From NCBI GenBank assembly GCA_007859835.1, contig SJPJ01000001.1, positions 2,651,257-2,715,256 of the forward strand: 64,000 nt of DNA, read 5' to 3'. Shown in pieces: positions 1 to 64,000 of this stretch. Each line of letters begins with the position of its first letter. The stretch's first letter is position 1. The translations under genes were made by a program, and so were the position numbers. The notes beneath the pieces are model-generated. The model was not told where the DNA came from. It saw only the letters and a program-made list of their open reading frames with translations, and made no database searches. This DNA is from Novipirellula herctigrandis. GTDB lineage: Bacteria; Planctomycetota; Planctomycetia; Pirellulales; Pirellulaceae.

Positions 1-42
1 ACTTGACCTGTGCCCCCCCGACTTCAAGAAACGAAAAACAAC

Positions 43-1404
43 ATGACTTCACGTTTTACGATTGCGGCGTTATCTGCGGTTACCGTTTTTTCCACGCTTG
101 CCGCATCCACCAATGCACAATCGGCCTCCTACGACCGGACTGCGGACCAGCACGGCTTCATCATTTTCATGGAAGAAGGTGGCTGGTGCTGGTACCAGGA
201 TCCACGATCCATCATGCATGACGGAAAACTTTTTATCGGTTCGGTGAAGGGAAACGGCTCGGGATCGGCACGCGTCGGCGTCTACGATCTGAAAACCAAA
301 CAACCGATTGGCACGGCAACGATGCGGGACAACTTCCAACGCGACGACCACAACTCGCCCGTCTTCTTTGCTCGACCTGATGGATCCGTACTTGCAGTCT
401 ATGCACTACACGGCAATGACAAATTGCATCGCTATCGCATTTCGGATCCCGACGCCCCGCTGAGATGGAGCGAGGAAAAGGTGTTCGATCACAACAACAC
501 TTTGGCGGAGCGTGACGGCGTCACTTACATGAATCTCTACAACATGAGCAGTGAAGGAAAACTGTACAACTTCTACCGCGGATTTCAGTACAACCCTTGC
601 TTCATTACTTCAACGGATGCCGGGCTGACATGGGGCGAAGACACCCACTTTATCAAGAGCGAGGTTGTAGGATACCAACGCCCCTACGTCCGCTATGCAG
701 GTAACGGAATCGATACTGTGCACGTTAGCTTTACGGACGCACATCCACGCAACTTTGGAAATAGCATCTACTACACGGCCTTTCGTGATGGGAAGTACTT
801 CCGTGCTGACGGGACACTCATCAAGGATCTAAAGCAAGATGGCCCACTTGTGCCGAGTGAAGCGGAACTTGTTTACAAAGGTAACGGTAAGAATGGGATC
901 GCCGATAATGAAAGTGAAGAAAACCGGGCCTGGACAGCCGCCATGACGATCGACGCACAGGGTCATCCCCATATCGGCTATACAGTGCATTTATTTAATG
1001 AGGACCATCGTTTTCGGATTGCCTCGTGGGACGGCAAGCAATGGCATGATCGGCAGGTCGCCTTTGCCGGCAAGTGTCTGTATACAGCAGAGTCGAGCTA
1101 CACCGGCCTGATCAGCCTCGATCCGAAAGATCCGTCAATCGTGGTGATCTCCACCGACGTTGATCCAACCACCGGAAAGGATGGCGGCGGCAAGCACGAA
1201 ATCTACCGCGCCAAAGTGGGACTCCGCGACGATGTCAACACCATCGAGTGGGAAGCCGTAACGAAGGATTCCCCCGTCCGCAACCTCCGACCGATGGTTG
1301 TTTGCGACGGCGAAACACGCGTCATTCTTTGGAATCGTGGCGACTTCAAGTCCTACACCGATTTCCAACTCGACACCATCGGGTTGGTCGAAAGTGTAAA
1401 ATAG
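43..1404 (+). CDS. Exported BNR-4 repeat beta-propeller protein
   Basis: A 453-residue exported protein. I take the ATG at 43 because a hydrophobic signal peptide ending near TNAQS follows directly; a GTG at 10 in frame would add eleven non-signal residues. The segments WCWYQDPRS, DDHNSP, YQRPYVRY and HPRNFGNSIYY are typical of the BNR_4 family (seven-bladed propeller). That fold includes PL24/PL25-type ulvan lyases and related polysaccharide enzymes, but many members have no known activity, so lyase or glycosidase activity is only a possibility. The sulfatase gene starts 50 nt downstream on the same strand, suggesting a two-gene unit acting on a sulfated polysaccharide outside the cytoplasm. 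Fold assignment is fairly sure; substrate is unknown. Confidence 0.8.
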   Translation: MTSRFTIAALSAVTVFSTLAASTNAQSASYDRTADQHGFIIFMEEGGWCWYQDPRSIMHDGKLFIGSVKGNGSGSARVGVYDLKTKQPIGTATMRDNFQRDDHNSPVFFARPDGSVLAVYALHGNDKLHRYRISDPDAPLRWSEEKVFDHNNTLAERDGVTYMNLYNMSSEGKLYNFYRGFQYNPCFITSTDAGLTWGEDTHFIKSEVVGYQRPYVRYAGNGIDTVHVSFTDAHPRNFGNSIYYTAFRDGKYFRADGTLIKDLKQDGPLVPSEAELVYKGNGKNGIADNESEENRAWTAAMTIDAQGHPHIGYTVHLFNEDHRFRIASWDGKQWHDRQVAFAGKCLYTAESSYTGLISLDPKDPSIVVISTDVDPTTGKDGGGKHEIYRAKVGLRDDVNTIEWEAVTKDSPVRNLRPMVVCDGETRVILWNRGDFKSYTDFQLDTIGLVESVK

Positions 1405-1454
1405 TAAGACAAAAAACACGCGCCGTTAACACCCCTATGAGAGAGTGACCTGCC

Positions 1455-2837
1455 ATGAATCGAATCCCGTTGATGGCGATATTGTGCCTTGCTCTTCCCC
1501 CTTTGCTTGGCCTCCGTTCGGCGACTCAGGCAGAGCAGCCACCAAACATCGTAATCGTCTTGGCTGACGATCTCGGGTATTCGGATGTTGGATTCAATGG
1601 ATGCAAAGACATTCCAACGCCCCACATTGATTCCATCGCCGAGAACGGTGTCCGCTTTACAAACGGCTATGTCAGCTTCTCTGTTTGTGGTCCGAGTCGG
1701 GCCGGGTTGATGACCGGTCGTTATCAGGGCCGTTTTGGATTTCGTGTCAATCCGAGCATTGACCCGACCGACCCCACCATCGGTTTGCCACAAGACGAAA
1801 AGAATCTTGCGGAAACGCTCGGCACCGTCGGCTACACCAGCGGCGTGCTGGGAAAATGGCACCTGGGTTCTCATCCAACACAGCACCCGCTCAAACGCGG
1901 GTTTGATGAATTCTACGGTTTCCTTAGCGGCGGTCACGATTACTTCCCGGAAAAATTAACGCTCAATGACTTGAGCGAAGTCCGACAAAAGTGGCAATGG
2001 TATCGCACCAAGATCATGCGCAACTACACCCGCGAAACGACCGACGAGTACCTCACCGATGAATTGTCAAACGAAGCGGTTGCGTTCGTAGAACGACACC
2101 GCGAAAAACCGTTTTTTCTTTACCTTTCTTACAATGCGCCCCACACGCCGCTACAAGCAACGGAAAAATATCTCGACCGCTTTGCAGGCATCGCCAACAA
2201 AAAACGAAAAACCTACGCCGCCATGGTCAGCGCAGTGGACGACGGTGTGGGACGGTTGTTGCAGACTTTGCGGGAACAACAACTCGAACAGAATACGCTG
2301 GTTTTTTTCCTGTCGGATAATGGTGGACCAGAAACATCAAACGCATCCAACAACGGTCCGTTGCGCGATGGCAAGGGATCGTTTTACGAGGGTGGCGTCC
2401 GCGTGCCATTCGCGGTGCAGTGGCCGGGTACTCTACCCCAGGGCATCGACTACGACAGCCCTGTGATCTCGTTGGACATCTTTGCCACTGCCGTTTCACT
2501 TGCAGGAGCCTCCACTTCACCGGACCGTCCGCTCGATGGTGTAAATCTAATTCCGTTCTTGACCGGCAAGGATCCGAGTTCGCCACACACCGCATTCTTC
2601 TGGAACAACGTTCGTCACGAAACATTCGCGATGCGCAGCGGAGATAGCAAGTTGGTGAAGGAAGCAAAAAGTGAACTGCTTGAAATGTACGATCTCGACA
2701 AAGACCTTGGGGAAGAAAACGACCAAGCTTCGCTTTACCCAGAGCAACAACAAGCACTCGCTCAAGCCTTCGATGAATGGAAGCGACAACTCCTACCCGC
2801 CGGCTTTCCGGGCTTGGACCACGTTTGGTGGAAATAG
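1455..2837 (+). CDS. Exported S1-family sulfatase
   Basis: A 460-residue formylglycine-dependent sulfatase that hydrolyses sulfate esters. A signal peptide (about residues 1-26) is followed by the metal-binding pair D38-D39 in VLADDLGYSDVG, the maturation motif C78-G-P-S-R with the downstream LMTGR, the GKWHLGSHP segment and the late FFLSDNGGP metal-site segment. Length fits the family. C78 must be converted to formylglycine, but no maturase gene is in the window. It follows the BNR-4 gene by 50 nt and converges with the permease gene 39 nt away, so it ends this small plus-strand unit. The sulfated sugar position attacked cannot be read from the sequence. Confidence 0.93.
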   Translation: MNRIPLMAILCLALPPLLGLRSATQAEQPPNIVIVLADDLGYSDVGFNGCKDIPTPHIDSIAENGVRFTNGYVSFSVCGPSRAGLMTGRYQGRFGFRVNPSIDPTDPTIGLPQDEKNLAETLGTVGYTSGVLGKWHLGSHPTQHPLKRGFDEFYGFLSGGHDYFPEKLTLNDLSEVRQKWQWYRTKIMRNYTRETTDEYLTDELSNEAVAFVERHREKPFFLYLSYNAPHTPLQATEKYLDRFAGIANKKRKTYAAMVSAVDDGVGRLLQTLREQQLEQNTLVFFLSDNGGPETSNASNNGPLRDGKGSFYEGGVRVPFAVQWPGTLPQGIDYDSPVISLDIFATAVSLAGASTSPDRPLDGVNLIPFLTGKDPSSPHTAFFWNNVRHETFAMRSGDSKLVKEAKSELLEMYDLDKDLGEENDQASLYPEQQQALAQAFDEWKRQLLPAGFPGLDHVWWK

Positions 2838-2876
2838 TTTGCGCTCCGGCAAGCACCGTCTTCAGCCTGAGGATCT

Positions 2877-4076
2877 TCAGTCACGTTTGCAACGACAACG
2901 ATTTTTCAATTTTTTGTAGAAATCGTGTTTGCGGCGCACATGACATTTCTGGGCACAGCGGTTCTTCTCTGCATAGTCTCGCCATAGGCATGAACGGCAG
3001 GGATTGATTAGAAACTCATTTATCTTGTCGTACAAACCGTAGGCAACCACGGCAAACAGAACAACAGCAGATCCCCACTGCAAAGCCGTAACATCCGAAA
3101 AGTCGATTGCATAGATTGACGTTTCGTTGTAGAGAACGGGTACACAGCACTGGCGTACGACAAGTTCACCATTGATTGTGGTGGCATCGTATTGGTAACC
3201 GGAAAAGATAAGCCGGTCCGTCGCGATTCCTGCAGTTAATGCTACGGCGATCAATGCGATGGCATAATATCCAGCGACTTTGCCCCCCATGTTCGCACGA
3301 ATTGCATTTAGCTCGCCCATATTGGTTGCCGGACCCGCCATCATATAAACCACAGCAGCCCCCGGGCTTAGCCCCAACAATAGCAGGCTCTGCACAATCG
3401 GTACGGACGGCACGCTGCAAGAGTAAACCGGCAAACTGAGCAAAATCACCAACAGTAAACTTGTGATGTGCTGACCACCGAGCCAAGTCGAAATAAATTC
3501 CAACGGCAAAAACGCCATCACCAGCGTGGCCACGCCTAACCCGATCACCAACTCCACACCAACATGGGATCCCAAGTCGCAAAACGTCCAACGCAGCCAC
3601 TGAAGAATCGAATTGCCACCGCGTGCAACTGGCTCGGGCTCGTATTGCTTGGTCTCGTCAATATCGTTGGAGTTTTCATCCGGAAGAATATGGTTGCCGA
3701 CCCAACCGATTAAGAACGATCCTAGTAAGGCGGTACCAAGCAGGGTACAAGCCATCTTCCAACCCAATAGCTTGATCGACAACAGGACCACAACCGGCGA
3801 GAGCACCGGGCTACTGGTCATGAAACTGAGGATCGTGCCAGCCGCAGCTCCGCAGCGATAAAGCCCAACGCCTAATGGAATCGTCCCGCACGAACAGATT
3901 GGAAGCAGCGATCCAATACCAACCGCCTTCAGTAGCGGAAGCCCGCCGCGCCGTCCGAGATGCCGCCTGAGCAGATCCGGGGGGACCCACTGATGCAGCG
4001 CACCGGCCATCAAAAAGCCCAACACGATATAGGGAGAGGCCGCCAAGAACATCTTGGCGATCATCCAAAAAACCAT
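2877..4076 (-). CDS. SO_0444-type Cu/Zn efflux permease (PF03773 family)
   Basis: A 399-residue multi-pass membrane protein of the DUF318/ArsP_1-like permease family. The first half holds the conserved CSCGTIPLG motif followed by SFMTSSPVLSPVV. The second half repeats it as SCSVPSVPIVQ with MAGPATNMGELNAI, a duplicated pattern normal for this family. Members named SO_0444 are linked to Cu/Zn efflux. The last 70 residues are unusual: a CCVP site and a cytosolic Cys-rich, basic tail (C-R-S-C, C-A-Q-K-C-H, C-R-C) that could bind metal. It lies 8 nt after the DUF3299-like gene, so the two are probably co-transcribed. It has no obvious link to fucose metabolism and marks the edge of the sugar locus. 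Confidence 0.82.
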   Translation of the reverse strand: MVFWMIAKMFLAASPYIVLGFLMAGALHQWVPPDLLRRHLGRRGGLPLLKAVGIGSLLPICSCGTIPLGVGLYRCGAAAGTILSFMTSSPVLSPVVVLLSIKLLGWKMACTLLGTALLGSFLIGWVGNHILPDENSNDIDETKQYEPEPVARGGNSILQWLRWTFCDLGSHVGVELVIGLGVATLVMAFLPLEFISTWLGGQHITSLLLVILLSLPVYSCSVPSVPIVQSLLLLGLSPGAAVVYMMAGPATNMGELNAIRANMGGKVAGYYAIALIAVALTAGIATDRLIFSGYQYDATTINGELVVRQCCVPVLYNETSIYAIDFSDVTALQWGSAVVLFAVVAYGLYDKINEFLINPCRSCLWRDYAEKNRCAQKCHVRRKHDFYKKLKNRCRCKRD

Positions 4077-4084
4077 CGTAACGC

Positions 4085-4666
4085 CTACTCCCCAATTAGC
4101 TGTTCTTGAGCAGCTTGGTGTTCGACAGAGTCGATTACTTCAGCTTGATCCAGAAAAAAGATGCCATCCTGAGATGATTGGCGTTCGACTCGCAACACAC
4201 CGCGCACCACAACGCTTGGGTCAATGATCCCTTTGTGATTGATCTCCCATGGCGAACGCAATTCCTTAACGACAATCGTCCATTGGTAATAGGGAATGGG
4301 GTTTCCAACACAGCAATCGATCATGCCAAAATAGGGAACCATGACAAAACCACGAATCGAATAGCCATCGGACCGCTCGACGATTTGATCGCCACAAGCA
4401 AAAGAGGGTCCTGATACAACAACGACCTTTCCCTCCAGCGATCCAAGCGGCTCGGGCATCGAAACCAATTTGCATTTCCCTTCGGATTCGTCGGTCTCGA
4501 CCAAATCAAACCAAGCCCAATCCAACTTAGCAGCAGAAACCGATTCAGGAATAGGCATCGATTTCACCTTGGACGTGTCGATACGAAAGTTGGGAATTTC
4601 AGCAACATTCCACCAGACCAACGCAACGACGACTCCAGCACCAATAAGGATCGATTTCAATTTCAA
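4085..4666 (-). CDS. DUF3299-like membrane-anchored protein
   Basis: A 193-residue protein with an N-terminal hydrophobic anchor or signal (about residues 5-22) and a small beta-rich domain. The run VVVSGPSFACGD, GFVMVPYFGMIDCCVG, PYYQWTIVV and PSVVVRGVLRV matches the layout of DUF3299 proteins, which are exported and often sit next to metal or lipoprotein transport genes. The start appears to be a TTG: it is the only start that keeps the whole hydrophobic segment, and AGGA lies about 10 nt upstream; the next ATG (residue 37) would lose it. Cysteines in FACGD and DCCVG could bind metal. The 8-nt gap to the permease suggests a partner in metal efflux, which is inference from position. Confidence 0.6.
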   Translation of the reverse strand: MKLKSILIGAGVVVALVWWNVAEIPNFRIDTSKVKSMPIPESVSAAKLDWAWFDLVETDESEGKCKLVSMPEPLGSLEGKVVVVSGPSFACGDQIVERSDGYSIRGFVMVPYFGMIDCCVGNPIPYYQWTIVVKELRSPWEINHKGIIDPSVVVRGVLRVERQSSQDGIFFLDQAEVIDSVEHQAAQEQLIGE

Positions 4667-4907
4667 GTGTTTGGGTATCCTCTTGGAGCAAATATCAAGT
4701 TCTCGATGGTCTCACGAATCTCAGGTCTCAGTAACCTCAGGCCTCACGAATCTCACCCACCATTCGCCCGCTCCCTGAGCATTTGCAGTCGACACAAATC
4801 GAGAGCATGCATCTTCACTTTTCCTCTGGACAGGTAAAGTAACCCGCCTGATCACGACGCCTGATCAACAGGAGCAATCGGGAACGGTTCTATCGGAAGA
4901 CCGATGC
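4667..4907. other. Spacer with imperfect direct repeats and a small hairpin
   Basis: Non-coding spacer of 241 nt. It holds two exact copies of CTCACGAATCTCA (4711-4723 and 4743-4755) around a related GGTCTCAGTAACCTCAGG stretch. Three bases below the stop codon of the PhoD-like gene is a small hairpin, ATCGG/CCGAT (4892-4905), without a T-run, so only a weak candidate for a transcript end. Confidence 0.5.
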
Positions 4908-6806
4908 CTACTGGGCAACCGCACCGGAAAGCAACGTCTTTTCCCCATTGTTCCTGCCGGCCTTAAGCGTGTGCTTGGCCTTGGAATAAACGGGAGCCTT
5001 GAAAGACTTGCCTTTCGTTCGGAAACAGTAAACCAATTCGCCGGTAACTTCATTGGTCAATTCAACGACCGCGTTTTCGACCGGAAGGGTGACTTCTTTG
5101 AGGTAGCCAACCGGTTTGCGTCCATCGTTTTCGCTGGCGTTAAATCGGATCGGCCAACCTGGGTATTGGGCAGCATCGCCAGCGGAAAGGTCCGCGAATC
5201 GAGGCCAGCACTCAAGCGTTGTTCTTGCGCTCGGTTTGTGAAAACGAACGATCCCATAACCATCACCGCGAATCATGCGTTCTTTGCGATTCTCTGGATT
5301 GGCGTAGGCCATCATCGTGATTTTGTTGCCCAAGCCATCCTCGTAGTCGCCGACCCAAGGATTCGGGGAATCGATTGGCTCTCCACCACCGGGTTGCTCA
5401 TCCAGCGGATGCCACCAACGGCCATAGATCGTATTGACGATTGCTGGAGCAGTAAAACCATAGGGGCCGTCGCGAAACCCTTCGATGCCATGTTTGACAA
5501 TAACGGCCAAGTGTTGATCGCCGCAGAGGTGCGTTGCTCGCACGCGACGAAGAGCACGGACGGCTTCATTGCGAGGCGTTTGTGGCCAACCGTTACAGTC
5601 CAAATCGGCAAGCAGTCGACCGTCTCTACCGCCATGCATGTGAACCGCACCGCAGAACGCAGTCTGAGAAAGAACGACCTTCATTTCGGCATCGGTCCAA
5701 TCCCTAGCCCATGCATCGAGGAACACCATTTGTCGATCGCCCAACAACGTTAGACCTGGCTTGTCGACCGATTTGCGATCGTACGATGGATCGCGAATAT
5801 GGTCGTTGCGTGGGCCCATCTTTGGGATTTTTCCTTTCGGGCCAGACTTAAATTTGCGATCTTCCAAAATCGCGAAGCTAATCCCACCAACATTAAGATC
5901 AGTGTAGTACACGCCAATGCCTTGCTTGACCGGTGTGGGGTCAAATGGATCCGGCAAATTCCAAGTTTGCTGACGTTCAACCATCTTCACGAACGCTGCC
6001 GGATACATGTAACCCCCATCGGTCGCTCCGTCTTGACCGTTGGATTTTTTGCCGTCTTCACCCCAAAGATTACCGTGTCCAACATCGTGATCATCCGGTA
6101 TACAAATCACGGGTCGATCTTTGAGGACTTCTGCAAACTGAACGCCGAACTGCAACCAACCGTAAGTGGCTTCGTCGTGGGTATAGTTCTGGTCGCCGGC
6201 AAAGAACAGCAAGTCCGGGTCATGATGCTTGATCGCGGCCACAATCTGCTTGCGTGTTTCGAACTCATCGTCCTTCGGTGAATTGCAATTCAGCGAGCCA
6301 AATACGAGCGTCTCTTTGTGTTGTGGGTCTTTACGAATCAGCCCCTCAAAGCTGGACAATTCATCAAGACGCACACGATAAGCAACGTCCTTGGAATTAT
6401 CCCAACCTTCAACGCGGAAGTGGGCGGACCACCCAGGATAGACAATCGGTTGTTCCTGAGTTTTTTTCCACTCGCCGTTAACCTTCAATTCCAATGTGAC
6501 GGTTTTGGGCTCTTCCGGCAACAACGGAAAGCACTGAGCGGTCATCTTCAAGATACCGTGATCGTGCGTGTAAATCGCGAACGCCATCGTTTCGTCACGG
6601 GGTCTTTGTATGAACCACTGCGTCATGGGGCGTTCGCGGTTCCTTTGAGGAACGGTGTATTCCCACCACTTGCCGATCGCACAGTTATCTGATTTCTTTG
6701 CCCATTGCGTATCATCGCCAAACGGTAATGGATCGTAGTAATTTGTTTCAGCATTTGCGACAGCAGCCACCGTCAACATCAAACCGGCTAACACAACTCG
6801 TATCAT
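4908..6806 (-). CDS. Exported PhoD-like metallophosphoesterase
   Basis: A 632-residue exported enzyme. After the signal peptide comes an N-terminal beta domain (about residues 30-155) and then a calcineurin-like metal core: LVFGSLNC, FFAGDQNYTHDEAT, PDDHDVGHGN and LCGDQHLAVI, the order expected of PhoD (PF09423) phosphatases and phosphodiesterases that use two metals. The ATG at 6806 is preferred: AGGA sits about 8 nt upstream and the signal peptide starts there; the longer reading needs a TTG at 6827. Such enzymes release phosphate from extracellular esters. It is separated from neighbours on both sides by repeat-bearing spacers, so it is probably transcribed alone. A role with fucoidan is not indicated. 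Confidence 0.85.
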   Translation of the reverse strand: MIRVVLAGLMLTVAAVANAETNYYDPLPFGDDTQWAKKSDNCAIGKWWEYTVPQRNRERPMTQWFIQRPRDETMAFAIYTHDHGILKMTAQCFPLLPEEPKTVTLELKVNGEWKKTQEQPIVYPGWSAHFRVEGWDNSKDVAYRVRLDELSSFEGLIRKDPQHKETLVFGSLNCNSPKDDEFETRKQIVAAIKHHDPDLLFFAGDQNYTHDEATYGWLQFGVQFAEVLKDRPVICIPDDHDVGHGNLWGEDGKKSNGQDGATDGGYMYPAAFVKMVERQQTWNLPDPFDPTPVKQGIGVYYTDLNVGGISFAILEDRKFKSGPKGKIPKMGPRNDHIRDPSYDRKSVDKPGLTLLGDRQMVFLDAWARDWTDAEMKVVLSQTAFCGAVHMHGGRDGRLLADLDCNGWPQTPRNEAVRALRRVRATHLCGDQHLAVIVKHGIEGFRDGPYGFTAPAIVNTIYGRWWHPLDEQPGGGEPIDSPNPWVGDYEDGLGNKITMMAYANPENRKERMIRGDGYGIVRFHKPSARTTLECWPRFADLSAGDAAQYPGWPIRFNASENDGRKPVGYLKEVTLPVENAVVELTNEVTGELVYCFRTKGKSFKAPVYSKAKHTLKAGRNNGEKTLLSGAVAQ

Positions 6807-6939
6807 TATTCTTTTCCTGTTGAGCAAAACCCTTCACTCTCATTTTGGCCCATTGGTAAAGTCTAGAATGTCTCATCACTAGGTGGACGGGGCAGATGGA
6901 CGGGGCCGGGGTGGGATTCGCGAGTGTCAAACGTCTAAG

Positions 6940-6956
6940 TCGCCGATTATCGGCGA
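6940..6956. promoter_or_regulatory. Perfect 8+1+8 palindrome
   Basis: TCGCCGAT-T-ATCGGCGA forms a perfect inverted repeat about 135 nt upstream of the PhoD-like start. It could be an operator or a small hairpin; nothing in the sequence decides. No second copy was noticed in the window. Confidence 0.35.
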
Positions 6957-7081
6957 TACCACTAGGTAAAGCAATCATAACACGTTTGGGTGCGACGGTT
7001 TCACGCACCATGAGGATACGACGAATAAGAGTACCTTGCTCATCGCACGGTGCCCGGCGAGCCGCATTTGAGTTCCTCCGT

Positions 7082-7110
7082 TAGAGCAATTTCCTTGTAG
7101 GATTGCTCTA
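7082..7110 (-). terminator. Hairpin after GH29 stop codon
   Basis: Arms TAGAGCAAT and ATTGCTCTA are perfectly complementary (9 bp, 11-nt loop), starting 3 nt past the TGATGA double stop of the GH29 gene. There is no T-run after it, so it may be a processing or stabilising hairpin, not a classic intrinsic terminator. Confidence 0.45.
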
Positions 7111-7113
7111 TCA

Positions 7114-8259
7114 TCAACCGTTCGGCGGGACCTGTCGCAATCGTCGCCCGACTTCCTTGAGCGTCTTGACGTCGTCAGGATGAATCGAACCATCGGGCAA
7201 TGGGCCAGTGTTGAGCAACAAATTCGCATCAATTCCCTGCGCTTTGCGCAGCATTCCCATTACTTGGTCGGCCGTTTTATGTTTGCCATCGTCCGCCTTG
7301 GTGTAGCCCCAACCGTGCGGCTGCAACGTGTCGCAGATTTCCAACGGGACCTCGGACTTGCCTTTCCAATTCCGCTCGGGTGCCTTGAAATCCTCGCTGC
7401 CGATTAGCCCCTGCTTGTACGACACCAAAACTTGCGGTTGGAGCGAATGAATGTGATCGTACAGCTCTTGGCATTTGAATTGAGCCAACTTATCTGGACG
7501 AGATGCAGGGGTTGAAAATCCGTCTAGCCAAATTGCCCCAACGGGACCGTAGTTGGTAAGCAGTTCGGTGACCTGATTCTTCATGAACTCGACGTAAACT
7601 TGCAAGTCGTGTTCGTCGCCATACTTGTAAAACGTTTCCGGCCGATCGTATTTGGGTCGCGCCGAACCACCCCAATCACCGTTATTGGGGGCGTGTGGGT
7701 GTCGCCAATCGCGTCCATGCGAATAGTACAAATAGAAACCGAGTCCCTTTGTAGCACATTGGCCAGCCAGCTCGCCGACCAAATCCCGTTTGGCTGGGCT
7801 ATTGGTGCTTTTGAAATCCGTGTATTTCGAATCGAACAAGCAAAAACTGTCGTGATGCCGTGTCGTAATGTTGATGTACTTCATGCCCGCATCAAGCGCC
7901 AGGTCGGTGATGAAATCGGCATCGAACTTTTCTGCGTTAAAACGGTCAACCAGCTTGGCATATTCGTCGACGCGAATTTTCTCTCTGTACTGAACCCACT
8001 CGTGGCGTCCCAACAGCGAGTAAAGTCCGTAGTGCAGAAACAACCCAAACCCGGCATTGTTGAACCAATCGATCGCAGCCCGGCGAGGGTCTTGCTGGTA
8101 ATGGTCGGCCACGTCCTGCAAATACGACGGGACCGCGGCGGCTGCCTGAGCGGACGACTTGTCTTGGCCCCAGACGCTGGTCGTTCCAAAGATCGAACTG
8201 GATGCGGCTGCGCTGGCCCCTACGACGCTAGCTTGAATGAAATCTCGACGCTTGATCAT
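7114..8259 (-). CDS. Exported GH29 alpha-L-fucosidase (Tat-type signal)
   Basis: A 381-residue fucosidase-type enzyme. The start at 8259 gives a twin-arginine-like leader (IKRRDFIQ followed by an Ala/Ser-rich stretch to SVWGQ); a longer reading to 8376 would overlap the upstream gene. GH29 hallmarks follow: GLFLHYGLYSLLGRHEW, the TTRHHDSFCLF segment, YYSHGRDW, and the nucleophile Asp in GAIWLDGF (D246). It removes terminal alpha-L-fucose by a retaining mechanism. It is short, with only the catalytic barrel and no C-terminal beta-sandwich. It lies 100 nt after a second GH29 gene, so probably in one transcript ending at the hairpin at 7082-7110. Export folded through Tat suggests a periplasmic enzyme. 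Confidence 0.88.
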   Translation of the reverse strand: MIKRRDFIQASVVGASAAASSSIFGTTSVWGQDKSSAQAAAAVPSYLQDVADHYQQDPRRAAIDWFNNAGFGLFLHYGLYSLLGRHEWVQYREKIRVDEYAKLVDRFNAEKFDADFITDLALDAGMKYINITTRHHDSFCLFDSKYTDFKSTNSPAKRDLVGELAGQCATKGLGFYLYYSHGRDWRHPHAPNNGDWGGSARPKYDRPETFYKYGDEHDLQVYVEFMKNQVTELLTNYGPVGAIWLDGFSTPASRPDKLAQFKCQELYDHIHSLQPQVLVSYKQGLIGSEDFKAPERNWKGKSEVPLEICDTLQPHGWGYTKADDGKHKTADQVMGMLRKAQGIDANLLLNTGPLPDGSIHPDDVKTLKEVGRRLRQVPPNG

Positions 8260-8359
8260 CTGACAGACCGCCCTTCGGTTGATGGGTTCGAATGCAATTT
8301 CAATTTGAGCGATATTGCCGTTCGCTAACGACACTCCTATGAGGACGCAGATTGCGATT

Positions 8360-10117
8360 CTACGGTGAGCTTCCAATTCGCTGGAGTTTCAATTGACGAA
8401 GATTCATCGGTTGCCAGTGGTCGGGATCGGGTTTGACTTGAATGCTGCATTGGCCGGATTGGTCGATTTCAAGGGTGCCCAAGGACTTCTCGACATAATT
8501 GCCATAGCCGCCCGTAGACTTCACTTCGGCGGTTTCCGTTTGTCCGGGAAGACCAAACTCAAATCGCGTCTTTTCTTTTTCCACTGACATGATTGCCCGC
8601 ACCTCGTAACGTCCGGGTTGGTTAATGTAGATGCTCCAATCAACCCAAGCGTGAGGGTCAAGCCAATATCCAATGTGGGCAATGTCATCATGGAATCGCA
8701 CTCCGGCTTGTTTGCTGCCTTCGTTGTTGTGAACGTAGGCATTATCGGCGGTCAGAACCAAAGAACCGCTCGAATCCGGCGTGGGCAAATGAATGCCAAC
8801 TTCAAGTTCCCCGTCAATTGAAATAGTGATCACGCTTGCGTAAGGGTCCGGTGCTTCGCCGGGCAAAGTCAATTCGATGCCCAAATCGGTGAGCCTCGTT
8901 TTCACTTCCGTGCCGTGTGCCAAAAGACTGGCTTGCCGCACGTCGTTCTTAATTGCGGGCACCAGGAGTTTTCCGTCACTGGGCCAATCAAATACATGCA
9001 GGTAGAGCATCGTGCCTCCATCGACCGATTTGGCGGTACAACGTCCCCATGCCAATTTGGGAAGTGGGCTTGCCGACGTACCGTAGATCGATTCACTGTT
9101 CACCTTCATCCATTGGCCAATCAACTTCAGTCGCTCGACTGATTGTGGCAACAGATTACCTTCGCCGGTTGGGCTTACATTCAGCAAATAATTCCCGCCT
9201 TTACTAGCAATGTCGACCAAGTTTCGAATCAAAGTGGTTGGCGATTTGAAATCGGTGTCAATCTTTTTGTAGCCCCAACTGCCGCTGATTGGCATGCACA
9301 CTTCCCAGTACTTATCCGCAGGAGCCTGCGGCGGGATTTTGCGTTCAAAGGTCTTATGGTCACCTGGGTAGTCCTTACCTAGACGGTCATTGGTGATCAC
9401 ATCAGGTTGCAGACCTGTGCTGGAATGGAGGCTGTCAAAGGCTTCCTTACTCATGTCGCGAGGAGTATCCCACCAGAAGATTGAAATAGGACCGTACTCG
9501 GTCAACAACTGCTTGATCTCGGGAGCAGCCTTGTCACGAACGTATTGGTCGAAACTGACACGTTGGATCGTCTTGTCCCAATTGTTACCCATTCCACCGG
9601 GATGATGCCAATCTTGGCACTGCGAATAATAGAATCCGAAGCGAATCCCCTGTTCCTGGCAGGCTTCGGCCAGCTCTTTCATAATGTCACGCTTAAACGG
9701 AGTGGCATCAACAACATTGTAGGGGCTGGCCGTGGAGTGAAACATCGAGAATCCATCATGGTGCTTGGCCGTGATGACGAGGTACTTCATTCCCGCTTGT
9801 TTGGCCAACCCGACAAATTCGGCCGCATCAAATTTGACAGGGTTAAATCTCGCTGCGTACTTCTCGTATTCGGCAATTGGGATATTCCCCCTGTTCATCA
9901 TCCACTCAGCACTGTTAGGCAATTCCTTACCTTTGTACTGGCCGCCCGTTACCGAGTAGACTCCCCAGTGAACAAACATACCGAACTTTGCCTCGCGCCA
10001 CCAAGCCATTCGTTCATCGCGGGTCTGCTCGCGAGATTCAGGTTTCTGGGCAAACAACGTGCTCGACACCAGGGCGAGTAAACCGAAGCTAATCAATCGA
10101 AGAATTCGAGTATTCAT
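8360..10117 (-). CDS. Exported GH29 alpha-L-fucosidase with C-terminal domain
   Basis: A 585-residue retaining alpha-L-fucosidase. Signal peptide to about residue 23; barrel from about 35 to 350 with KFGMFVHWGVYSVTGG, ITAKHHDGFSMFHS, GFYYSQCQDWHHP and the nucleophile region ISIFWWDTP (D217); PISGSWGY and NYLLNVSPTGEG follow as is usual. Residues about 380-450 form the family's beta-sandwich, and a further 130-residue beta-rich module (about 455-585, NAYVHNNEGSKQAGVRFH onward) is probably carbohydrate binding. It belongs to the same subgroup as the GH29 at 39150, sharing the W-x-D-T-P nucleophile context. The neighbouring GH29 follows by 100 nt. Confidence 0.92.
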   Translation of the reverse strand: MNTRILRLISFGLLALVSSTLFAQKPESREQTRDERMAWWREAKFGMFVHWGVYSVTGGQYKGKELPNSAEWMMNRGNIPIAEYEKYAARFNPVKFDAAEFVGLAKQAGMKYLVITAKHHDGFSMFHSTASPYNVVDATPFKRDIMKELAEACQEQGIRFGFYYSQCQDWHHPGGMGNNWDKTIQRVSFDQYVRDKAAPEIKQLLTEYGPISIFWWDTPRDMSKEAFDSLHSSTGLQPDVITNDRLGKDYPGDHKTFERKIPPQAPADKYWEVCMPISGSWGYKKIDTDFKSPTTLIRNLVDIASKGGNYLLNVSPTGEGNLLPQSVERLKLIGQWMKVNSESIYGTSASPLPKLAWGRCTAKSVDGGTMLYLHVFDWPSDGKLLVPAIKNDVRQASLLAHGTEVKTRLTDLGIELTLPGEAPDPYASVITISIDGELEVGIHLPTPDSSGSLVLTADNAYVHNNEGSKQAGVRFHDDIAHIGYWLDPHAWVDWSIYINQPGRYEVRAIMSVEKEKTRFEFGLPGQTETAEVKSTGGYGNYVEKSLGTLEIDQSGQCSIQVKPDPDHWQPMNLRQLKLQRIGSSP

Positions 10118-10445
10118 TGAGACCAGTGCAAGCGAGGTATAGGAGTCACGGAACTTCGTCGATCCTAAAGCTTAATTCGTTTCGACAGACCGCCTATCAC
10201 AAAAAGCGACACACGTAAAATGATTTGCGACATCAAGAATCAACCGCATGCAAAGATCAACAGGCATGAAGCGATGGTTGGAATCCAAGTTACAACTGCG
10301 TTATGGAAAACGACAACGCATGGCCAACAAAGTTGGTTGACGAAATCGGTTGACGAAATCGGTTGACAATGCCTTGAAGCAAGCATCTTTTGCGATGGAC
10401 CGCCTATCAAAACTAAGTTCAACGGGATCCGGAGTTGCCACAGAT
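10118..10445. repeat. Spacer with 13-bp tandem and dispersed repeats
   Basis: No gene seen in these 328 nt. It has a tandem repeat of GGTTGACGAAATC (10335-10347, 10348-10360, then a partial copy to 10367) and two exact copies of GACCGCCTATCA (10188-10199 and 10398-10409, 210 nt apart). It separates the oxidoreductase from the two GH29 genes and may hold their promoter. Confidence 0.6.
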
Positions 10446-11576
10446 TCACTGTAGCGTGAATCCAGGAAGTCGCACGATTTCTCCTCCCTTCAGCGCGGAC
10501 TCGTGAGCACACAGGCCGACACAGGTCCAATTCGCCGAGGTCACCGCATTGGGCCATGGATGGCGGTCTTCAAGTAACGCACTGAGAAACTCATGAACCA
10601 TATGGGGATGTGATCCGCCGTGGCCACCGCCCTGAACAAACGATAGATGTTCGCTGTCATGAATCTCTGCTGGCATTGTGAACCGTTGAATGGGCTCAGG
10701 CAGCAGATGTGCGAAATCAGGTACTTCGACCTTTTCTGGGATCTCGTCTTCTGGCTTCTTTGCCGTGTGAATGACGTGTGGCTCGTTCTCGACCAACGTC
10801 CATTCAAAACTCTTCTTTGTTCCATAGACGTCAAAGCTTTCCCGATATTGTCGAGCGACGTCATACAGGAATCGCCAAATGTGTGCGGTCAAGTCTTGGT
10901 CCTTCACCTTCACATGACACGACTCAACAGCGAATCGGTTGCCCGATTTTTCAGCGATATCATCTCTCACTTTGCCGGAGCCAAAGCAACTCACATACTC
11001 TGCGCGGCCATCAATCAGCCCCAGGCATGGACTGACGACATGCGTGGCGTAGTGCATCGGGATCATCCGCTCCCAGTAACTCGGCCAACCGTCCATGTCC
11101 TGCGGATGCGAGGCTGCCAAGTGCTGGATGTCACCCAACTCGCCACGTCGATACATTTCGCGGATAAAAAGAAACTCGCGACTATAGACGACCGTCTCGG
11201 CCATCATGTACTTCAAACCAGTCGCTTGCACGCTCTCGACAACTTGCCGGCATTCATCAATCGTCGTCGCCATCGGCACGGTGCACATCACATGCTTCCC
11301 AGCGTCCAATGCCTTTAGCGACATCGCAGCGTGATCTGGAATCGGACTATTAATATGAACAAAGTCGATATCGGAATCGGCAAGTACGTCATCGTAGTTC
11401 GTGTATCGCTTTTGGATGCCGAACGTATCACCAACCTTGTTCAATTCGGCTTCATTGCGACGGCAGATAGCGGCAACGTTTGCGTTGGGATGTGCCTGAT
11501 AAATCGGAATGAACTCAGCTCCAAAACCGAGTCCGATCATGGCGACGTTTTTGACTTCGCTAACTGACTTGTTCAC
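10446..11576 (-). CDS. Gfo/Idh/MocA-family oxidoreductase lacking the EKP motif
   Basis: A 376-residue NAD(P)-dependent oxidoreductase-like protein without a signal peptide. The N-terminal Rossmann fold shows VAMIGLGFGAEF (nucleotide loop) and VHINSPIPDHAAM; a C-terminal alpha/beta domain follows, ending with the His-rich QGGGHGGSHPHMVHEF segment. The family's normal E-K-P motif, whose lysine takes part in catalysis, is replaced by T99-V100-P101 (HVMCTVPMATT). The start is a GTG, chosen because AGGAG sits 6 nt before it and the next ATG would cut into the nucleotide-binding strand. Members oxidise or epimerise sugars or inositols; the substrate here is unknown, and its place between GH genes suggests a sugar from the same polysaccharide. 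Confidence 0.85.
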   Translation of the reverse strand: MNKSVSEVKNVAMIGLGFGAEFIPIYQAHPNANVAAICRRNEAELNKVGDTFGIQKRYTNYDDVLADSDIDFVHINSPIPDHAAMSLKALDAGKHVMCTVPMATTIDECRQVVESVQATGLKYMMAETVVYSREFLFIREMYRRGELGDIQHLAASHPQDMDGWPSYWERMIPMHYATHVVSPCLGLIDGRAEYVSCFGSGKVRDDIAEKSGNRFAVESCHVKVKDQDLTAHIWRFLYDVARQYRESFDVYGTKKSFEWTLVENEPHVIHTAKKPEDEIPEKVEVPDFAHLLPEPIQRFTMPAEIHDSEHLSFVQGGGHGGSHPHMVHEFLSALLEDRHPWPNAVTSANWTCVGLCAHESALKGGEIVRLPGFTLQ

Positions 11577-11582
11577 TGCAAA

Positions 11583-11587
11583 CTCCT
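11583..11587 (-). promoter_or_regulatory. Ribosome-binding site deciding a GTG start
   Basis: Plus-strand CTCCT reads AGGAG on the minus strand, 6 nt before the GTG at 11576. It supports the GTG start of the oxidoreductase. Confidence 0.6.
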
Positions 11588-11890
11588 ACGAATAGCTATC
11601 AACGGTTCCGTTTTGAGAACGAAAATGGCTCTGTGAATGTGTAGCAGGGTAAGCGTTTGCGATACACCTTTAACGCGATATTCCATCGAACGCAAATCCT
11701 TTTTCAGCACACACATCGACACAGTTTACCGTATCTTCCAACCGCAGAATCAAGTCGTCAAATCTTTTTACCATTTGGCATTGTCGACTCGACACAGACC
11801 GTCATTCACAATCGCAGACGATTCGCACCCGCTATCACACCAAGCTGAAGCAAAAAATACAGTCAATGGACCAATAGAGGTTGGGCGGAT
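11588..11890. other. Spacer with odd palindrome, probable promoter region
   Basis: About 300 nt without a gene between the GH116-like gene and the oxidoreductase. It contains the palindrome TGTCGA-C-TCGACA (11782-11794), which could be a regulator site for the oxidoreductase. CGACACAG occurs twice near it. No terminator with a T-run was found. Confidence 0.4.
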
Positions 11891-14800
11891 CTACGTCTCA
11901 AGCATGATCTTCAATATGTCACCGGATGTGATCGTTTGTGATTCTTCGAAGGTGACGAACGCGCGATCGTCTTGAATATTAACAGTGGCTGGTACGTTTA
12001 CTTGCTCCTCGTTCACCGTGACGTTCACCGTGACGTTTACCGTGACCTTTACTGGGTTTGCCTTGGGAAAAGAACCGAACGCGATGCTTTTCAATTGTAG
12101 CTCCCCCCACTTCACGGCCAATTCCGCTTCCATCTTCGACTTGTCACCCCGCTGCGTGAACGCCCCCCAAGCTCCAGCGGCAGTAAAAGCAGATTTAAAA
12201 TTCTCGGGTGACAAGCGAGGCGCAAAGCCGATATGCCCTTTTGGCCCATGATGCTCAAAACCGCATGCCGCTTGAAAGGCGCCGTAACTTGCCATCGAGC
12301 GAGAGTAGTGATCGCTGCACTCGATTTCGTTGTACGGGTTGCGCAGTGCTGCGTTGTAGCGGTCGTGAATGGCACGAGAAATCGCCAACCCGTTTTGCAG
12401 TAGGTCTGGCTCGGTGACCCCTTCCCAGATCATATGAGCGGCGGCCTGCCATTCGAAGCCGCTCATGCACTCGTTGAAGTACATGTATTGCCAATGACCA
12501 ATGAATTCGGGATTCTGCCCGCCCTTGGGCCAAGTGCACATCAGTAACCCCGCATCACCAGCGGTTGCGTACCAACGGCCGAGCTTGAAATGATCGCGAA
12601 ACGGCCCCACATCGGGAACGAAGTTGTATCGGTACAACGCGCGCAGCGCGCTAACTTGATTTTCTTGGTTGAACAGTCGCCCGAGCCCGACCCAATGAGC
12701 CCAAGTTTGGCCAAACACTTGGTCGATGTAGCATCCTGGTCCAACACCAATCTTATCGCTGTGTTGCGGATCCTCAATCTGAAAGAAATACTCGCCATCG
12801 TACAAATCAAGAATCGACTTGGCACCACGCTCCGCGATGGTACGACAACGTTTGGCGAATACGTCATCCCCCATCTCTATCGCCATTGCTTCACTAGCAC
12901 GTAGTGTCGCTAGATAGAGTGACGCCAGAAAAGACACCTTACCGTACCAACTTGCGTCGAGCGTGTTGGCCTGGGCATCTTCAAGGATACCGTCGTCGTT
13001 TCCATCGCGACGGATCATGAATTCGACAGCTTGTTTCACCTTAGGCCAGATACTTCGAAGAAACGAATCATCAACGCTCATTTGGTGTTCACGATAAACG
13101 CCAAGAATGCGACCACAGTGGCCGTCGTCGGCTGCGTGGTTAGAGCGATTGAGTGATGCTCGATGACCGATGCCACCGTCCTTGTGAAAACCAATCCCGA
13201 AATCGACTCGTTCGCGTGTATCGCGTTCGACCTCCGGAAACAGACGCCCCGGCGCCTGTGCGTAATGCCAAACGTGTGTGCAAGTCCCGGGGCAACAGCC
13301 AATGCCCTCCCACGCCCAAAACCGCCCGTCTTTGAAACGGTAGCAAGTGGTCGTGGCAAGGATCGACGTGTTGGCCATCGTGCGATCGAGGAACCAATAG
13401 GGAAGCGTAGAGTCATACCAGGTTTCCACCCAACTTCTTGTCTGCCCAGCGAGACGCTTGAAGTTATCGACAACGTATCCTGTAACCTCGGTCGCCGAGT
13501 CAAATCGCGATGCGTAGTGATGTCCGACCAACTCGTTGCCCACGCCGCGACCACGGAAGTTCGGGAAATGCCAGGCAATCGCAAAGGTGAACTCCGATTC
13601 TTCTCCTGGCCCGAGCGTCACCGTCCGGCCAACTTCACCTTCCAAATCCGCTGACAAACCACCGACCGCCTCCGGCCCGTCCTGTTCACGCGAGGCGTGC
13701 GCGCGAACTTCGTCGGCTGATCCGATCAGCGCCATCGTCATCGTTCCAAAGTCGCGTAAAGCATCGAGATCGCCGGCGTTTTCTGGGGATGTGTCGGTAA
13801 AGACAATATCGTCCACGCCGATGTTACCCCATGCACCGGTTTCGTTGTCAACGATTTGTAACCTTGCCTGTTGGCCCTCGTACTCGGAAACGTTTATCGA
13901 CGACAACGACATCTGGTTCTGGCTGCTTCCAGTAACCGAAGCCACAACCGTGTCATCGACAACCAAGTTGACACACGTGCGTCGAATGTGCGCACCGCCA
14001 CCTATCCGCAATACGATGAACCGTCGTTCGATCGTGAATGGCTTGCTGATCAATCTGCCCGTGGCCGCGTCTTTACTTTGCACGCCGTCGCCCGGGGCTG
14101 AGGCGTGCGAATTCACTACACGAGTCCCCTTACCTACGACTTCACCCTGGTAGTCGGGGATATCCGCTATCTTGGCCGGCCCATCCCCAAACGCGGATCC
14201 GACGACCTTCCAACCCTCGTAAGTTTCTTTCTCGAAGTCATCGAAAAGGATGTCCTGGCGGGTCGTTTGCTCCTGTTGCTTGACGGCTCGCGCGGAACAC
14301 TCTACTGCCGAAAAACCCTCGCGACGAACGACGCGGTTACGTCGTTGCCCAGCCGGGGCATGTATTGCGGTATCAAGGCAAACTGCGTTTTGCAGATGAC
14401 CGAAAACACCAATCTCCAATGGCTCCGCCCCCTCGTTTTTCACCGTGTAATTCATCACCGTCACCGGCAACGAAGAGTCGTCAGCATTCAATGGGATAAA
14501 GGGCGAGAAAGCCTCAAGCCGTGCGTTAAAAGGCAACTCAGCATCGGCGTACGACACAATGGCTCGTGGATACTCGCCGCGGAATGTAACATTTGCAAAA
14601 CCCGTTTGGTCAAGCGAAATATCCTTGCCACCAACACGGACAACGAAGCCTTGGCGAAATGGTGAAAATGGTTTGGCTGGCTCGATGTAGTTCGCGCCGC
14701 CTCGTGTGTTAAGTTTTTCTCCAAGATGAACCACTTCTCGAGGGGCGATGCCTTCCTGGTCACGGTTAAAGATGTCCCATAACCAAAGTCGACCATCGCC

Positions 14801-15082
14801 GCCAAGATACACTGTGCCCGCAAACAATCCGCCGACCGGCATCCCGATATGGCCCAACGCGTCGGTGTGTGAGTAAACTTCCTTTTCGCCACGCTCGAAC
14901 AGCGACTTTACCCAATCGGGATCAAGCTTTTTGTCTTCGGATATCAGACGCAAATAATCGTTGGTGTTATCGAACGGCCCCGCCATAACCGGTGTCTGAG
15001 CCATCGCACTTCCCGCAGCAGCAGCGGTCGATAGTTTCAAGAATTCGCGACGAGGAAGCGAAACGTGATCTCGATCGTTCAT
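11891..15082 (-). CDS. GH116-like (GBA2/DUF608) glycoside hydrolase with inserted domain
   Basis: A 1063-residue exported enzyme. The start at 15082 gives a Tat leader (LPRREFLKLS, then Ala-rich to VMAGP). The N-terminal GBA2-type beta-sandwich domain (about 60-570) shows GMPVGGLFAGTVYLGGDG. It is interrupted at about 280-430 by an extra beta-sandwich that begins FDDFEKETYEGWKV and ends near GVDDIVFTDT. The alpha/alpha catalytic barrel (about 590-1000) has GIGCCPGTCTHVWHYAQ, ILEDAQANTLDASWYGK and the late MASYGAFQAACGFE. GH116 members are beta-glucosidases, beta-xylosidases or N-acetylglucosaminidases, so the bond cut here cannot be named. Near the C-terminus a 12-bp repeat encodes VTVN units. 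It may remove side sugars from a heterogeneous fucan. Confidence 0.85.
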   Translation of the reverse strand: MNDRDHVSLPRREFLKLSTAAAAGSAMAQTPVMAGPFDNTNDYLRLISEDKKLDPDWVKSLFERGEKEVYSHTDALGHIGMPVGGLFAGTVYLGGDGRLWLWDIFNRDQEGIAPREVVHLGEKLNTRGGANYIEPAKPFSPFRQGFVVRVGGKDISLDQTGFANVTFRGEYPRAIVSYADAELPFNARLEAFSPFIPLNADDSSLPVTVMNYTVKNEGAEPLEIGVFGHLQNAVCLDTAIHAPAGQRRNRVVRREGFSAVECSARAVKQQEQTTRQDILFDDFEKETYEGWKVVGSAFGDGPAKIADIPDYQGEVVGKGTRVVNSHASAPGDGVQSKDAATGRLISKPFTIERRFIVLRIGGGAHIRRTCVNLVVDDTVVASVTGSSQNQMSLSSINVSEYEGQQARLQIVDNETGAWGNIGVDDIVFTDTSPENAGDLDALRDFGTMTMALIGSADEVRAHASREQDGPEAVGGLSADLEGEVGRTVTLGPGEESEFTFAIAWHFPNFRGRGVGNELVGHHYASRFDSATEVTGYVVDNFKRLAGQTRSWVETWYDSTLPYWFLDRTMANTSILATTTCYRFKDGRFWAWEGIGCCPGTCTHVWHYAQAPGRLFPEVERDTRERVDFGIGFHKDGGIGHRASLNRSNHAADDGHCGRILGVYREHQMSVDDSFLRSIWPKVKQAVEFMIRRDGNDDGILEDAQANTLDASWYGKVSFLASLYLATLRASEAMAIEMGDDVFAKRCRTIAERGAKSILDLYDGEYFFQIEDPQHSDKIGVGPGCYIDQVFGQTWAHWVGLGRLFNQENQVSALRALYRYNFVPDVGPFRDHFKLGRWYATAGDAGLLMCTWPKGGQNPEFIGHWQYMYFNECMSGFEWQAAAHMIWEGVTEPDLLQNGLAISRAIHDRYNAALRNPYNEIECSDHYSRSMASYGAFQAACGFEHHGPKGHIGFAPRLSPENFKSAFTAAGAWGAFTQRGDKSKMEAELAVKWGELQLKSIAFGSFPKANPVKVTVNVTVNVTVNEEQVNVPATVNIQDDRAFVTFEESQTITSGDILKIMLET
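12011..12050 (-). repeat. 12-bp tandem repeat coding VTVN
   Basis: GTTCACCGTGAC is repeated about 3.3 times (last copies diverged) within the 3' part of the GH116-like gene. Because the unit is a multiple of three, copy changes add or remove VTVN without a frameshift. Confidence 0.8.
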
Positions 15083-15510
15083 GTAATGTCTTTCGGTGTC
15101 ATTGTTGCGAACTGCCAGATACAAAGTTTACCGTTATTCCTCATCAGCAGCAGCATCGATTACCACGCAATCGAGACCAAAATACGTTCCGCTGCTCGAC
15201 GGATTGTTACCAACCACTTCGGCGCGCGTAACGTTGGCTCCGTCTCGAGTAGAAGCAATGCGTTGCTGAGCGATTCTAGAAACCCCATTCACGGTTATCA
15301 AACCACTCTGACTCGCATCTGCTGAGGGGCTCGCATCTGCTAAGGGGCTTGCATCTGCTAAGGGGACACCCAACTTCCGTCAAAGAATGCTGTTGCCTTG
15401 TGTTGTTGACCAATGACGGAACCAACAAGCAAAAGGCCTCGCCTTCTTTGCCCAACGACTCGGCAAGCACCCAAAGCATCGGCATGCCGTCGCCAGGCGG
15501 GAAACGACAG
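15083..15510. other. 428-nt spacer with 18-bp repeat
   Basis: No gene I can support. It holds a three-copy 18-bp tandem repeat (15314-15366). A small minus-strand open frame (15134-15373, 79 codons) translates the repeat as PLADAS units and continues into TYFGLDCVVIDAA, which could be a relic, but I cannot assign it. The stretch 15415-15500 looks gene-like on neither strand. Confidence 0.4.
15314..15366. repeat. 18-bp tandem repeat, three copies
   Basis: Units 15314-15331, 15332-15349 and 15350-15366 are variants of CGCATCTGCTAAGGGGCT. It lies between the GH116-like and sulfatase genes. Confidence 0.85.
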
Positions 15511-17115
15511 TCACTTAATTTCGCCGCCAACAACCAACTCTTCGTATTGCTTCTTGGTCATCCATGTCAGATCCGTCCAATAGTCCGTATCGTTCGGTTG
15601 TGGAGCTCCAGGGGTCGTGCGTCCTTTGGCAACAATCTCGTTGATTTGTTGTGTTAGGCGTTCGACGATTTCGGGGTGCACACCGGCCACATTTTTCTCT
15701 TCAGATCGGTCAACCGATAAATCATAAAGCTCCGACGATTGTTTTCCGGTTGGCAGAACTAATTTCCAATTGTTGTCTGTAATGGAATATCGTCTCTGAG
15801 CACCACTATTGCCATGGTTAATTAGCGGCAATCGCTGATGGTTCGAATTTGGTTCGCGCAGCACCGACGCAAAACTTTGGCTATCTTCGCCCGCGTTGTC
15901 CGGCAGCGTTGCACCGACCAAATCAGCAAACGTCGCCAACAAATCAACTTGCCCAATGACTCCGTCCCACCGGCGCGAGGGATCGGCGATCCCCGACGGC
16001 CAACGCATTAGCAATGGAAGACGGTGCCCCCCTTCGTAAACCGACCGTTTGCCTTCTCGAAAGCCTCCGCGACTGTCATGACCGAAGTTACTGAGACTCT
16101 GCTTCCAATGGTTTTCGGGGCCATTGTCACTGGCGAATACCACCAGCGTGTTTTCATCCAAGCCATTGTCTTTGAGAAACGCCATAATTCTACCGACGTG
16201 ATAATCGGTCTCGATCAAAAATTCACCGTATGCGCCGCAACTTCCTTGACCGTGAAACTCAGGCAGCGGGCAAACGGGATAGTGCGGTGACGTGTACGGC
16301 AAATACAAAAAGAATGGCTTCCCCTGTTTCGCTTCCTTGACCTTTCCATCCATCCACTGGATCGCTTTGTTGGTAAAGCGTGTCAGACACTCGCTGTCGA
16401 CAAAGTCCGGGGCAATCTCGAACCCCTTTCTCTTCAGTTTCTCGCGAGTCTCTTGCGGCGAAGCATCATAAGGCGGCATGATTCGATAGTCCGACATGCG
16501 CTGGTTGGGCTTTTTGTTTGTGTACATCGTCGGCGGTACAGCAGCGTACCGATTTTCAAACCAAGCCAAGATGCCAAAATTCAACGAAGCGGGAACGCCA
16601 TAGAAATAATCGAAACCTTTGTCGAGCGGCATGTCCTGGATCGGTTTCGACCAATCGCGATCCTCTGGCGCACCCGGGAAATCCATTCCCAAGTGCCACT
16701 TGCCGACCATCGCTGTGTTGTATCCTTGCTCACGCAATAGCGAGGCAAGCGTCGTTCGATTGTCGGAGATTAAGCATTCCCCTTCGGCGCCCATGACGCC
16801 TTGTTTCCGAGTCGTTCGCCAACAATAACGCCCTGTCAGCAAGCCGTACCGTGACGGAGTGCAGACCGAATCAGAACTGTGACCGTTAGTAAACGCGATG
16901 CCTTCGTTAGCCAGCCGGTCCAAGTTGGGCGTCTGGAATTTGGCATCCGGGTTCAACGCCGAAACGTCGCCATAGCCTTGGTCGTCGCTAAAAATCAGAA
17001 TGATGTTAGGACGCGTGTCGGTCGCCATCGTCGGAACGACGGAAATGCACGAAAGTGCGATCACGATCGCCGTAGGCGCAAATGTCGGAGAGATCGCAAA
17101 AATATTGTTGTTCAT
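15511..17115 (-). CDS. Exported S1-family sulfatase
   Basis: A 534-residue sulfatase. The start at 17115 is chosen because a hydrophobic export signal (about residues 12-31) follows; in-frame ATGs at 17178 and 17193 lie in or next to a tandem repeat and would add a poorly conserved leader. D44-D45 sit in IFSDDQGYGDV, the maturation motif is C85-T-P-S-R-Y-G-L-L-T-G-R, then MVGKWHLGMD and VFASDNGPENHW. The sequence resembles the sulfatase at 18660 around SVCTPxRYGxLTGRYxWR, so the two may share a subfamily. The C-terminal half is followed by a typical ELYDLSVDRSEEKNVA tail. It is the second sulfatase after the GHL15-like gene in this run. Confidence 0.93.
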   Translation of the reverse strand: MNNNIFAISPTFAPTAIVIALSCISVVPTMATDTRPNIILIFSDDQGYGDVSALNPDAKFQTPNLDRLANEGIAFTNGHSSDSVCTPSRYGLLTGRYCWRTTRKQGVMGAEGECLISDNRTTLASLLREQGYNTAMVGKWHLGMDFPGAPEDRDWSKPIQDMPLDKGFDYFYGVPASLNFGILAWFENRYAAVPPTMYTNKKPNQRMSDYRIMPPYDASPQETREKLKRKGFEIAPDFVDSECLTRFTNKAIQWMDGKVKEAKQGKPFFLYLPYTSPHYPVCPLPEFHGQGSCGAYGEFLIETDYHVGRIMAFLKDNGLDENTLVVFASDNGPENHWKQSLSNFGHDSRGGFREGKRSVYEGGHRLPLLMRWPSGIADPSRRWDGVIGQVDLLATFADLVGATLPDNAGEDSQSFASVLREPNSNHQRLPLINHGNSGAQRRYSITDNNWKLVLPTGKQSSELYDLSVDRSEEKNVAGVHPEIVERLTQQINEIVAKGRTTPGAPQPNDTDYWTDLTWMTKKQYEELVVGGEIK

Positions 17116-17422
17116 GAGGGCAGGCCCGTTTTCGAATTTGGACAATTGCTCGCTGGCAACTGGCGAAAACACATTCATCACCAAAAAGCACATTCATCAC
17201 AAAAATGTGCCACGTCGCGTAACGCTACGATTGCTATATTACCGGATTATGGTCTCCATCGGGGCTGATCTCAACAATAGCCTGCGACATCGCAATAATG
17301 GTTTGCGACAAAACCGACATGCCGCTTGTAAACATCCCGCTTGCCACGCTATCACCTTTCAGTTGAAAAATGCATCTGCTCGAAATGTAGGATACATTCT
17401 CACTATTGGTGCCGCTTTTTCA
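17116..17422. other. Spacer upstream of sulfatase, with two tandem repeats
   Basis: No gene in these 307 nt. It contains a 19-bp repeat close to the sulfatase start and the first copy of a 20-bp repeat that runs into the end of the GHL15-like gene. It probably holds the promoter or leader of the sulfatase. Confidence 0.45.
17170..17207. repeat. 19-bp tandem repeat, two copies
   Basis: CACATTCATCACCAAAAAG (17170-17188) and CACATTCATCACAAAAATG (17189-17207). The copies carry the alternative upstream start codons of the sulfatase reading frame. Confidence 0.8.
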
Positions 17423-17440
17423 CTATTGGTGCCACTTGAT
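17401..17440. repeat. 20-bp tandem repeat spanning a stop codon
   Basis: CACTATTGGTGCC followed by GCTTTTT or ACTTGAT (17401-17420, 17421-17440). The second copy contains the TAG (17423-17425) and last codons of the GHL15-like gene; the first copy repeats them just beyond the stop. Confidence 0.8.
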
Positions 17441-18610
17441 ATGGGCCTCTTTTTTGACCAGATCGATCCGCACCGAGGCATGCGCAAACTCACGCGTTGC
17501 GGTCAGGCCGTTCCACCGGGCGACATCCTTGGGCGGCCCAAGTCGGCGGGCGAATTCAGGATAAGATTCCAGCATGCCGTCACGATCCGTGTAACCCCAA
17601 GAGTAGCAGAAGTAGGATCCGGTCTGCGCGCCGATCAGAAAGCAAGCAAGCGGAAACGTGATGCGCTGGCGAGCAAGTTCTAGCAGCTCCGCATGAGGCC
17701 GTTTCATCATTTCTCGATCGAGCCAGTTGAAACCCGGCCACCCTTTGACAACCACGAACTTTCCTTTCTCAGCAGCGAGTGCCACCGAATCGAGATCCGC
17801 TTTGATGTCCTCCGGGGCGGATGTCCGGAATGCACCGAAGTGCTCGATCATCACGCCATCGACGCCTTCCCAGTCAAGTATTTCGCGAAAATCCGTCGTC
17901 CTTAAACCGTTAACAAGCACCACACTATCGGGTCCTAGCTTGCGTTTGGTCAACGCGATCATCTCGCGCAGTCCATCAACGATGGCATGTGCCTTTGGTT
18001 CCCCAACCTGCTTTGCCAAAGCAGGTGAAATCGCCTGCGGTAGGGCGTCAATGAACACACCGCCGAGTGGCGCCGAGCGGTTCGCCGCCGCAACGACTTC
18101 CGACCACCACTCGCGAAACTCTGCATTGGACGGATCGGGACGCGGAGTGCCAGAGGAGTGAGTGACGACGTCGCCCGTAGCGGTGCGCAGCGTCCATTCC
18201 GGACGATAAGTTTTGTGCGCGTCATAGCCTCCCCAGTTGATGAACGCATTGAAATAGAACAACACTTTCGCATCGGGATTGCGGGCCGTGATTCGTCGGG
18301 CGGAGTCGGCAATGCCCGCTTCCGTGCTGCCATGCGTTCGGCTGCCGTGACCTTTCTCGAGCACGACAAACCGGCTGTGGCTTGCAATAAACGCAACCTC
18401 CTTCTCGGTCAAATCAACGGTGCGTTTTCCAAAGTGAATGTTCAGCGGCACCTGTTCCCAACTGAAACCAAGGAAGTCAGCAACGGTCTTAGAATTTTCC
18501 GAGGCCGCAGTGACTTCGCGATTTCCATCCGCATGCGCGCACTTTGCGGGAAGCGAGACGAGAACGACCATCAACGGCAAAGCAGTTTGGAACAATCGAT
18601 TCAGGTTCAT
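17423..18610 (-). CDS. Exported TIM-barrel glycosidase-like protein (GHL15-type, unassigned)
   Basis: A 395-residue exported protein of unknown specificity. The ATG at 18610 directly precedes the signal peptide (to about CAHADG); a GTG at 18622 is possible. After about residue 40 it has alternating strand/helix segments as in a (beta/alpha)8 barrel: RFVVLEKGHGS, KVLFYFNAFINWGGY, GGVFIDALPQAI (about 185), VVLVNGLR, DGVMIEHFGAF (about 255) and KFVVVKGWPGF. Acidic residues at the ends of the predicted strands (the Asp of FIDAL and Glu of MIEHF) are plausible catalytic groups. It resembles hypothetical glycosyl hydrolase-like families such as GHL15, but I cannot give it a CAZy family. Between two sulfatases in a fucose locus, an endo- or exo-fucanase role is worth testing. 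Confidence 0.6.
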   Translation of the reverse strand: MNLNRLFQTALPLMVVLVSLPAKCAHADGNREVTAASENSKTVADFLGFSWEQVPLNIHFGKRTVDLTEKEVAFIASHSRFVVLEKGHGSRTHGSTEAGIADSARRITARNPDAKVLFYFNAFINWGGYDAHKTYRPEWTLRTATGDVVTHSSGTPRPDPSNAEFREWWSEVVAAANRSAPLGGVFIDALPQAISPALAKQVGEPKAHAIVDGLREMIALTKRKLGPDSVVLVNGLRTTDFREILDWEGVDGVMIEHFGAFRTSAPEDIKADLDSVALAAEKGKFVVVKGWPGFNWLDREMMKRPHAELLELARQRITFPLACFLIGAQTGSYFCYSWGYTDRDGMLESYPEFARRLGPPKDVARWNGLTATREFAHASVRIDLVKKEAHIKWHQ

Positions 18611-18659
18611 CAGATTCACCACTCTTGATCGAATTAATCAGTTGATCTCGACAGGACAC

Positions 18660-20180
18660 TTATTTCGCATTTTTCCAAAGGACGATCTCTTCGACATCGT
18701 TCTTCGCTGGCGGCCCATCGGTACTTCGGCCACGTTCGATATCCGAGGTCAGTTGGCTTACAAGTTTTTCGACAACTTCGGGGTGCGAGTCATACAAGTT
18801 GGTCGTTTCGCCTGGATCGGACTGCATGTCAAAAAGCTGTCCGATTGGGCTATCTTTTGGCATTTGTTTTTCTGTCGGCGATGTCCAACCTGCCGAGCCT
18901 CTCGCTAGAAGCAGTTTCCACTTGCCTTGTCGATAGGCGAAATAACCACCAATCGAATGATGGATGACTCCCGCCCGAGTCGACACGATTGGTTGGTTGC
19001 TGAGAGCCGGTCGGATACTGACACTATCTTCGCCCGCGCCCTCCGGCACGGAAACTCCGATGATGTCAGCACAAGTGGCCATCAAATCGGACTGGCAAAT
19101 CAGTTGGTCCGATATTGAACCGGGCTCGATCACCTTGGGCCAACGGACGATAAATGGTACGCGATGCCCCCCGTCCCATAGGTCTGCTTTGGACCCGCGC
19201 AAGTGGCCGCTTGGGTAGTGCCCCAGTTCCTGTAGTTTGGTGATGCCAGCTGCTTTCGAGCATCCATTGTCGCTGGTCATGATCACAAGCGTATTATTAC
19301 TGAAGCCAGCTTGATCGATCGCGTCAACAATGTCACCAACCACCGCATCGGTCTGCATGACAAAATCACCGTACTTGCCAAGCGTGCTCTTACCTTGCCA
19401 CGGTGTTGAAGGCAAGATGGGCGTATGCGGGGACGTGAATGCAACGTAGGCGAAGAAGGGTTTCGAGGCATCTTGTTTAGAGATGAACTCGACTGCCTTC
19501 TTTCCGATCATCGGTAAAACGTCAACGGCTTCGAACTCTGGTTCGGCTGGTCCTTTTCGGTTGAAGGCTTTCGTCGCAGTCCCTTCGCCAACAAACCGCT
19601 CGTTTTCAATGTAGATATAGGGTGGCATGTCAAGCGATGCGGAGATACCAAAGTAGTAGTCGAATCCGCGATCGACCGGACCGTTCTTGATCGTCCCCTT
19701 CCAATCGATGTTCGCAGGATTGTTTCCTTGGATTGGTTGATCATCCGTCATGGGCAGATCCAACCCCAAATGCCATTTCCCGATCGCTCCGGTGTTGTAG
19801 CCGCGTTGTTTCAGAAAACCGGCGACGGTCTGGCGATCCTTATCGATCAATGGCTTGCTGAAACCATACAGCACACTTTTCTGCAACTGTGTTCGCCAGT
19901 TGTATCGCCCGGTTAGAATTCCATAGCGGGTTGGCGTACAAACTGACGAAGTCGAATGAGCGTCGGTAAAGATCATGCCTTGCTTGGCCAATCGATCCAT
20001 CGCTGGTGTCGCGATTTTTCCGCGATCTGGGTTCAAGCATTGCACGTCGCCATAGCCCAAATCGTCGGCAAGGATAAACACGATGTTTGGCGGCGTGTTT
20101 TCCGCAAAAACACTGAGTCCGACGACCGTCATCGCAATGCCACTCGCGAACGATGCGATCCTGGATAAATTAGTTTTCAT
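18660..20180 (-). CDS. Exported S1-family sulfatase
   Basis: A 506-residue sulfatase. Signal peptide to about residue 26; D39-D40 in ILADDLGYGDVQCLN; maturation motif C81-T-P-T-R followed by YGILTGRYNWR (Thr in place of the more common Ser is tolerated); AIGKWHLGLDLP; and IMTSDNGCSK as the distal metal segment. The start codon lies 2 nt after the stop of the beta-helix gene, so they are almost certainly co-transcribed, and the GHL15-like gene follows 49 nt further on. This three-gene group suggests combined action on one polymer. Resemblance to the sulfatase at 15511 is clear in the motif region. Confidence 0.93.
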   Translation of the reverse strand: MKTNLSRIASFASGIAMTVVGLSVFAENTPPNIVFILADDLGYGDVQCLNPDRGKIATPAMDRLAKQGMIFTDAHSTSSVCTPTRYGILTGRYNWRTQLQKSVLYGFSKPLIDKDRQTVAGFLKQRGYNTGAIGKWHLGLDLPMTDDQPIQGNNPANIDWKGTIKNGPVDRGFDYYFGISASLDMPPYIYIENERFVGEGTATKAFNRKGPAEPEFEAVDVLPMIGKKAVEFISKQDASKPFFAYVAFTSPHTPILPSTPWQGKSTLGKYGDFVMQTDAVVGDIVDAIDQAGFSNNTLVIMTSDNGCSKAAGITKLQELGHYPSGHLRGSKADLWDGGHRVPFIVRWPKVIEPGSISDQLICQSDLMATCADIIGVSVPEGAGEDSVSIRPALSNQPIVSTRAGVIHHSIGGYFAYRQGKWKLLLARGSAGWTSPTEKQMPKDSPIGQLFDMQSDPGETTNLYDSHPEVVEKLVSQLTSDIERGRSTDGPPAKNDVEEIVLWKNAK

Positions 20181-20182
20181 AT

Positions 20183-22477
20183 CTAGCTTTGATCCTGTAC
20201 AGGGAGATCGGTTACGGGGAGATCGGTTACTGTTAGATCGGTGTTGGTTCCATGGTCACGAATGGGCCCCGAACTGATGACCGAATTTTGCTGGGACTGC
20301 GATCCTAAAACAACAGGATGCAATGTTTCGTTACAAATCGTGATCTCGGAGGCTCTGTAGGTTGCCGGTGAGTACTTGGCGAAGTGTTCTTCATGCCCAT
20401 CTGGAACGCTCGGGTAGTCAACGCAAAGAAAATCAAACCGCATCGGGTAACCGACGATAATTGGACGCAGCGTTTCAGACGCCGAACTATCCGCGCGTGT
20501 GAATGTGATCCGGTGCCCTCGACCTTTAATTGCTGCCAGCGGATGGTCACCCAGAGAATGCGGAGAGGGAAGGACCTCAAGTTCAATGGTCTGTCCCTCG
20601 TGAGAGTCAGAGTGCACGTACAACAGGGGACCATACGCCGCATTGCCGCTGCAATTGGAGATCACGCCTCGACTGGGCAGCGAGTACCCCTGGACGACGC
20701 AGTCCAGCACCTTGCAATTGGTGACCTTGGCACTCTTGGCCATGTACAGTTTGATCCCACCACGAGTCTTTTTTACCACGCAGTTTTCCACAATCATTTC
20801 GCCTGCGCCCTTATAGGCCCGGATGCCATCCTCGGTACAATTGATCATGTGGTTCCGTGGAATCGGGAGCCCCCGGACCTCCTCGGGCCATTGAAGTTGG
20901 TAGTCGAATCGACTGGCCAAATCACGCGAATTCGTTTCGCTGTAGCAATCGTTACTGGGCCGCAGTGTTCCTTCGACAAAAGTGTTCCGTACGGTGGTTC
21001 GATCCCCGCCCTGGACGAAAATCGCGTGACCAAAGGCTTCCATTTTGATGTGGCAACTGTCGATGATCGCGCGATCGCCAGTGATCTGAATGGCGCAATG
21101 TTTCTCGAGGTCAAGGACACTACCGGCCCCAATCCCAAACATGTTTCCATAACCGTAGGGAAACGAACCTCTTACCGTCATCGTCAAGCCATCGATGCGG
21201 TTGTCGTCCCCAGGAATCGAAATCTCGGTCATGCCTCCGAGTTTCTTTCCCCGATTGTACGCACCATAGTCAGTGACCTCGATCATACCATCGGGATAGG
21301 TGTTCTCAAGCGTTCCTCCACGCATCGTGATATGGTCACCAGTGAGACTGAAAAGACGCCTACCGAAAACAATCTGAAGCGGAATCTTGATGTGACATCC
21401 GGACAGGTCCACGTCATTGTTCGAACCAGAAAACCGAAAACCTCTGCGATCCGAGACCTCGTAGGCTCCCGGTTTCAACACGATTTGCTGATTGCTCTTT
21501 GCGATGGCTGCACGCAAGCCTTCTAGAGAAGAAACCTCTACGGTCGGACGACGCCCTTCTTTCTGTGGCTCAAGGGCGAACGCCCTGAAGTTCGTATAGA
21601 TGTGGTGAGTACCAACCATGCGAAACCCAAAGTAGCCTTCCCGGTATACAGGAAAGCGATCGAGGTCGTAGACGGCCTCCCGCTCAACAGCTTTACCCTC
21701 GCTGTCGGTTCCCTCAAACCGAATGCCATCGCCGCGGCCCATCTGGTAGACCAATTTGCCATCGACGATGTATTGAATCACGTCGTCATAGGCCACCAAT
21801 TGCACCGTCATCACGGTGTCCGGAGTGATAAGGTAACCTGGTTTTTCGTCTTTGTCGTTCAGTGCGATATGTTCTGCTGGTTTGCCATCGACTTCGCGCG
21901 GGTATCGCCGAAACCGAGTCGTCGAATTTGTACGTCCACCGGTGCTTGCGTAATAGCAATGCATCTTGTCGTACGTTCCAAACGCTCCGGTGTACCGTTC
22001 TGGATCAAATAGGCCTTGATCAGGCGTTGCCGGATCCGTTGCCATCCAAAAGTTATTGATATCGCGAGGCTGGACACCTTTGATTGCGGGTTCATGAGTG
22101 GGGCAAAGCACGTCGTAGGTAATCATTACGCGTGTCGGAAGTTTCTTCTTGAACCACACGGTGCATCCGCGTCCCGGAACAAGGCAATCCAGCGAGTGGT
22201 TTTTCGCTTCAACGCGTGGTGGTTCGAACCCCGACCGCTGTTGAAGCTGAACGCCCCAGTTGTCGAGAGATTGAAAATCATCCTGTGCCAGCAGTGCACC
22301 AACGTTGAACAGCCCCACGCCATGGCCAAGCACCAGCGGATTTCGGTCGGTCGCTTCCGACGCTCTATCAACTTTCACCAAATCAGACGCACCTTTGGCA
22401 AATGCACTCGGACACAAGACGAAAATCAAAAGCACGCTGAAAAGAAATTTCTTACTTGCCGCAACGCGGTGCGCCAT
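20183..22477 (-). CDS. Exported parallel beta-helix protein with DUF6250-like N-terminal domain
   Basis: A 764-residue exported protein. The ATG at 22477 precedes a good signal peptide (SKKFLFSVLLIFVLCPSAFA); longer readings lack one. Residues about 40-260 form a jelly-roll module of the type annotated DUF6250 (DNFWMATDP-like region, GYFGFRMVGTHHIYTNFRAF). Residues about 270-620 show repeated short turns (LTGDHITMRGG, ITGDRAIIDSCHIKMEA, ENCVVKKTRGGIKLY, VTNCKVLDCVVQGY), as in right-handed beta-helix proteins such as polysaccharide lyases and epimerases. No catalytic motif can be named. The last residues are a TDLPV repeat made by a 15-bp tandem duplication. It ends 2 nt before a sulfatase. 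A lyase, epimerase or sugar-binding role is possible. Confidence 0.7.
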   Translation of the reverse strand: MAHRVAASKKFLFSVLLIFVLCPSAFAKGASDLVKVDRASEATDRNPLVLGHGVGLFNVGALLAQDDFQSLDNWGVQLQQRSGFEPPRVEAKNHSLDCLVPGRGCTVWFKKKLPTRVMITYDVLCPTHEPAIKGVQPRDINNFWMATDPATPDQGLFDPERYTGAFGTYDKMHCYYASTGGRTNSTTRFRRYPREVDGKPAEHIALNDKDEKPGYLITPDTVMTVQLVAYDDVIQYIVDGKLVYQMGRGDGIRFEGTDSEGKAVEREAVYDLDRFPVYREGYFGFRMVGTHHIYTNFRAFALEPQKEGRRPTVEVSSLEGLRAAIAKSNQQIVLKPGAYEVSDRRGFRFSGSNNDVDLSGCHIKIPLQIVFGRRLFSLTGDHITMRGGTLENTYPDGMIEVTDYGAYNRGKKLGGMTEISIPGDDNRIDGLTMTVRGSFPYGYGNMFGIGAGSVLDLEKHCAIQITGDRAIIDSCHIKMEAFGHAIFVQGGDRTTVRNTFVEGTLRPSNDCYSETNSRDLASRFDYQLQWPEEVRGLPIPRNHMINCTEDGIRAYKGAGEMIVENCVVKKTRGGIKLYMAKSAKVTNCKVLDCVVQGYSLPSRGVISNCSGNAAYGPLLYVHSDSHEGQTIELEVLPSPHSLGDHPLAAIKGRGHRITFTRADSSASETLRPIIVGYPMRFDFLCVDYPSVPDGHEEHFAKYSPATYRASEITICNETLHPVVLGSQSQQNSVISSGPIRDHGTNTDLTVTDLPVTDLPVQDQS
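20203..20247 (-). repeat. 15-bp tandem repeat at gene 3' end
   Basis: Units GGAGATCGGTTACGG (20203-20217), GGAGATCGGTTACTG (20218-20232) and a diverged third (20233-20247) code for the C-terminal TDLPV-type repeats of the beta-helix protein. Confidence 0.8.
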
Positions 22478-22644
22478 GCGATTCCCTTCGTGGGCAAGCA
22501 CTTCGTATTGCGAATGCTTTGTGGGGGGTTTGTGCCAAGTCAGGCCATCGCGTCCATCGATTGACCGCAACCGGCAACACACCTTGAAGGCCTTCATTAT
22601 TCTCAACGCAGTTGGAAACATCAATCGTCTTACTTTTATTGTCG

Positions 22645-25600
22645 TTATTGCTTCGCAGGAATGAATTCAACGAAATCGAGCCGAACGCGTTCTTGCTGGT
22701 CGGATTCTGCGACCAGTATAACTTCGTCACCGGTGTTTACTCGAATCTTTTCAAAACGTCGCCAACGCCAACAATCGACATCCTCATCCAACTTGAACCG
22801 GATAACTTCTTCATCGCCGACAAAAAGTCGCACGTCGCTCTGCCCGTGTTCTTCATCGAAATAGGTGATACGAATATCATAGTTGCCCGAGACGTTATCA
22901 AACCGGTAGGACGCTGAACCTTTGCCCATGGTCTCGGCACCCCACTCTTCCACGAAGTCATCGAATCGCCGAAAGTTGTCGAGCTGCATCTCTTCGACCT
23001 CTTTTCCAATGATCGGCGAGAGTCCCTGTACACCGGCTTCGATCATTCCCTGCTTAAAGGCCCGCATCAGGCCAAAGGACGCTCCGTCATAATGCTTCAG
23101 AGCAAGTCCGTTTACCCGGGCGGGATGTTCGATGGCGACTTTAATCCCGGCTTTTACCAGTTCCGGCGTGGCCTTCATCCGAGCGGCAATGCCGGTCACC
23201 AAAGGCATGTCCGGGCCGATCAAGCGTCGGTTCTTTTCCAGCCATGCCATGCGTCGCGAAAAGGTCTCGTTCGGATCGCCCTTCTGCTCTTGATGATCTT
23301 GATTGACAAGAGATCCCAAATACGGCGCCACCTCATCCAAATGCATGCCAACATCCTCAAGGACCCAGCCTCGGTAAGGATAGGTGTCGTTGTAACGCAG
23401 ATGACACCTCGGATTCAGCCGCTCCTGTTTTATTTCCTCCGAGATCAGTCGATAAAATTCAGTGGTGGAGTGTCGTCTCAATTTCAGCCAATTGTGTTTC
23501 TCTGGTTGACTATCCGGATTGGATTGCAGCGTGGGAATGGCAGCCTCAAGATCGAAACCGATCTTCTTGGCTTCAGCAATGCAGTGGCGGCAAAAACACG
23601 TTCCCCCCATTTCAATGGCATTGTTTCGATCGAATAAGTGTTGGCAGGTTTGGATGTAGTCTAGATCGTAATTGGCTGCCAAATCTCCGAACAAGGCTAT
23701 GACGTACTCTCGGACTTCTGGGTTATTGGGACAAAAGCGGCTACGGCTCCAACTGCTGCCATCGATTTTCCGTTGTTGCCAATCGGGATGGTCCTCGATG
23801 ATCGATTTCGGAATGGGGAAATGCGAAACCTCTGCGCCGACAGCAAGTCCGCGACTCCGACAGGCATCCACCAGCAGCCTGAGCCAATCGGTTTTTCGGA
23901 TCCATTCAACATCAGACAACAGCGGTTTGACTGTTCCATAGCGATCCATGTCGGGAAAGAAAGTCACCCGTGAATCTTCGGCCTGCCATGAGTCTCTGGC
24001 AGGATTATGCGGAAACTCGGGGGCCTGAAAGGGACGGTGTTCTTCATGCATGACGACCACCATGTAGACGTTATTGACACCGCACATGGATTGCATGTTT
24101 TCGAGTACATAGTCCATCCCTTCGTCCTGGATGGTCCAGGCGCGGAGCTGTGTGCCCACTTCAAACGCAGAACTGTCATTGGGGTTCCACAACCTTGAAA
24201 CAGCAGAAGGTCGAACATGCTGCACATCCTGTGGTTGATCCGAATTCTCGCTGTGCTGCACGTTGAGTTTGGAGTCCGAATCGACAGATCCAGTACTCTG
24301 ATTCCAAGCGTAGGTTTCGCCTTTACCGAGCGAGATCTCACGCGTTTCTCCACCGTAACCGACCTTAACCAAGCTCCCACCTAGCGAGCGAATCTTTGCC
24401 TGAATCAAACGGCCATCTTTCCAATCGATGTCGACCTCAAATCCGCCACGAGCCCGCAGGCCTTGCACGCTCCCGGTCGGCCAAGCCTCCGGAAGTGCCG
24501 GTAGCAAATGAATTTCACCGCCATGACTTTGCAGGAGCATCTCGGCGATACCAGCCGTTGCGCCAAAGTTAGCGTCGATCTGGTAAACACTGCCTTTATT
24601 GAACAGGTTCTCGGCAAACCTGGGCATGACATGATTGCTGAGGACGTTGTGAGCACGATTCCCATCGCCTAGACGTGCCCACAAACAGACCCTCCACGCG
24701 CCGGGCCATCCGCCGGTGTCTCCGCGTTGAATCAGTGACGTTTGCGCGGCCTTAAACAGTTCGGGAGTGTCGCGTCGATTGATTTGACTGCTTGGATACA
24801 GTCCATACAGATGCGAGACGTGGCTATGCTGATCCTCGGGATTGTCCCAATCCACCATCCACTCCTGTAGCTGCCCATGCCGACCAATTTTCATCGGCTG
24901 AAGACGCGACCGTATCTGTTGTACCTTGGAACGAAATTCCTGATCGAGATCCAAAATCTCGGAAGCCGCAATGCAACTGGAAAAGAGGTCTCGAAGAAGC
25001 TGCATATCAATCGTGGGGCCAGCGCAAAGCGAAACCCCAGAGCGACCGACACTGAGCCCATCTTTAGTTCCACCGCCGTGGCTGTGCTCCGGTGAAATCG
25101 ACGGCGAGGTGATGAGGAAACCGTCTTCGTTTTCCACCAAGGTATCTAAGAAAAATTCGACTGCACCCTTAAGAATCGGATAAGACTTTTTGAGGTGTTC
25201 GGCATCGCCGGTAAAGAGATAGTGTTCCCAAAGATGTTTGCAGAGCCACGCGCCTCCCATCGGCCACATGCCCCACTGTGCGCCGTCAACGGGCGCCGTA
25301 CCACGCCAAAGATCAGTGTTGTGATGGGCGACCCAGCCACCGGCTCGGTAGTGAACCTTTGCCGTATTCCTTCCTGGCTTCTGCAACTCATCGACCATGC
25401 GAAGCAGAGGCTCATGACATTCGCTGAGATTGCAGACCTCCGCCACCCAGTAGTTCATCTGGATGTTGATGTTGATCGTGTACTTGCTTCCCCAAGACGG
25501 ATCGAGTTCGTCATTCCAAATACCTTGCAGGTTCAAAGGCTGAGTACCAGGACGTGAGCCGGAAATCATCAAGTAGCGGCCAAACTGAAATACTTGTGCA

Positions 25601-26688
25601 TCCAGAAGTGGATCAACGCCGCCTTCCCTAACTCTCCTGATTCGTTCGTCCGTCGGCAAAGACTCTGTCTTATCGCCACCAAGGTCAATGGCTACGCGAC
25701 CAAAGAGTGATGAGTAGTCATCAACATGTCGTTGAAGAAGCTGTTCGAACGATTTGCCACGAACTCGACTTGCATAGTCAGCAACTTTCTTGACGGGATC
25801 TCCGCTAACATCCTGATAGTCGACAAAACTGGTTGCGGCCACGTAGACAAGAGTAACGACGTCGGCATTTTTCACGGAGATCTTGTCGCCATGGGCAACC
25901 ACCGTTCCGCCCTCCGCAATGACCTTGACTTGCGCTGCAAATCGAAGCCCGTCCTTTTCCCAGGGCGCAATCAATCCCCTGGCTCCATTCGCTCGACCAT
26001 CTGCGCGAGGCGCGACGTAGCCCGTCATGAGCAATGTATTGTCAGCATTCGCTTGACTTTTGAACTCTTGCGGGCTCGTTAACGACAGGTCAAAGGAGAT
26101 TTGCTTACGAGTATCACACCCAAGTTGCATCACGATGCATTGATCCGGATGGGACGCAAAGACCTTACGAGCAAAGCACGCGTTATCCACTCGATAGCTG
26201 ACTGTACTAACCGCGTTCTGCAAATTGAGTTCACGGCGATAGTCACTTGGCTCTTCACTTTTTGGAAAATCAAGAATCAAATAGCCAAACGGCATGTAAG
26301 CTTGCTGGTACTTATGTTTCCCCAGCATTTTCTGGGCAGTTTCCTCTGCCTTGGCATACTCGCCTGTTTCAAGTAACCCTCGAACGGTGGCGAGGTGCCC
26401 GTAAGCTTCCGAGTTGTCATAGCTGTGGGGACCACCGCTCCAGAGAGTGTCTTCGTTTAACTGCAAACGCTCCTGATCAACTCCACCATAAACCATCGCT
26501 CCAAGGCGTCCGTTGCCGATCGGTAGTGCTTCAGTCCATTTCTCAGCAGGTTGCGTATACCAAAGTCTCAGTCCGTTTGGTGAGTCATCCGGCATGGCCG
26601 CGCGAAGATTCAGGGCGTCACCAAACAGAAGCAACATGCCCAGGCTGAACGATGCCAAAGAATGACAAGCGATTTTCGATGGTGTCAT
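22645..26688 (-). CDS. GH95 alpha-L-fucosidase fused to a second TIM-barrel domain
   Basis: A 1347-residue exported fusion. Signal peptide to about 30. Residues 38-800 are a complete GH95 enzyme: EALPIGNGRLGAMVYGG, LNEDTLWSGGP, TININIQMNYW (N406, N408), SPSISPEHS (E534, general acid) and YQIDANFGATAGIAEM (D705). GH95 enzymes are inverting and favour alpha-1,2-linked fucose or L-galactose. A linker (about 805-830) leads to a second module (about 835-1230) with barrel-like strands (VNNVYMVVVMHEEHR, GLAVGAEVSHFP, LDYIQTCQHLFDR, a GTCFCRHC cysteine cluster, RCHLRYNDTYPY, NGLALKHYDG) resembling unassigned glycosidases. A small beta domain (1240-1347) ends the protein. The second GH95 gene lies 3 nt upstream, so the two are co-transcribed paralogues. 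Confidence 0.9.
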   Translation of the reverse strand: MTPSKIACHSLASFSLGMLLLFGDALNLRAAMPDDSPNGLRLWYTQPAEKWTEALPIGNGRLGAMVYGGVDQERLQLNEDTLWSGGPHSYDNSEAYGHLATVRGLLETGEYAKAEETAQKMLGKHKYQQAYMPFGYLILDFPKSEEPSDYRRELNLQNAVSTVSYRVDNACFARKVFASHPDQCIVMQLGCDTRKQISFDLSLTSPQEFKSQANADNTLLMTGYVAPRADGRANGARGLIAPWEKDGLRFAAQVKVIAEGGTVVAHGDKISVKNADVVTLVYVAATSFVDYQDVSGDPVKKVADYASRVRGKSFEQLLQRHVDDYSSLFGRVAIDLGGDKTESLPTDERIRRVREGGVDPLLDAQVFQFGRYLMISGSRPGTQPLNLQGIWNDELDPSWGSKYTININIQMNYWVAEVCNLSECHEPLLRMVDELQKPGRNTAKVHYRAGGWVAHHNTDLWRGTAPVDGAQWGMWPMGGAWLCKHLWEHYLFTGDAEHLKKSYPILKGAVEFFLDTLVENEDGFLITSPSISPEHSHGGGTKDGLSVGRSGVSLCAGPTIDMQLLRDLFSSCIAASEILDLDQEFRSKVQQIRSRLQPMKIGRHGQLQEWMVDWDNPEDQHSHVSHLYGLYPSSQINRRDTPELFKAAQTSLIQRGDTGGWPGAWRVCLWARLGDGNRAHNVLSNHVMPRFAENLFNKGSVYQIDANFGATAGIAEMLLQSHGGEIHLLPALPEAWPTGSVQGLRARGGFEVDIDWKDGRLIQAKIRSLGGSLVKVGYGGETREISLGKGETYAWNQSTGSVDSDSKLNVQHSENSDQPQDVQHVRPSAVSRLWNPNDSSAFEVGTQLRAWTIQDEGMDYVLENMQSMCGVNNVYMVVVMHEEHRPFQAPEFPHNPARDSWQAEDSRVTFFPDMDRYGTVKPLLSDVEWIRKTDWLRLLVDACRSRGLAVGAEVSHFPIPKSIIEDHPDWQQRKIDGSSWSRSRFCPNNPEVREYVIALFGDLAANYDLDYIQTCQHLFDRNNAIEMGGTCFCRHCIAEAKKIGFDLEAAIPTLQSNPDSQPEKHNWLKLRRHSTTEFYRLISEEIKQERLNPRCHLRYNDTYPYRGWVLEDVGMHLDEVAPYLGSLVNQDHQEQKGDPNETFSRRMAWLEKNRRLIGPDMPLVTGIAARMKATPELVKAGIKVAIEHPARVNGLALKHYDGASFGLMRAFKQGMIEAGVQGLSPIIGKEVEEMQLDNFRRFDDFVEEWGAETMGKGSASYRFDNVSGNYDIRITYFDEEHGQSDVRLFVGDEEVIRFKLDEDVDCWRWRRFEKIRVNTGDEVILVAESDQQERVRLDFVEFIPAKQ

Positions 26689-26691
26689 CGC

Positions 26692-29091
26692 TTAGATCTC
26701 TCCCTCTTCTCCGCGCCAAACGACGCTTTCACCTTCGGCAAGCGTCTTCTTCATGGTCTTGTTCTCGTAACGTACCTTTAGCGGGTTGCCATTGAACGAC
26801 CGGATCGTTGCCTGAGTTAACTGACGGTCTTTCCAATCGATATCTACCTCAAAGCCCCCCCGCGCGCGCAAGCCGCGTACCGAACCGGTCGACCATACCT
26901 TCGGTAAAGCGGGCAACAGATGAACTTCACCGTCGTGACTTTGCAGCAGCATCTCTGCGATCGCGGCCGTGCCGCCAAAGTTGCCATCGATTTGAAAAGG
27001 AGGGTGCGTGTCAAACAGGTTGGGTAGCGTTCCCTTTTTCAACAGGTTGGTCAGCAACAAATGAGCGTGATCTCCATCGTGAAAACGCGCCCAGAAGTTG
27101 ACTTTCCACGCCATGCTCCAGCCGGTGCCTCCGTCTCCGCGCGCTTCCAGAGATTTTCTTGCAGCCGCAAAAAGCTCCGGCGTTCCATTGGCAGTGATCT
27201 GTTGCCCTGGATGCAACCCAAACAGATGCGACGTGTGGCGATGCTTCGGATCCTTCTCGTTATAGTCTTCCACCCACTCCTGCAGACGTCCCGTCTTGGG
27301 ACTAATCTGCATGGGCTGAAGTCTTTGTAACGCATCCTCAATCTCCCGTCGAAACGCTTGGTCAAGACTTCCATCGGGTGCTAGCGTCTTATTCGCTTCG
27401 AGCACATTCGTGAACAGGTCATGAATGATCTGCAAGTCCATGGTGGCCGCATAGGTAAACACCGATTGAGTTCCATCGGCCTTGACAAAGGTATTCTCAG
27501 GCGAGTGTGACGGATTCGTGACAAGCTTGCCCACCGCGGGAGTTCCCTCCGGAGCCTCCACGAGAAAATCCAAGATAAAGCGGGCCGCACCCTTCATGGT
27601 GGGATAGGCACGTTGAGCCAAAAATTCGCGATCCCCGCTAAACCAGTAATATTCCATCAGATCACGCACTACCCAGGCGGCACCGACGGGCCAAACGCCG
27701 TGAACACCGTCGGCCGGTGTGGTAAAGCCATAGATATCCGACAAGTGATGCACGACCCAGCCCCGGGCACCATAGTGAACCTTCGCAGTTCTTTCGCCAA
27801 ACGGGACCAAGCTCTCCATGTAGTCAAGATAAGGCAGGTGACATTCAGAGAGATTGCAGGTCTGGGCGGGCCAGTAATTCATCTGCATGTTAATGTTGGT
27901 GTGATAGTCACTGTTCCAAGGCGCGTTGTAGTGCTGGCACCACTTGCCTTGAAGATTCGCGGGAAGCGTTCCAGGACGCGAACTGCTGATCAACAAGTAG
28001 CGTCCAAATTGAAAATAAAGCGTTTCCAACTGGGGATCATGAGCACCCGACTTCACCGCTCGCAAACGTTCGTCAGTAGGCATTTGAACCGCATCGGTGG
28101 TGCCAAGGTCGAGCCCGACGCGATTAAAGTATGACTGATAATCGGCAATATGGGCGGCGCGCAATTCTTGATAAGACTTGGTTGCCGCCGCCCATAGTGG
28201 TTTCTCGCACCGGGCGGTGGCGTCGCCTGAAATGTCGTTGGCATCGTTGTAGCTGGTCGCTCCGACCAAAATCAGTGTGACTTCATCTGCCTTAGAGACA
28301 ACCAGTTTTCCGTCCTGGGTAGCGACCGTGCCGCCACTGACGATTGGCAGCAACTGGGCTTCGTATTTGACGCCAAGTCGGCCGCGCAGGATCAGGCGAT
28401 TGCGTGACCCCAAGCTTGTCGTCGCGTCATCACGCTGTAAGTTCGCGGTGAAGTTGAGTTGGCCTGGTTGGTCGGCTGCTAGGTGAATCACGATGGCTTG
28501 GTCCGGCGAGCTGACAAAGACCTCGCGAGTGTAATCCACGTCCTCGATGCGATACTGGACACGGGAGATGGCCGTGGTCAAATCCAAGTCACGTCGGTAG
28601 CTGGCAACAGTCTCGGTCGCCGAGAAATCTAAAAAGAGGTCACCAAGAGTCTGATACGATTTGATCCGGTAGGGGTTGCCCATCATCTTCTGCTTGGCCA
28701 ACCGAGTCGCTTCGTCATTCTTGCCTTCAAACAGAAGACGTTGCACCTGCGGCAACGCGGCCAGTGCCTCTGGATTGTTGGTGTCGCTAGGAGCACCATC
28801 CCAGACGGTCTCTTCGTTCAGCTGAATCCGCTCGTGATCGATGCCGCCAAAAACCATCGCAGCTAACCGTCCGTTGCCCACAGGCAAAGCTTCGGTCTCC
28901 CATCGGGTCGCAGGTTTGCGATACCAAAGTGTCAAAGGTTCCGTAGGTGGCGGAGCCTCAAGCGTATATTCAAAATCCGCACTCGGATTTTTCGATTCGT
29001 CCGGCGGAGGCGTCTTGGCCTGCAAGCTGTTTGTGACAAGCAGTGCAATGACGGGGAAAAGATATCGATGTCGCATCATTAGTGTCTTCAT
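26692..29091 (-). CDS. Exported GH95 alpha-L-fucosidase
   Basis: A 799-residue inverting fucosidase of normal GH95 length. Signal peptide to about 25. N-terminal super-beta-sandwich with [16 protein letters not shown] and [12 protein letters not shown]; the alpha/alpha barrel carries [11 protein letters not shown] (N399, N401), [10 protein letters not shown] (E532) and [16 protein letters not shown] (D702), so all catalytic positions are kept. The C-terminal stretch [16 protein letters not shown] is almost identical to that in the fusion enzyme 3 nt downstream, pointing to an old tandem duplication after which only one copy gained the extra domains. The linkage specificity of the two copies may differ. 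Confidence 0.95.
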
Positions 29092-29318
29092 CTGCGAACG
29101 TTGCCTTCGATCTTGTGTGTTTAGAAGTACTTTTTGTTAGCTGTCTATTGATTGGTTGCAGTGCCGGCCATAAATGGTTGGTGGAATTACAATGACGCTC
29201 GGTCGGTTCGTAGAAAGTGAAAATGCTTCTTCAAAAGACCAATATCAAGAGTCCGGTTGAAACTCGCTCGAGCATTTGGATTTTGTTCCCGTTCAAGTGG
29301 ACAGGTTTATCAGTGAAG

Positions 29319-29335
29319 GCCAAGTGAGACTTGGC
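29319..29335 (-). terminator. Hairpin after esterase stop codon
   Basis: GCCAAGT-GAG-ACTTGGC, a perfect 7-bp stem 25 nt past the esterase stop. No T-run follows, so termination is only suggested. It would split the run between the esterase and the GH95 pair. Confidence 0.4.
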
Positions 29336-29360
29336 GAATTTCGCTATTGACACGTTTCAC

Positions 29361-30380
29361 TCAGCTTCCATTCCAATGATCCACAAAGAACTTTACCGTT
29401 CGCTCAACAATTGCCTGACGAGAAGGCTCGATATCTGCGTCCACCCTTCTCCAATTGTGTCCGGCATTGTTGATGATCATGATTTCGACCGGCGCTTCGA
29501 TTGCCTTTGCTTTCTCCTGCATGTGGTAGGCATGCTTGACAGGTATGGTGGTATCCTTATCGCCTTGAATCATCAGCAATGGTGGACTCTGTTTCGTCAA
29601 ATAGTTGATGGGGCTCATTTCGCGGTAGCGTTTGAGCTTGTTCTCGGGCGGCGAATCCGCTCCCAAAATCCGCGCACTAAAGCGATCATTAAAATCGGGC
29701 CGGTCATCGTGATTGAATAGGTCTAGCTTTTCAAAATCACACGGTCCGTACCACGAGACTCCCGCAACGATTCTGTAAAAAGCAGCAGCCAGCGCCGGAT
29801 CGCCCGACAAACTCTCGGGCGTTGAAAGAGCTATCATCTGTGCGATTTGCCCGCCTGCAGAGTCTCCCATGGCATACACACGCATCGGATCGATGCCAAG
29901 GGATTCGCTGTTATGCGCTAAGTAGCGAACCGCGTCTTTGCAGTCGATCACGCAATCACGCATGGTGACCCGGCCGCCCTTGTTGCAAAGCCGGTAGTCG
30001 ACTGACGCGACGCAAAATCCTTTCCCAACCAGTTGGCTGAACACGTCCGCAAACGAACCGCGTGCCGCGCCAAATCGACTCCCGGCCGACCAACCTCCGC
30101 CGTGCGTATAGACGACCACCGGGGGCTTGTCGGTTTGATTGCCCGTCGGATAGTAAAGATCCAGGTGTAAATCACGCTTGGGCGTTTTCTTGTAAAGGAC
30201 GTCGAGCTTGCGCTCACCACCCGTCTCCAGGTATTTGGGCGTGCTGACGCGTTTGGCGGCAACAGCCTGCCTGCGTTCTGCTTTGGCAGTGGCCGCTTCA
30301 GCATGCGTGTTGTCTGCTGCTTGGACTCGGTACCCGCAACAACACAATAACACCATGGTCACGATGAATCGACTATTCAT
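29361..30380 (-). CDS. Exported alpha/beta-hydrolase, probable carbohydrate esterase
   Basis: A 339-residue exported esterase of the BD-FAE/lipase-like type. Signal peptide to about residue 21. The oxyanion motif [10 protein letters not shown] (about 91-100), nucleophile elbow G172-D-S174-A-G, the Asp in [10 protein letters not shown] and the His in NAGHNW form the expected Ser-Asp-His triad. Such enzymes cut acetyl or feruloyl esters from polysaccharides; brown-algal fucoidans are often acetylated, so deacetylation before fucosidase attack is a sensible guess. Its ATG overlaps the TGA of the GH29 gene (ATGA at 30377-30380), showing translational coupling. A hairpin 25 nt beyond its stop may end this transcript. 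Confidence 0.85.
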
Positions 30381-32572
30381 TTTGTTTCGCCTGTCTTTAA
30401 AGAACGCATTTTGGATATCTCTACAGAAAACTCCTGAAAAGCGGTGTTTTCACCGCCGCCCGTTTCGGTGACCGGTGAAACGGCCCACACAATCCAGCGA
30501 AACTTTCCAAGCGTCTTTCCGTCTGAGGCGCGCAGTGACGCCGCAGTAAAATCGGCTTCAGCTTCGCCCGACGTATCGATCGTGCCCAGCGGCGTAAACC
30601 GAGTCAAATCCCACCCTGGATCGGTCCCCGCACTGCTGCCGTATAGGACCAGTTTTTGAGCTCCACGAAATCCTTTCTGGTTGAACGACCAACTAGTGAT
30701 GGCCGCAACGGGCTGCAGCGAACCCAAGTCCATTTTATAGGCTCCGTTTCGGATTCCGTTGGAAAACACTGGCCCAAACCCTGCAGCAAGTTTTCCGTCG
30801 GTCAGCGATGCCAACGGATCGTTGCTGGTTTTTTGATTCGCGCTAACTTTCACGTTGGAAGAAGCCCCCGGCAACAGTTTTTGAAAGCCGTCATCACTAG
30901 ACGCCGTTTCGACCACCAACCTCGCCCCCGGTAAGACGAAAGGTTTTACAGCCTGATGCCCGCTTCTCGGCGGAGCCAAACCTTGCGTCGCCTGGTGCCC
31001 TTCCAGATCGACCTTCCTCGTACCTTGCAAGGCCTTGGAAGCATCGTACTGGATCACATTGGGCGTGTGCTGCTTCTTATCCGTGACGATCTCGAAAGCC
31101 CATGCATAAAGGCTTTGTCCGAGGTCTGACGGAGGAGTGATTTGCAGACCCTGTGTGTTCAATTCCCAATCGACATCCGCACTGGATCCAAGCAAGCGAA
31201 CCGTTTTCACTTGACCTTTTTGCCAGCCCGCTGTGTCAGAAATGGTGAACGGCGAAGTTGGCTTTGCAAGTTTGATGGCGTACAGCCTGTTGCCGTTCGT
31301 CGTGAAGGCGAGGTGTTCGTTCTCCTGATCGCTTACCTTCCAATAACGCGTACCGTAGATCGCTTGACCGTTGATCTTTAACCACCTGCCCATCGCATTC
31401 AGACGATCGACCTGCGGAGCGGGAATGGTGCCGTCTGCCATCGGGCCAATGTTGACAAGAAAGTTTCCATTGCGACTGACCACTTCAATCATCTCGTGGA
31501 TAACACCTTCAATGCTCTTGTACTGATCGCCCTCTAAATAGCCAAAAGAGGTTCCAAAAGTGGTGCAACTCTGCCACTTTGGGCCGATCACGCTAAGTTT
31601 CAGATTGTCTTTCTCTAGACAACCCACACCATCAGGCCAATTGCGATTGGATCCTTTGTTGTTGCAGTACACTTCCTGGCCGCGAGCCGCGGCGTCATTC
31701 ATAAAGTCCGTGATCATGCCACGAACCTGATCGTCCATGTATTTGATCTCCGGCCTCATCGTTCCGTTGCGGACTTGATTGCCATCGCGTGTGTAAATGG
31801 GAAAGTCATCAACCCACAAGAAATCGGGATGGTATTTGGATTGGATCTCTTTCCATCGCGCGACATAGTCATCCACAAACGCTTTGCTATAGCTGAACTC
31901 AGGTCCGTAAAGCATCGCGGCCTCGGGAACCCGCTTGATCTCTTTCGCTATGTCCGCGCGCGGCTCGCTGTGAACCGCGTACTTCTCGGTGGCGAAAAAA
32001 CCAGTGTGCCGTTCTCGGTGATAAGAAGGAGCGTACTTAAGCCCTTGTTTGCGAACCGCCGCTCCAAGGTCTCCAACCAAGTCACGATGAGGTCCCTTGT
32101 CGACCGCGTTCCACGGCGTCAGATCGGAGTCCCAGTTAGCCCAGCCATCGTGATGTTCCGCCGTTAGCACGACGTATTTGGCGCCGACTTCCGCGAACAA
32201 CTTGGCCCACTGATCGGGATCCCAGTTCTCTGCCTTGAACTCAGGAATGATATCCTTGTATCCGAACTCTGGCGGAGTCGCCCCCCAGCGTTGTTTCATA
32301 TAGGGGTAATGGTGCGAAGGATCTTCGTAGAAAATCTTCGGCACATGCTCCGCATACCCTCGGCCACCTTTGCGATAACCAATCGCACTGTACGGTCCCC
32401 AATGAATGAAGATGCCAATCTTGCCATCATCAAACCAGGCGGGCACCGGCATCTCTTGTAGCGATTCCCAACTGCCGTCATAAACGCGATTGTTTTCTTG
32501 AGCGGAAGCATGGACGGCCCAATAAGACACTAGACAGCTTGTAAGCAAAAAAACCGTGTATCGAGCTTTCAT
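30377..32572 (-). CDS. Exported GH29 alpha-L-fucosidase with C-terminal modules
   Basis: A 731-residue GH29 enzyme. Signal peptide to about 24; [18 protein letters not shown] starts the mature domain, then [31 protein letters not shown] and [10 protein letters not shown] (nucleophile D255 or D256). It belongs to a GH29 branch different from the genes at 8360 and 39150, which carry a W-x-D-T-P nucleophile. After the barrel, a beta-sandwich (about 400-480) and a Leu/Ala-rich module (about 540-731) with [20 protein letters not shown], a discoidin-like carbohydrate-binding pattern, extend the protein. The downstream esterase overlaps by ATGA. Alpha-1,3/1,4 versus alpha-1,2 preference cannot be read directly. 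Confidence 0.9.
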
Positions 32573-32610
32573 CGTTTACTTAATTCTCCATGTGGGATAG
32601 ACACAATCAC

Positions 32611-32636
32611 GAGCTACCGGAATGAGCTACCGGAAT
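32611..32636. repeat. 13-bp tandem repeat spanning a stop codon
   Basis: GAGCTACCGGAAT twice (32611-32623, 32624-32636). The second copy holds the TAG of the upstream propeller-type gene (32627-32629) and its last codons; the first repeats them downstream. Confidence 0.85.
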
Positions 32637-34159
32637 GAAATCGAAATCTTATCAAGCATCGGTTTTGACTTGTTCTCGGTTGTGTCGGTGAGGCGGACTT
32701 CGAACTGAAAACCAAAGCCTTCAGGCAATTCGGACAGGTCGACCGAGGCAGGTTCCTTCGCCACCTGCTTTGAGAAACCGGGTGTGTAGTCGTACGCCTC
32801 CCTGACCTCCATCCAATCACTCCAAACATCGACGTTGCCATCGCCAGTGGTGTCGACCCCGACTCGGGTTTCGACCGACTCAACCCAAGGCCCATCGCTC
32901 ACATAATCCGTCTTCATCTGCGTCGCCAAGTAAAACTTCCCTTCGGCGAAACAAACGTCGGGATCAGGGTGACCTTTGCCAATGTGGTCGCAAAACGTGA
33001 AGGGCTGGTCGATGCTTGGAGAGGTAAACCAACATGCGCTCATGCTATGACCGCCAACCGGATCGTAATCGCCGAACAAGTAGTAGCGACCACCAATACA
33101 AATCGATGCCCAATCACCGTACGCCTCCTGTTCAGGCGTGTGAACTTCGTATTCAGCGATACTCGTTTTGTAATTCTTAGGATCCTCTTTGACCCAGTGG
33201 GGATGCTTGTAAGTCCTGATTTCGCCGGTCGGCTTAGTTCGATTGTCAACGGCAGGAGACTGAATTATGAATCCATCGACTCCATTCGGACTCACCGCAT
33301 GCCCGGCTAACGGAGAATCCCACGATCGCTTGCTCGCATCAATCGGATCCCAGTTTTCAAAAATCACATGAACGTTACCGTCGAGATCACGAATAAATCC
33401 AGCATCGGAACCGTGGGACGGATCATCGACTGCCTTGCCCTTGTTTTCTCCGGGCAGGCCGTCCGTCAGATCTTCATCAACGTAGACGTGTGGATCCTGA
33501 TCGTTGGGAAAGTCATAGTAGATCAGTGTCTTGCCGTCGATATGCTCGGCGCTGGTAACCCAGCGTGAAAAGTTCTCGGTCACAGGACCGTGATGAACCC
33601 AGTTGACCATGTCCCGGCTTTGCCAAGCATGGTATCCACCCAAGCGAGGTTTTAGCCCACCAGGAGCATCGAACTGATTGGCAAACGGGGTCGTTTTCAA
33701 AGGAATATCAAACCCGTCCAGTGTGGCAGTCTGTGCCTGAAACTTAGGCTGTGTTTTTGCATTCGCGCCTCGACGTTTGGCGGCACTGTAGCGCCCAAAC
33801 ATCCAATAGTTGGCCGGACCCAAACTCAAAAGCACCGGTGCGTCGGCCAAGTTCGAAGGACCAAGATTCGCGATCGGCCGCCAGTTCTGCCAAAGCGACG
33901 ATTGTTCAAAAACGATCGACTGAGCCGACTGCTTCTTCTCGAATCTTCTTACCGTGCTTTGCAGTGTCGCTTTCTCACCCGTCGGGCTAACCACGCCGTC
34001 TTTCACCTCGACGTTTGTTGTTTCCGCGATGCCCTGCTGCCACTCATCTTGTGTGTCGACGACCCAAGACTCACTGCCTACGGCAACGGGCAATGCACAG
34101 ATGGTTGCGAACAAAAATACGACCGTTGAAATTTGCATTCGTTTCATATTGCGTCTCAT
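32627..34159 (-). CDS. Exported five-bladed-propeller-type glycosidase-like protein
   Basis: A 510-residue exported protein of uncertain family. Start at 34159 is preferred because AAGGA lies 5 nt upstream; in-frame ATGs at 34177, 34147 and 34138 are alternatives. The signal peptide runs to about VAVGSES. Segments such as LGPANYWMFGRYSA, GGYHAWQSRDMVNWVHHG, KTLIYYDFPNDQDPHVY, GDWASICIGGRYYLFGDYD and GHPDPDVCFAEGKFYLATQ recur in the style of GH43/GH62/GH117 propellers, in which a blade-end Asp serves catalysis. I cannot place it in a CAZy family. It is 54 nt upstream of the GH29 gene in the same direction. In this locus an exo-acting enzyme on a sugar other than fucose, or a new fucanase, is conceivable. 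Confidence 0.6.
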   Translation of the reverse strand: MRRNMKRMQISTVVFLFATICALPVAVGSESWVVDTQDEWQQGIAETTNVEVKDGVVSPTGEKATLQSTVRRFEKKQSAQSIVFEQSSLWQNWRPIANLGPSNLADAPVLLSLGPANYWMFGRYSAAKRRGANAKTQPKFQAQTATLDGFDIPLKTTPFANQFDAPGGLKPRLGGYHAWQSRDMVNWVHHGPVTENFSRWVTSAEHIDGKTLIYYDFPNDQDPHVYVDEDLTDGLPGENKGKAVDDPSHGSDAGFIRDLDGNVHVIFENWDPIDASKRSWDSPLAGHAVSPNGVDGFIIQSPAVDNRTKPTGEIRTYKHPHWVKEDPKNYKTSIAEYEVHTPEQEAYGDWASICIGGRYYLFGDYDPVGGHSMSACWFTSPSIDQPFTFCDHIGKGHPDPDVCFAEGKFYLATQMKTDYVSDGPWVESVETRVGVDTTGDGNVDVWSDWMEVREAYDYTPGFSKQVAKEPASVDLSELPEGFGFQFEVRLTDTTENKSKPMLDKISISFR

Positions 34160-34180
34160 TGGTTCCTTACGTTTCATACA

Positions 34181-34462
34181 CTAAAGACTCGATTTACCTA
34201 CCGAAGTGGAATCAACTCCTACAAACTTCTCCGCCACGGTATCTGACCAGCCTCGGTGACTAAAGATGCGTCGGACACGATTGACAAAGACTTCGAGGCC
34301 GTAGCGTCTCTCCTTGGAGGACTGTTTAACGGCACCCACGATGCCTTCGGGACCCTGATAGTTCACCGCCAATGATTCCCATGCCGGATTTAATTTCTGA
34401 GCCGAAACCAAACTGGACAGCAAACCCAACCGAATGCAATAGACACTTATTTGTATTCTCAT
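34181..34462 (-). pseudogene. Probable GH29 relic (N-terminal scrap)
   Basis: A 93-codon open frame. After a poor signal-like start the segment KLNPAWESLAVNYQGPE matches the usual beginning of mature GH29 proteins (W-x-S-L-x-x-x-Y-x-x-P-E-W-F), but the text then becomes unrelated and the whole catalytic barrel is missing. I read it as the 5' scrap of a fucosidase gene that was deleted or scrambled. It lies just upstream of the propeller-type gene and directly after another relic (sulfatase). The match is short, so a small unrelated protein is possible. Confidence 0.4.
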
Positions 34463-34478
34463 CGTCTAACTCAATTAT

Positions 34479-34769
34479 TCATCGATGCGGTCCAGGACAT
34501 TGACCGGTGAAGCAATTGCCACGACTGGGCCTGAAAATGGGACTGGTAATCAATGCGCTTTCGAAAAACACTCTCTCTTTGGCGAGTCGATCGATAGGGG
34601 ACGTTTTCGTCACGGGGTGCCCGGTCATATTCCGCGAATCTTGCCGCTGATCATCCGTTTTGATGAAGATAACGTTGGGCGTTCCGGATTCGATCTGTGC
34701 CGACGTCGCCCGCAGAGGACTAATTGCGATCATGGAAATCAGGAGGATCGCCGTTGAAACATTCTTCAT
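34479..34769 (-). pseudogene. Sulfatase relic without catalytic cysteine
   Basis: A 96-codon frame that starts as a normal exported sulfatase: signal peptide to about ATSAQ, then PNVIFIKTDDQRQDS, TKTSPIDRLAKERVFF and SALITSPI. The maturation motif is damaged: where C-x-P-S-R is expected it reads F-R-P-S-R, and the frame stops a few residues after NCFTGQ. Without the cysteine and with 80 percent of the protein missing it cannot be a sulfatase. It is therefore a decayed copy, of a subfamily (KTDDQ start) that none of the intact sulfatases here clearly shares. Confidence 0.8.
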
Positions 34770-34859
34770 GTGACTGATACTTCTTTCATTGTCTTGGTCG
34801 TCTCACGACACGTTACGTCATCGCGATCGGATGGAGATGCCGCCCGACCGCCTGAAGGA

Positions 34860-37070
34860 TCATTTGCGTTCCATCTCATTGGCCGAAATAAAACCGTTCT
34901 TATCCTTATCAAGGAGCTCAAATTGACGCGAAAAGATGGTCGTAAACTCTTCGCGCGTGAGTTGTTCATCTTGGTTCTGATCCGCTCGGCCGAAAGATGG
35001 GTGAGAGTGTTCCCCTGGCGATAACACTCCATCCTTGTTTTTGTCTTTACGATCAAAGCCCCCGACAAAATGCGCGATGTACTCATCAGCCGAGATTTCC
35101 CCATCCTGATTGGCATCCTTGTCCTTTAACGATGGGGATGGGGTCGCAGACTTGTTTACGACTGCCCGATTGACGAGGCCGCCTTGTACTGAAATTGCGG
35201 ACGCCGCAAATCCAGCTTTCGATCGCCCGATCTCTGGGAAACTCTGCAAGAAATCGTTTTCGTCGATCAGATTGAGGATGTAATGCGTGGTGCCTGCGGG
35301 AAGTTCGACGACAGCCTTCATGCCAGCTTGGAGGTCCACCGGAGTTCGATACCACTCCTCGTAACGCTCGCCACCGTTGAGTGTATAGATCAAGTCGGCG
35401 ACCTGAACTTTGGCTCCATTTTCTTGGTATGCAAACTCGACAAGGTTGCCATTCTTCGTGTGGGACAGAACAGTGCAGACGTTTTCATGGCCGGGAAGTT
35501 CGCTAACGCAGTCCGGGTTGTAGTACGGATAGCTCGCCTTCATCTCCGTCAAGATTTCTGTCAGTTTCTGATTCATCGATACTGTCAATTCCGGCTTGGA
35601 ATCGGCAAGGTTGATGGCCTCTTCGATGTCGACTCGCGTCTGCGTGTCTCCAACGGACTGATAAAGCTGAAATAGTTCAAGTTCAGGCGTCTCCGCATTC
35701 ATCACATGGTCATAGTTGCGAATCAGTTTGTAGTCGCCGATCCGGATCGTACTTTCTAAAGCAACACCATGCGGAAAATGCCAGACCATCGTATCCCGCA
35801 CCCCACCATCGACCTTTTTTACCAAAGCTGGATTCGTTGGGTCGCTGAGCAACAAGTCGGATAGGTCGCATCCGTCGAGATGTTTGCCTCTGGGGATCGC
35901 CGTTCCCGTCAGCGAAAGGATCGTCGGATAGAAGTCCAGCCCGTTGACAACAACGTTCGTCTGTACGCCCTTCTGAATTCCAGGGCCAGCGATGAACAAC
36001 GGCACGCGTGTGCCACCTTCCTTGGCAGAGATCTTTCCGCGATCCAAGGGATGGTTATCCGTGTAGCGTTCCGACGGACCGCCTTCCATCCCGCCGTTGT
36101 CCGACGTAAAGATGATGTACGTGTTCTCGCTCAGGTTGTGTCCAGGCCAACGAGGGTCTTCTGTTTCATCGAGGTATTTGAAAACTTGACCCACGTAATA
36201 GTCAAGCATCTCAACCATCGCACAATAGAACGGGTTTAATTGGCCAGCAGTCTCCTTGGAGACTGTCTTTCGTGGATCGACGCCTAACCTCTCGACGTAT
36301 TTGTCCAGCAGTGCTTTGGAACGTGTGTGAATGGGGGCATGAACAAGCCAAGTGGCGTAGTAAAGATAGAAGGGCTGGTCTTTGTGCTCACTCAAAAACT
36401 CAAGGGCGTCTTCGCTGTTTTGATGATAGGGAAAACCGTTTTCATCCAGCCGATAAGGATCATCTACTGCATTGGTCGCGAATTCAGCGAGACGATCCTT
36501 GGTTCCGGCGTGCGCTCCGCGATTGGAACGGGTGAAGTCAAACCCTTGATCTTCGGGTTGGGGAAAAGCATGATGATCAATTGCCATGTGCCATTTGCCG
36601 ACGTGCCCGGTGACATATCCATTGGTCTTAAGTGCTTTAGGCAACGTCATTTCGCCGGCAGGCATGCGACCGCTGTACCACGGGTCCATCATTCGGGCGT
36701 TGGGATTTCTCGCATGGGGCGGAGCGCCACCAACCACATGCGTTTTCTGGGCACGTGCGGGATGGTTTCCGCTCATGATGGCGCATCGCGAGGGCGCACA
36801 GGTCGGCGCTGGCGAATAAGCCTGCCAAAACATGACGCCGCGTTTTGAAAACGCATCAAGGTTGGGCGTATCCATCGGCGAGGGGGCGTCAATGTCGTAG
36901 CACTTCAAATCTTGCCATCCAAGGTCATCCGTTAAGATATGAACGATGTTTGGCTTGTCAGGACGCTCGGCGTGCGTGGTCGAAGTCGCGACCAGAGCAA
37001 CCAATACGGCAAAGCTGCAGAACACGATCGATCGACTCATGGTTTTTCTTGCGCTAACAAAAGTGTTCAT
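34860..37070 (-). CDS. Exported sulfatase with four C-terminal EF-hand loops
   Basis: A 736-residue two-part protein. The start overlaps the stop of the upstream truncated gene (TAATG); an in-frame ATG at 37040 is an alternative. Signal peptide to about THA. Sulfatase core: D48-D49 in ILTDDLGWQDL, C91-A-P-S-R, VGKWHMAIDHHAFP and IFTSDNGGMEGG. From about residue 650 four calcium-binding loops follow: DANQDGEISADE, DKNKDGVLSPGE, DQNQDEQLTREE (glycine 6 lost) and DKDKNGFISANE. EF hands on exported planctomycete enzymes may use seawater calcium for folding or for docking on anionic polysaccharide; that role is inference. The sulfate position attacked is unknown. Confidence 0.93.
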   Translation of the reverse strand: MNTFVSARKTMSRSIVFCSFAVLVALVATSTTHAERPDKPNIVHILTDDLGWQDLKCYDIDAPSPMDTPNLDAFSKRGVMFWQAYSPAPTCAPSRCAIMSGNHPARAQKTHVVGGAPPHARNPNARMMDPWYSGRMPAGEMTLPKALKTNGYVTGHVGKWHMAIDHHAFPQPEDQGFDFTRSNRGAHAGTKDRLAEFATNAVDDPYRLDENGFPYHQNSEDALEFLSEHKDQPFYLYYATWLVHAPIHTRSKALLDKYVERLGVDPRKTVSKETAGQLNPFYCAMVEMLDYYVGQVFKYLDETEDPRWPGHNLSENTYIIFTSDNGGMEGGPSERYTDNHPLDRGKISAKEGGTRVPLFIAGPGIQKGVQTNVVVNGLDFYPTILSLTGTAIPRGKHLDGCDLSDLLLSDPTNPALVKKVDGGVRDTMVWHFPHGVALESTIRIGDYKLIRNYDHVMNAETPELELFQLYQSVGDTQTRVDIEEAINLADSKPELTVSMNQKLTEILTEMKASYPYYNPDCVSELPGHENVCTVLSHTKNGNLVEFAYQENGAKVQVADLIYTLNGGERYEEWYRTPVDLQAGMKAVVELPAGTTHYILNLIDENDFLQSFPEIGRSKAGFAASAISVQGGLVNRAVVNKSATPSPSLKDKDANQDGEISADEYIAHFVGGFDRKDKNKDGVLSPGEHSHPSFGRADQNQDEQLTREEFTTIFSRQFELLDKDKNGFISANEMERK

Positions 37071-37627
37071 TACTGCTCACTTCCCCTGATCATGTTTGTG
37101 GATTGCCAGACGAGCGGTCTTGCCATTGAGACCGAACAGGCAATGGTCTTGAATGGCACGAAGTTAAGCGATTTCGAATGTGAGCCGACGGACGTTGTGA
37201 TCGCACTGGTTAGATCCGCGTTCCCAAGACTCAGTCGCAAGCCCACGGCCTTGATCTCGCCTTGTGAGGTCAAATCAAAATGGCCACGGGAAAATCGGCT
37301 GCGATAGATCCACAACCTCTCTTTGCCGTCATCAGGCAGTCGATGATCGTAGTAGTCATGCCGTCCTGCGTAAATCGAAATAGCATTGCCGGCCGTTCCT
37401 TTAGCTTGGGAAAACAAGAAACCGACATTGCCGTTACCCGTGTACGGAGCGTCCTCCCAGCGATTGGAAACGCGATCCCAATTCAAACCGTACCGCGAGA
37501 GGCATGCTTGCCAATCGATCGATGCTTCGCCACGGTTCAAACTGACCAACCGGTTTGCTGTCGCCGAATTCGCGAATGCAAGCAGTAGCATCAGGGTGAC
37601 GTAAAGGCCAGCTAAGAGACGATTCAT
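37070..37627 (-). pseudogene. Truncated GH95-like glycosidase gene
   Basis: A 185-codon frame with a good signal peptide (MNRLLAGLYVTLMLLLAF) and then WDRVSNRWEDAPYTGNGN, RHDYYDHR, RFSRGHFDLTSQGEIKAV and LRLSLGNADLTSAITTS. This is the beginning of a large GH95-like enzyme, in which the NGN-type loop opens the N-terminal beta-sandwich. After about residue 150 the sequence loses resemblance and stops, so the alpha/alpha barrel with the catalytic residues is missing. A 5' fragment left by deletion is the likely explanation. Its TAA overlaps the ATG of the EF-hand sulfatase (TAATG), so translation of the scrap may still serve to couple the downstream gene. Confidence 0.65.
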
Positions 37628-37682
37628 GGTGACAAATTCTTGCAACTTTTGAATTCAAGCGTTCACAACGATCGCTTGATCA

Positions 37683-39095
37683 TCATTTCATGTTGTTTCG
37701 CAATGTGGAGAAATTCTTTGCGTTGGGTTTGGCTGGGAGCGTTGACTTCCACTCGGAAAGTTCCTTCGTTAGCTGTACCACCACTTCCGGATGAGTCTGT
37801 TTTAGATCCGTCTTCTCATAGGAGTCCGCAACGATGTCATAAAGTTCCACATAACTACCGTCATGGTTCGCGACAAGTTTCCAATTTTGGTGCACCACAC
37901 AGTAGGAAACCCAGTGATAGGGTTGTGTCTTCGCGGCTGGCCAACGCGATGCCATTTTCCAAAACAGCGGTTTGTCGCGTCCAAAGCTCTCTTTTCCCTG
38001 AAGCTCTGCCACCAAACTCACTCCATCCGCTTGGTATCCCTGCGGAAGCTCCACACCGGCGACATCACAAAACGTTGGCAATAGGTCGACCGCCGAAATC
38101 ATTAGTTTTTTGTTGACCCCATTTGCCGCGATCTTTCCTGGCCACCGCGCGATGAAGGGAACGTTGATGCCTCCTTCAAACAAGGCTGCTTTGTGCCCTT
38201 TGCGTCCAGCGGTTACGCCCTTGGAAGCCCCGACTCCAAAACCAGCGCCCGTTGCCGTGTCGTAGCTCAATTCGCAAGGCGTTGGTTTTGCAGCACGCGC
38301 AGGGCCATTATCCGAACTAAAAATCACCAGCGTGTTGTCGGTCAAACCTAAACGATCGAGCGCATCAAGAACCTCCCCGATTCGATCATCCGCGTGTGAA
38401 AGCACAGACGCGTAAATCTCGTCAGCCTGTTCAAGCCCGCTGTCTCGAAATTGCCATCGATATTTCGGAATAACGTGAAATGGCGTGTGTGGTTCGTGAA
38501 TCCACAAGTTGATAAAGAACGGCTGGCCCGCTTGGTGACTTTTCTCAATGAAGCTAATCGCGTTGGCCGCGTCCTCGTGAACTGGCATCTGTTCACCAGA
38601 ACAATTAAATGCACCGTATGTGTCGTAGCCGTACCTAGCAGGTGACGGCGAATCGGGAATCATGTCGTTCGACAAATGCCATTTTCCAAAGTGAGCCGTG
38701 GCATAGCCAGCCGACTGCATCAACCTTGGAATCGTGACCACACTCGTATCGAGCCAATCGGGCATATTGCGTTTGGCGTTGCTAGGCACCCATGCAAAGT
38801 GCCCGTCGATATTGTAGCGTGCCGGAAAATGCCCCGTCATTACCGCCGTGCGACTTGGCGAACAAACACCACTGGCGACCGTGAACCGATGGAAATCCGT
38901 TCCCTCACGAGCGAGCTTGTCGATGTTGGGCGTCCTTACATATGGATGCCCGTGACAACTAAGATCACCCCATCCCCAATCATCAGCGAAGATGAACAAA
39001 ACATTTGGCTTTACCGAACTCGTTTCAGCCGCGACGGAGATCGCATGAGGGCATGCCCACAACACGGCTGCAATGAATAAGTTTATGCGATTCAT
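37683..39095 (-). CDS. Exported S1-family sulfatase
   Basis: A 470-residue sulfatase. Signal peptide to about residue 23; D38-D39 in IFADDWGWGDLSCHG; maturation motif C78-S-P-S-R with TAVMTGHFPARYNIDGH; HFGKWHLSNDM; and IFSSDNGPARAA as distal metal segment. It lies 54 nt after the GH29 gene and 55 nt before the truncated GH95-like gene, all in the same direction, so it is part of the fucI-led run. The GHFPARYNIDGHF extension is shared with many planctomycete sulfatases next to fucosidase genes, which fits action on sulfated fucose, but the position is not known. Confidence 0.93.
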   Translation of the reverse strand: MNRINLFIAAVLWACPHAISVAAETSSVKPNVLFIFADDWGWGDLSCHGHPYVRTPNIDKLAREGTDFHRFTVASGVCSPSRTAVMTGHFPARYNIDGHFAWVPSNAKRNMPDWLDTSVVTIPRLMQSAGYATAHFGKWHLSNDMIPDSPSPARYGYDTYGAFNCSGEQMPVHEDAANAISFIEKSHQAGQPFFINLWIHEPHTPFHVIPKYRWQFRDSGLEQADEIYASVLSHADDRIGEVLDALDRLGLTDNTLVIFSSDNGPARAAKPTPCELSYDTATGAGFGVGASKGVTAGRKGHKAALFEGGINVPFIARWPGKIAANGVNKKLMISAVDLLPTFCDVAGVELPQGYQADGVSLVAELQGKESFGRDKPLFWKMASRWPAAKTQPYHWVSYCVVHQNWKLVANHDGSYVELYDIVADSYEKTDLKQTHPEVVVQLTKELSEWKSTLPAKPNAKNFSTLRNNMK

Positions 39096-39149
39096 AAGGG
39101 ATGCCCATCAACCTGTTCTTGAGGGAATTTATCTTGCCAACAAATCTTG

Positions 39150-40928
39150 TTAGTGCATCGGTGTAAATTCAATCGCCTTCAGACTTGCCGACTCAACTTC
39201 ACCCTCTAAACACTTCACCGATATGTTGTAGCGTCCGGCTTTCGGAAAGTTTATCCAACCGATCGGAAACGTTTGATAATTGTGCGACGAGTTTTGTTGA
39301 TTTTGAATCGCTTGGCCACCTTCGATCGCGACACCCCAGACCAAGCGACCATTTCCGGAATACGTGAGTTCAACATTGTAATCCCCTGGCTGGAGCACAT
39401 CGATTTCCCACGATGCGGCCCCCCCTTTTTCAAGGCCATGAACATGGGTGACGCCTTTCCACTCGCCGAATTTTTCCATCCAACGTTTTTCGGATTTCTC
39501 GGCATTGTCGACTGACGCGAATTCGGCAAGCACCTCCGTCGCCATATTGGGATCAAGAGCCCAAACAGGATCGACTTCGGGTTCGGATTCCAAGTTCACT
39601 TGAATCACCGAGACCAATTTTTCCGGTGCGCGAGGCGGTACATTCAACGCAATCCATTGCCCTGCTTTTTCCCAGGTTACCGACTCGCCTTCCTCAACTC
39701 CAAGCAATTCGGCGGACGCGATTTGGGTTTTCAGATTCGGCAGATACAATTTGCCGGAAGTCGGCCAATCAAATACGCAAAGGAAAAGAGTATTGTCCTT
39801 GCGTGTTACATCGCCCCACGGCAAGACATGTTGCCAAGGCGATGCATCGGTGTTGTAGACGACTTGCGGATAACGTCGCACCCACTCACCTGCCTGAGTC
39901 AGGGTTTTTTCAGCACGCTCGGGAACCGATCCATCGCCGCGCGGACCTATATTCAACATGTAAGTTCCACCTCGTCCAACGCATGCAATCAGTCGGCTCA
40001 GAATTTCCTTTGGTGACTTCCAATATTCGTCATACCAAGCGTACGCCCATGAATCGTTCGTCGTATCGACACTTTCCCACATACCTTCGACGTTGTGTCG
40101 CGGCACTTCCATGTCGCCGAGAGTCTGATAATCACCGAGTCCATGCCCGGCACGACCAGAGACCAAGGCTCGAGGTTGATTTTTGTGAACGACTTCGACG
40201 AGTTGCTCGACGTAGTGTTTGGGCATCTTGCCAGGCGTATCGAACCAAACCAGTTCGATCGGTCCGTACTCGGTCGTGATCTCGTTGACCTGCGGAAGAC
40301 ACTTTTTCACGAAGTAATCATCAAACGTCGCGCGGTTGCCCTCCTCGTCCTTGCCTGGACCATTGCCACCGCCGGGAAACGTCCAGTCTTGATTGTGTGA
40401 GTAGTAGAAACCAAACCCCAGCCCCGCTTCACGACACGCAGCAGCGAGTTCCTTCATCGGATCTTTTTTCCACGGCGTGGCATCGACGATGTTGAAGTCA
40501 CATGCTTTGGAATGATACATCGCAAAGCCGTCATGGTGCTTAGCGGTAATGACGATGTACTTCATACCGGCCTCTTTCGCGATGCGTGCGATTTCGTGCG
40601 CATCGAAATTGACGGGATTAAATTTGCCAGCCAATTGTTTGTATTGGTCGATCGGAATACCGGCCATATTCTTGTTCATGATCCATTCGCCGATGCCGTA
40701 GTAGGTTTTTCCATCGACTTCATTCCCCAACAGCGAATACAGGCCCCAATGGATGAACATCGCATAGTTGCCTTCGTTAAACAGTTGCCCACGTGTGGCG
40801 TCCTCTACTCGCAACTTGACCACTGCATCGCCCCAAAGTTTGTCCATCGACTCCTGTGCCCGGGACAAGGATGGGGCGCAGGCAATCATGATGATGAAAC
40901 AGATGCAGATCTTGACGTGACGTTTCAT
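39150..40928 (-). CDS. Exported GH29 alpha-L-fucosidase
   Basis: A 592-residue fucosidase. The ATG at 40928 is followed at once by a signal peptide (KICICFIIMIACAPSLSRAQ); an upstream reading to 41015 adds a non-signal leader. Barrel motifs: YAMFIHWGLYSLLGNE, ITAKHHDGFAMYHSKACDF, GFYYSHNQDWTFPGG, and nucleophile region IELVWFDTPG (D230). GGTYMLNIGPRGDGSVP follows. Beyond the family's beta-sandwich (about 370-470) a 130-residue beta module (LEKGGAASWEIDVLQPG onward) is probably carbohydrate binding. Same branch as the GH29 at 8360. It sits 99 nt after the tandem aldolase, the point where the run switches from cytoplasmic catabolic to exported enzymes. Confidence 0.93.
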   Translation of the reverse strand: MKRHVKICICFIIMIACAPSLSRAQESMDKLWGDAVVKLRVEDATRGQLFNEGNYAMFIHWGLYSLLGNEVDGKTYYGIGEWIMNKNMAGIPIDQYKQLAGKFNPVNFDAHEIARIAKEAGMKYIVITAKHHDGFAMYHSKACDFNIVDATPWKKDPMKELAAACREAGLGFGFYYSHNQDWTFPGGGNGPGKDEEGNRATFDDYFVKKCLPQVNEITTEYGPIELVWFDTPGKMPKHYVEQLVEVVHKNQPRALVSGRAGHGLGDYQTLGDMEVPRHNVEGMWESVDTTNDSWAYAWYDEYWKSPKEILSRLIACVGRGGTYMLNIGPRGDGSVPERAEKTLTQAGEWVRRYPQVVYNTDASPWQHVLPWGDVTRKDNTLFLCVFDWPTSGKLYLPNLKTQIASAELLGVEEGESVTWEKAGQWIALNVPPRAPEKLVSVIQVNLESEPEVDPVWALDPNMATEVLAEFASVDNAEKSEKRWMEKFGEWKGVTHVHGLEKGGAASWEIDVLQPGDYNVELTYSGNGRLVWGVAIEGGQAIQNQQNSSHNYQTFPIGWINFPKAGRYNISVKCLEGEVESASLKAIEFTPMH

Positions 40929-41027
40929 TAGTCGATTCCTATTGGCAAATATTCGTGCAATAATAAATGTGCAGGCAAAGGCAACGGGTTCACAACGGCG
41001 TGAGCCCGCTCCCACCGGCTCTACACC

Positions 41028-42320
41028 CTAGTTCAAATTGAACGCAGAGCGAAGCTCATCGATCACAGCCTTGGGCATCACCGACACATGGCCAATGACA
41101 GCAGCGTTGATCACGGCTTCGGCAGTTGATTCCAGCACTTCCAGGCGATCAAACACATCGAGCACGCTTGAGCCAGTCACCAACACTCCATCATTTTCCA
41201 AAATGGCAGCAGGCGATGCTGCCGAAACGTAGTCTGCGATCTTGCCATCGTTTTGGTACTGCACTCCGTAGGGAACACAATCGACGTCTCGCAAAAACAC
41301 GTAGCTTTCGGGAATCGTTCGCGTATCAAACGGGACGTCAGTGACACTGAACGCAGTCGCATTGACCGGATGAGCGAAAACGATCGCCTGCACATCGGGG
41401 TGTTTCTGGTAGATGGCTTGATGCGCGAGAACGGCGCGGCTTGCCTTCTTTCCCGATTCACGGCGACCGTGACTGACAAGAACAAGATCATCAACCGTCA
41501 AGGTTTCACGGTCTTGCTGTGTGGGAGTGATCAAGAACGAATCGCCATCCACTCTCGCTGAAAAACTGCCTTCGGTGCTGATCAACAATCGTTGTCGGCA
41601 ACCTCGGCACAGAAACTCGCGTAGTTGCCTGCGAAGTTCACGTTCGTTCTGTGTGGCGACTGGTGGATCAACCGAGACAAGGTCAACACTGCGCTGGGCA
41701 GCTTGTTGCAACTGTTCGTCGTTGAGATACCGCACCTTGCCAAGCTGGCTCGCCTTAATCAATGTCTTGCCTGCAAACTCAAACGCCTCGAACCGTTCAA
41801 ACGCACGAGCCAAGGTTTCGCCACCAACAACGACACCATGATTTTCAAGAATCACACTGTCGCACCCTGCGGCATATGTTGCGGCAATGTTCTTTCCTAA
41901 TTGCTCGCTTCCGGGGCAGGCGTAGGGTGCAAAGCCGACTTGACCACTGATCGTATGGGTTTGATGAAACAACCTAGTGTTGGGTTTCGATTGACAAATA
42001 CTGAAAGCGACCAAGGCTACCGGATGAGCATGAACAATTGCCCGAATGTCAGGCCTTACATCATAGATCGCTTTATGGAACGGAAACTCAGACGACGGGG
42101 GATGAGGCCCATCGACCGTACCATCCGGTTTAACGCAAACGATGTCTCGGCGAGTCAGATTGCCTTTGTCTACCCGAGCGGGCGAAATCCAAATATCACC
42201 AGCTTCATCTCGTATGGAAAGATTGCCGCCGGAAGTTGTGGTCATGCGATAGCCATAGATCCGCCCCATCGTTTGCATGATCTCATCACGAGGATGAATC
42301 AGGGATCGTTGTGACGGCAT
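41028..42320 (-). CDS. Tandem class II aldolase with a degenerate second domain
   Basis: A 430-residue cytoplasmic protein of two class II aldolase/adducin domains. Start taken at the ATG 42320; a TTG at 42377 is the only longer option. The first domain (about 8-205) is intact: substrate loop TSGGNLSIR, general base E78 in [11 protein letters not shown], zinc ligands H97 and H99 (HAHP) and H161 (ENHGV). The second (about 215-430) keeps the fold pattern and H317, but the base is Ala (A296), the first ligand Phe (FAHP, F315) and the last Asp (ENDGV, D377), so it cannot bind zinc normally. Class II aldolases cleave L-fuculose-1-phosphate to DHAP and L-lactaldehyde; this protein may do that or have become an accessory or decarboxylase-like enzyme. 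The kinase gene ends 63 nt upstream. Confidence 0.85.
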
Positions 42321-42383
42321 GGAATTCTCGCTGCTGCTAGGAGACTCGGATTGAATCGTTTTGGAGATTGCGTTCAAAAACGT

Positions 42384-43859
42384 TTACATACGCAGTCCCG
42401 CAAAACGTTGCCGTGCATTTCCCCACTCCGCTGAGTTTTCGGACTTGAAAGTCTCAATCGAAAACGAATCTCGCACCGACGCACGAAGCTCTGCCAAAGA
42501 CGAAAGATCTCCCATCGAAATTGCTTGAATCAACAGGTTGCCAATCGCAGTGGCCTCGACAGGTCCGGCAAACACGGATCGCCCCGTTGCATTGGCGGCG
42601 AATTGGTTGAGTAAACGGCTTTGGCTGCCCCCACCAACGATGTGCAATTTGGAAATCGTCCGACCAGTTAACTCTTGGATCGAATCGAGTTTGTCTGCGT
42701 ATAACAGCGCCAAACTTTCAAAGATACAACGGGCGAATTGGCCCGGTGTCTCCGGTGCCGGTTGCTCCGTTTCACGACAGAAATCGGCAATCGTCGACGG
42801 CATGTCCGTGGGACTCATGAAACGGGCGTCGTCGGGATGAATGATCGATCGGAACGGCTCTGACTTTTCGGCCAAATCATTAATCTGGGTGTAGTCCAAC
42901 TTCACTCCCTGCCGCAACCACGCGCGACGCGACTCTTGTAGTAACCACAGACCCACGATGTTTTTCAGAAACCGCGTCGTCCCGCCGAAACCAGCTTCGT
43001 TGGTGAAGTTTTGTTCCAAAACCTGCTCGTTAATCAGCGGCTCGGGAAGTTCGACGCCAATCAGCGACCAAGTGCCCGAACTGAGGTAAGCCCAATCCTC
43101 GCCTGGTTCGGCCGGAACCGCAGCGACCGCGGCGCCAGTGTCGTGAGAACACGTGGCGATCGTCTGGACGCCCCGCAAACCCGTGTTCAACTCGACTTCC
43201 TCCGTTAAAGGCCCCAACCGCGTACCCGAATCAACAAGCTTAGGAAAGAGCCGTTTCGGCAGGTGGAATTGCTCGATCAATTCGGTCGACCATTGCCGCG
43301 CAACCGGATTATACATCTGAGTCGTGCTTGCTAAACTCACTTCCGCACTCGCGACGCCACAGAACAAATAGTTCAGATAGTCAGCGATCGTAAGAAACTG
43401 GTCAGCGATTCCGAGGACATCCGGATTTTCTTGAACATCGGCGATCAAATGATAGAGCGTATTGATCGTCATGAATTGAATACCGGTCTCTGCAAAAATC
43501 TTTTCGCGTCCGACTTGTTCGAGTGCCATCTCATAGGGCTTCGCCGTCCGCGAATCACGATACTGATAGGGCAGCGCCACCATCGGTTGCCGCTCGTTGA
43601 ACAGCACGTAATCAACGCCCCATGAGTCGACGCTCAGGGAAGAGACTGAAACACCGCGAGCGGCGATTTTCTGCAGCCCCGCCTTGAGTTCTTCGAAGAT
43701 GCCAAGGACGTTCCAGCGGAGTGAACCTTGGATACGCGAGGCTCCATTGGGAAAGCGATGAATTTCCTCTAGAACCACACGGCCATCGACTAACGTGCCC
43801 AGAATCACGCGCCCGCTCTCCGCACCGAGATCACAGGCGATATAATTACGACTTGTCAT
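42384..43859 (-). CDS. RhaB-like FGGY kinase, probable L-fuculokinase
   Basis: A 491-residue cytoplasmic FGGY-family sugar kinase. N-terminal ATP/phosphate loop CDLGAESGRVILG, SVDSWGVDYVLF, the sugar-site region SHDTGAAVAAVPA, SSGTWSLIGVE, and the C-terminal nucleotide loop VGGGSQSRLLNQF are those of rhamnulokinases (RhaB), not of enterobacterial FucK. In the same operon as fucI, the most sensible substrate is L-fuculose, giving L-fuculose-1-phosphate; use of L-rhamnulose as well is possible. Its ATG overlaps the TGA of the upstream aldolase (ATGA at 43856-43859), typical translational coupling. Confidence 0.88.
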   Translation of the reverse strand: MTSRNYIACDLGAESGRVILGTLVDGRVVLEEIHRFPNGASRIQGSLRWNVLGIFEELKAGLQKIAARGVSVSSLSVDSWGVDYVLFNERQPMVALPYQYRDSRTAKPYEMALEQVGREKIFAETGIQFMTINTLYHLIADVQENPDVLGIADQFLTIADYLNYLFCGVASAEVSLASTTQMYNPVARQWSTELIEQFHLPKRLFPKLVDSGTRLGPLTEEVELNTGLRGVQTIATCSHDTGAAVAAVPAEPGEDWAYLSSGTWSLIGVELPEPLINEQVLEQNFTNEAGFGGTTRFLKNIVGLWLLQESRRAWLRQGVKLDYTQINDLAEKSEPFRSIIHPDDARFMSPTDMPSTIADFCRETEQPAPETPGQFARCIFESLALLYADKLDSIQELTGRTISKLHIVGGGSQSRLLNQFAANATGRSVFAGPVEATAIGNLLIQAISMGDLSSLAELRASVRDSFSIETFKSENSAEWGNARQRFAGLRM

Positions 43860-44614
43860 AGTTTCAATGCTCGTTGGCGATAGTGTTCGTCAATACGGTT
43901 CGCAATTCGCTCGACATCAATGTCACTCATAAACACAGGGCCTCCCATCGCAGCGGCTCCGACGAAGATCTCGGCCGCTTTATGAGCCATCAACATCGCC
44001 GCCTTGACTGCACCGGGTGTTTTTCCCAGTGTAATCAGACCATGATTTTCGAGCAGGATAACACGCGGTGCGGCACCAAGTTCATCGATAAAGGCACCCG
44101 TCTTGTCACGGATTACCTGCGATAGTTGCAAACCAGGGTCAGTGTAAGGGACGAACACCGAACGACAACCGCAACACACAATTTCATCCGGGAACAACCG
44201 CCCGGTGGCAAACTCAGAGGCCAACGGTGAACACAAAATTTGGTTCACTGCCACACTATGCGTATGCCCAACAAATTCGACGCCTGGCAACGACAACAAA
44301 TAGGCATGAAAAAGTGTTTCAACGGATGGTTTTTTTGCACTCGAGTCAACGCGACAAGCGAGAAGCTGATCTTCGATTTGTTGATCGCTCAAATCGGTTT
44401 GATCAAGCATCGAAAGCAGCGATTCAAACCGGCAAACGACCGCGTCGTCTTCACCGAGGGTTTGCAAAGAGCTACCGCTAGCTTTGACAAAGAAAGTCTC
44501 GTTGTCAATTTTTGCCGAAGTGTTACCCTCGCCAAGTATCGCCAATTGCCGGCGTTCCTCTCCAAGGAAGTGAGACAACTCTAACATGGCATGAAGAGCA
44601 TCATGTTGGTTCAT
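43856..44614 (-). CDS. Class II aldolase, probable L-fuculose-1-phosphate aldolase
   Basis: A 252-residue cytoplasmic class II aldolase. GEGNTSAK forms the phosphate loop, E99 (SVETLFHAYL) is the probable base and H117, H119 (GHTHS) and H191 (ENHGL) the zinc ligands; all are present. The style (GEGNTSAKI, ENHGLITLGKT) resembles the aldolase half of rhamnulose-phosphate aldolase/dehydrogenase fusions but here stands alone. It should cut L-fuculose-1-phosphate to DHAP and L-lactaldehyde. The kinase overlaps by 4 nt downstream, and fucI lies 187 nt upstream behind a tandem repeat. A second, two-domain aldolase follows in the same operon, so the locus has two candidates for this step. Confidence 0.85.
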   Translation of the reverse strand: MNQHDALHAMLELSHFLGEERRQLAILGEGNTSAKIDNETFFVKASGSSLQTLGEDDAVVCRFESLLSMLDQTDLSDQQIEDQLLACRVDSSAKKPSVETLFHAYLLSLPGVEFVGHTHSVAVNQILCSPLASEFATGRLFPDEIVCCGCRSVFVPYTDPGLQLSQVIRDKTGAFIDELGAAPRVILLENHGLITLGKTPGAVKAAMLMAHKAAEIFVGAAAMGGPVFMSDIDVERIANRIDEHYRQRALKL

Positions 44615-44693
44615 GAATAGACCTTATTTTGAGGGGCGGCCATTTTTTGAATGACCATCACAATTGGAGGGACGGCCATCATTCGCCGCCTGC

Positions 44694-44753
44694 CCAGTGA
44701 ACAACAGCCAGTGAACAACAGCCAGTGAACAACAGCCAGTGAACAACAGCCAG
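44694..44753. repeat. 14-bp tandem repeat, four perfect copies
   Basis: CCAGTGAACAACAG occurs four times without change (44694-44749) plus CCAG. It lies inside the 187-nt spacer between fucI and the aldolase gene, so it is in the leader of the downstream message. No spacers between copies, so it is not a CRISPR array. Confidence 0.95.
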
Positions 44754-44801
44754 CAAATCAACAGGCCACAGAGCCCGCCTTAACGTTCTTACTATTCCAA
44801 A

Positions 44802-46613
44802 CTACACGCGACCGTATAACGGGCCGAAGTTTTGGCAGGCGCGGAAGTCGGCGGATTCTAAATCAGCCGTGCCAAACGCATTCCAAGCACTCGGGCGGAA
44901 CACTCGATCCGCGTCAACATTGTGCATATAGACCGGAATCCGAAGGATCGATGCCAACGTAATAAACAAATGGCCCACATGACCAGCCGTCATCACACAA
45001 TGATTTGCTCCCCAGTGGTTCATCACTTCGTAAGTGGACGTGAACGCACCGCGTCCAGTCACCGTCGGTGCGAACCATGTCGTCGGCCAAGTCGGATTGG
45101 TCCGCAAATCAAGTGCCTTGTGCACCTCTCCCGGCAATTCAACCGTATGCCCTTCGGCAATCTGCAGGGCCGGGCCTAACCCGTCGACCAAATTGATTCG
45201 AGTCATCGTCGCTGGCATACCACCTCGCGTACAGAATCTCGAGCTCATTCCGCCACCTGGAAAATACTCGGTCATTGACGGGTGCCATGTCGTTGCCTTC
45301 AGACACTTTTCGAGTTCTTCGTCAGTGATTTCCCAAAATGGCTTCATCGTCGGCGATCCGTCAGCAGCAGTCTGCTGGCCGGTGCCATCCAACGCAGCGG
45401 AACCTGAATTGATCAGGTGCAACAATCCATCATTCGCAAAACCCTCAAGCTCGTAACCGTCACATGCTGACGCAACTGCATCGGGGCTCCAGTAAGTTCG
45501 CAGATCGGCAAACACCTGAGCCGAGTTCGTAAGCAAATGCCCAAACAGCATCGTGGCAGCGTTGAGCCCGTCGTTCTCGGTTGCAACGATATACGGAGCC
45601 CGTTTGCCGTTCCAATCAAAAGAGGTATTGAGGATCGCTTCAAGAAAATCACCATTCGGAAAATGATCCGTCCATTGACGCTGACCTTGAAAGCCCGACG
45701 CTATCGCTTGGTGTCCGTGAGCCTGTTCCTTGAGTCCCATTTCGGCAAGCTTCGGGTTTCCAACCATCAAGTCCCGCGCGATCAAGGCCATCTTTACACT
45801 ATCAGACCATTCGCTATCGAGCTGTTCGCGAGAGCGTGCATGATCTTCGCCGTTGAAGTCGTCGCCCTCGGGGCAATTCTCTTTGACCCAAGCGAGTGCT
45901 GTTTCATATTCGGCTTGGTCGAATTGGCCTTTGTTCATTCGGCCAATAAATTCGCTCATGTCGATGTCTTCGACCCGCATACCGAGCCACTTTTCCCAGA
46001 GGGAATAGTCGACCATCGAACCAGCAATGCCCATCGATGTTCCGCCCATCGACAAGTAAGCTTTGCCGCGCATCAGCGCGACCGCCAAACCACAGCGAAC
46101 GAAGTCCAAAATCTTGCCTTGCACGTCCGCTGGCATGTTCGCATCGCCTGCCTCTTGAACGTCGTGCCCATAGATCCCGAATGCCGGGATACCCTTTTGC
46201 GTGTGACCCGCCAACACTGCCGCCAGATAGACAGCGCCAGGGCGTTCGGTTCCGTTGAACCCGAACACCGCCTTGGGACGCAGCGGGTCCATATCCATTG
46301 TTTCGGATCCGTAGCACCAACATGGTGTCACGGTTAGCGACACCCCGACATTTTCACGCCGAAACTTGTCGTCACATGCTGCAACCTCTGCGACACCACC
46401 AATGCAGGTATCGGCGATCACGCACTCAACGGGATCACCATTGGGATAACGGATGCTTTCGGAAACAAGCGTGGCAACGCGTCGAGCCAAATTCATCGTT
46501 TGATCTTCGAGCGATTCACGGACACCGCCAAGTCGACCGTCGATGGTCGGCCGGATGCCAATCTTGGGAAGGCTATTTTTCCAAACGGTCGAAGAAGGGT
46601 GTTGTGACTTCAT
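44802..46613 (-). CDS. fucI: L-fucose isomerase
   Basis: A 603-residue cytoplasmic ketol isomerase that converts L-fucose to L-fuculose (often also D-arabinose to D-ribulose). Length and sequence fit FucI throughout: [18 protein letters not shown] at the N-terminus, [17 protein letters not shown], metal ligands E346 in ATENDGLNA and D370 in [10 protein letters not shown], and the [18 protein letters not shown] segment carrying the third ligand region. It is the first gene of the minus-strand run and is divergent from a XylR-type regulator 207 nt away, the classic arrangement for a sugar-inducible operon. The kinase and aldolases follow downstream. Confidence 0.97.
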
Positions 46614-46820
46614 ATCGCGATTCTCCAGATTTAAAGCATCTACATTGAAATACAGGCGACGACTCAGTTTTCGACTTCACCCAGGCAAGAAAAGATAATA
46701 GTATGCGACTAAGCAAATGTGAACTAGGCTTGCCTCAAAACAGCATTATCGCATCCACAATAACGATTCACGCCAAAGACATAACAATCTGCGTCATCTC
46801 GGACACGTAAAGCAACTCCG
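46614..46820. promoter_or_regulatory. Divergent fucI/regulator promoter region
   Basis: The 207 nt between the start codons of fucI and the XylR-like regulator must hold the promoters of both and probably the regulator's operator. I found no convincing long inverted repeat; direct repeats typical of XylR-family operators cannot be assigned by eye. Confidence 0.6.
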
Positions 46821-48017
46821 ATGAATCAAAAACCTCGTCCCCGAATCGCGTTGCTCGTCGAAGCGTCTCGTGCCTATGGTCGTGAATTGCTCCGTGGCGT
46901 TGCCTACTACGCTCGGACACAAGTGGATTGGTCACTTTGGCACCAAGAGATGATGCTCGATTCAGCCATTCCCGACTGGATAACGGGCTCTCAAATCGAC
47001 GGCATCATTGCCAGAGTGAATACCGATACGATCGAGCCGCTCCGACAGTTAAACGTACCGATTGTGGATGTTTTTTGCAGCCGAAAATTCGCAGGCGTTC
47101 CCCAAGTCGAAACGGACAACCAGCGTGTTGCCGAGTTAGCGTTTGAACATCTTTGGAATCGTGGTTTTCGCCGCTTTGCTTTTTGTGGTTTTCGCTTCGC
47201 GTCCTACTCCGAGGCAAGGCTAGACTGTTTTCGCGAATTGGTGTCACAATCAGGGTGCCATTTTTCGTTTTATCAGTCCGAGGGTAGACCCGACATTCCT
47301 GTGACGAGTTTAGAACGAGCAGGAATCGTTGACATCGAGCCAATGTCGAATTGGCTCTCCAAGATTCAGCGGCCAACGGGATTGTTTGTTTGCAACGACA
47401 TTCGTGGACAACAAGTACTCAATGCATGCCGAAGAGCGAACATTGCCGTCCCCGACGATATCGGTGTGATCGGCGTTGATGATGATGACGCCATCTGTTT
47501 GCTTTGCGACCCAACGCTATCGAGCGTTCGTCCTGATGCCGAACGCGTCGGCTATTGCGCTGCGGAATTGCTAAACCATATGCTCGCTGGTTTCCCACCC
47601 GAAACGAATGTGAAGGTCATTCGCCCACGGTCGGTATCGGAACGACAATCGACGAAGGTCGTCGCGGTTGATGACGTTGAACTGGCAAAGGTTTGCCGAT
47701 TCATCCGACAACATGCTTGTGACGGAATCGACGTAGGCGACATTACTCGGATAACTGCGCTTTCGCGCAGACAACTGGAACGGCGGTTTCGAGAAAAACT
47801 AGGACGGACTCCTCACGCACAGATTACACTCACGCAAATTGATCGAGTGAAACAACTGCTTCGCGAAACCAATATGACACTTGAACAGATCGCCCCCAAG
47901 GCTGGATACAATCACAAGGAAAGTCTTAGTGCCGTGTTCAAACGCGAAACGGGCCAAACACCAGGTGACTATCGTGCTGAAAATCGTCGTACCGACAGCG
48001 CGATGAATCAAGCTTAA
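46821..48017 (+). CDS. XylR-like AraC-family regulator with LacI-type sensor
   Basis: A 398-residue DNA-binding regulator. Residues about 8-275 are a periplasmic-binding-protein-like sugar sensor: RIALLVEASRAYGRELLRG at the start, QVETDNQRVAELAFEHL, RRFAFCGF, PTGLFVCNDIRGQQVLNAC and GVIGVDDDDAICLL. Residues about 290-390 are an AraC double helix-turn-helix (GDITRITALSRRQLERRFR, NMTLEQIAPKAGYNHKESL, FKRETGQTPGDYR). This architecture is that of XylR, which activates transcription on binding a sugar. Divergent position to fucI makes L-fucose or a related sugar the likely ligand and the minus-strand run the likely regulon. The PQQ-propeller gene follows 141 nt downstream and could be co-regulated. 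Confidence 0.93.
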   Translation: MNQKPRPRIALLVEASRAYGRELLRGVAYYARTQVDWSLWHQEMMLDSAIPDWITGSQIDGIIARVNTDTIEPLRQLNVPIVDVFCSRKFAGVPQVETDNQRVAELAFEHLWNRGFRRFAFCGFRFASYSEARLDCFRELVSQSGCHFSFYQSEGRPDIPVTSLERAGIVDIEPMSNWLSKIQRPTGLFVCNDIRGQQVLNACRRANIAVPDDIGVIGVDDDDAICLLCDPTLSSVRPDAERVGYCAAELLNHMLAGFPPETNVKVIRPRSVSERQSTKVVAVDDVELAKVCRFIRQHACDGIDVGDITRITALSRRQLERRFREKLGRTPHAQITLTQIDRVKQLLRETNMTLEQIAPKAGYNHKESLSAVFKRETGQTPGDYRAENRRTDSAMNQA

Positions 48018-48158
48018 AAGCAATACCCAATTGCTTCGTCCCTATTCAAACCTTGGGTAGCAAACGAACCTGCGCGAAGTCCCACGACGCAGGGAATAAG
48101 TCGCTATACTCAACAGCCACTCACCAAATCCCACTTTTCCCATGTGGAGTCTCTGGCC

Positions 48159-51100
48159 ATGTCCCTTTTCAAAACTTGCCGGTTCGTTTGCTTCGTACTT
48201 CTTGCCAACAACTCCTCCGTGGCGTTTGCAGATCTACAGCAAGATGCAGGGACAATGTTGCGGGGAGCTGGTTTTTCAGGGGGCTTTGTCGTCCATCTCG
48301 ATTGTGGCGATGCCACATTATCCGAAGCCATAGGCAAGACCAAGGCGACTCAGGTTCACGGCCTCATTCGCGATGCCTCGCAAATTGACGCCGTTCGCTC
48401 GCGACTTCGCACCACAGGCCAATACGGCGACATCTCGGTAGACCACTTTGCCGGCGGCGATCTTCCCTACGTTGATAATCTTGTCAATTTGTTTGTTGCC
48501 GAACAGCTTGGCGACGTTTCCATGAAGGAAGTGCTTCGGGTATTGGCACCCGGTGGCGTCGCGATGATAAAGGATAAAGAGACTTGGGAAAAAACGATCA
48601 AACCGTGGCCCGAAAACATTGATGAGTGGTCACATTATCTTCACGATGCCAGCGGCAATTCGGTTGCTCATGATGATGTCGTTGGTCCGCCCCGGCATTT
48701 GCAGTGGGTGGGCAGCCCACGTTGGTCAAGGCACCATGACCGCATGGCGAGCATGAGTGCGCTTGTGTCCTCGGGCGGGCGAATGTTCTACATCATGGAC
48801 GAAGGAAGCCGTATTTCGATCCAGCTTCCGCCGCATTGGAAACTGATCGCGCGCGATGCATTCAATGGCTCGGTGCTATGGAAAAAAGACATTCCCGATT
48901 GGCAAAACCATCTTTGGCCGCTTAAAAGTGGCCCTTCTCAATTGACTCGCCGATTGGTCTCGAGTGACGACGCCTTGTTTGTCACGCTAGGCTACAACGC
49001 ACCTGTGTCAGCACTCGACCCAGTCACCGGCGAAGAGATTCGTGTCTACGAGGGAAGCAGCGCCACCGAAGAGATCATTCATATCGATGGGTTGTTGTTC
49101 CTTGTCGTGCGAAAGCAGAAAGCGGAACTACAAGATTATGCACCGCTGCATGGTACCGTTGGCGACCAAGCTCATGTACGAGAAAACTACTTCTGGAACG
49201 AAGAACCACGCGTGATTATGGCTTTTGACGCCAAGAGTGGAAAACAGCTTTGGGCACGGCAAACCAAGGTGTCGCCTTTGACGCTTTCAGCCGATGATTC
49301 ACGCATCTACTTTCATGATACCGAACGAGTCATCAGCTTGGATCGGCAAACTGGCGATATGGCCTGGGAAACCGATACGGTATCTCGACGCAAAGCGTTT
49401 ACGTTTAATTTCGGCCCTCGCTTGGTCAGTCACGAAGACGTCGTACTTTACGCAGGCGGCGATGGCAAGATGATTGGCATTAACAAGAAGGATGGATCGG
49501 AAGTTTGGGACGCGAGTTTCCCAAATAGTGGTTACCAGTCGCCGCAAGACTTAATGGTTGTCGGTGGCTTGGTTTGGGTGGCACCGTTGACAAGCGGCAA
49601 AGACTCAGGTGTCTACACGGGACGTGATCCTCGTACCGGTGAAGTAGTGAAACAGTTCTCACCGGATGTCGATACCTATTGGTTCCATCACCGGTGCTAT
49701 ATTTCCAAGGCGACCGATAACTTCTTGATGCCTTCACGCACCGGGATCGAGTTTGTGGATCCGAACCAAGAACATTGGGACATCCATCATTGGGTTCGCG
49801 GTGGTTGCCTTTACGGTGTGATGCCTTGCAACGGACTGACTTATGCTCCGCCCCATAACTGCGCCTGCTATCCGGAAGCGAAACTATTTGGCTTCAACGC
49901 TTTGGCTCCGTCGGCGCCTTCGCGTCCCGTTCCTGTCGATGTGCCTGAGCAGGGTCGTTTACAGAAAGGCCCGGCATATTCAGCCCCGCTTGAGAATCAT
50001 GACGTGCGATCGATCGCAGAGAATTGGCCGACTTATCGCCATGACGCCCGCCGTAGCGGTGCCGTTGCATCGACGGTTGCGGCAGAGCTGAAACCGCAAT
50101 GGAGCGTCCAACTGGGCGGCGACTTGAGCCAAAGCGTTATTTCCGATGGTACCGTTTTTGTGGCACAAACCGACACGCATACCTTGTTTGCACTGGACGA
50201 ACTCGACGGGAAAACCAAATGGACCTACACCATCGGTGCCCGTATTGATTCGCCGCCGACGATCCATCGAGGTCGCGTTCTTTTCGGCGGCGCCGACGGA
50301 TGGGTGTATTGCTTGACAACCAATGGTGAATTGGTTTGGCGATACCGCGCCGCACCGTTAGATCGACGCTCGATGGCTTACGAACAACTGGAATCGCTGT
50401 GGCCGGTCCACGGCACCGTGCTCGTCCACAACGACATGGTTTACTGTGTCGCTGGTCGATCCATTTTTCTCGATGGCGGATTGCGGTTGGTGAGATTGGA
50501 TTTGAAAACCGGTAAAAAGCTCTCCGAGACGATCATGGACGAAAAGAATCCTGATACAGGAAACAACATTCAAGAAAAGGTGCAAGTCCTGCAAATGCCA
50601 GTGGGCTTGCCCGATATTTTGTCGTGTGACGGCAAACACATTTTCATGAAGTCGCAAAAGTTTGACCTGGAGGGAAATCGTCTCGAGATCGGTCCGAACT
50701 CGGGCGAGTTCGCCAAGCAGGCCTCGAAGCAACGAGGCGAAGACGCACACATCTTTGCACCAATGGGTTTCTTGGATGAGACGTGGTTCCACCGATCCTA
50801 CTGGGTGCTTGGGCAAAGCTTCGCAGGCGGTCATGGAGGTTATTATCAAGCGGGAAAATTTGCTCCTTCGGGACGAATTCTTGTCAACGGCAACGGCTAT
50901 GTGTATGGCTACGGACGCAAGTCTCAGTATCTCCGTTGGACGACGACGCTAGAACACCAACTGTTTGCAGCGGAGCCAAATCCACCCGAGATTCCTGTCT
51001 CAAAGGCAGGTGGAGCGAGAAACCAGCTTCCCGCGGGAAGTTACGTGGACTTTGGCCTATCACCAAGCATGAATCCAACGGGTCAACCGTTGACGATCGA

Positions 51101-52058
51101 AGCATGGATCAACAGCACGAAACCCAATGGCGTTATCGCGGCACGCGGAGGTCCATCGAATGGATTCTCGTTGGTGATCAATGGCGGTTATCCCACGTTC
51201 TTAGTCCGCGCTAAAGATGAACTAACGGCTGTTCGAGGGCCAAAGCGGATCGTGCGTGGGTGGCACCATATTGCGGGGGTACTCAGCAAGGACAAAACGA
51301 TAAACCTATACGTCGATGGCGAACTGGTAGGTGAAGGCAAATCAAAGGAATTGATTACGAAAAACCCCGTCCAAGGTTTCCAAATCGCGATTGATGGCCA
51401 AAGCGCGGTCGGGCTTGAAGACAAGAGTGTCCCGTTTACCGGCGTGATCGACGAAGTACGTTTGTACTACGAAGCATTTGATGCAAAAGCAATTGCGGAT
51501 CGGTTCGAAAACGATTCGGAATTGTCGAGCGATGCGGTATTGGCGGTAAGCTTTGATGACGGTACGGCCCGCGACAATAGTCTGCACCGAAACAACGGGA
51601 CGATCTCATCAGGCAAAGTCGTTAAAGGACGTGTTGGTAAAGCGATTCAATTCTCCGGAGCAAATGCGGCGCGAAAGGGCAACAAGAAAAAACCCCAAGG
51701 TGGAAGTCTTATCGAGCCAAAATGGGCGGAAGATGTGCCGATCTACGTTCGTGGCATGGTACTTTCAGGGCTAAGTCTGTTTATTGCAGGCCCCCCCGAC
51801 GTGATGGACGAAGAACAAACCTTCGAGAAATTGACATTGCAGAATAAAGAAGTCAATACGCTCCTTGCAAAGCAAGACCGGCTGATCGATGGCGAAGAAG
51901 GAGGTTGGTTACTGTCAGTCAATATCGATACAGGGCAAGTCGAAAGTAAACTCAAACTCTCAGAGTTGCCAACTTGGGATGGTTTGTCGGCTGCGGGGGG
52001 AAAGATTTTCATGACGACGCTTGATGGTTCCGTCAATTGCTACGGCAGCAGTAATTGA
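48159..52058 (+). CDS. Exported PQQ-like propeller protein with methyltransferase-like and LamG domains
   Basis: A 1299-residue exported multidomain protein. The ATG at 48159 is chosen: GGAG lies 8 nt upstream and a signal peptide follows (to SSVAFA); the GTG at 48144 is weaker. Residues about 27-140 look like a Rossmann methyltransferase: FVVHLDCGDATLSEAI, VDHFAGGDLPYVDNL and VLRVLAPGGVAMI, odd outside the cytoplasm. Two PQQ-like propeller parts follow (about 150-560 and 615-945; DAFNGSVLWKKD, SGKQLWARQT, DGSEVWD, DELDGKTKWTYT, TNGELVWRY), then a LamG/concanavalin-like domain (about 960-1170; QPLTIEAWINS, WHHIAGVLS, INLYVDGELV, GVIDEVRLYY) and a last propeller strand set. Function unknown; a cell-surface scaffold or polysaccharide-binding oxidoreductase is possible. 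Confidence 0.8.
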   Translation: MSLFKTCRFVCFVLLANNSSVAFADLQQDAGTMLRGAGFSGGFVVHLDCGDATLSEAIGKTKATQVHGLIRDASQIDAVRSRLRTTGQYGDISVDHFAGGDLPYVDNLVNLFVAEQLGDVSMKEVLRVLAPGGVAMIKDKETWEKTIKPWPENIDEWSHYLHDASGNSVAHDDVVGPPRHLQWVGSPRWSRHHDRMASMSALVSSGGRMFYIMDEGSRISIQLPPHWKLIARDAFNGSVLWKKDIPDWQNHLWPLKSGPSQLTRRLVSSDDALFVTLGYNAPVSALDPVTGEEIRVYEGSSATEEIIHIDGLLFLVVRKQKAELQDYAPLHGTVGDQAHVRENYFWNEEPRVIMAFDAKSGKQLWARQTKVSPLTLSADDSRIYFHDTERVISLDRQTGDMAWETDTVSRRKAFTFNFGPRLVSHEDVVLYAGGDGKMIGINKKDGSEVWDASFPNSGYQSPQDLMVVGGLVWVAPLTSGKDSGVYTGRDPRTGEVVKQFSPDVDTYWFHHRCYISKATDNFLMPSRTGIEFVDPNQEHWDIHHWVRGGCLYGVMPCNGLTYAPPHNCACYPEAKLFGFNALAPSAPSRPVPVDVPEQGRLQKGPAYSAPLENHDVRSIAENWPTYRHDARRSGAVASTVAAELKPQWSVQLGGDLSQSVISDGTVFVAQTDTHTLFALDELDGKTKWTYTIGARIDSPPTIHRGRVLFGGADGWVYCLTTNGELVWRYRAAPLDRRSMAYEQLESLWPVHGTVLVHNDMVYCVAGRSIFLDGGLRLVRLDLKTGKKLSETIMDEKNPDTGNNIQEKVQVLQMPVGLPDILSCDGKHIFMKSQKFDLEGNRLEIGPNSGEFAKQASKQRGEDAHIFAPMGFLDETWFHRSYWVLGQSFAGGHGGYYQAGKFAPSGRILVNGNGYVYGYGRKSQYLRWTTTLEHQLFAAEPNPPEIPVSKAGGARNQLPAGSYVDFGLSPSMNPTGQPLTIEAWINSTKPNGVIAARGGPSNGFSLVINGGYPTFLVRAKDELTAVRGPKRIVRGWHHIAGVLSKDKTINLYVDGELVGEGKSKELITKNPVQGFQIAIDGQSAVGLEDKSVPFTGVIDEVRLYYEAFDAKAIADRFENDSELSSDAVLAVSFDDGTARDNSLHRNNGTISSGKVVKGRVGKAIQFSGANAARKGNKKKPQGGSLIEPKWAEDVPIYVRGMVLSGLSLFIAGPPDVMDEEQTFEKLTLQNKEVNTLLAKQDRLIDGEEGGWLLSVNIDTGQVESKLKLSELPTWDGLSAAGGKIFMTTLDGSVNCYGSSN

Positions 52059-52072
52059 CGATAAGAAAAACG

Positions 52073-52109
52073 CCCATTGCCATCTTTGCCCCCCATTGCC
52101 ATTTTTGCC
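52073..52109. repeat. 18-bp tandem repeat, two copies
   Basis: CCCATTGCCATCTTTGCC (52073-52090) and CCCATTGCCATTTTTGCC (52092-52109), 15 nt beyond the stop of the PQQ-propeller gene. A 12-nt palindrome GGCCCGCGGGCC follows at 52119-52130. No clear terminator between the two convergent genes. Confidence 0.75.
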
Positions 52110-52226
52110 CATCGTCTTGGCCCGCGGGCCCACTGGTTCATGCCCGGACGCTTTTCGCCCTCGTCAAAAAAAGACGAGCGTCGTTGCCAATTCAATCGTA
52201 GTCGCTGATGTCGCCGCGTGCCTTTT

Positions 52227-52793
52227 TCAGCGATTTTCAATCGCCTCTTGACCACCACGTTCAATCAAATCGCGAAGTTCCGTTTCCTTTTCCTCACTCC
52301 AGTAGCCGCAATCGAGTTCGATGAATACGGATGTGTAGGGAATCGTCATATCCGTTTTCAGCAGAAGGATATTGAACAGTTTGGAACCTTCATCCAATTC
52401 GCGGATGATGTCTTCATGCTTCATCACCTTCAACGGACGCTCGCCAAAAAGGCTCTTCAGCCCCTCTCGATACGTTTCGACCCCAGGAGCGTTTTCTTCG
52501 GGAACCGATTCCAATTCAGCGTCGAGCATGATAACGGGCCGAACGTGCTTGGCCGCATCCACTTCCTTCAAGACGTGCTTCAAGACGTCCAATTGACCAT
52601 CGCCCGTATAAATGGTTTCGATACCCGGAGCACTCTGCTTGGGATAGGCCGAATCCGCGATGATAATCCAATTTCGGTGACCATACTGCGGCAAACGTTT
52701 GCTCAGCAGCGGTTTCCAATCCTCGGCAAGGGCTTGCCCGGAAACCAGGAAAAGAGCAGCAACGATAGCGGTTGTCATTTTTGGGTATGTCAT
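52227..52793 (-). CDS. Exported RbsD/FucU-like protein, candidate fucose mutarotase
   Basis: A 188-residue exported protein. The ATG at 52793 (or 52778) precedes a clear signal peptide ending GQALAED; longer readings have none. The mature part resembles the RbsD/FucU family: LPQYGHRNWIIIADSAYP aligns with the G-H-G-D-x-I-x-x-x-D-A-x-x-P region that holds the catalytic His (here H39), and IPYTSVFIEL fits the C-terminal Y-G-N strand with the Tyr kept (Y153) and Asn replaced by Ser. FucU interconverts alpha and beta L-fucose; cytoplasmic FucU is usual, so an exported form would act on fucose as fucosidases release it. It converges with the PQQ-propeller gene. Family call is by pattern only. Confidence 0.65.
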   Translation of the reverse strand: MTYPKMTTAIVAALFLVSGQALAEDWKPLLSKRLPQYGHRNWIIIADSAYPKQSAPGIETIYTGDGQLDVLKHVLKEVDAAKHVRPVIMLDAELESVPEENAPGVETYREGLKSLFGERPLKVMKHEDIIRELDEGSKLFNILLLKTDMTIPYTSVFIELDCGYWSEEKETELRDLIERGGQEAIENR

Positions 52794-53387
52794 GGAATTG
52801 CACTCAAATGAATGGTTGATAGCCTCGCGAAAAACAACACTCGTGAAAGGTCGCCGCATCTCGTACAAGACGCCAGCAATCTTCCCTAAACATCGCGAGA
52901 TTCGTCTTTTTTTCCGGAGCGATTGGAGCCAAAACGAATTTGCCTCGCTGGGTTAGACTGGCTCCACGAATGAAATAGTGTAACGGATCCGGTACCTCAA
53001 GGTTATTGCAACACGACGCTTTGCAGCATTTACGTCCATCAAGCCATTCGCTGACACCTACACCTCAACCAAATCCATTGAGAAACAGCGACTCGATATT
53101 TGCAGAGCACAAACCGAGCCGTGCGAATCGAAAGTCCAATACACGGATCCTGATAGACTTGCGTGAACGGGGCGAAAATTTTGAACTAAGAAAATCGAAC
53201 GCAGAAAAGTGTTCTAAGTCGTGAACGCCGAAACGGTTAATCAGTGGCCTTCCGCGTCAATACGCCCATCGAGATTCTCCGAAAAACGCTCCACAGCGGT
53301 ATCCCTTAAGAATATCATCGCTGTTACATTAAAATAAAAGTATCGATCTAGTATTCGCAAACGAGATTTCCAAAGGCGTTTCCTACG
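52794..53387. other. 594-nt divergent spacer
   Basis: No gene I can support between the RbsD/FucU-like gene (-) and the Gfo/Idh gene (+). It must hold their promoters. The last 60 nt before 53388 are A/T-rich (around TTAAAATAAAAG at 53328), as often near planctomycete promoters. Small open frames here have no signal or family resemblance. Confidence 0.5.
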
Positions 53388-54764
53388 ATGACCCTTTCAA
53401 GAAGATGTTTTCTTCGAACCACGGCGACTGCACTCGCTGTCACGCCGTATTTCTGGACAAGCTCGAAGGCCAATGCAGAGGACAAGAACAGTCGCTTGCG
53501 TCTAGGAATGATCGGTTGTGGCGGGAAGGGACGCGATGATTCAAGGTTGGCTTCGATGCACGGCGACTTTGTTGCGGTTTGCGATGTCGATCGCAAACAG
53601 GCTGAGCGTTATGCAACCAATCGAGAGCTCAATGGTGACGAAAAACGCAAGCTCGATATCTACGCCGACCATCGCGAATTGCTGGCCAGAGATGACATTG
53701 ATGTGGTCATCTGTGCCACCCCCGACCATTGGCATACACCGATTTATGTCGATGCGTTGCGTGCGGGGAAACACGTCTATGGCGAAAAACCAATGACGTT
53801 GACGATTGATGAAGTGAAAGTGCTTCGCAAAGTGGTTGCCGAATCGAAGGGCACATTGCAGGTCGGTAATCAACAAAGAAGTTGTCAATGGTTCCGCGAA
53901 GCGATCGCCATTGCCCAAAGCGGTATTCTTGGTGAGAACCTGACTGCAACATGCTACCTTGGGAAAGGCCAAAAGGGGGGCCCATTCAAAGCCAAGCCTG
54001 TACCAGATAGTTTGGATTGGGATCGCTGGTTAGGGCAAACTCCATTGGTACCCTACATGCCTCAGCGATGCCATCATGCGTTTCGATGGTGGTATGAATA
54101 CTCCGGCGGCAAACTGACTGACTGGGGCGCGCATCATATTGACATCGCCCAGTGGGCATTGGGAGCGATCGACTCAGGACCGGTTGAAATCGAAGGAATT
54201 GGTGTTCACGATTCACGGGAAAATTGTTTCAACACAGCACAAACTTTCCGCGGAACACTCAAGTTCGCAAACGGCACAAAGCTGATCTTCGAAGATGGCG
54301 GCAAGGAAACAAACGGGATCTTGCTACAAGGCGATCGAGAACGAATTTTCGTCAATCGAGGCAAGCTAGTTGGCAACATGGTCAATAAGATCACCGCGGA
54401 CTCAAAGTGGAATGCTAGAATCCGAGACGCTGCTGGTGAACTCTACCAAGGCCCCTATGGACTGCCCGAAAAAGTGCTCGAAAACTACGACAACTTTGGC
54501 GAGTTTGACGATTCGAACTGGGAAGGCGTCAAGCAGTCGCATATGGGAAATCTTTTCAAGTGTATTAAAGCAGGAGCGAAACCGATCTCCGATGTGGTGA
54601 CCGTCGGCAATAGCACCATTTCATGCCACTTGGCTAACATCGGACTGCGTCTCGGACGTAAACTCGTCTGGGATCCGGCCTCCGAACGATTTGAGAGCGA
54701 TGACGAAGCAAACGCAATGCTGAGTCGAAAACAGCGAACCGGCTACGAAATCAAAACCGCTTAG
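53388..54764 (+). CDS. Exported Gfo/Idh/MocA-family oxidoreductase (Tat)
   Basis: A 458-residue oxidoreductase with a twin-arginine leader (LSRRCFLRTTATALAVTP). Rossmann segment LRLGMIGCGGKGRDDSR, VAVCDVDRKQ, VICATPDHWHTPIYVDAL and the intact catalytic motif GKHVYGEKPMTLT; then QVGNQQRS, WWYEYSGGKLTDWGAHHIDI, usual in the exported planctomycete branch. Tat export lets it carry a bound NAD(P) to the periplasm. Other members oxidise glycosides to 3-keto sugars, working with DUF1080 proteins; a DUF1080 domain occurs at 59899, so cooperation is conceivable. Substrate unknown. In contrast to the relative at 10446 its EKP motif is complete. Confidence 0.9.
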   Translation: MTLSRRCFLRTTATALAVTPYFWTSSKANAEDKNSRLRLGMIGCGGKGRDDSRLASMHGDFVAVCDVDRKQAERYATNRELNGDEKRKLDIYADHRELLARDDIDVVICATPDHWHTPIYVDALRAGKHVYGEKPMTLTIDEVKVLRKVVAESKGTLQVGNQQRSCQWFREAIAIAQSGILGENLTATCYLGKGQKGGPFKAKPVPDSLDWDRWLGQTPLVPYMPQRCHHAFRWWYEYSGGKLTDWGAHHIDIAQWALGAIDSGPVEIEGIGVHDSRENCFNTAQTFRGTLKFANGTKLIFEDGGKETNGILLQGDRERIFVNRGKLVGNMVNKITADSKWNARIRDAAGELYQGPYGLPEKVLENYDNFGEFDDSNWEGVKQSHMGNLFKCIKAGAKPISDVVTVGNSTISCHLANIGLRLGRKLVWDPASERFESDDEANAMLSRKQRTGYEIKTA

Positions 54765-54905
54765 GAACATCAACCGACGCCGGGCTCGTTGAATTTGAGC
54801 GTCGAACGATCGATTGCCGCGAATCTCGTAGCACGTGATCGGATTGGTCTGCGTCGCACTAACCAGACCGACCATAAGCAAATCGTTGCACCCGAAAGCA
54901 ATGTG

Positions 54906-56339
54906 TTACTGCAAATGCAGGGGCCCTGGGTGATTGATCTTCTCAGAACCGGCTGCCTTCCCGGGCATTTCTCCGTACGAAAAATTTTTCCGATCTTTCT
55001 TGGGCTTCCCAGGACGAGCCTCACGATCCGGCGAAAGATTTTCAGGAAGGGTGTCGCCGGTCTGTTCGGTCCACTCCGACAACAGACCTCGCATCGTTTC
55101 AAGAACCGGTTTGTTTTCAGGGTTGGAAGCAACGTTGGACAACTGATGCACGTCCTTACTCACATGATAAAGCTCTTCTTCGGGGCACGGATTCCAAAAG
55201 ACGTTTTGCTGAGCATCCGACAGAGTGCCAAGCTTTTGATTGTCCCATAGCTCATCGCCCGCACCGCCCATGTACGCTTCAACACAGAGGTTCTGTTGTT
55301 CGGGTAAGTTGTTGCGAATGTAAAGCCAATCTCCGGTTCGCACGAGGCGTTCGTGGTTCCGAAAGACGTGCCAATTGTGCTCAGCAAAAACAACGTCGCG
55401 GGTGGTGGCTTTCGAATTGGAAAGAATTGAATGGAAGCTAATCCCTTGGATACGCTCGACCTTTTCTATTTTAGCCAAGTCGAGCACCGTCGCAGCAACG
55501 TCGATCGAACTAATCATACTCTCCGTCGACCCCACAACGGCGCCGTCGGGGTAATGCACGATAAACGGTGTTTTGATGCCGCTGTCATACAACCGTGTTT
55601 TACAGCGTGGGAACGGACGACCGTTGTCCGCCATCACGATGATTACGGTTTGATCTAATACGCCCTGTTGCTCTAACTCCTCGACCACCAACCCAATGTA
55701 GTGATCGAAACGGCTGACTTCGTGGTAGTATCCGGTCAAATCCTCGCGAGTCTTCGGGCCGTCAACCAAGTAGGGTGGGACCACGACATCCTCAGGGCTG
55801 TACTGCGGCGCATCATCATTAAGGGTCCAACCACGGTGCGCGTCGGTCGATGCAAACCAGAAGAAGAACGGCTGATCCTTTGGTCGACCATGAAGAATCT
55901 CCACCCAGTCCCCCTCTTTCCCCGGCCCCACGCCCTTGGACACCTTTGTAAATCCTCGATGCGCCTCGCTGCCCATGTGATCTTTTCCCGAGAGCACAGT
56001 GTAGTAACCAGCATCCTTCAAAAACTCAGGAAATAGAACCGATCCCTTCGGCAAGGTCGTGTGCAGTTCCGCGGCGCCGGTGTTGTGAGGATACCTGCCG
56101 GTAATGATGCTGCAGCGACTCGGACTGCAACTGCTGATGGTCAGGAAGGCATTGTCAAAACGAAGACCATTGGCCGCCAATCGATCGATATTTGGCGTTT
56201 GCATCGACTCGTTTCCATAGCATCCAAGATCCTCTTGCGAGATATCGTCAGCCAGAAACAGAATCACGTTTGGCCTACCCGCGTCTGCTGAGCGAACTAA
56301 CATTTGCGAGAGTATCGCGATAACAATGATGTATTTCAT
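54906..56339 (-). CDS. Exported S1-family sulfatase
   Basis: A 477-residue sulfatase. Signal peptide to about residue 20; D31-D32 in LFLADDISQEDLGCYG; maturation motif C71-S-P-S-R with CSIITGRYPHNTGAAELH; GYYTVLSGKDHMG (K-D-H in place of K-W-H, as in the heparan N-sulfatase-like branch); and IVMADNGRPFPRCK. It resembles the SGSH-like subgroup. It converges with the Gfo/Idh gene 141 nt away and follows the sulfatase at 56708 in the same direction, with a 368-nt spacer. Export and motifs complete; target sulfate unknown. Confidence 0.93.
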   Translation of the reverse strand: MKYIIVIAILSQMLVRSADAGRPNVILFLADDISQEDLGCYGNESMQTPNIDRLAANGLRFDNAFLTISSCSPSRCSIITGRYPHNTGAAELHTTLPKGSVLFPEFLKDAGYYTVLSGKDHMGSEAHRGFTKVSKGVGPGKEGDWVEILHGRPKDQPFFFWFASTDAHRGWTLNDDAPQYSPEDVVVPPYLVDGPKTREDLTGYYHEVSRFDHYIGLVVEELEQQGVLDQTVIIVMADNGRPFPRCKTRLYDSGIKTPFIVHYPDGAVVGSTESMISSIDVAATVLDLAKIEKVERIQGISFHSILSNSKATTRDVVFAEHNWHVFRNHERLVRTGDWLYIRNNLPEQQNLCVEAYMGGAGDELWDNQKLGTLSDAQQNVFWNPCPEEELYHVSKDVHQLSNVASNPENKPVLETMRGLLSEWTEQTGDTLPENLSPDREARPGKPKKDRKNFSYGEMPGKAAGSEKINHPGPLHLQ

Positions 56340-56707
56340 TTTCTTAGCTCTTGCCTGGAATCCTTGGCGTCATATCAAATTGATTAAATTGCTGAAGCCC
56401 GATCGGTTTTGTGCCGTTGCCGAAAACAACCTCGCTGCATTTCTGCATCGTCCGCTGGTGGATGCTTCGAGTCTAAGCTTTTTTGGCAGGGGAATAGTCT
56501 ATCAGTTACCGATATGGCGTGCTGCGTGTTCCGACATGATGGGGGCAGCTTGAACCCTCCGCAAAGCCCACCTGTATCAGCCCGCAAACATTTTTGCGAA
56601 GCCCACCCGTGGATACCTCATCCTTTGTTCTGCTATGTGTAGAGCGGAATCAGCAAAGTCTTTGCCTGCGATGAACGGCCTTCACCAACCATGATCATTT
56701 CTCTCAT
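56340..56707. other. 368-nt spacer between two sulfatase genes
   Basis: No gene seen. It has a small hairpin CGCAAA-CATT-TTTGCG (56583-56598) and an imperfect duplication of GCAAAGCCCACCTGT (56561-56575) as GCGAAGCCCACCCGT (56596-56610). Probably the promoter region of the sulfatase at 54906. Confidence 0.4.
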
Positions 56708-58312
56708 TTACCGCTGCCGTTTGGGGTATTTCGCACCAGTAAGGTCTTCATAGATCTCCTCCAACCGCTGCTGCTGCGATGCTCGGAATTGCGGATTGAA
56801 AGTACGGAAGTTCTTTTCCTGCCACGGTATTTTCCGGTCAAAAATCTGCTCGAAGCGTTGATAGCTGGGCACATTCACACAGTTGTTTACCCAGTGCTTG
56901 TGAAAGGCGTCGTAATTATTGCGCATCGTTTCGAGCGTCTCCCGCTTTTCTGGATTGGCAGCAACATTGTTCAGTTCACTTGGATCGCCGCTGAGATCAA
57001 AGAGCTCTTCCGCAACCGGCGTAGCTTCATCCGCATAACACCACAAGATATACTTCCAATCCTCACTCACCACCGACAGTGCCTTGGGCAAATCTCGGTT
57101 CGCCCAGTCCCAGTTCTGAACAATGCCCAACTCCGATCGAACGCGTCGATTTGGATTCCGAACAATTGGCACCAAGCTCTTTCCGTCCATCTGCGCGGGA
57201 ATCGGCACACCGGCGAGATCGAGCATTGTCGGCGCGAAATCAATGTTGCCAATGATGGCCTTGGTTGTAACGCCTCGGCTTCCATTGGAAGTACGAGGAT
57301 CAAAAATAATCAGCGGGATGCGGGATGCATGCTCATACGGCAACACTTTGCCCTGCAATCCGTGAGCGCCACAAAAATAGCCATTGTCGGCGGTGTAAAT
57401 AATCACCGTATTATTCGCAACGCCTCGCTCCTTCAGGGCGTCCACCACCATTCCGACTGCGGAGTCCACACCGGAAATCAGTTGATAGTAGGCTTTTAAA
57501 TGATCCTGATAATGCTCTTTGTCCCACTCACTGCGTTGCACAAATTGACGACCGGTTTTCGCCTGCACCGGAAGCAGCGACAGTCCCTCTTGATCAAATC
57601 CCGGCGGTTTGGCAAAGGTAACGCTGGCATAATGCTTCTGGTCTTGGGGATCAATTTCGTTGTGAGGCTTGTGAGGTGCTTTGAAACTGAGCGACAGACA
57701 GAACGGCTGATCCAATCCAGCGGACTCTTTGATAAAGTCCCTCCCGAATGCCCCCAAAGCCCGCGTCACGTGTGGGTATCGTTTGGCATAGTTCACCATG
57801 TTTGGGTTTTTGCCAGTCGCATAATAACCCTGACCACCTTGGAGCGCCCCCCAGTGATCAAAATCACGCGACGCATCATAGACGCTTTTTCCAGCCGATT
57901 CCGGGTCCGATATACTAAAGCCCCATTTGCCTGCGAAAGCGGTTCGATAACCCGCCTGCTTTAACAACACGGGATAGGACTGGTTCTTCCATACTTCCGA
58001 AGACAGGTCGCCCGTTAAGAAATTGCAGCCCGTTTTATATTCATACATGCCGCTCATCACAGTGGCCCGTGACGCCATGCAAAGCGGACTGGTTGCATAA
58101 CAACGTTCGAAAAGAATCCCGCGAGCGGCAAGCTCGTCAAGATTCGGCGTTTCGATCTCTGCGTTACCCATACAACCCATCGCCATCGCCTGATGATCGT
58201 CCGCCATCAAAAAAACAACATTCGGCTTGTTTGCATTGCACGCTTGATTGATTCGATAAAGGTGACTAATTAGACACAGCCCAAAACAGAGTGCCAACGT
58301 TCGCTTGTTCAT
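56708..58312 (-). CDS. Exported S1-family sulfatase with C-x-A-S-R motif
   Basis: A 534-residue sulfatase. The ATG at 58312 precedes a signal peptide (TLALCFGLCLISHL to about CNA); the reading to 58423 adds a leader with no export signal. D38-D39 in FLMADDHQAMAMGCMG; maturation motif C78-M-A-S-R, with Ala in the third place instead of Pro, a variant of choline-sulfatase- and some polysaccharide-sulfatase-like branches; then RTAFAGKWGFSISD and IYTADNGYFCGAHG. The FGE or anSME specificity for C-x-A-x-R overlaps both maturase types. The C-terminus (QEKNFRTFNPQFRASQQQR) is basic. It is divergent from the AraC regulator at 58631, which may control it. Confidence 0.92.
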   Translation of the reverse strand: MNKRTLALCFGLCLISHLYRINQACNANKPNVVFLMADDHQAMAMGCMGNAEIETPNLDELAARGILFERCYATSPLCMASRATVMSGMYEYKTGCNFLTGDLSSEVWKNQSYPVLLKQAGYRTAFAGKWGFSISDPESAGKSVYDASRDFDHWGALQGGQGYYATGKNPNMVNYAKRYPHVTRALGAFGRDFIKESAGLDQPFCLSLSFKAPHKPHNEIDPQDQKHYASVTFAKPPGFDQEGLSLLPVQAKTGRQFVQRSEWDKEHYQDHLKAYYQLISGVDSAVGMVVDALKERGVANNTVIIYTADNGYFCGAHGLQGKVLPYEHASRIPLIIFDPRTSNGSRGVTTKAIIGNIDFAPTMLDLAGVPIPAQMDGKSLVPIVRNPNRRVRSELGIVQNWDWANRDLPKALSVVSEDWKYILWCYADEATPVAEELFDLSGDPSELNNVAANPEKRETLETMRNNYDAFHKHWVNNCVNVPSYQRFEQIFDRKIPWQEKNFRTFNPQFRASQQQRLEEIYEDLTGAKYPKRQR

Positions 58313-58630
58313 TGTCTTTCCTAATGCGTAATTCGAATCGCGACATACGGACCAAACCGTTTTTCCACGAAGCGATCTGGGTCCCCATTGTAAAGCGGAT
58401 GAATCGATCCGTATGACCAACAATCGCCCACCTAGTTCAGATCTAACTCTCGTTCTTTGCGACGACGAAGAAGTCTGGTGAGAAATACGGAATCACCTGA
58501 ATAACAGACCCTCGATTGCGAACGATTTGCTCCTGCGGTCAATCAGAGATGACTCCAACAATGCCCCTCAGGCCTAGCTTTTTCACAGCACCGCACTAGC
58601 ACTGCGAGCCAAATGACTTAAAGTGCTACC
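58313..58630. promoter_or_regulatory. Divergent promoter region, sulfatase and AraC regulator
   Basis: 318 nt without a gene between the sulfatase (-) and the AraC-type regulator (+). Both promoters must lie here; no clear inverted repeat or strong ribosome-binding site was found before the regulator's ATG. Confidence 0.45.
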
Positions 58631-59461
58631 ATGTCTAACCACTCTCGAATCGTTACACCTGGCCCCGGTCGACCACGCTGGGTCGCCCCGTCGACACGCA
58701 GTGAACTCGTCTATTTAAGTTGGGGATCGCGTGATTTTTCGAAATCCCCCATCCCAGAACATCACAACCCCGGCTGGAGCTACGTGGTTATTTGCAGCGG
58801 TACGGTGCGTATTTCCCAGGGTCCCAAGGAACGGTCGCTTGGTTCATCCGAGTGCCTTCTGGCTGGCCCAGGATGTAGTTACGGACTACGTCATGCGAAA
58901 GGCGAGCGATGTGAACTGCTGGTTTGGATATTTCGTTCTGCTCCCAACCACTCCCCATTGGGATTGGGAACCGATTTATTCCAGACCGTTACATTGGATA
59001 CTGAAACGCGACGTTTCGTAGAGAATCTACACGCGCAAACGCGAGAAGAAATCAGTCGAGTCCGGGATTTCTTTGAGCCCTCGGTAATACACATTCGCGA
59101 ACTTTTGGACATTCAAATCATGCGTTCGCTTCACGGACCGCGGAAAGAATCGGTCCAGGACCGCCGTCTGACACTGGCCTATGATTGGATGCTCAACAAT
59201 TTGGAACTCAATGACCCGGTTCGGTCGCTATGCGACTATTTGCAGATTTCTCAAAGCACACTTCACCGGCTGTTTCGCGACCACTACTCAATGGCGCCCG
59301 GCGCTGTACATCGACGCCTCCGTGTTCAAGAGGCGCAACGTCTGATTGAAGAAGAAGGCTGGCAGGTCAAACAAGCCGCCTATCGCCTTGGCTACCATCA
59401 CGCAAACGATTTGAGCCGAGCGTTATCAAGAGCTGTCGCGGACGAAACGACATCGAACTAG
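58631..59461 (+). CDS. AraC-family transcriptional regulator
   Basis: A 276-residue regulator with an N-terminal cupin-like sensor (about 20-120: HNPGWSYVVICSGTVRISQ, LAGPGCSYGLRH) and a C-terminal double helix-turn-helix (about 175-270: DPVRSLCDYLQISQSTLHR, then EEGWQVKQAAYRLGYHH). It lacks the LacI-type sensor of the regulator at 46821 and is therefore a different AraC branch. It is divergent from the sulfatase at 58312 and converges on the DUF1080-esterase unit. Likely targets are these neighbours; the ligand is unknown. Confidence 0.9.
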   Translation: MSNHSRIVTPGPGRPRWVAPSTRSELVYLSWGSRDFSKSPIPEHHNPGWSYVVICSGTVRISQGPKERSLGSSECLLAGPGCSYGLRHAKGERCELLVWIFRSAPNHSPLGLGTDLFQTVTLDTETRRFVENLHAQTREEISRVRDFFEPSVIHIRELLDIQIMRSLHGPRKESVQDRRLTLAYDWMLNNLELNDPVRSLCDYLQISQSTLHRLFRDHYSMAPGAVHRRLRVQEAQRLIEEEGWQVKQAAYRLGYHHANDLSRALSRAVADETTSN

Positions 59462-59477
59462 CAGCATCCCAAGCCGT

Positions 59478-59678
59478 CTAAAAAGCCTTCTCGGAAGGCA
59501 TCCGAATTCGCTTTGATTCGATCTCGCTCATAAAACTGCTGGCGATGCGATAGTCGGTCACCTTCGTGTTCCAAAGGCAGAAACCATCATGATGCTTCGT
59601 CGCAAGAACCGCAGTCATCCCTGCTGAGCGAGCAGCTTTTCCCCATTGCCCCCGATCGATGGCAGTTGGCTTCTTGTA
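59478..59678 (-). pseudogene. GH29 alpha-L-fucosidase relic
   Basis: A 66-codon open stretch without a start codon. It reads QWGKAARSAGMTAVLATKHH then DGFCLWNTKVTDYRIASS, the central GH29 signature (A-x-x-A-G-M, K-H-H-D-G-F-C-L-W, T-D-Y). A stop lies just upstream, the matching IERFDTRSQLP-like text continues in another frame (about 59680-59715), and the rest of the barrel, with the nucleophile, is absent. It is thus the frame-shifted core of a lost fucosidase gene. The remaining DNA to 59898 has no recognisable gene. None of the four intact GH29 proteins has the FCLWNTK context, so it was a separate member. Confidence 0.85.
59480..59499 (-). terminator. Intrinsic terminator, minus strand
   Basis: Read on the minus strand: GCCTTC-CGA-GAAGGC followed by TTTTT. 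Stem of 6 bp with a 3-nt loop and a T-run fits a Rho-independent terminator. It would end the transcript of the DUF1080-esterase gene (and the sulfatase at 61909) before the convergent AraC gene, and it lies inside the GH29 relic. Confidence 0.6.
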
Positions 59679-59898
59679 TCAAATCGCTCGATAGCAGAGG
59701 GAAGTACCGTTTTCAATTGACGCCGGGATACGACCCGTTGCTTCGCACATTTTTTCGCTTGCACGGCCTCTCTTTGAATGCCGTTACCTTTTGTTCGTTC
59801 AGAAAGTCCTGATGTTGATTTCAAAGGTACGACTGCACTCAATGGCAGCAACTTCGAATTTGCTAAGCGTCGAGACTCTCACAGCAAGCAAAGAGGTC

Positions 59899-61824
59899 CT
59901 ACTGATCCAGGAGAGAATCCTTTTCACCAAGCAAGTGCTTTGAAAAAAAGTCAATGACTTGTTGATGTTGCTCTGGCTCTTTGAAAAAACTGTGTCCATG
60001 GCCGGGATAGATAATCAATGTTGACGGAATACCTGTGTCCCGCAGTCGATGGTGAAATCTTGTACTTTGCTCCAGCTTAACCAGCAGATCGCTGTCACCG
60101 TGCATAATCAGAAAGGGCGGGTCGTCTGCGGAAATGTAACTCACCGGACTAGCTGCACGCGCTTCGTCTTGCCTGTCCTGGATCAAGCCACCGAGAAGCA
60201 TAGGCAATGGATGCTTGGAAATGTCGCGATTTTTCAATGTGGGGTTGTTCGAGCGATTATTCCTCTTCAGAAAATCAGTTGGCCCAAACCAATCGCATAC
60301 TGCCTGGACTCGACTTGATACTCCGGTTTCGCCAAGATCGCCCTCCAATTCGGCGACGTCACCGCTTGTCCCAAGCAGGGCGACCAAATGGCCACCCGCA
60401 GACGATCCCCAAACACCGATGCGATTGGAGTCGATGTTGTACTGCTCTGCGTTTTTTCGCAGGAACCGTATCGCAGCTTTGCAGTCATGTATTTGCGCGG
60501 GAAAGATCGCATCGCTGGACAGACGATAGTTGATCGACGCCAAAGCAAACCCTTCCCGTAAAACAAAGGACTGCTTGACAATTGAGTCCTTACTGCCTTT
60601 CCACCAACCGCCACCATGGATCCAAACGACGAGTGGACGTGACCCAGCGTTTTCATCGCCTGCTGGTAAATAAAGATCTAACGTATGTCGCTCGTGACCA
60701 CTGTTGGTGTAGGGAATATCTCGATGAATCGACACACCATCGGGGAGTTGAACCTTGTTACCTTTCTTGATTTTCGAATTATTTGCAGGCTTCTGCCCTT
60801 TTTTTACATCATCATTAATGACCGGTCGCAGCACAATGTTGCGATAGCGTACTGCGGTGTGATCGCCTTGCAGGTAGATCGGTCCCGGAGCGTCGTCATC
60901 GGCACTGAGCGCCCCGTTTGTACAGCCGATGATCGGTTCGTTGTCGATCACTTTCGTGCCATTCAGAATGACGGTGGCGTGACGATCGACCAGAGTAATA
61001 TCATACGTTTGCCATTCGCCGCCGGATTTGCCAGCCTTGCTGGTTGGAGGAATTCGGCTGAAGATCGCGCCAACGCCTTGAATGCCTTGCATCCGGCTGT
61101 CACGGTCGACCACTTGCGCCTCATACCGACCACGAAGATAGACGCCGCTATTGCCCCCCGATGGCACATTAAACTCAAGTCGCAGATTGAAATCCAAGAA
61201 CTCCTGATCGGTCCGAAGATTGCCATAGTGTGAGAACGGATTGAAACTGAGTTTCGGTGTCGTGTTCACAAGCTCACTGTTTTCCGCCGTCCAACCGTTG
61301 ATCTGCTTTGGATTGGTAAGCCGCCATCCGGCCAAGTCCTTGCCATTGAACAGTTCGACGGGATCGCCAAATTTGATCTGGTCTAAATCCGGTTTCGGTG
61401 GCAATGGCGACAACCGTTTGCCGTGAAAGATCAACTCTTCAACTTCACCGTCATCCAACGGACATTCCATCACCAATGTGATGCGGTCGCCATCGACGGT
61501 GGCGCGATGCTTGACGTCAATCTTTGCTCCCGTGGGTGGCCCGCCATCGTATTCGGGCTCACCAACCGGGATGCGACGCAAGAACGTCAGCGTGTCGTTG
61601 GCAAGCACCATGTCACGAGTATTTCGTCCCATGCCCACCGTCCACAATTCTCCGTTGAACTCGCCGTCGACTTGGTTGATGGTCAACCAACCGGCGGTTC
61701 CACCGGGCATCACGAGCCCCCAATTGCCGAGGAAACCTTGTTGGGTGTCCGGTGTTTGTGCCGTCGATTCGTGAACAACCACGAAACTTGAAAAGAACAG
61801 AAGTAAGAATAGTTGTATTTTCAT
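59899..61824 (-). CDS. Exported fusion: lipocalin-like, DUF1080 and esterase domains
   Basis: A 641-residue exported three-part protein. Signal peptide to about 22. Residues 28-140 are a small beta domain (GFLGNWGLVMPGGTAGWLTI). Residues 150-335 are a DUF1080 (3-keto-disaccharide hydrolase) concanavalin-like domain: VELFNGKDLAGWRLTNP, SGGNSGVYLRGRYEAQVVD, GGEWQTYDITL, YLQGDHTAVRYRNIVLRPV. Residues 365-635 are an alpha/beta-hydrolase with WIHGGGWWKGS, nucleophile S475 in GSSAGG, Asp in MHGDSDLLV and His in YPGHGHSFF. DUF1080 domains have been linked to binding or hydrolysis of 3-keto-glycosides; the esterase would remove acyl groups. The sulfatase gene lies 84 nt upstream in the same direction. 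Confidence 0.88.
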   Translation of the reverse strand: MKIQLFLLLFFSSFVVVHESTAQTPDTQQGFLGNWGLVMPGGTAGWLTINQVDGEFNGELWTVGMGRNTRDMVLANDTLTFLRRIPVGEPEYDGGPPTGAKIDVKHRATVDGDRITLVMECPLDDGEVEELIFHGKRLSPLPPKPDLDQIKFGDPVELFNGKDLAGWRLTNPKQINGWTAENSELVNTTPKLSFNPFSHYGNLRTDQEFLDFNLRLEFNVPSGGNSGVYLRGRYEAQVVDRDSRMQGIQGVGAIFSRIPPTSKAGKSGGEWQTYDITLVDRHATVILNGTKVIDNEPIIGCTNGALSADDDAPGPIYLQGDHTAVRYRNIVLRPVINDDVKKGQKPANNSKIKKGNKVQLPDGVSIHRDIPYTNSGHERHTLDLYLPAGDENAGSRPLVVWIHGGGWWKGSKDSIVKQSFVLREGFALASINYRLSSDAIFPAQIHDCKAAIRFLRKNAEQYNIDSNRIGVWGSSAGGHLVALLGTSGDVAELEGDLGETGVSSRVQAVCDWFGPTDFLKRNNRSNNPTLKNRDISKHPLPMLLGGLIQDRQDEARAASPVSYISADDPPFLIMHGDSDLLVKLEQSTRFHHRLRDTGIPSTLIIYPGHGHSFFKEPEQHQQVIDFFSKHLLGEKDSLLDQ

Positions 61825-61888
61825 GGAAGCCTTTGCGATCAGTTGGAATGAAGAGGTTAATGAACTGTGTCTGAATTTTTCCCATCGG

Positions 61889-61927
61889 CAAGCAAGGCGT
61901 CGGGAAATTCACCGTACGGCTTGCTTG
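61889..61927 (-). terminator. Long-range inverted repeat at sulfatase 3' end
   Basis: CAAGCAAG (61889-61896) and CTTGCTTG (61920-61927) pair around the sulfatase stop codon (23-nt loop). No T-run follows; weak evidence for a transcript end or processing site. Confidence 0.3.
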
Positions 61928-63375
61928 TCTGTTTTCTTCTTCCTCTTTGCCGTTTGCTTGCCGAGCTCTTCCCAAGGATCGACTGGTGTGTAGCTAGACA
62001 CGCCGTAGTCGCTGCCGTTATGGCTTGCCTTCGCTGAGGCGAGAAATGCGAGAATTTCGGCCCTCATTTGTTGCGCGATTTCGGGGTACTGAGCCAGGAT
62101 ATTATTCGACTCAGCAACGTCTTTAGAAAGATCGAACAAACGATCGAGCGCATTATCGTCGGGGGACTCGATGATCAGCTTATATTTGCCTTTCACAAGA
62201 CAGGCGTGCTTCTGGTAGCGAAACGGAATCGCGGTTCGATGCTCTTTCGAGTCACCGCACAGGATCGGCAGGATATTCTCGCCATCAAGTTTTCGCCCAT
62301 CGGGAAGCGAGGCATCAGTCATCGCACGAACGGTGGGAAGGTAGTCCAGTACCGACATCGGGACATCAATGAACGAGCCAGGTTGGATCCGGCCTAGCCA
62401 CAGTGCCAATGCCGGAACGCGCACGCCGCCATCGGTCACATCGCGTTTTCGTCCGGTAAACTCGCCTGCACTTCCGGCCCGTCGCGTTTTGGATCGGTCT
62501 TTCGGAACGGCTCCTTCTGGGCCATTGTCGCTGCAGAAAAACAACGCGGTGTTGTCAGCCACACCTAGTTTTTCTAGCTCGGCACGCAAACGACCAACCT
62601 GGTCATCCACCGCCGTAATGCAGCCGTAGTAATGTGCCGCTTCACCGTGACCTTCATACATCTTCAAGTACTCCGGCCCGGCCTGAATATTTTCGTGCGG
62701 AGCATGGAACCAAACCACCGCTAGAAACGGAGTATCGCTGTGCGCGGCGTTTTGAATGAATGGGATCACCCGATCCATCAACACTCGCGAATCGCATCCT
62801 AAAACATTTTCATGTGTGGGCACGCCGTTTTCATAATACGGGTTGTTTTTTGCTCGAGAACCAATCCCTGGGTCCCATGTACAAACAGCCGATTCGGTTA
62901 CGAACGAAACGTCATAGTCGCGTTCCCACGGCGGAGCATAGTTCGCTTCCGGCCTACGTCCTTTTCCTTTGGATGAGATCACTTTATCCAGTGTTCCGAG
63001 ATGCCACTTTCCAAAATGGCCGGTGGTATAACCTTCCGCCTTGAGCATCCTAGCAACCGTATATTCCTCTTTTGGAAGATGCCCTTTATTGGCCGTCCAG
63101 ACACCCATTCGGAAGTAATGACGTCCGGTCAGGAAGGAGGCCCGTGTCGGCGAGCAGACGGGGCCAACCGAATAGAAATGGTTCAGGATCGCCCCCTCCT
63201 TGGCTATCGTATCCAAATGCGGCGTCTCGATAATCGCATTTCCGTTGAAACCAGTGTCGCCCCATCCCATATCGTCGCACATCATCAGGATGATATTCGG
63301 CCGGTCTTGCGAAACCGCTGAAGCCGCCATTGAGGCAACAACGAATCCCGCAATCAAAGCTGATTTGATATTCAT
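61909..63375 (-). CDS. Exported S1-family sulfatase
   Basis: A 488-residue sulfatase. The ATG at 63375 precedes a signal peptide (SALIAGFVVASMAASAVS); the reading to 63444 is longer without a signal. D34-D35 in LMMCDDMGWGDTGFNG; maturation motif C74-S-P-T-R with ASFLTGRHYFRMGV; HFGKWHLGTLDK; FFCSDNGPEGAVP. The C-terminus is strongly basic (KQTAKRKKKTDKQAVR), which could hold the enzyme to anionic polysaccharide or envelope. The DUF1080-esterase gene follows at 84 nt, likely co-transcribed; upstream, another sulfatase ends 279 nt away. Confidence 0.93.
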   Translation of the reverse strand: MNIKSALIAGFVVASMAASAVSQDRPNIILMMCDDMGWGDTGFNGNAIIETPHLDTIAKEGAILNHFYSVGPVCSPTRASFLTGRHYFRMGVWTANKGHLPKEEYTVARMLKAEGYTTGHFGKWHLGTLDKVISSKGKGRRPEANYAPPWERDYDVSFVTESAVCTWDPGIGSRAKNNPYYENGVPTHENVLGCDSRVLMDRVIPFIQNAAHSDTPFLAVVWFHAPHENIQAGPEYLKMYEGHGEAAHYYGCITAVDDQVGRLRAELEKLGVADNTALFFCSDNGPEGAVPKDRSKTRRAGSAGEFTGRKRDVTDGGVRVPALALWLGRIQPGSFIDVPMSVLDYLPTVRAMTDASLPDGRKLDGENILPILCGDSKEHRTAIPFRYQKHACLVKGKYKLIIESPDDNALDRLFDLSKDVAESNNILAQYPEIAQQMRAEILAFLASAKASHNGSDYGVSSYTPVDPWEELGKQTAKRKKKTDKQAVR

Positions 63376-63654
63376 GATTTGTCTATTCTCTTTCGGGGAT
63401 TCAGACCCGGTTATTTTTGCAAGCGGCTTCGAGTTTACATCCATTTTATTTCATCGACCTGTGTCGTCCGGATACACACGATAGTTCATTTAGGTCCAGG
63501 CAAGGTTTCGGTCGAAGACATTTCCATAGCATTTATTCTTGGGGGTGGTGATTAAAAAAACAATTGCGTGTCTTCTTTTTAGTTTCCAGCCGGTTCCATT
63601 GCCTCTGTGTACTCAGGACGTGCATTGCGAATTTGCGCCAGCACACAAACATGG

Positions 63655-64000
63655 CTATTTCTTCCGAACGTAGACGTAGTAGGCATTTGTCATCCGATTG
63701 CCGTCTTGGTCAAAAAAGGTTGCTTCAATGGTCGTTTTTCCTTTCGGAAGCGGAACTTCAAACAGCAGTGATTCGTCTGCATCGGCGACCTGCCGTTCTT
63801 CACAAAACTCCCCCACCCTTAGCGACACCGATGCAACAGGAAGTGGCGTGATGATTCCTTTTGTGAGTAACGTCTCTTTCGGACCACGCGTTGACCACGC
63901 ATCCACGGTCTTGGTCACTTCGGGAACACCTCGCAGCGGTGCCGTTGCCTCGACGGGCCAACGGCGCACCTCGAATTGATAAGTTCCTGCTTGGGCTGCC
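63655..64000 (-). CDS. Sulfatase, C-terminal part (cut by window edge)
   Basis: Only the last 115 or so codons are in the window; the gene enters from the right. AAQAGTYQFEVRRWPVEA, GVPEVTKTVDAWSTRGPK, PVASVSLRVGEF, LLFEVPLPKGKTTIEATF and NAYYVYVRK match the beta-rich C-terminal domain (Y-E-x-x-L-R-R-W-P type, then L-P-x-G-x-T-x-x-x-T) of long arylsulfatases. The frame is open to the edge, so the GTG within it (63969) is not a start. Catalytic residues lie outside. It is in the same direction as the sulfatase at 61909, with a 279-nt spacer. Confidence 0.8.
   Translation of the reverse strand, partial: AAQAGTYQFEVRRWPVEATAPLRGVPEVTKTVDAWSTRGPKETLLTKGIITPLPVASVSLRVGEFCEERQVADADESLLFEVPLPKGKTTIEATFFDQDGNRMTNAYYVYVRKK

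Follow-up and report, generated by a model that had tools for sequence, protein, structure and literature searches.

The locus at positions 7114-46613 of the window (the whole 64,000-nucleotide stretch of DNA analysed) of Novipirellula herctigrandis (Pirellulaceae) consists of 21 reading frames, all of which lie on the minus strand according to the reading-frame listing, Pfam and translation. The features of the locus and its head are as follows.

7114-8376, minus strand: GH29a, alpha-L-fucosidase with a twin-arginine leader, likely start at residue 41 (Pfam)
8360-10117, minus strand: GH29b, alpha-L-fucosidase with a CBM35-like tail (Pfam)
10446-11576, minus strand: Gfo/Idh/MocA oxidoreductase (MocA), lacking an export-type start (Pfam)
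11891-15124, minus strand: GH116-like protein with a twin-arginine leader (Pfam)
15511-17193, minus strand: S1a, sulfatase; nearest solved chains 7oze, 6s20 and the S1_15A entry 9bas
17423-18622, minus strand: GHL15 glycosidase-like protein (Pfam)
18660-20180, minus strand: S1b, sulfatase; nearest solved chains 7oze, 6s20 and 9s7x, with the S1_15 entries 9bas/9bau also high
20183-22624, minus strand: protein with DUF6250 and a beta-helix, residues 352-801 homologous to the fucoidan lyase FdlA
22645-26688, minus strand: GH95F, 1347 aa, GH95 (about residues 1-797) fused to a GHL6/GHL10-like domain (about 791-1347)
26692-29091, minus strand: GH95 (Pfam)
29361-30380, minus strand: BD-FAE type esterase (Pfam)
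30377-32572, minus strand: GH29c, alpha-L-fucosidase (Pfam)
32627-34177, minus strand: U516, weakly GH43-like protein with an export-type start
34482-34769 (approximate ends), minus strand: remnant of a fifth S1 sulfatase, in the 682-bp gap (three-frame translation)
34860-37070, minus strand: S1c, sulfatase with EF hands; nearest solved chain the S1_16 entry 9fo1
37070-37645, minus strand: T191, truncated N-terminal remnant of a GH95-like protein
37683-39095, minus strand: S1d, sulfatase; nearest solved chains 7stt, 6prm and the S1_16 entry 9fo1
39150-41015, minus strand: GH29d, alpha-L-fucosidase, likely start an internal ATG at residue 30; closest solved chains 9rzx/9rzy
41028-42377, minus strand: tandem class II aldolase, two Aldolase_II domains, the first FucA-like
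42384-43859, minus strand: FGGY sugar kinase, rhamnulokinase-like (Pfam and family models)
43856-44614, minus strand: ALD2, class II aldolase; closest models the aldolase part of bifunctional RhaD-ADH
44694-44749, strand not applicable: four tandem 14-bp repeats (CCAGTGAACAACAG) in the gap after fucI
44802-46613, minus strand: fucI, L-fucose isomerase (Pfam PF07881/07882/02952)
46821-48017, plus strand: XylR-type regulator (PBP1_XylR, Peripla_BP_3 and an AraC-type HTH), divergent from fucI (Pfam)

The preliminary description had read the locus as a co-oriented, tightly packed set of genes behind a divergent XylR-type regulator, and this picture held up well. Pfam and translation recovered every class it named (fucI, two class II aldolases, a kinase, four GH29, two GH95, four sulfatases and an esterase), the common orientation extends to all 21 frames, some neighbours overlap (by 4, 4 and 1 nt) or lie just 2 and 3 nt apart, and the regulator gene lies 207 bp from fucI. 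The GH116 and GHL15 proteins, the beta-helix protein, the weakly GH43-like protein and the Gfo/Idh/MocA protein complete the gene set (Pfam). As described, the locus shows no SusC or SusD: the Pfam scan found neither of them, nor any TonB-receptor family, among the 36 reading frames of the window, and the adjacent SusC/SusD pair that marks a Bacteroidota-type polysaccharide utilisation locus is missing from these frames. All four intact PF00884 sulfatases carry the Cys-x-Pro-x-Arg signature (CTPSR, CTPTR, CAPSR and CSPSR in translation), and the fifth-sulfatase remnant lacks the signature cysteine. This remnant is one of three scars in the locus, together with the GH95 fusion and T191, a truncated GH95-like frame that was rejected as a small gene. 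GH95F is a fusion relative to a same-genus species; its halves are separate genes in genome G317, where the second gene also has a GH28 half.

A single 39-kb transcript is unlikely, because six intergenic gaps exceed 220 bp (328, 314, 386, 229, 269 and 682 bp) and a further gap of 187 bp directly follows fucI; the idea was rejected on the six gaps and the internal operator pairs described below. Terminator and sigma-70 scans of 28900-47000 gave no signal, since the counts were near or below those of shuffled sequence (22 sites against 20.5 and 7 against 12.9, respectively).

The head of the locus would supply a pathway from L-fucose to dihydroxyacetone phosphate and lactaldehyde by way of FucI, the FGGY kinase and the class II aldolases. 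The isomerase of the FucI-FucK-FucA operon is present with its three Pfam domains, and the sequences of both ALD2 (HxH and the ENHG histidine) and the first domain of the tandem aldolase have the zinc histidines expected of a class II aldolase. In that first domain, whose nearest solved chain is FucA 4c24, all three zinc histidines are present in 48 of 48 aligned sequences; the second domain lacks two of the three in all 48, and its third position is histidine in 23. The kinase counts against the fucose reading, scoring 496 bits with the rhamnulokinase model (under its cut-off of 528) against 121 bits with the fuculokinase model. This kinase and the closeness of ALD2 to RhaD-ADH aldolase are what might be expected if the head served rhamnose rather than fucose, as is the position of the tandem aldolase beside apparent rhamnose genes in Bacteroidota (labels assigned by reading the sequences), a position that also told against regarding this aldolase as fucose-specific. 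Such a role is nevertheless very improbable, given the complete FucI, the fucosidase neighbours, the FucA-like first domain and a permease, labelled FucP-like by sequence and position, that 6 of 28 relatives carry no more than 300 bp from fucI. The tandem aldolase is full-length in 42 of 248 genomes of the class among the matches listed (two with an internal stop), and its fucose-specificity was rejected also because just 5 of 80 named loci, many of them cut by contig ends, contain fucI as well. An orthologue of the fucose permease is absent from the locus itself, which counts against the fucose-regulon reading; an unlinked fucose permease locus (L178) has no operator pair, and the route of transport is presumptive.

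A pointer to the substrate is the beta-helix protein at 20183-22624, whose similarity to FdlA (E 1.6e-40) extends across the 450 residues of the homologous domain. It keeps five of the seven residues essential in FdlA (PMC9410043, consulted in part), namely His176, Phe179, Glu236, Arg240 and the proposed acid Tyr242, but not the full set of D137, K141, H176, F179, E236, R240 and Y242, as the proposed base Lys141 is replaced by Ile and Asp137 by Asn. It is accordingly treated as a homologue of FdlA and not filed as a member of its group. The homology makes the label 'fucoidan-type' more than a guess, and the substrate class put forward in the preliminary description is fairly well supported. 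The polymer may instead be another sulfated fucosylated glycan, such as a diatom exopolymer, animal fucosylated chondroitin or mucin, rather than brown-algal fucoidan. GH29, GH95 and S1 enzymes serve on many fucosylated glycans, and the solved sulfatases nearest to S1a and S1b include a GalNAc-6-O-sulfatase, those nearest to S1c and S1d carrageenan and GalNAc-6-sulfate sulfatases. Verrucomicrobiota have also been proposed, in the part of PMC8857213 consulted, to attack diatom polymers with comparable sets. Against this stands the FdlA homologue within the run, FdlA being an enzyme that cleaves sulfated fucoglucuronomannan (PMC9410043, the same portion). We regard another glycan as unlikely but keep it in play because two of the seven essential FdlA residues differ.

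Control of the locus can be approached through the DNA between the divergent genes. A half-site model was trained only on the regulator/fucI intergenic DNA of 12 relatives, leaving out the window and L035; three sites were forced per sequence, so that a few are poor (G258 at 6.5). Applied to both strands of the window, it placed its four top matches (17293, 46693, 10215 and 46779, all on the plus strand) in the DNA between genes, either within the locus or at its head, 17293 being the best of the whole 64 kb; four half-sites score at least 16, against 0.56 expected per simulated window. They form the following candidate sites.

46758-46798, plus strand: candidate operator pair at the fucI/XylR head, half-sites 4.9 and 16.4, 21 bp apart, pair score 21.3
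46693-46712, plus strand: third candidate half-site, score 19.3, 65 bp from the head pair
17272-17312, plus strand: candidate internal operator pair before S1a, half-sites 6.3 and 20.9, pair score 27.3
10194-10234, plus strand: candidate internal operator pair before GH29b, half-sites 9.2 and 18.6, pair score 27.8

Each pair has one weak partner (9.2, 6.3 or 4.9), yet the pair scores of 27.8, 27.3 and 21.3 compare with maxima of 17.6 in 200 simulated strands and 13.7 in 1,296,143 bases from 75 other loci, a control that omits L039 and L033-L036 (scanned apart, L039 has no pair and L033-L036 one each). A lone half-site carries less weight than a pair. The third half-site overlaps TATTAT, the -10-like element of a promoter match directed at fucI (46723-46695, minus strand), and 9 of the 12 training sequences have a third site 65-69 bp away from their pair. 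Two marks of a XylR/AraC regulon are seen: the regulator joins a sugar-binding domain to an AraC HTH and lies divergent from a predicted target (Pfam), and paired direct repeats stand before several predicted targets (model scan). The repetition of this putative switch at fucI, S1a and GH29b suggests one regulator acting over several parts of the locus, and the regulatory logic of the preliminary description is fairly well supported by the operator pairs and by linkage. In the open-licence literature searched, a scope outside which Perez-Cruz 2024 falls, an operator for planctomycete fucose genes was not found.

Full-length fucI is present in 29 of 199 genomes of the family, counting that of the window and excluding G393 and G405, which have fragments only. 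In the other 28, a XylR orthologue lies within 20 kb of fucI in 15 and ALD2 in 16 (tblastn). Named relatives that share this head include Rhodopirellula maiorica (L035) and R. rubra (L036). Internal pairs recur before GH29b in G406, before S1d in G281 and G256, and before a sulfatase-sulfatase-U516-ORF-GH29b run in G334 and G258. No pair scoring at least 17.6 was found in the stretches fetched from 11 of the 28 (G410, G404, G398, G270, G391, G369, G350, G399, G294, G308 and G336).

The repeats might belong to a different XylR-family paralogue or a global regulator, in which case a shared site would not signify a fucose signal. The genome encodes 15 near-full-length XylR-like regulators, this one counted (the others are at most 42% identical, and two have an internal stop), so a paralogue could share the site; further pairs precede other sulfatase genes, the stretches of G277 and G230 contain pairs but lack a XylR orthologue, and the opposite holds in G308, where the orthologue is present and a pair is not. 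The two nonetheless travel together: a pair is present in 15 of the 16 relatives with a XylR orthologue in the stretch (the 15 linked cases and G362, which is cut by the stretch end) against 2 of the 12 without, a co-occurrence that is partly built in because 12 of the 16 supplied training sites. Control by another regulator therefore seems rather improbable, and the divergent XylR-type protein is the preferred candidate for binding these repeats.

The 28 relatives, which as related genomes are not independent samples, were searched by tblastn for orthologues (55% identity or higher) lying no further than 20 kb from fucI; GH29d was linked in 13, GH29b in 10, S1d in 7 (4 on the same strand), GH29a in 5, U516 in 4, S1a in 3, and S1b and the esterase in one each. 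For GH29c, GH95, GH95F, the FdlA-like gene, GHL15, GH116 and MocA the count was 0 of 28. The locus may therefore be a mosaic, in which the XylR regulon comprises just the fuc head, S1a and GH29b-GH29a, perhaps with S1d, S1c and U516, whilst the middle block (GH29c to GHL15) and the GH116 and MocA genes were assembled in this lineage by insertion and serve a different substrate or signal. A strong operator pair is missing from the middle block, no pair was found in the 682, 386, 314, 269 and 187-bp gaps, and genes of the GH95/GH95F type are remote from fucI in G317, G277, G370 and G406, in clusters (about 140 kb) with no pair scoring at least 17.6. The case for unity rests on the common strand and the spacing of -4 to 54 nt over GH95-GH95F-FdlA-like-S1b-GHL15 and U516-GH29c-esterase, on GH95F-type orthologues of at least 67% identity in 10 of 29 fucI genomes against 0 of 170 others, and on weaker homologues near fucI (GHL15 at 41-45% in G230 and G290, GH95 at 33-35% in G290). 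The first of these runs is headed by the 269-bp gap, which holds no pair, and this tempers the point from spacing. A mosaic is a real possibility, if not the reading we favour, and the middle block, GH116 and MocA are possible rather than supported members of the XylR regulon.

U516 is found in 26 of 29 fucI genomes against 23 of 170 others; some of these 49 genomes, G268, G276 and G301 among them, have weak or fragmentary matches. Its GH43 match is under the curated Pfam cut-off (17.9 bits for the window member against 32.2); GH43 matches were obtained for 17 of 24 members at E of 5 or less, the best being 5.4e-6, and no solved relative was found with the 24-sequence profile at E of 10 or less. 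Assignment by structure was rejected, the single-sequence model having a meaningless pLDDT of 35.

Lactaldehyde would probably be consumed in a microcompartment. The window contains no BMC-domain gene, and the genome has four BMC-domain matches elsewhere, at C1:3150k and C1:3778k. About 0.45 Mb from the locus two BMC-domain genes lie together with an Aldolase_II gene, and from these genes the region is taken to be a PVM locus encoding the shell; the microcompartment region (L176) has no operator pair and one half-site of 16.9 inside a gene. The operator pattern occurs at eight places outside the window, with model pair scores of at least 24 in four, 18.5 in one and 15.0 in another, and no pair above 10 in L174 and L175. 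One candidate operator pair elsewhere in the genome precedes a run of genes on one strand, the first two encoding a PduS-like electron-transfer protein and a PduT-like double-BMC shell protein, and those beyond a gap of 451 bp a sulfatase and an esterase-like protein. It is tempting, though doubtful as a whole, to suppose both that XylR runs a genome-wide sulfated-fucan regulon including the pair at the PduS run and that U516 is a new GH43-related, fucan-active family. If so, one signal would switch both the outer attack on the polymer and electron flow in the fucose microcompartment, and nearly every fucI genome of the family would carry this new enzyme.

Taken together, the locus of this marine planctomycete is probably a XylR-controlled fucose regulon for the degradation of a sulfated fucose-containing polysaccharide, most likely fucoidan, and the earlier proposal of an inducible fucoidan-type regulon without SusC/SusD is partly supported. 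The FdlA-like protein would plausibly make an endo-acting first cut in the polymer, and the exported sulfatases, the esterase, the GH29 and GH95 fucosidases and the accessory glycosidases, if their specificities are as predicted, would then release L-fucose. The XylR-type protein may sense the sugar and bind, presumably as an activator rather than a repressor, the 21-bp direct repeats of the type AATAAYnATTTGCGWCA before fucI, S1a and GH29b, and a common operator would allow separate transcripts to respond together. Fucoidan is a polymer thought to store carbon, and for planctomycetes with hundreds of sulfatases the organisation and switching of the attack on it are poorly known. The candidate operator turns an enzyme cluster into a predicted regulon that is open to footprinting and genome scanning, and could match sulfatases encoded elsewhere with a substrate. 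Among the enzymes, the FdlA-like protein and the U516 family that accompanies fucI stand out as concrete candidates.

Several known systems resemble parts of this arrangement. The E. coli regulators AraC and XylR combine a sugar-binding domain with an AraC HTH and use direct-repeat half-sites about 21 bp apart. The divergent gene, paired direct repeats and third distant half-site seen here follow that pattern, but the predicted targets include exported polysaccharide enzymes. Clusters of fucosidases and sulfatases free of SusC/SusD have reportedly been described for Verrucomicrobiota in the Lentimonas paper. FdlA of Flavobacterium sp. SA-0082 (7XZ7-7XZF) shares the aligned 450-residue beta-helix region and five key residues with the protein at 20183-22624, which differs in having a DUF6250 domain in front and in its replacements of Lys141 and Asp137. 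Planctomycete fucoidan gene clusters are already in print (Perez-Cruz et al. 2024, as relayed in part of the review PMC12078418); those of marine Planctomycetota match the present locus in phylum, polymer class and clustering of enzymes, and the end products of fucose are given there as lactate and 1,2-propanediol, with part of the route inside a microcompartment. The planctomycete PVM microcompartment for fucose and rhamnose, as outlined in part of PMC4207490, shares the sugar, the phylum and a class II aldolase as signature enzyme, whereas the N. herctigrandis window is without a BMC-domain gene and region L176 without an operator pair. Related Verrucomicrobiota, in the portion of PMC8857213 consulted, are reported to lack SusC/SusD and to group GH29 enzymes, sulfatases and carboxylesterases in a similar way, with fucose isomerase detected in metaproteomes. 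The N. herctigrandis cluster is characterised by holding fucI and a divergent regulator, with the candidate operator recurring inside it.

The best reading of the locus is a fucoidan-type regulon with several transcripts and one XylR protein as predicted regulator, in which a conserved fucose head forms the core and further genes have been added in this lineage. The gene row of the preliminary description is real: ORF listing, Pfam and translation recover every gene class it named, all sharing a single strand; the regulator is transcribed divergently. The co-orientation stands, but not as one tight operon, since gaps from 187 up to 682 bp part the tight runs. The window lies on a contig of 8.58 Mb, and the whole genome, 9.5 Mb in size, has at least 150 sulfatase matches and 47 GH29 matches, 46 of which exceed the cut-off. 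One of its proteins has its best named hits in Rhodopirellula and other Pirellulaceae, which marks the host as a planctomycete, probably of this family. Judged by simple hydropathy rather than by a signal-peptide program, 16 of the 21 reading frames have an export-type start (hydrophobic stretch or twin-arginine leader), which suggests export of their products. By the same measure, fucI, the kinase, both aldolases and the MocA-type protein have none (a chance RRxL in the aldolase ALD2 being disregarded). Two neighbouring features are four perfect 14-bp tandem repeats, possibly variable in length, between fucI and the aldolase gene (44694-44749), and a 1304-aa PQQ/BamB-like protein with Laminin_G_3 directly after the regulator in the same orientation (48144-52058).

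The operator evidence comes from a 20-bp half-site model trained on 12 relatives, the window and one near-duplicate excluded, using the intergenic DNA that separates the regulator from the gene divergent to it, either fucI or one for a FucP-like permease. These sequences typically carry two direct repeats (consensus about AATAAYnATTTGCGWCA) at 21 bp spacing close to the regulator, with a third half-site 65-69 bp away in 9 of the 12. When both strands were scanned, the top four half-sites of the window, at 17293 (20.9), 46693 (19.3), 10215 (18.6) and 46779 (16.4), were all on the plus strand, each in an intergenic gap within the locus or at its head. Four half-sites score at least 16, against 0.56 expected per simulated window; 1.30 Mb of real DNA also held four. 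Three pairs were found, each with one weak half-site, while the best control pair scored 17.6 among 200 simulated strands and 13.7 among 75 loci (1,296,143 bases) collected for another gene.

Putative operator pairs in the window
10194, score 27.8, 77 bp before the listed start of fucosidase gene GH29b
17272, score 27.3, 79 bp before the listed start of sulfatase gene S1a
46758, score 21.3, fucI/regulator head

Pairs away from the head also occur in relatives: before GH29b (G406), before the sulfatase gene S1d (G281 and G256), before another gene (G320), twice in G230 and once, weakly, in G317. In G334 and G258 a pair precedes a run made up of two sulfatase genes, U516, an unknown ORF and GH29b. 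Among the 28 relatives with full-length fucI, from a 199-genome sample, 17 have a pair of at least 17.6 somewhere in the stretch, 12 of these being sources of training sites; the other 11 have none within the stretch scanned.

Linkage was scored in the same 28 relatives as an orthologue (at least 55% identity and half the length) within 20 kb of fucI, in stretches of 9 to 60 kb, mostly downstream and some cut off by contig ends. ALD2 is linked in 16, the regulator in 15, GH29d in 13, GH29b in 10, the kinase in 9, the tandem aldolase in 8, S1d in 7 (4 on the same strand), FucP in 6, GH29a in 5, U516 in 4, S1a in 3, S1c in 2, and S1b and the esterase in 1 each. By these limits GH29c, GH95, the GH95 fusion, the FdlA-like gene, GHL15, GH116, MocA and T191 are linked in none. 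Thus the internal pairs precede S1a and GH29b, two genes with orthologues close to fucI in some relatives as well; the middle block, for the most part, is peculiar to this lineage. U516 (32627-34177), weakly GH43-like and without solved relatives, is strongly tied to fucI across the family, being present in 26 of 29 fucI genomes versus 23 of 170 others (Fisher 5e-16, kinship ignored).

The locus also bears gene remnants and a gene fusion. T191 (37070-37645) matches, over about residues 11-157, just the early part of far longer proteins (53-62% identity in the best rows), one of them GH95-like with F5/8C and a U516-like end. Within the 682-bp gap lies the beginning of an additional sulfatase gene, cut short and without the signature Cys. 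In the 1347-aa fusion (22645-26688) GH95 is joined in frame to a GHL-type domain. G317, of the same genus, keeps the parts as two genes, one of 800 aa (70%) and a 1002-aa GH28-GHL protein whose residues 449-999 correspond to the GHL part at 76% identity, consistent with a fusion by deletion of the GH28-like half. In G317 a 1489-aa GH95-like protein also has U516-type sequence at its C-terminal end.

For the sugar pathway, FucI is clear from Pfam. The roles of 'fuculose kinase' and 'fuculose aldolase' are read from gene neighbours, because family model comparison finds the kinase rhamnulokinase-like and ALD2 RhaD-like. The tandem aldolase (41028-42377) has two full aldolase folds in its predicted structure (pLDDT 91), single FucA chains spanning about half of it. 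In all 48 sequences of an alignment that reaches from planctomycetes to Bacteroidota, domain 1 keeps zinc histidines H116, H118 and H180. Domain 2 never has His at two of the three zinc positions (at one of these, D396, 46 sequences have Asp and 2 have Asn) and has it at the third in 23. A fused active/degenerate pair is a design common to both groups.

As to the polymer, residues 352-801 of the beta-helix protein at 20183-22624 align to the fucoidan lyase FdlA (E 1.6e-40), which cleaves sulfated fucoglucuronomannan and whose activity is abolished by mutation of seven residues (PMC9410043). Placed by counting along the alignment, His176, Phe179, Glu236, Arg240 and Tyr242 are retained, while Asp137 is Asn and Lys141, FdlA's proposed base, is Ile; the protein is therefore classed as an FdlA homologue with a putative lyase reaction. 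Two solved chains, 9rzx (754 bits) and 9rzy (724 bits), are very closely related to GH29d. The solved sulfatases nearest S1a and S1b form a group with S1_15 entries among its members; the nearest to S1c is the S1_16 entry 9fo1, and those nearest to S1d are 7stt, 6prm and 9fo1.

The spaced pattern, one mismatch permitted, occurs at nine places genome-wide, one of them in the window (reversed control, one). The model rates four of the eight outside places strong and two weak (18.5 and 15.0), and does not support the other two.

Strong pairs outside the window
L169, score 29.7, before a gene pair for an 857-aa PEP-CTERM and a 705-aa glycosidase-core protein
L171, score 25.6, before a sulfatase with 64% identity to S1c
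L168, score 25.0, before PduS-like/PduT-like genes, with a sulfatase after 451 bp
L170, score 24.0, before two sulfatases

The L168 assignment is less certain, since the pair lies 425 bp upstream of the listed PduS-like start. The PduS-like and PduT-like (double BMC) genes there (L168:8434-10795; about 3778.4-3780.8k of the window's contig) are followed on the same strand by sulfatase, esterase-like, MocA-type and DUF5703 genes, far from the remaining BMC genes at 3150k; BMC-domain genes are located outside the window. The permease orthologue is on another contig, with no pair in the stretch scanned. Because the genome encodes 15 near-full-length XylR-like regulators, the outside sites may or may not answer to the regulator of the locus. 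One XylR-like gene (C1:7869265) is directly preceded by a similar half-site (16.5). That a single fucose-responsive XylR commands a genome-wide sulfated-fucan regulon including the PduS/PduT run, with U516 as a new GH43-related fucan-active family, is rather unlikely, and made slightly more so by the 451-bp gap behind PduS/PduT and by the model rating no more than four of the eight places outside the window as strong.

Clusters broadly of this type are already described in papers on planctomycetes (PMC12078418) and Verrucomicrobiota (PMC8857213); to these the present analysis adds evidence for operator sites, an FdlA homologue and the association of U516 with fucI.
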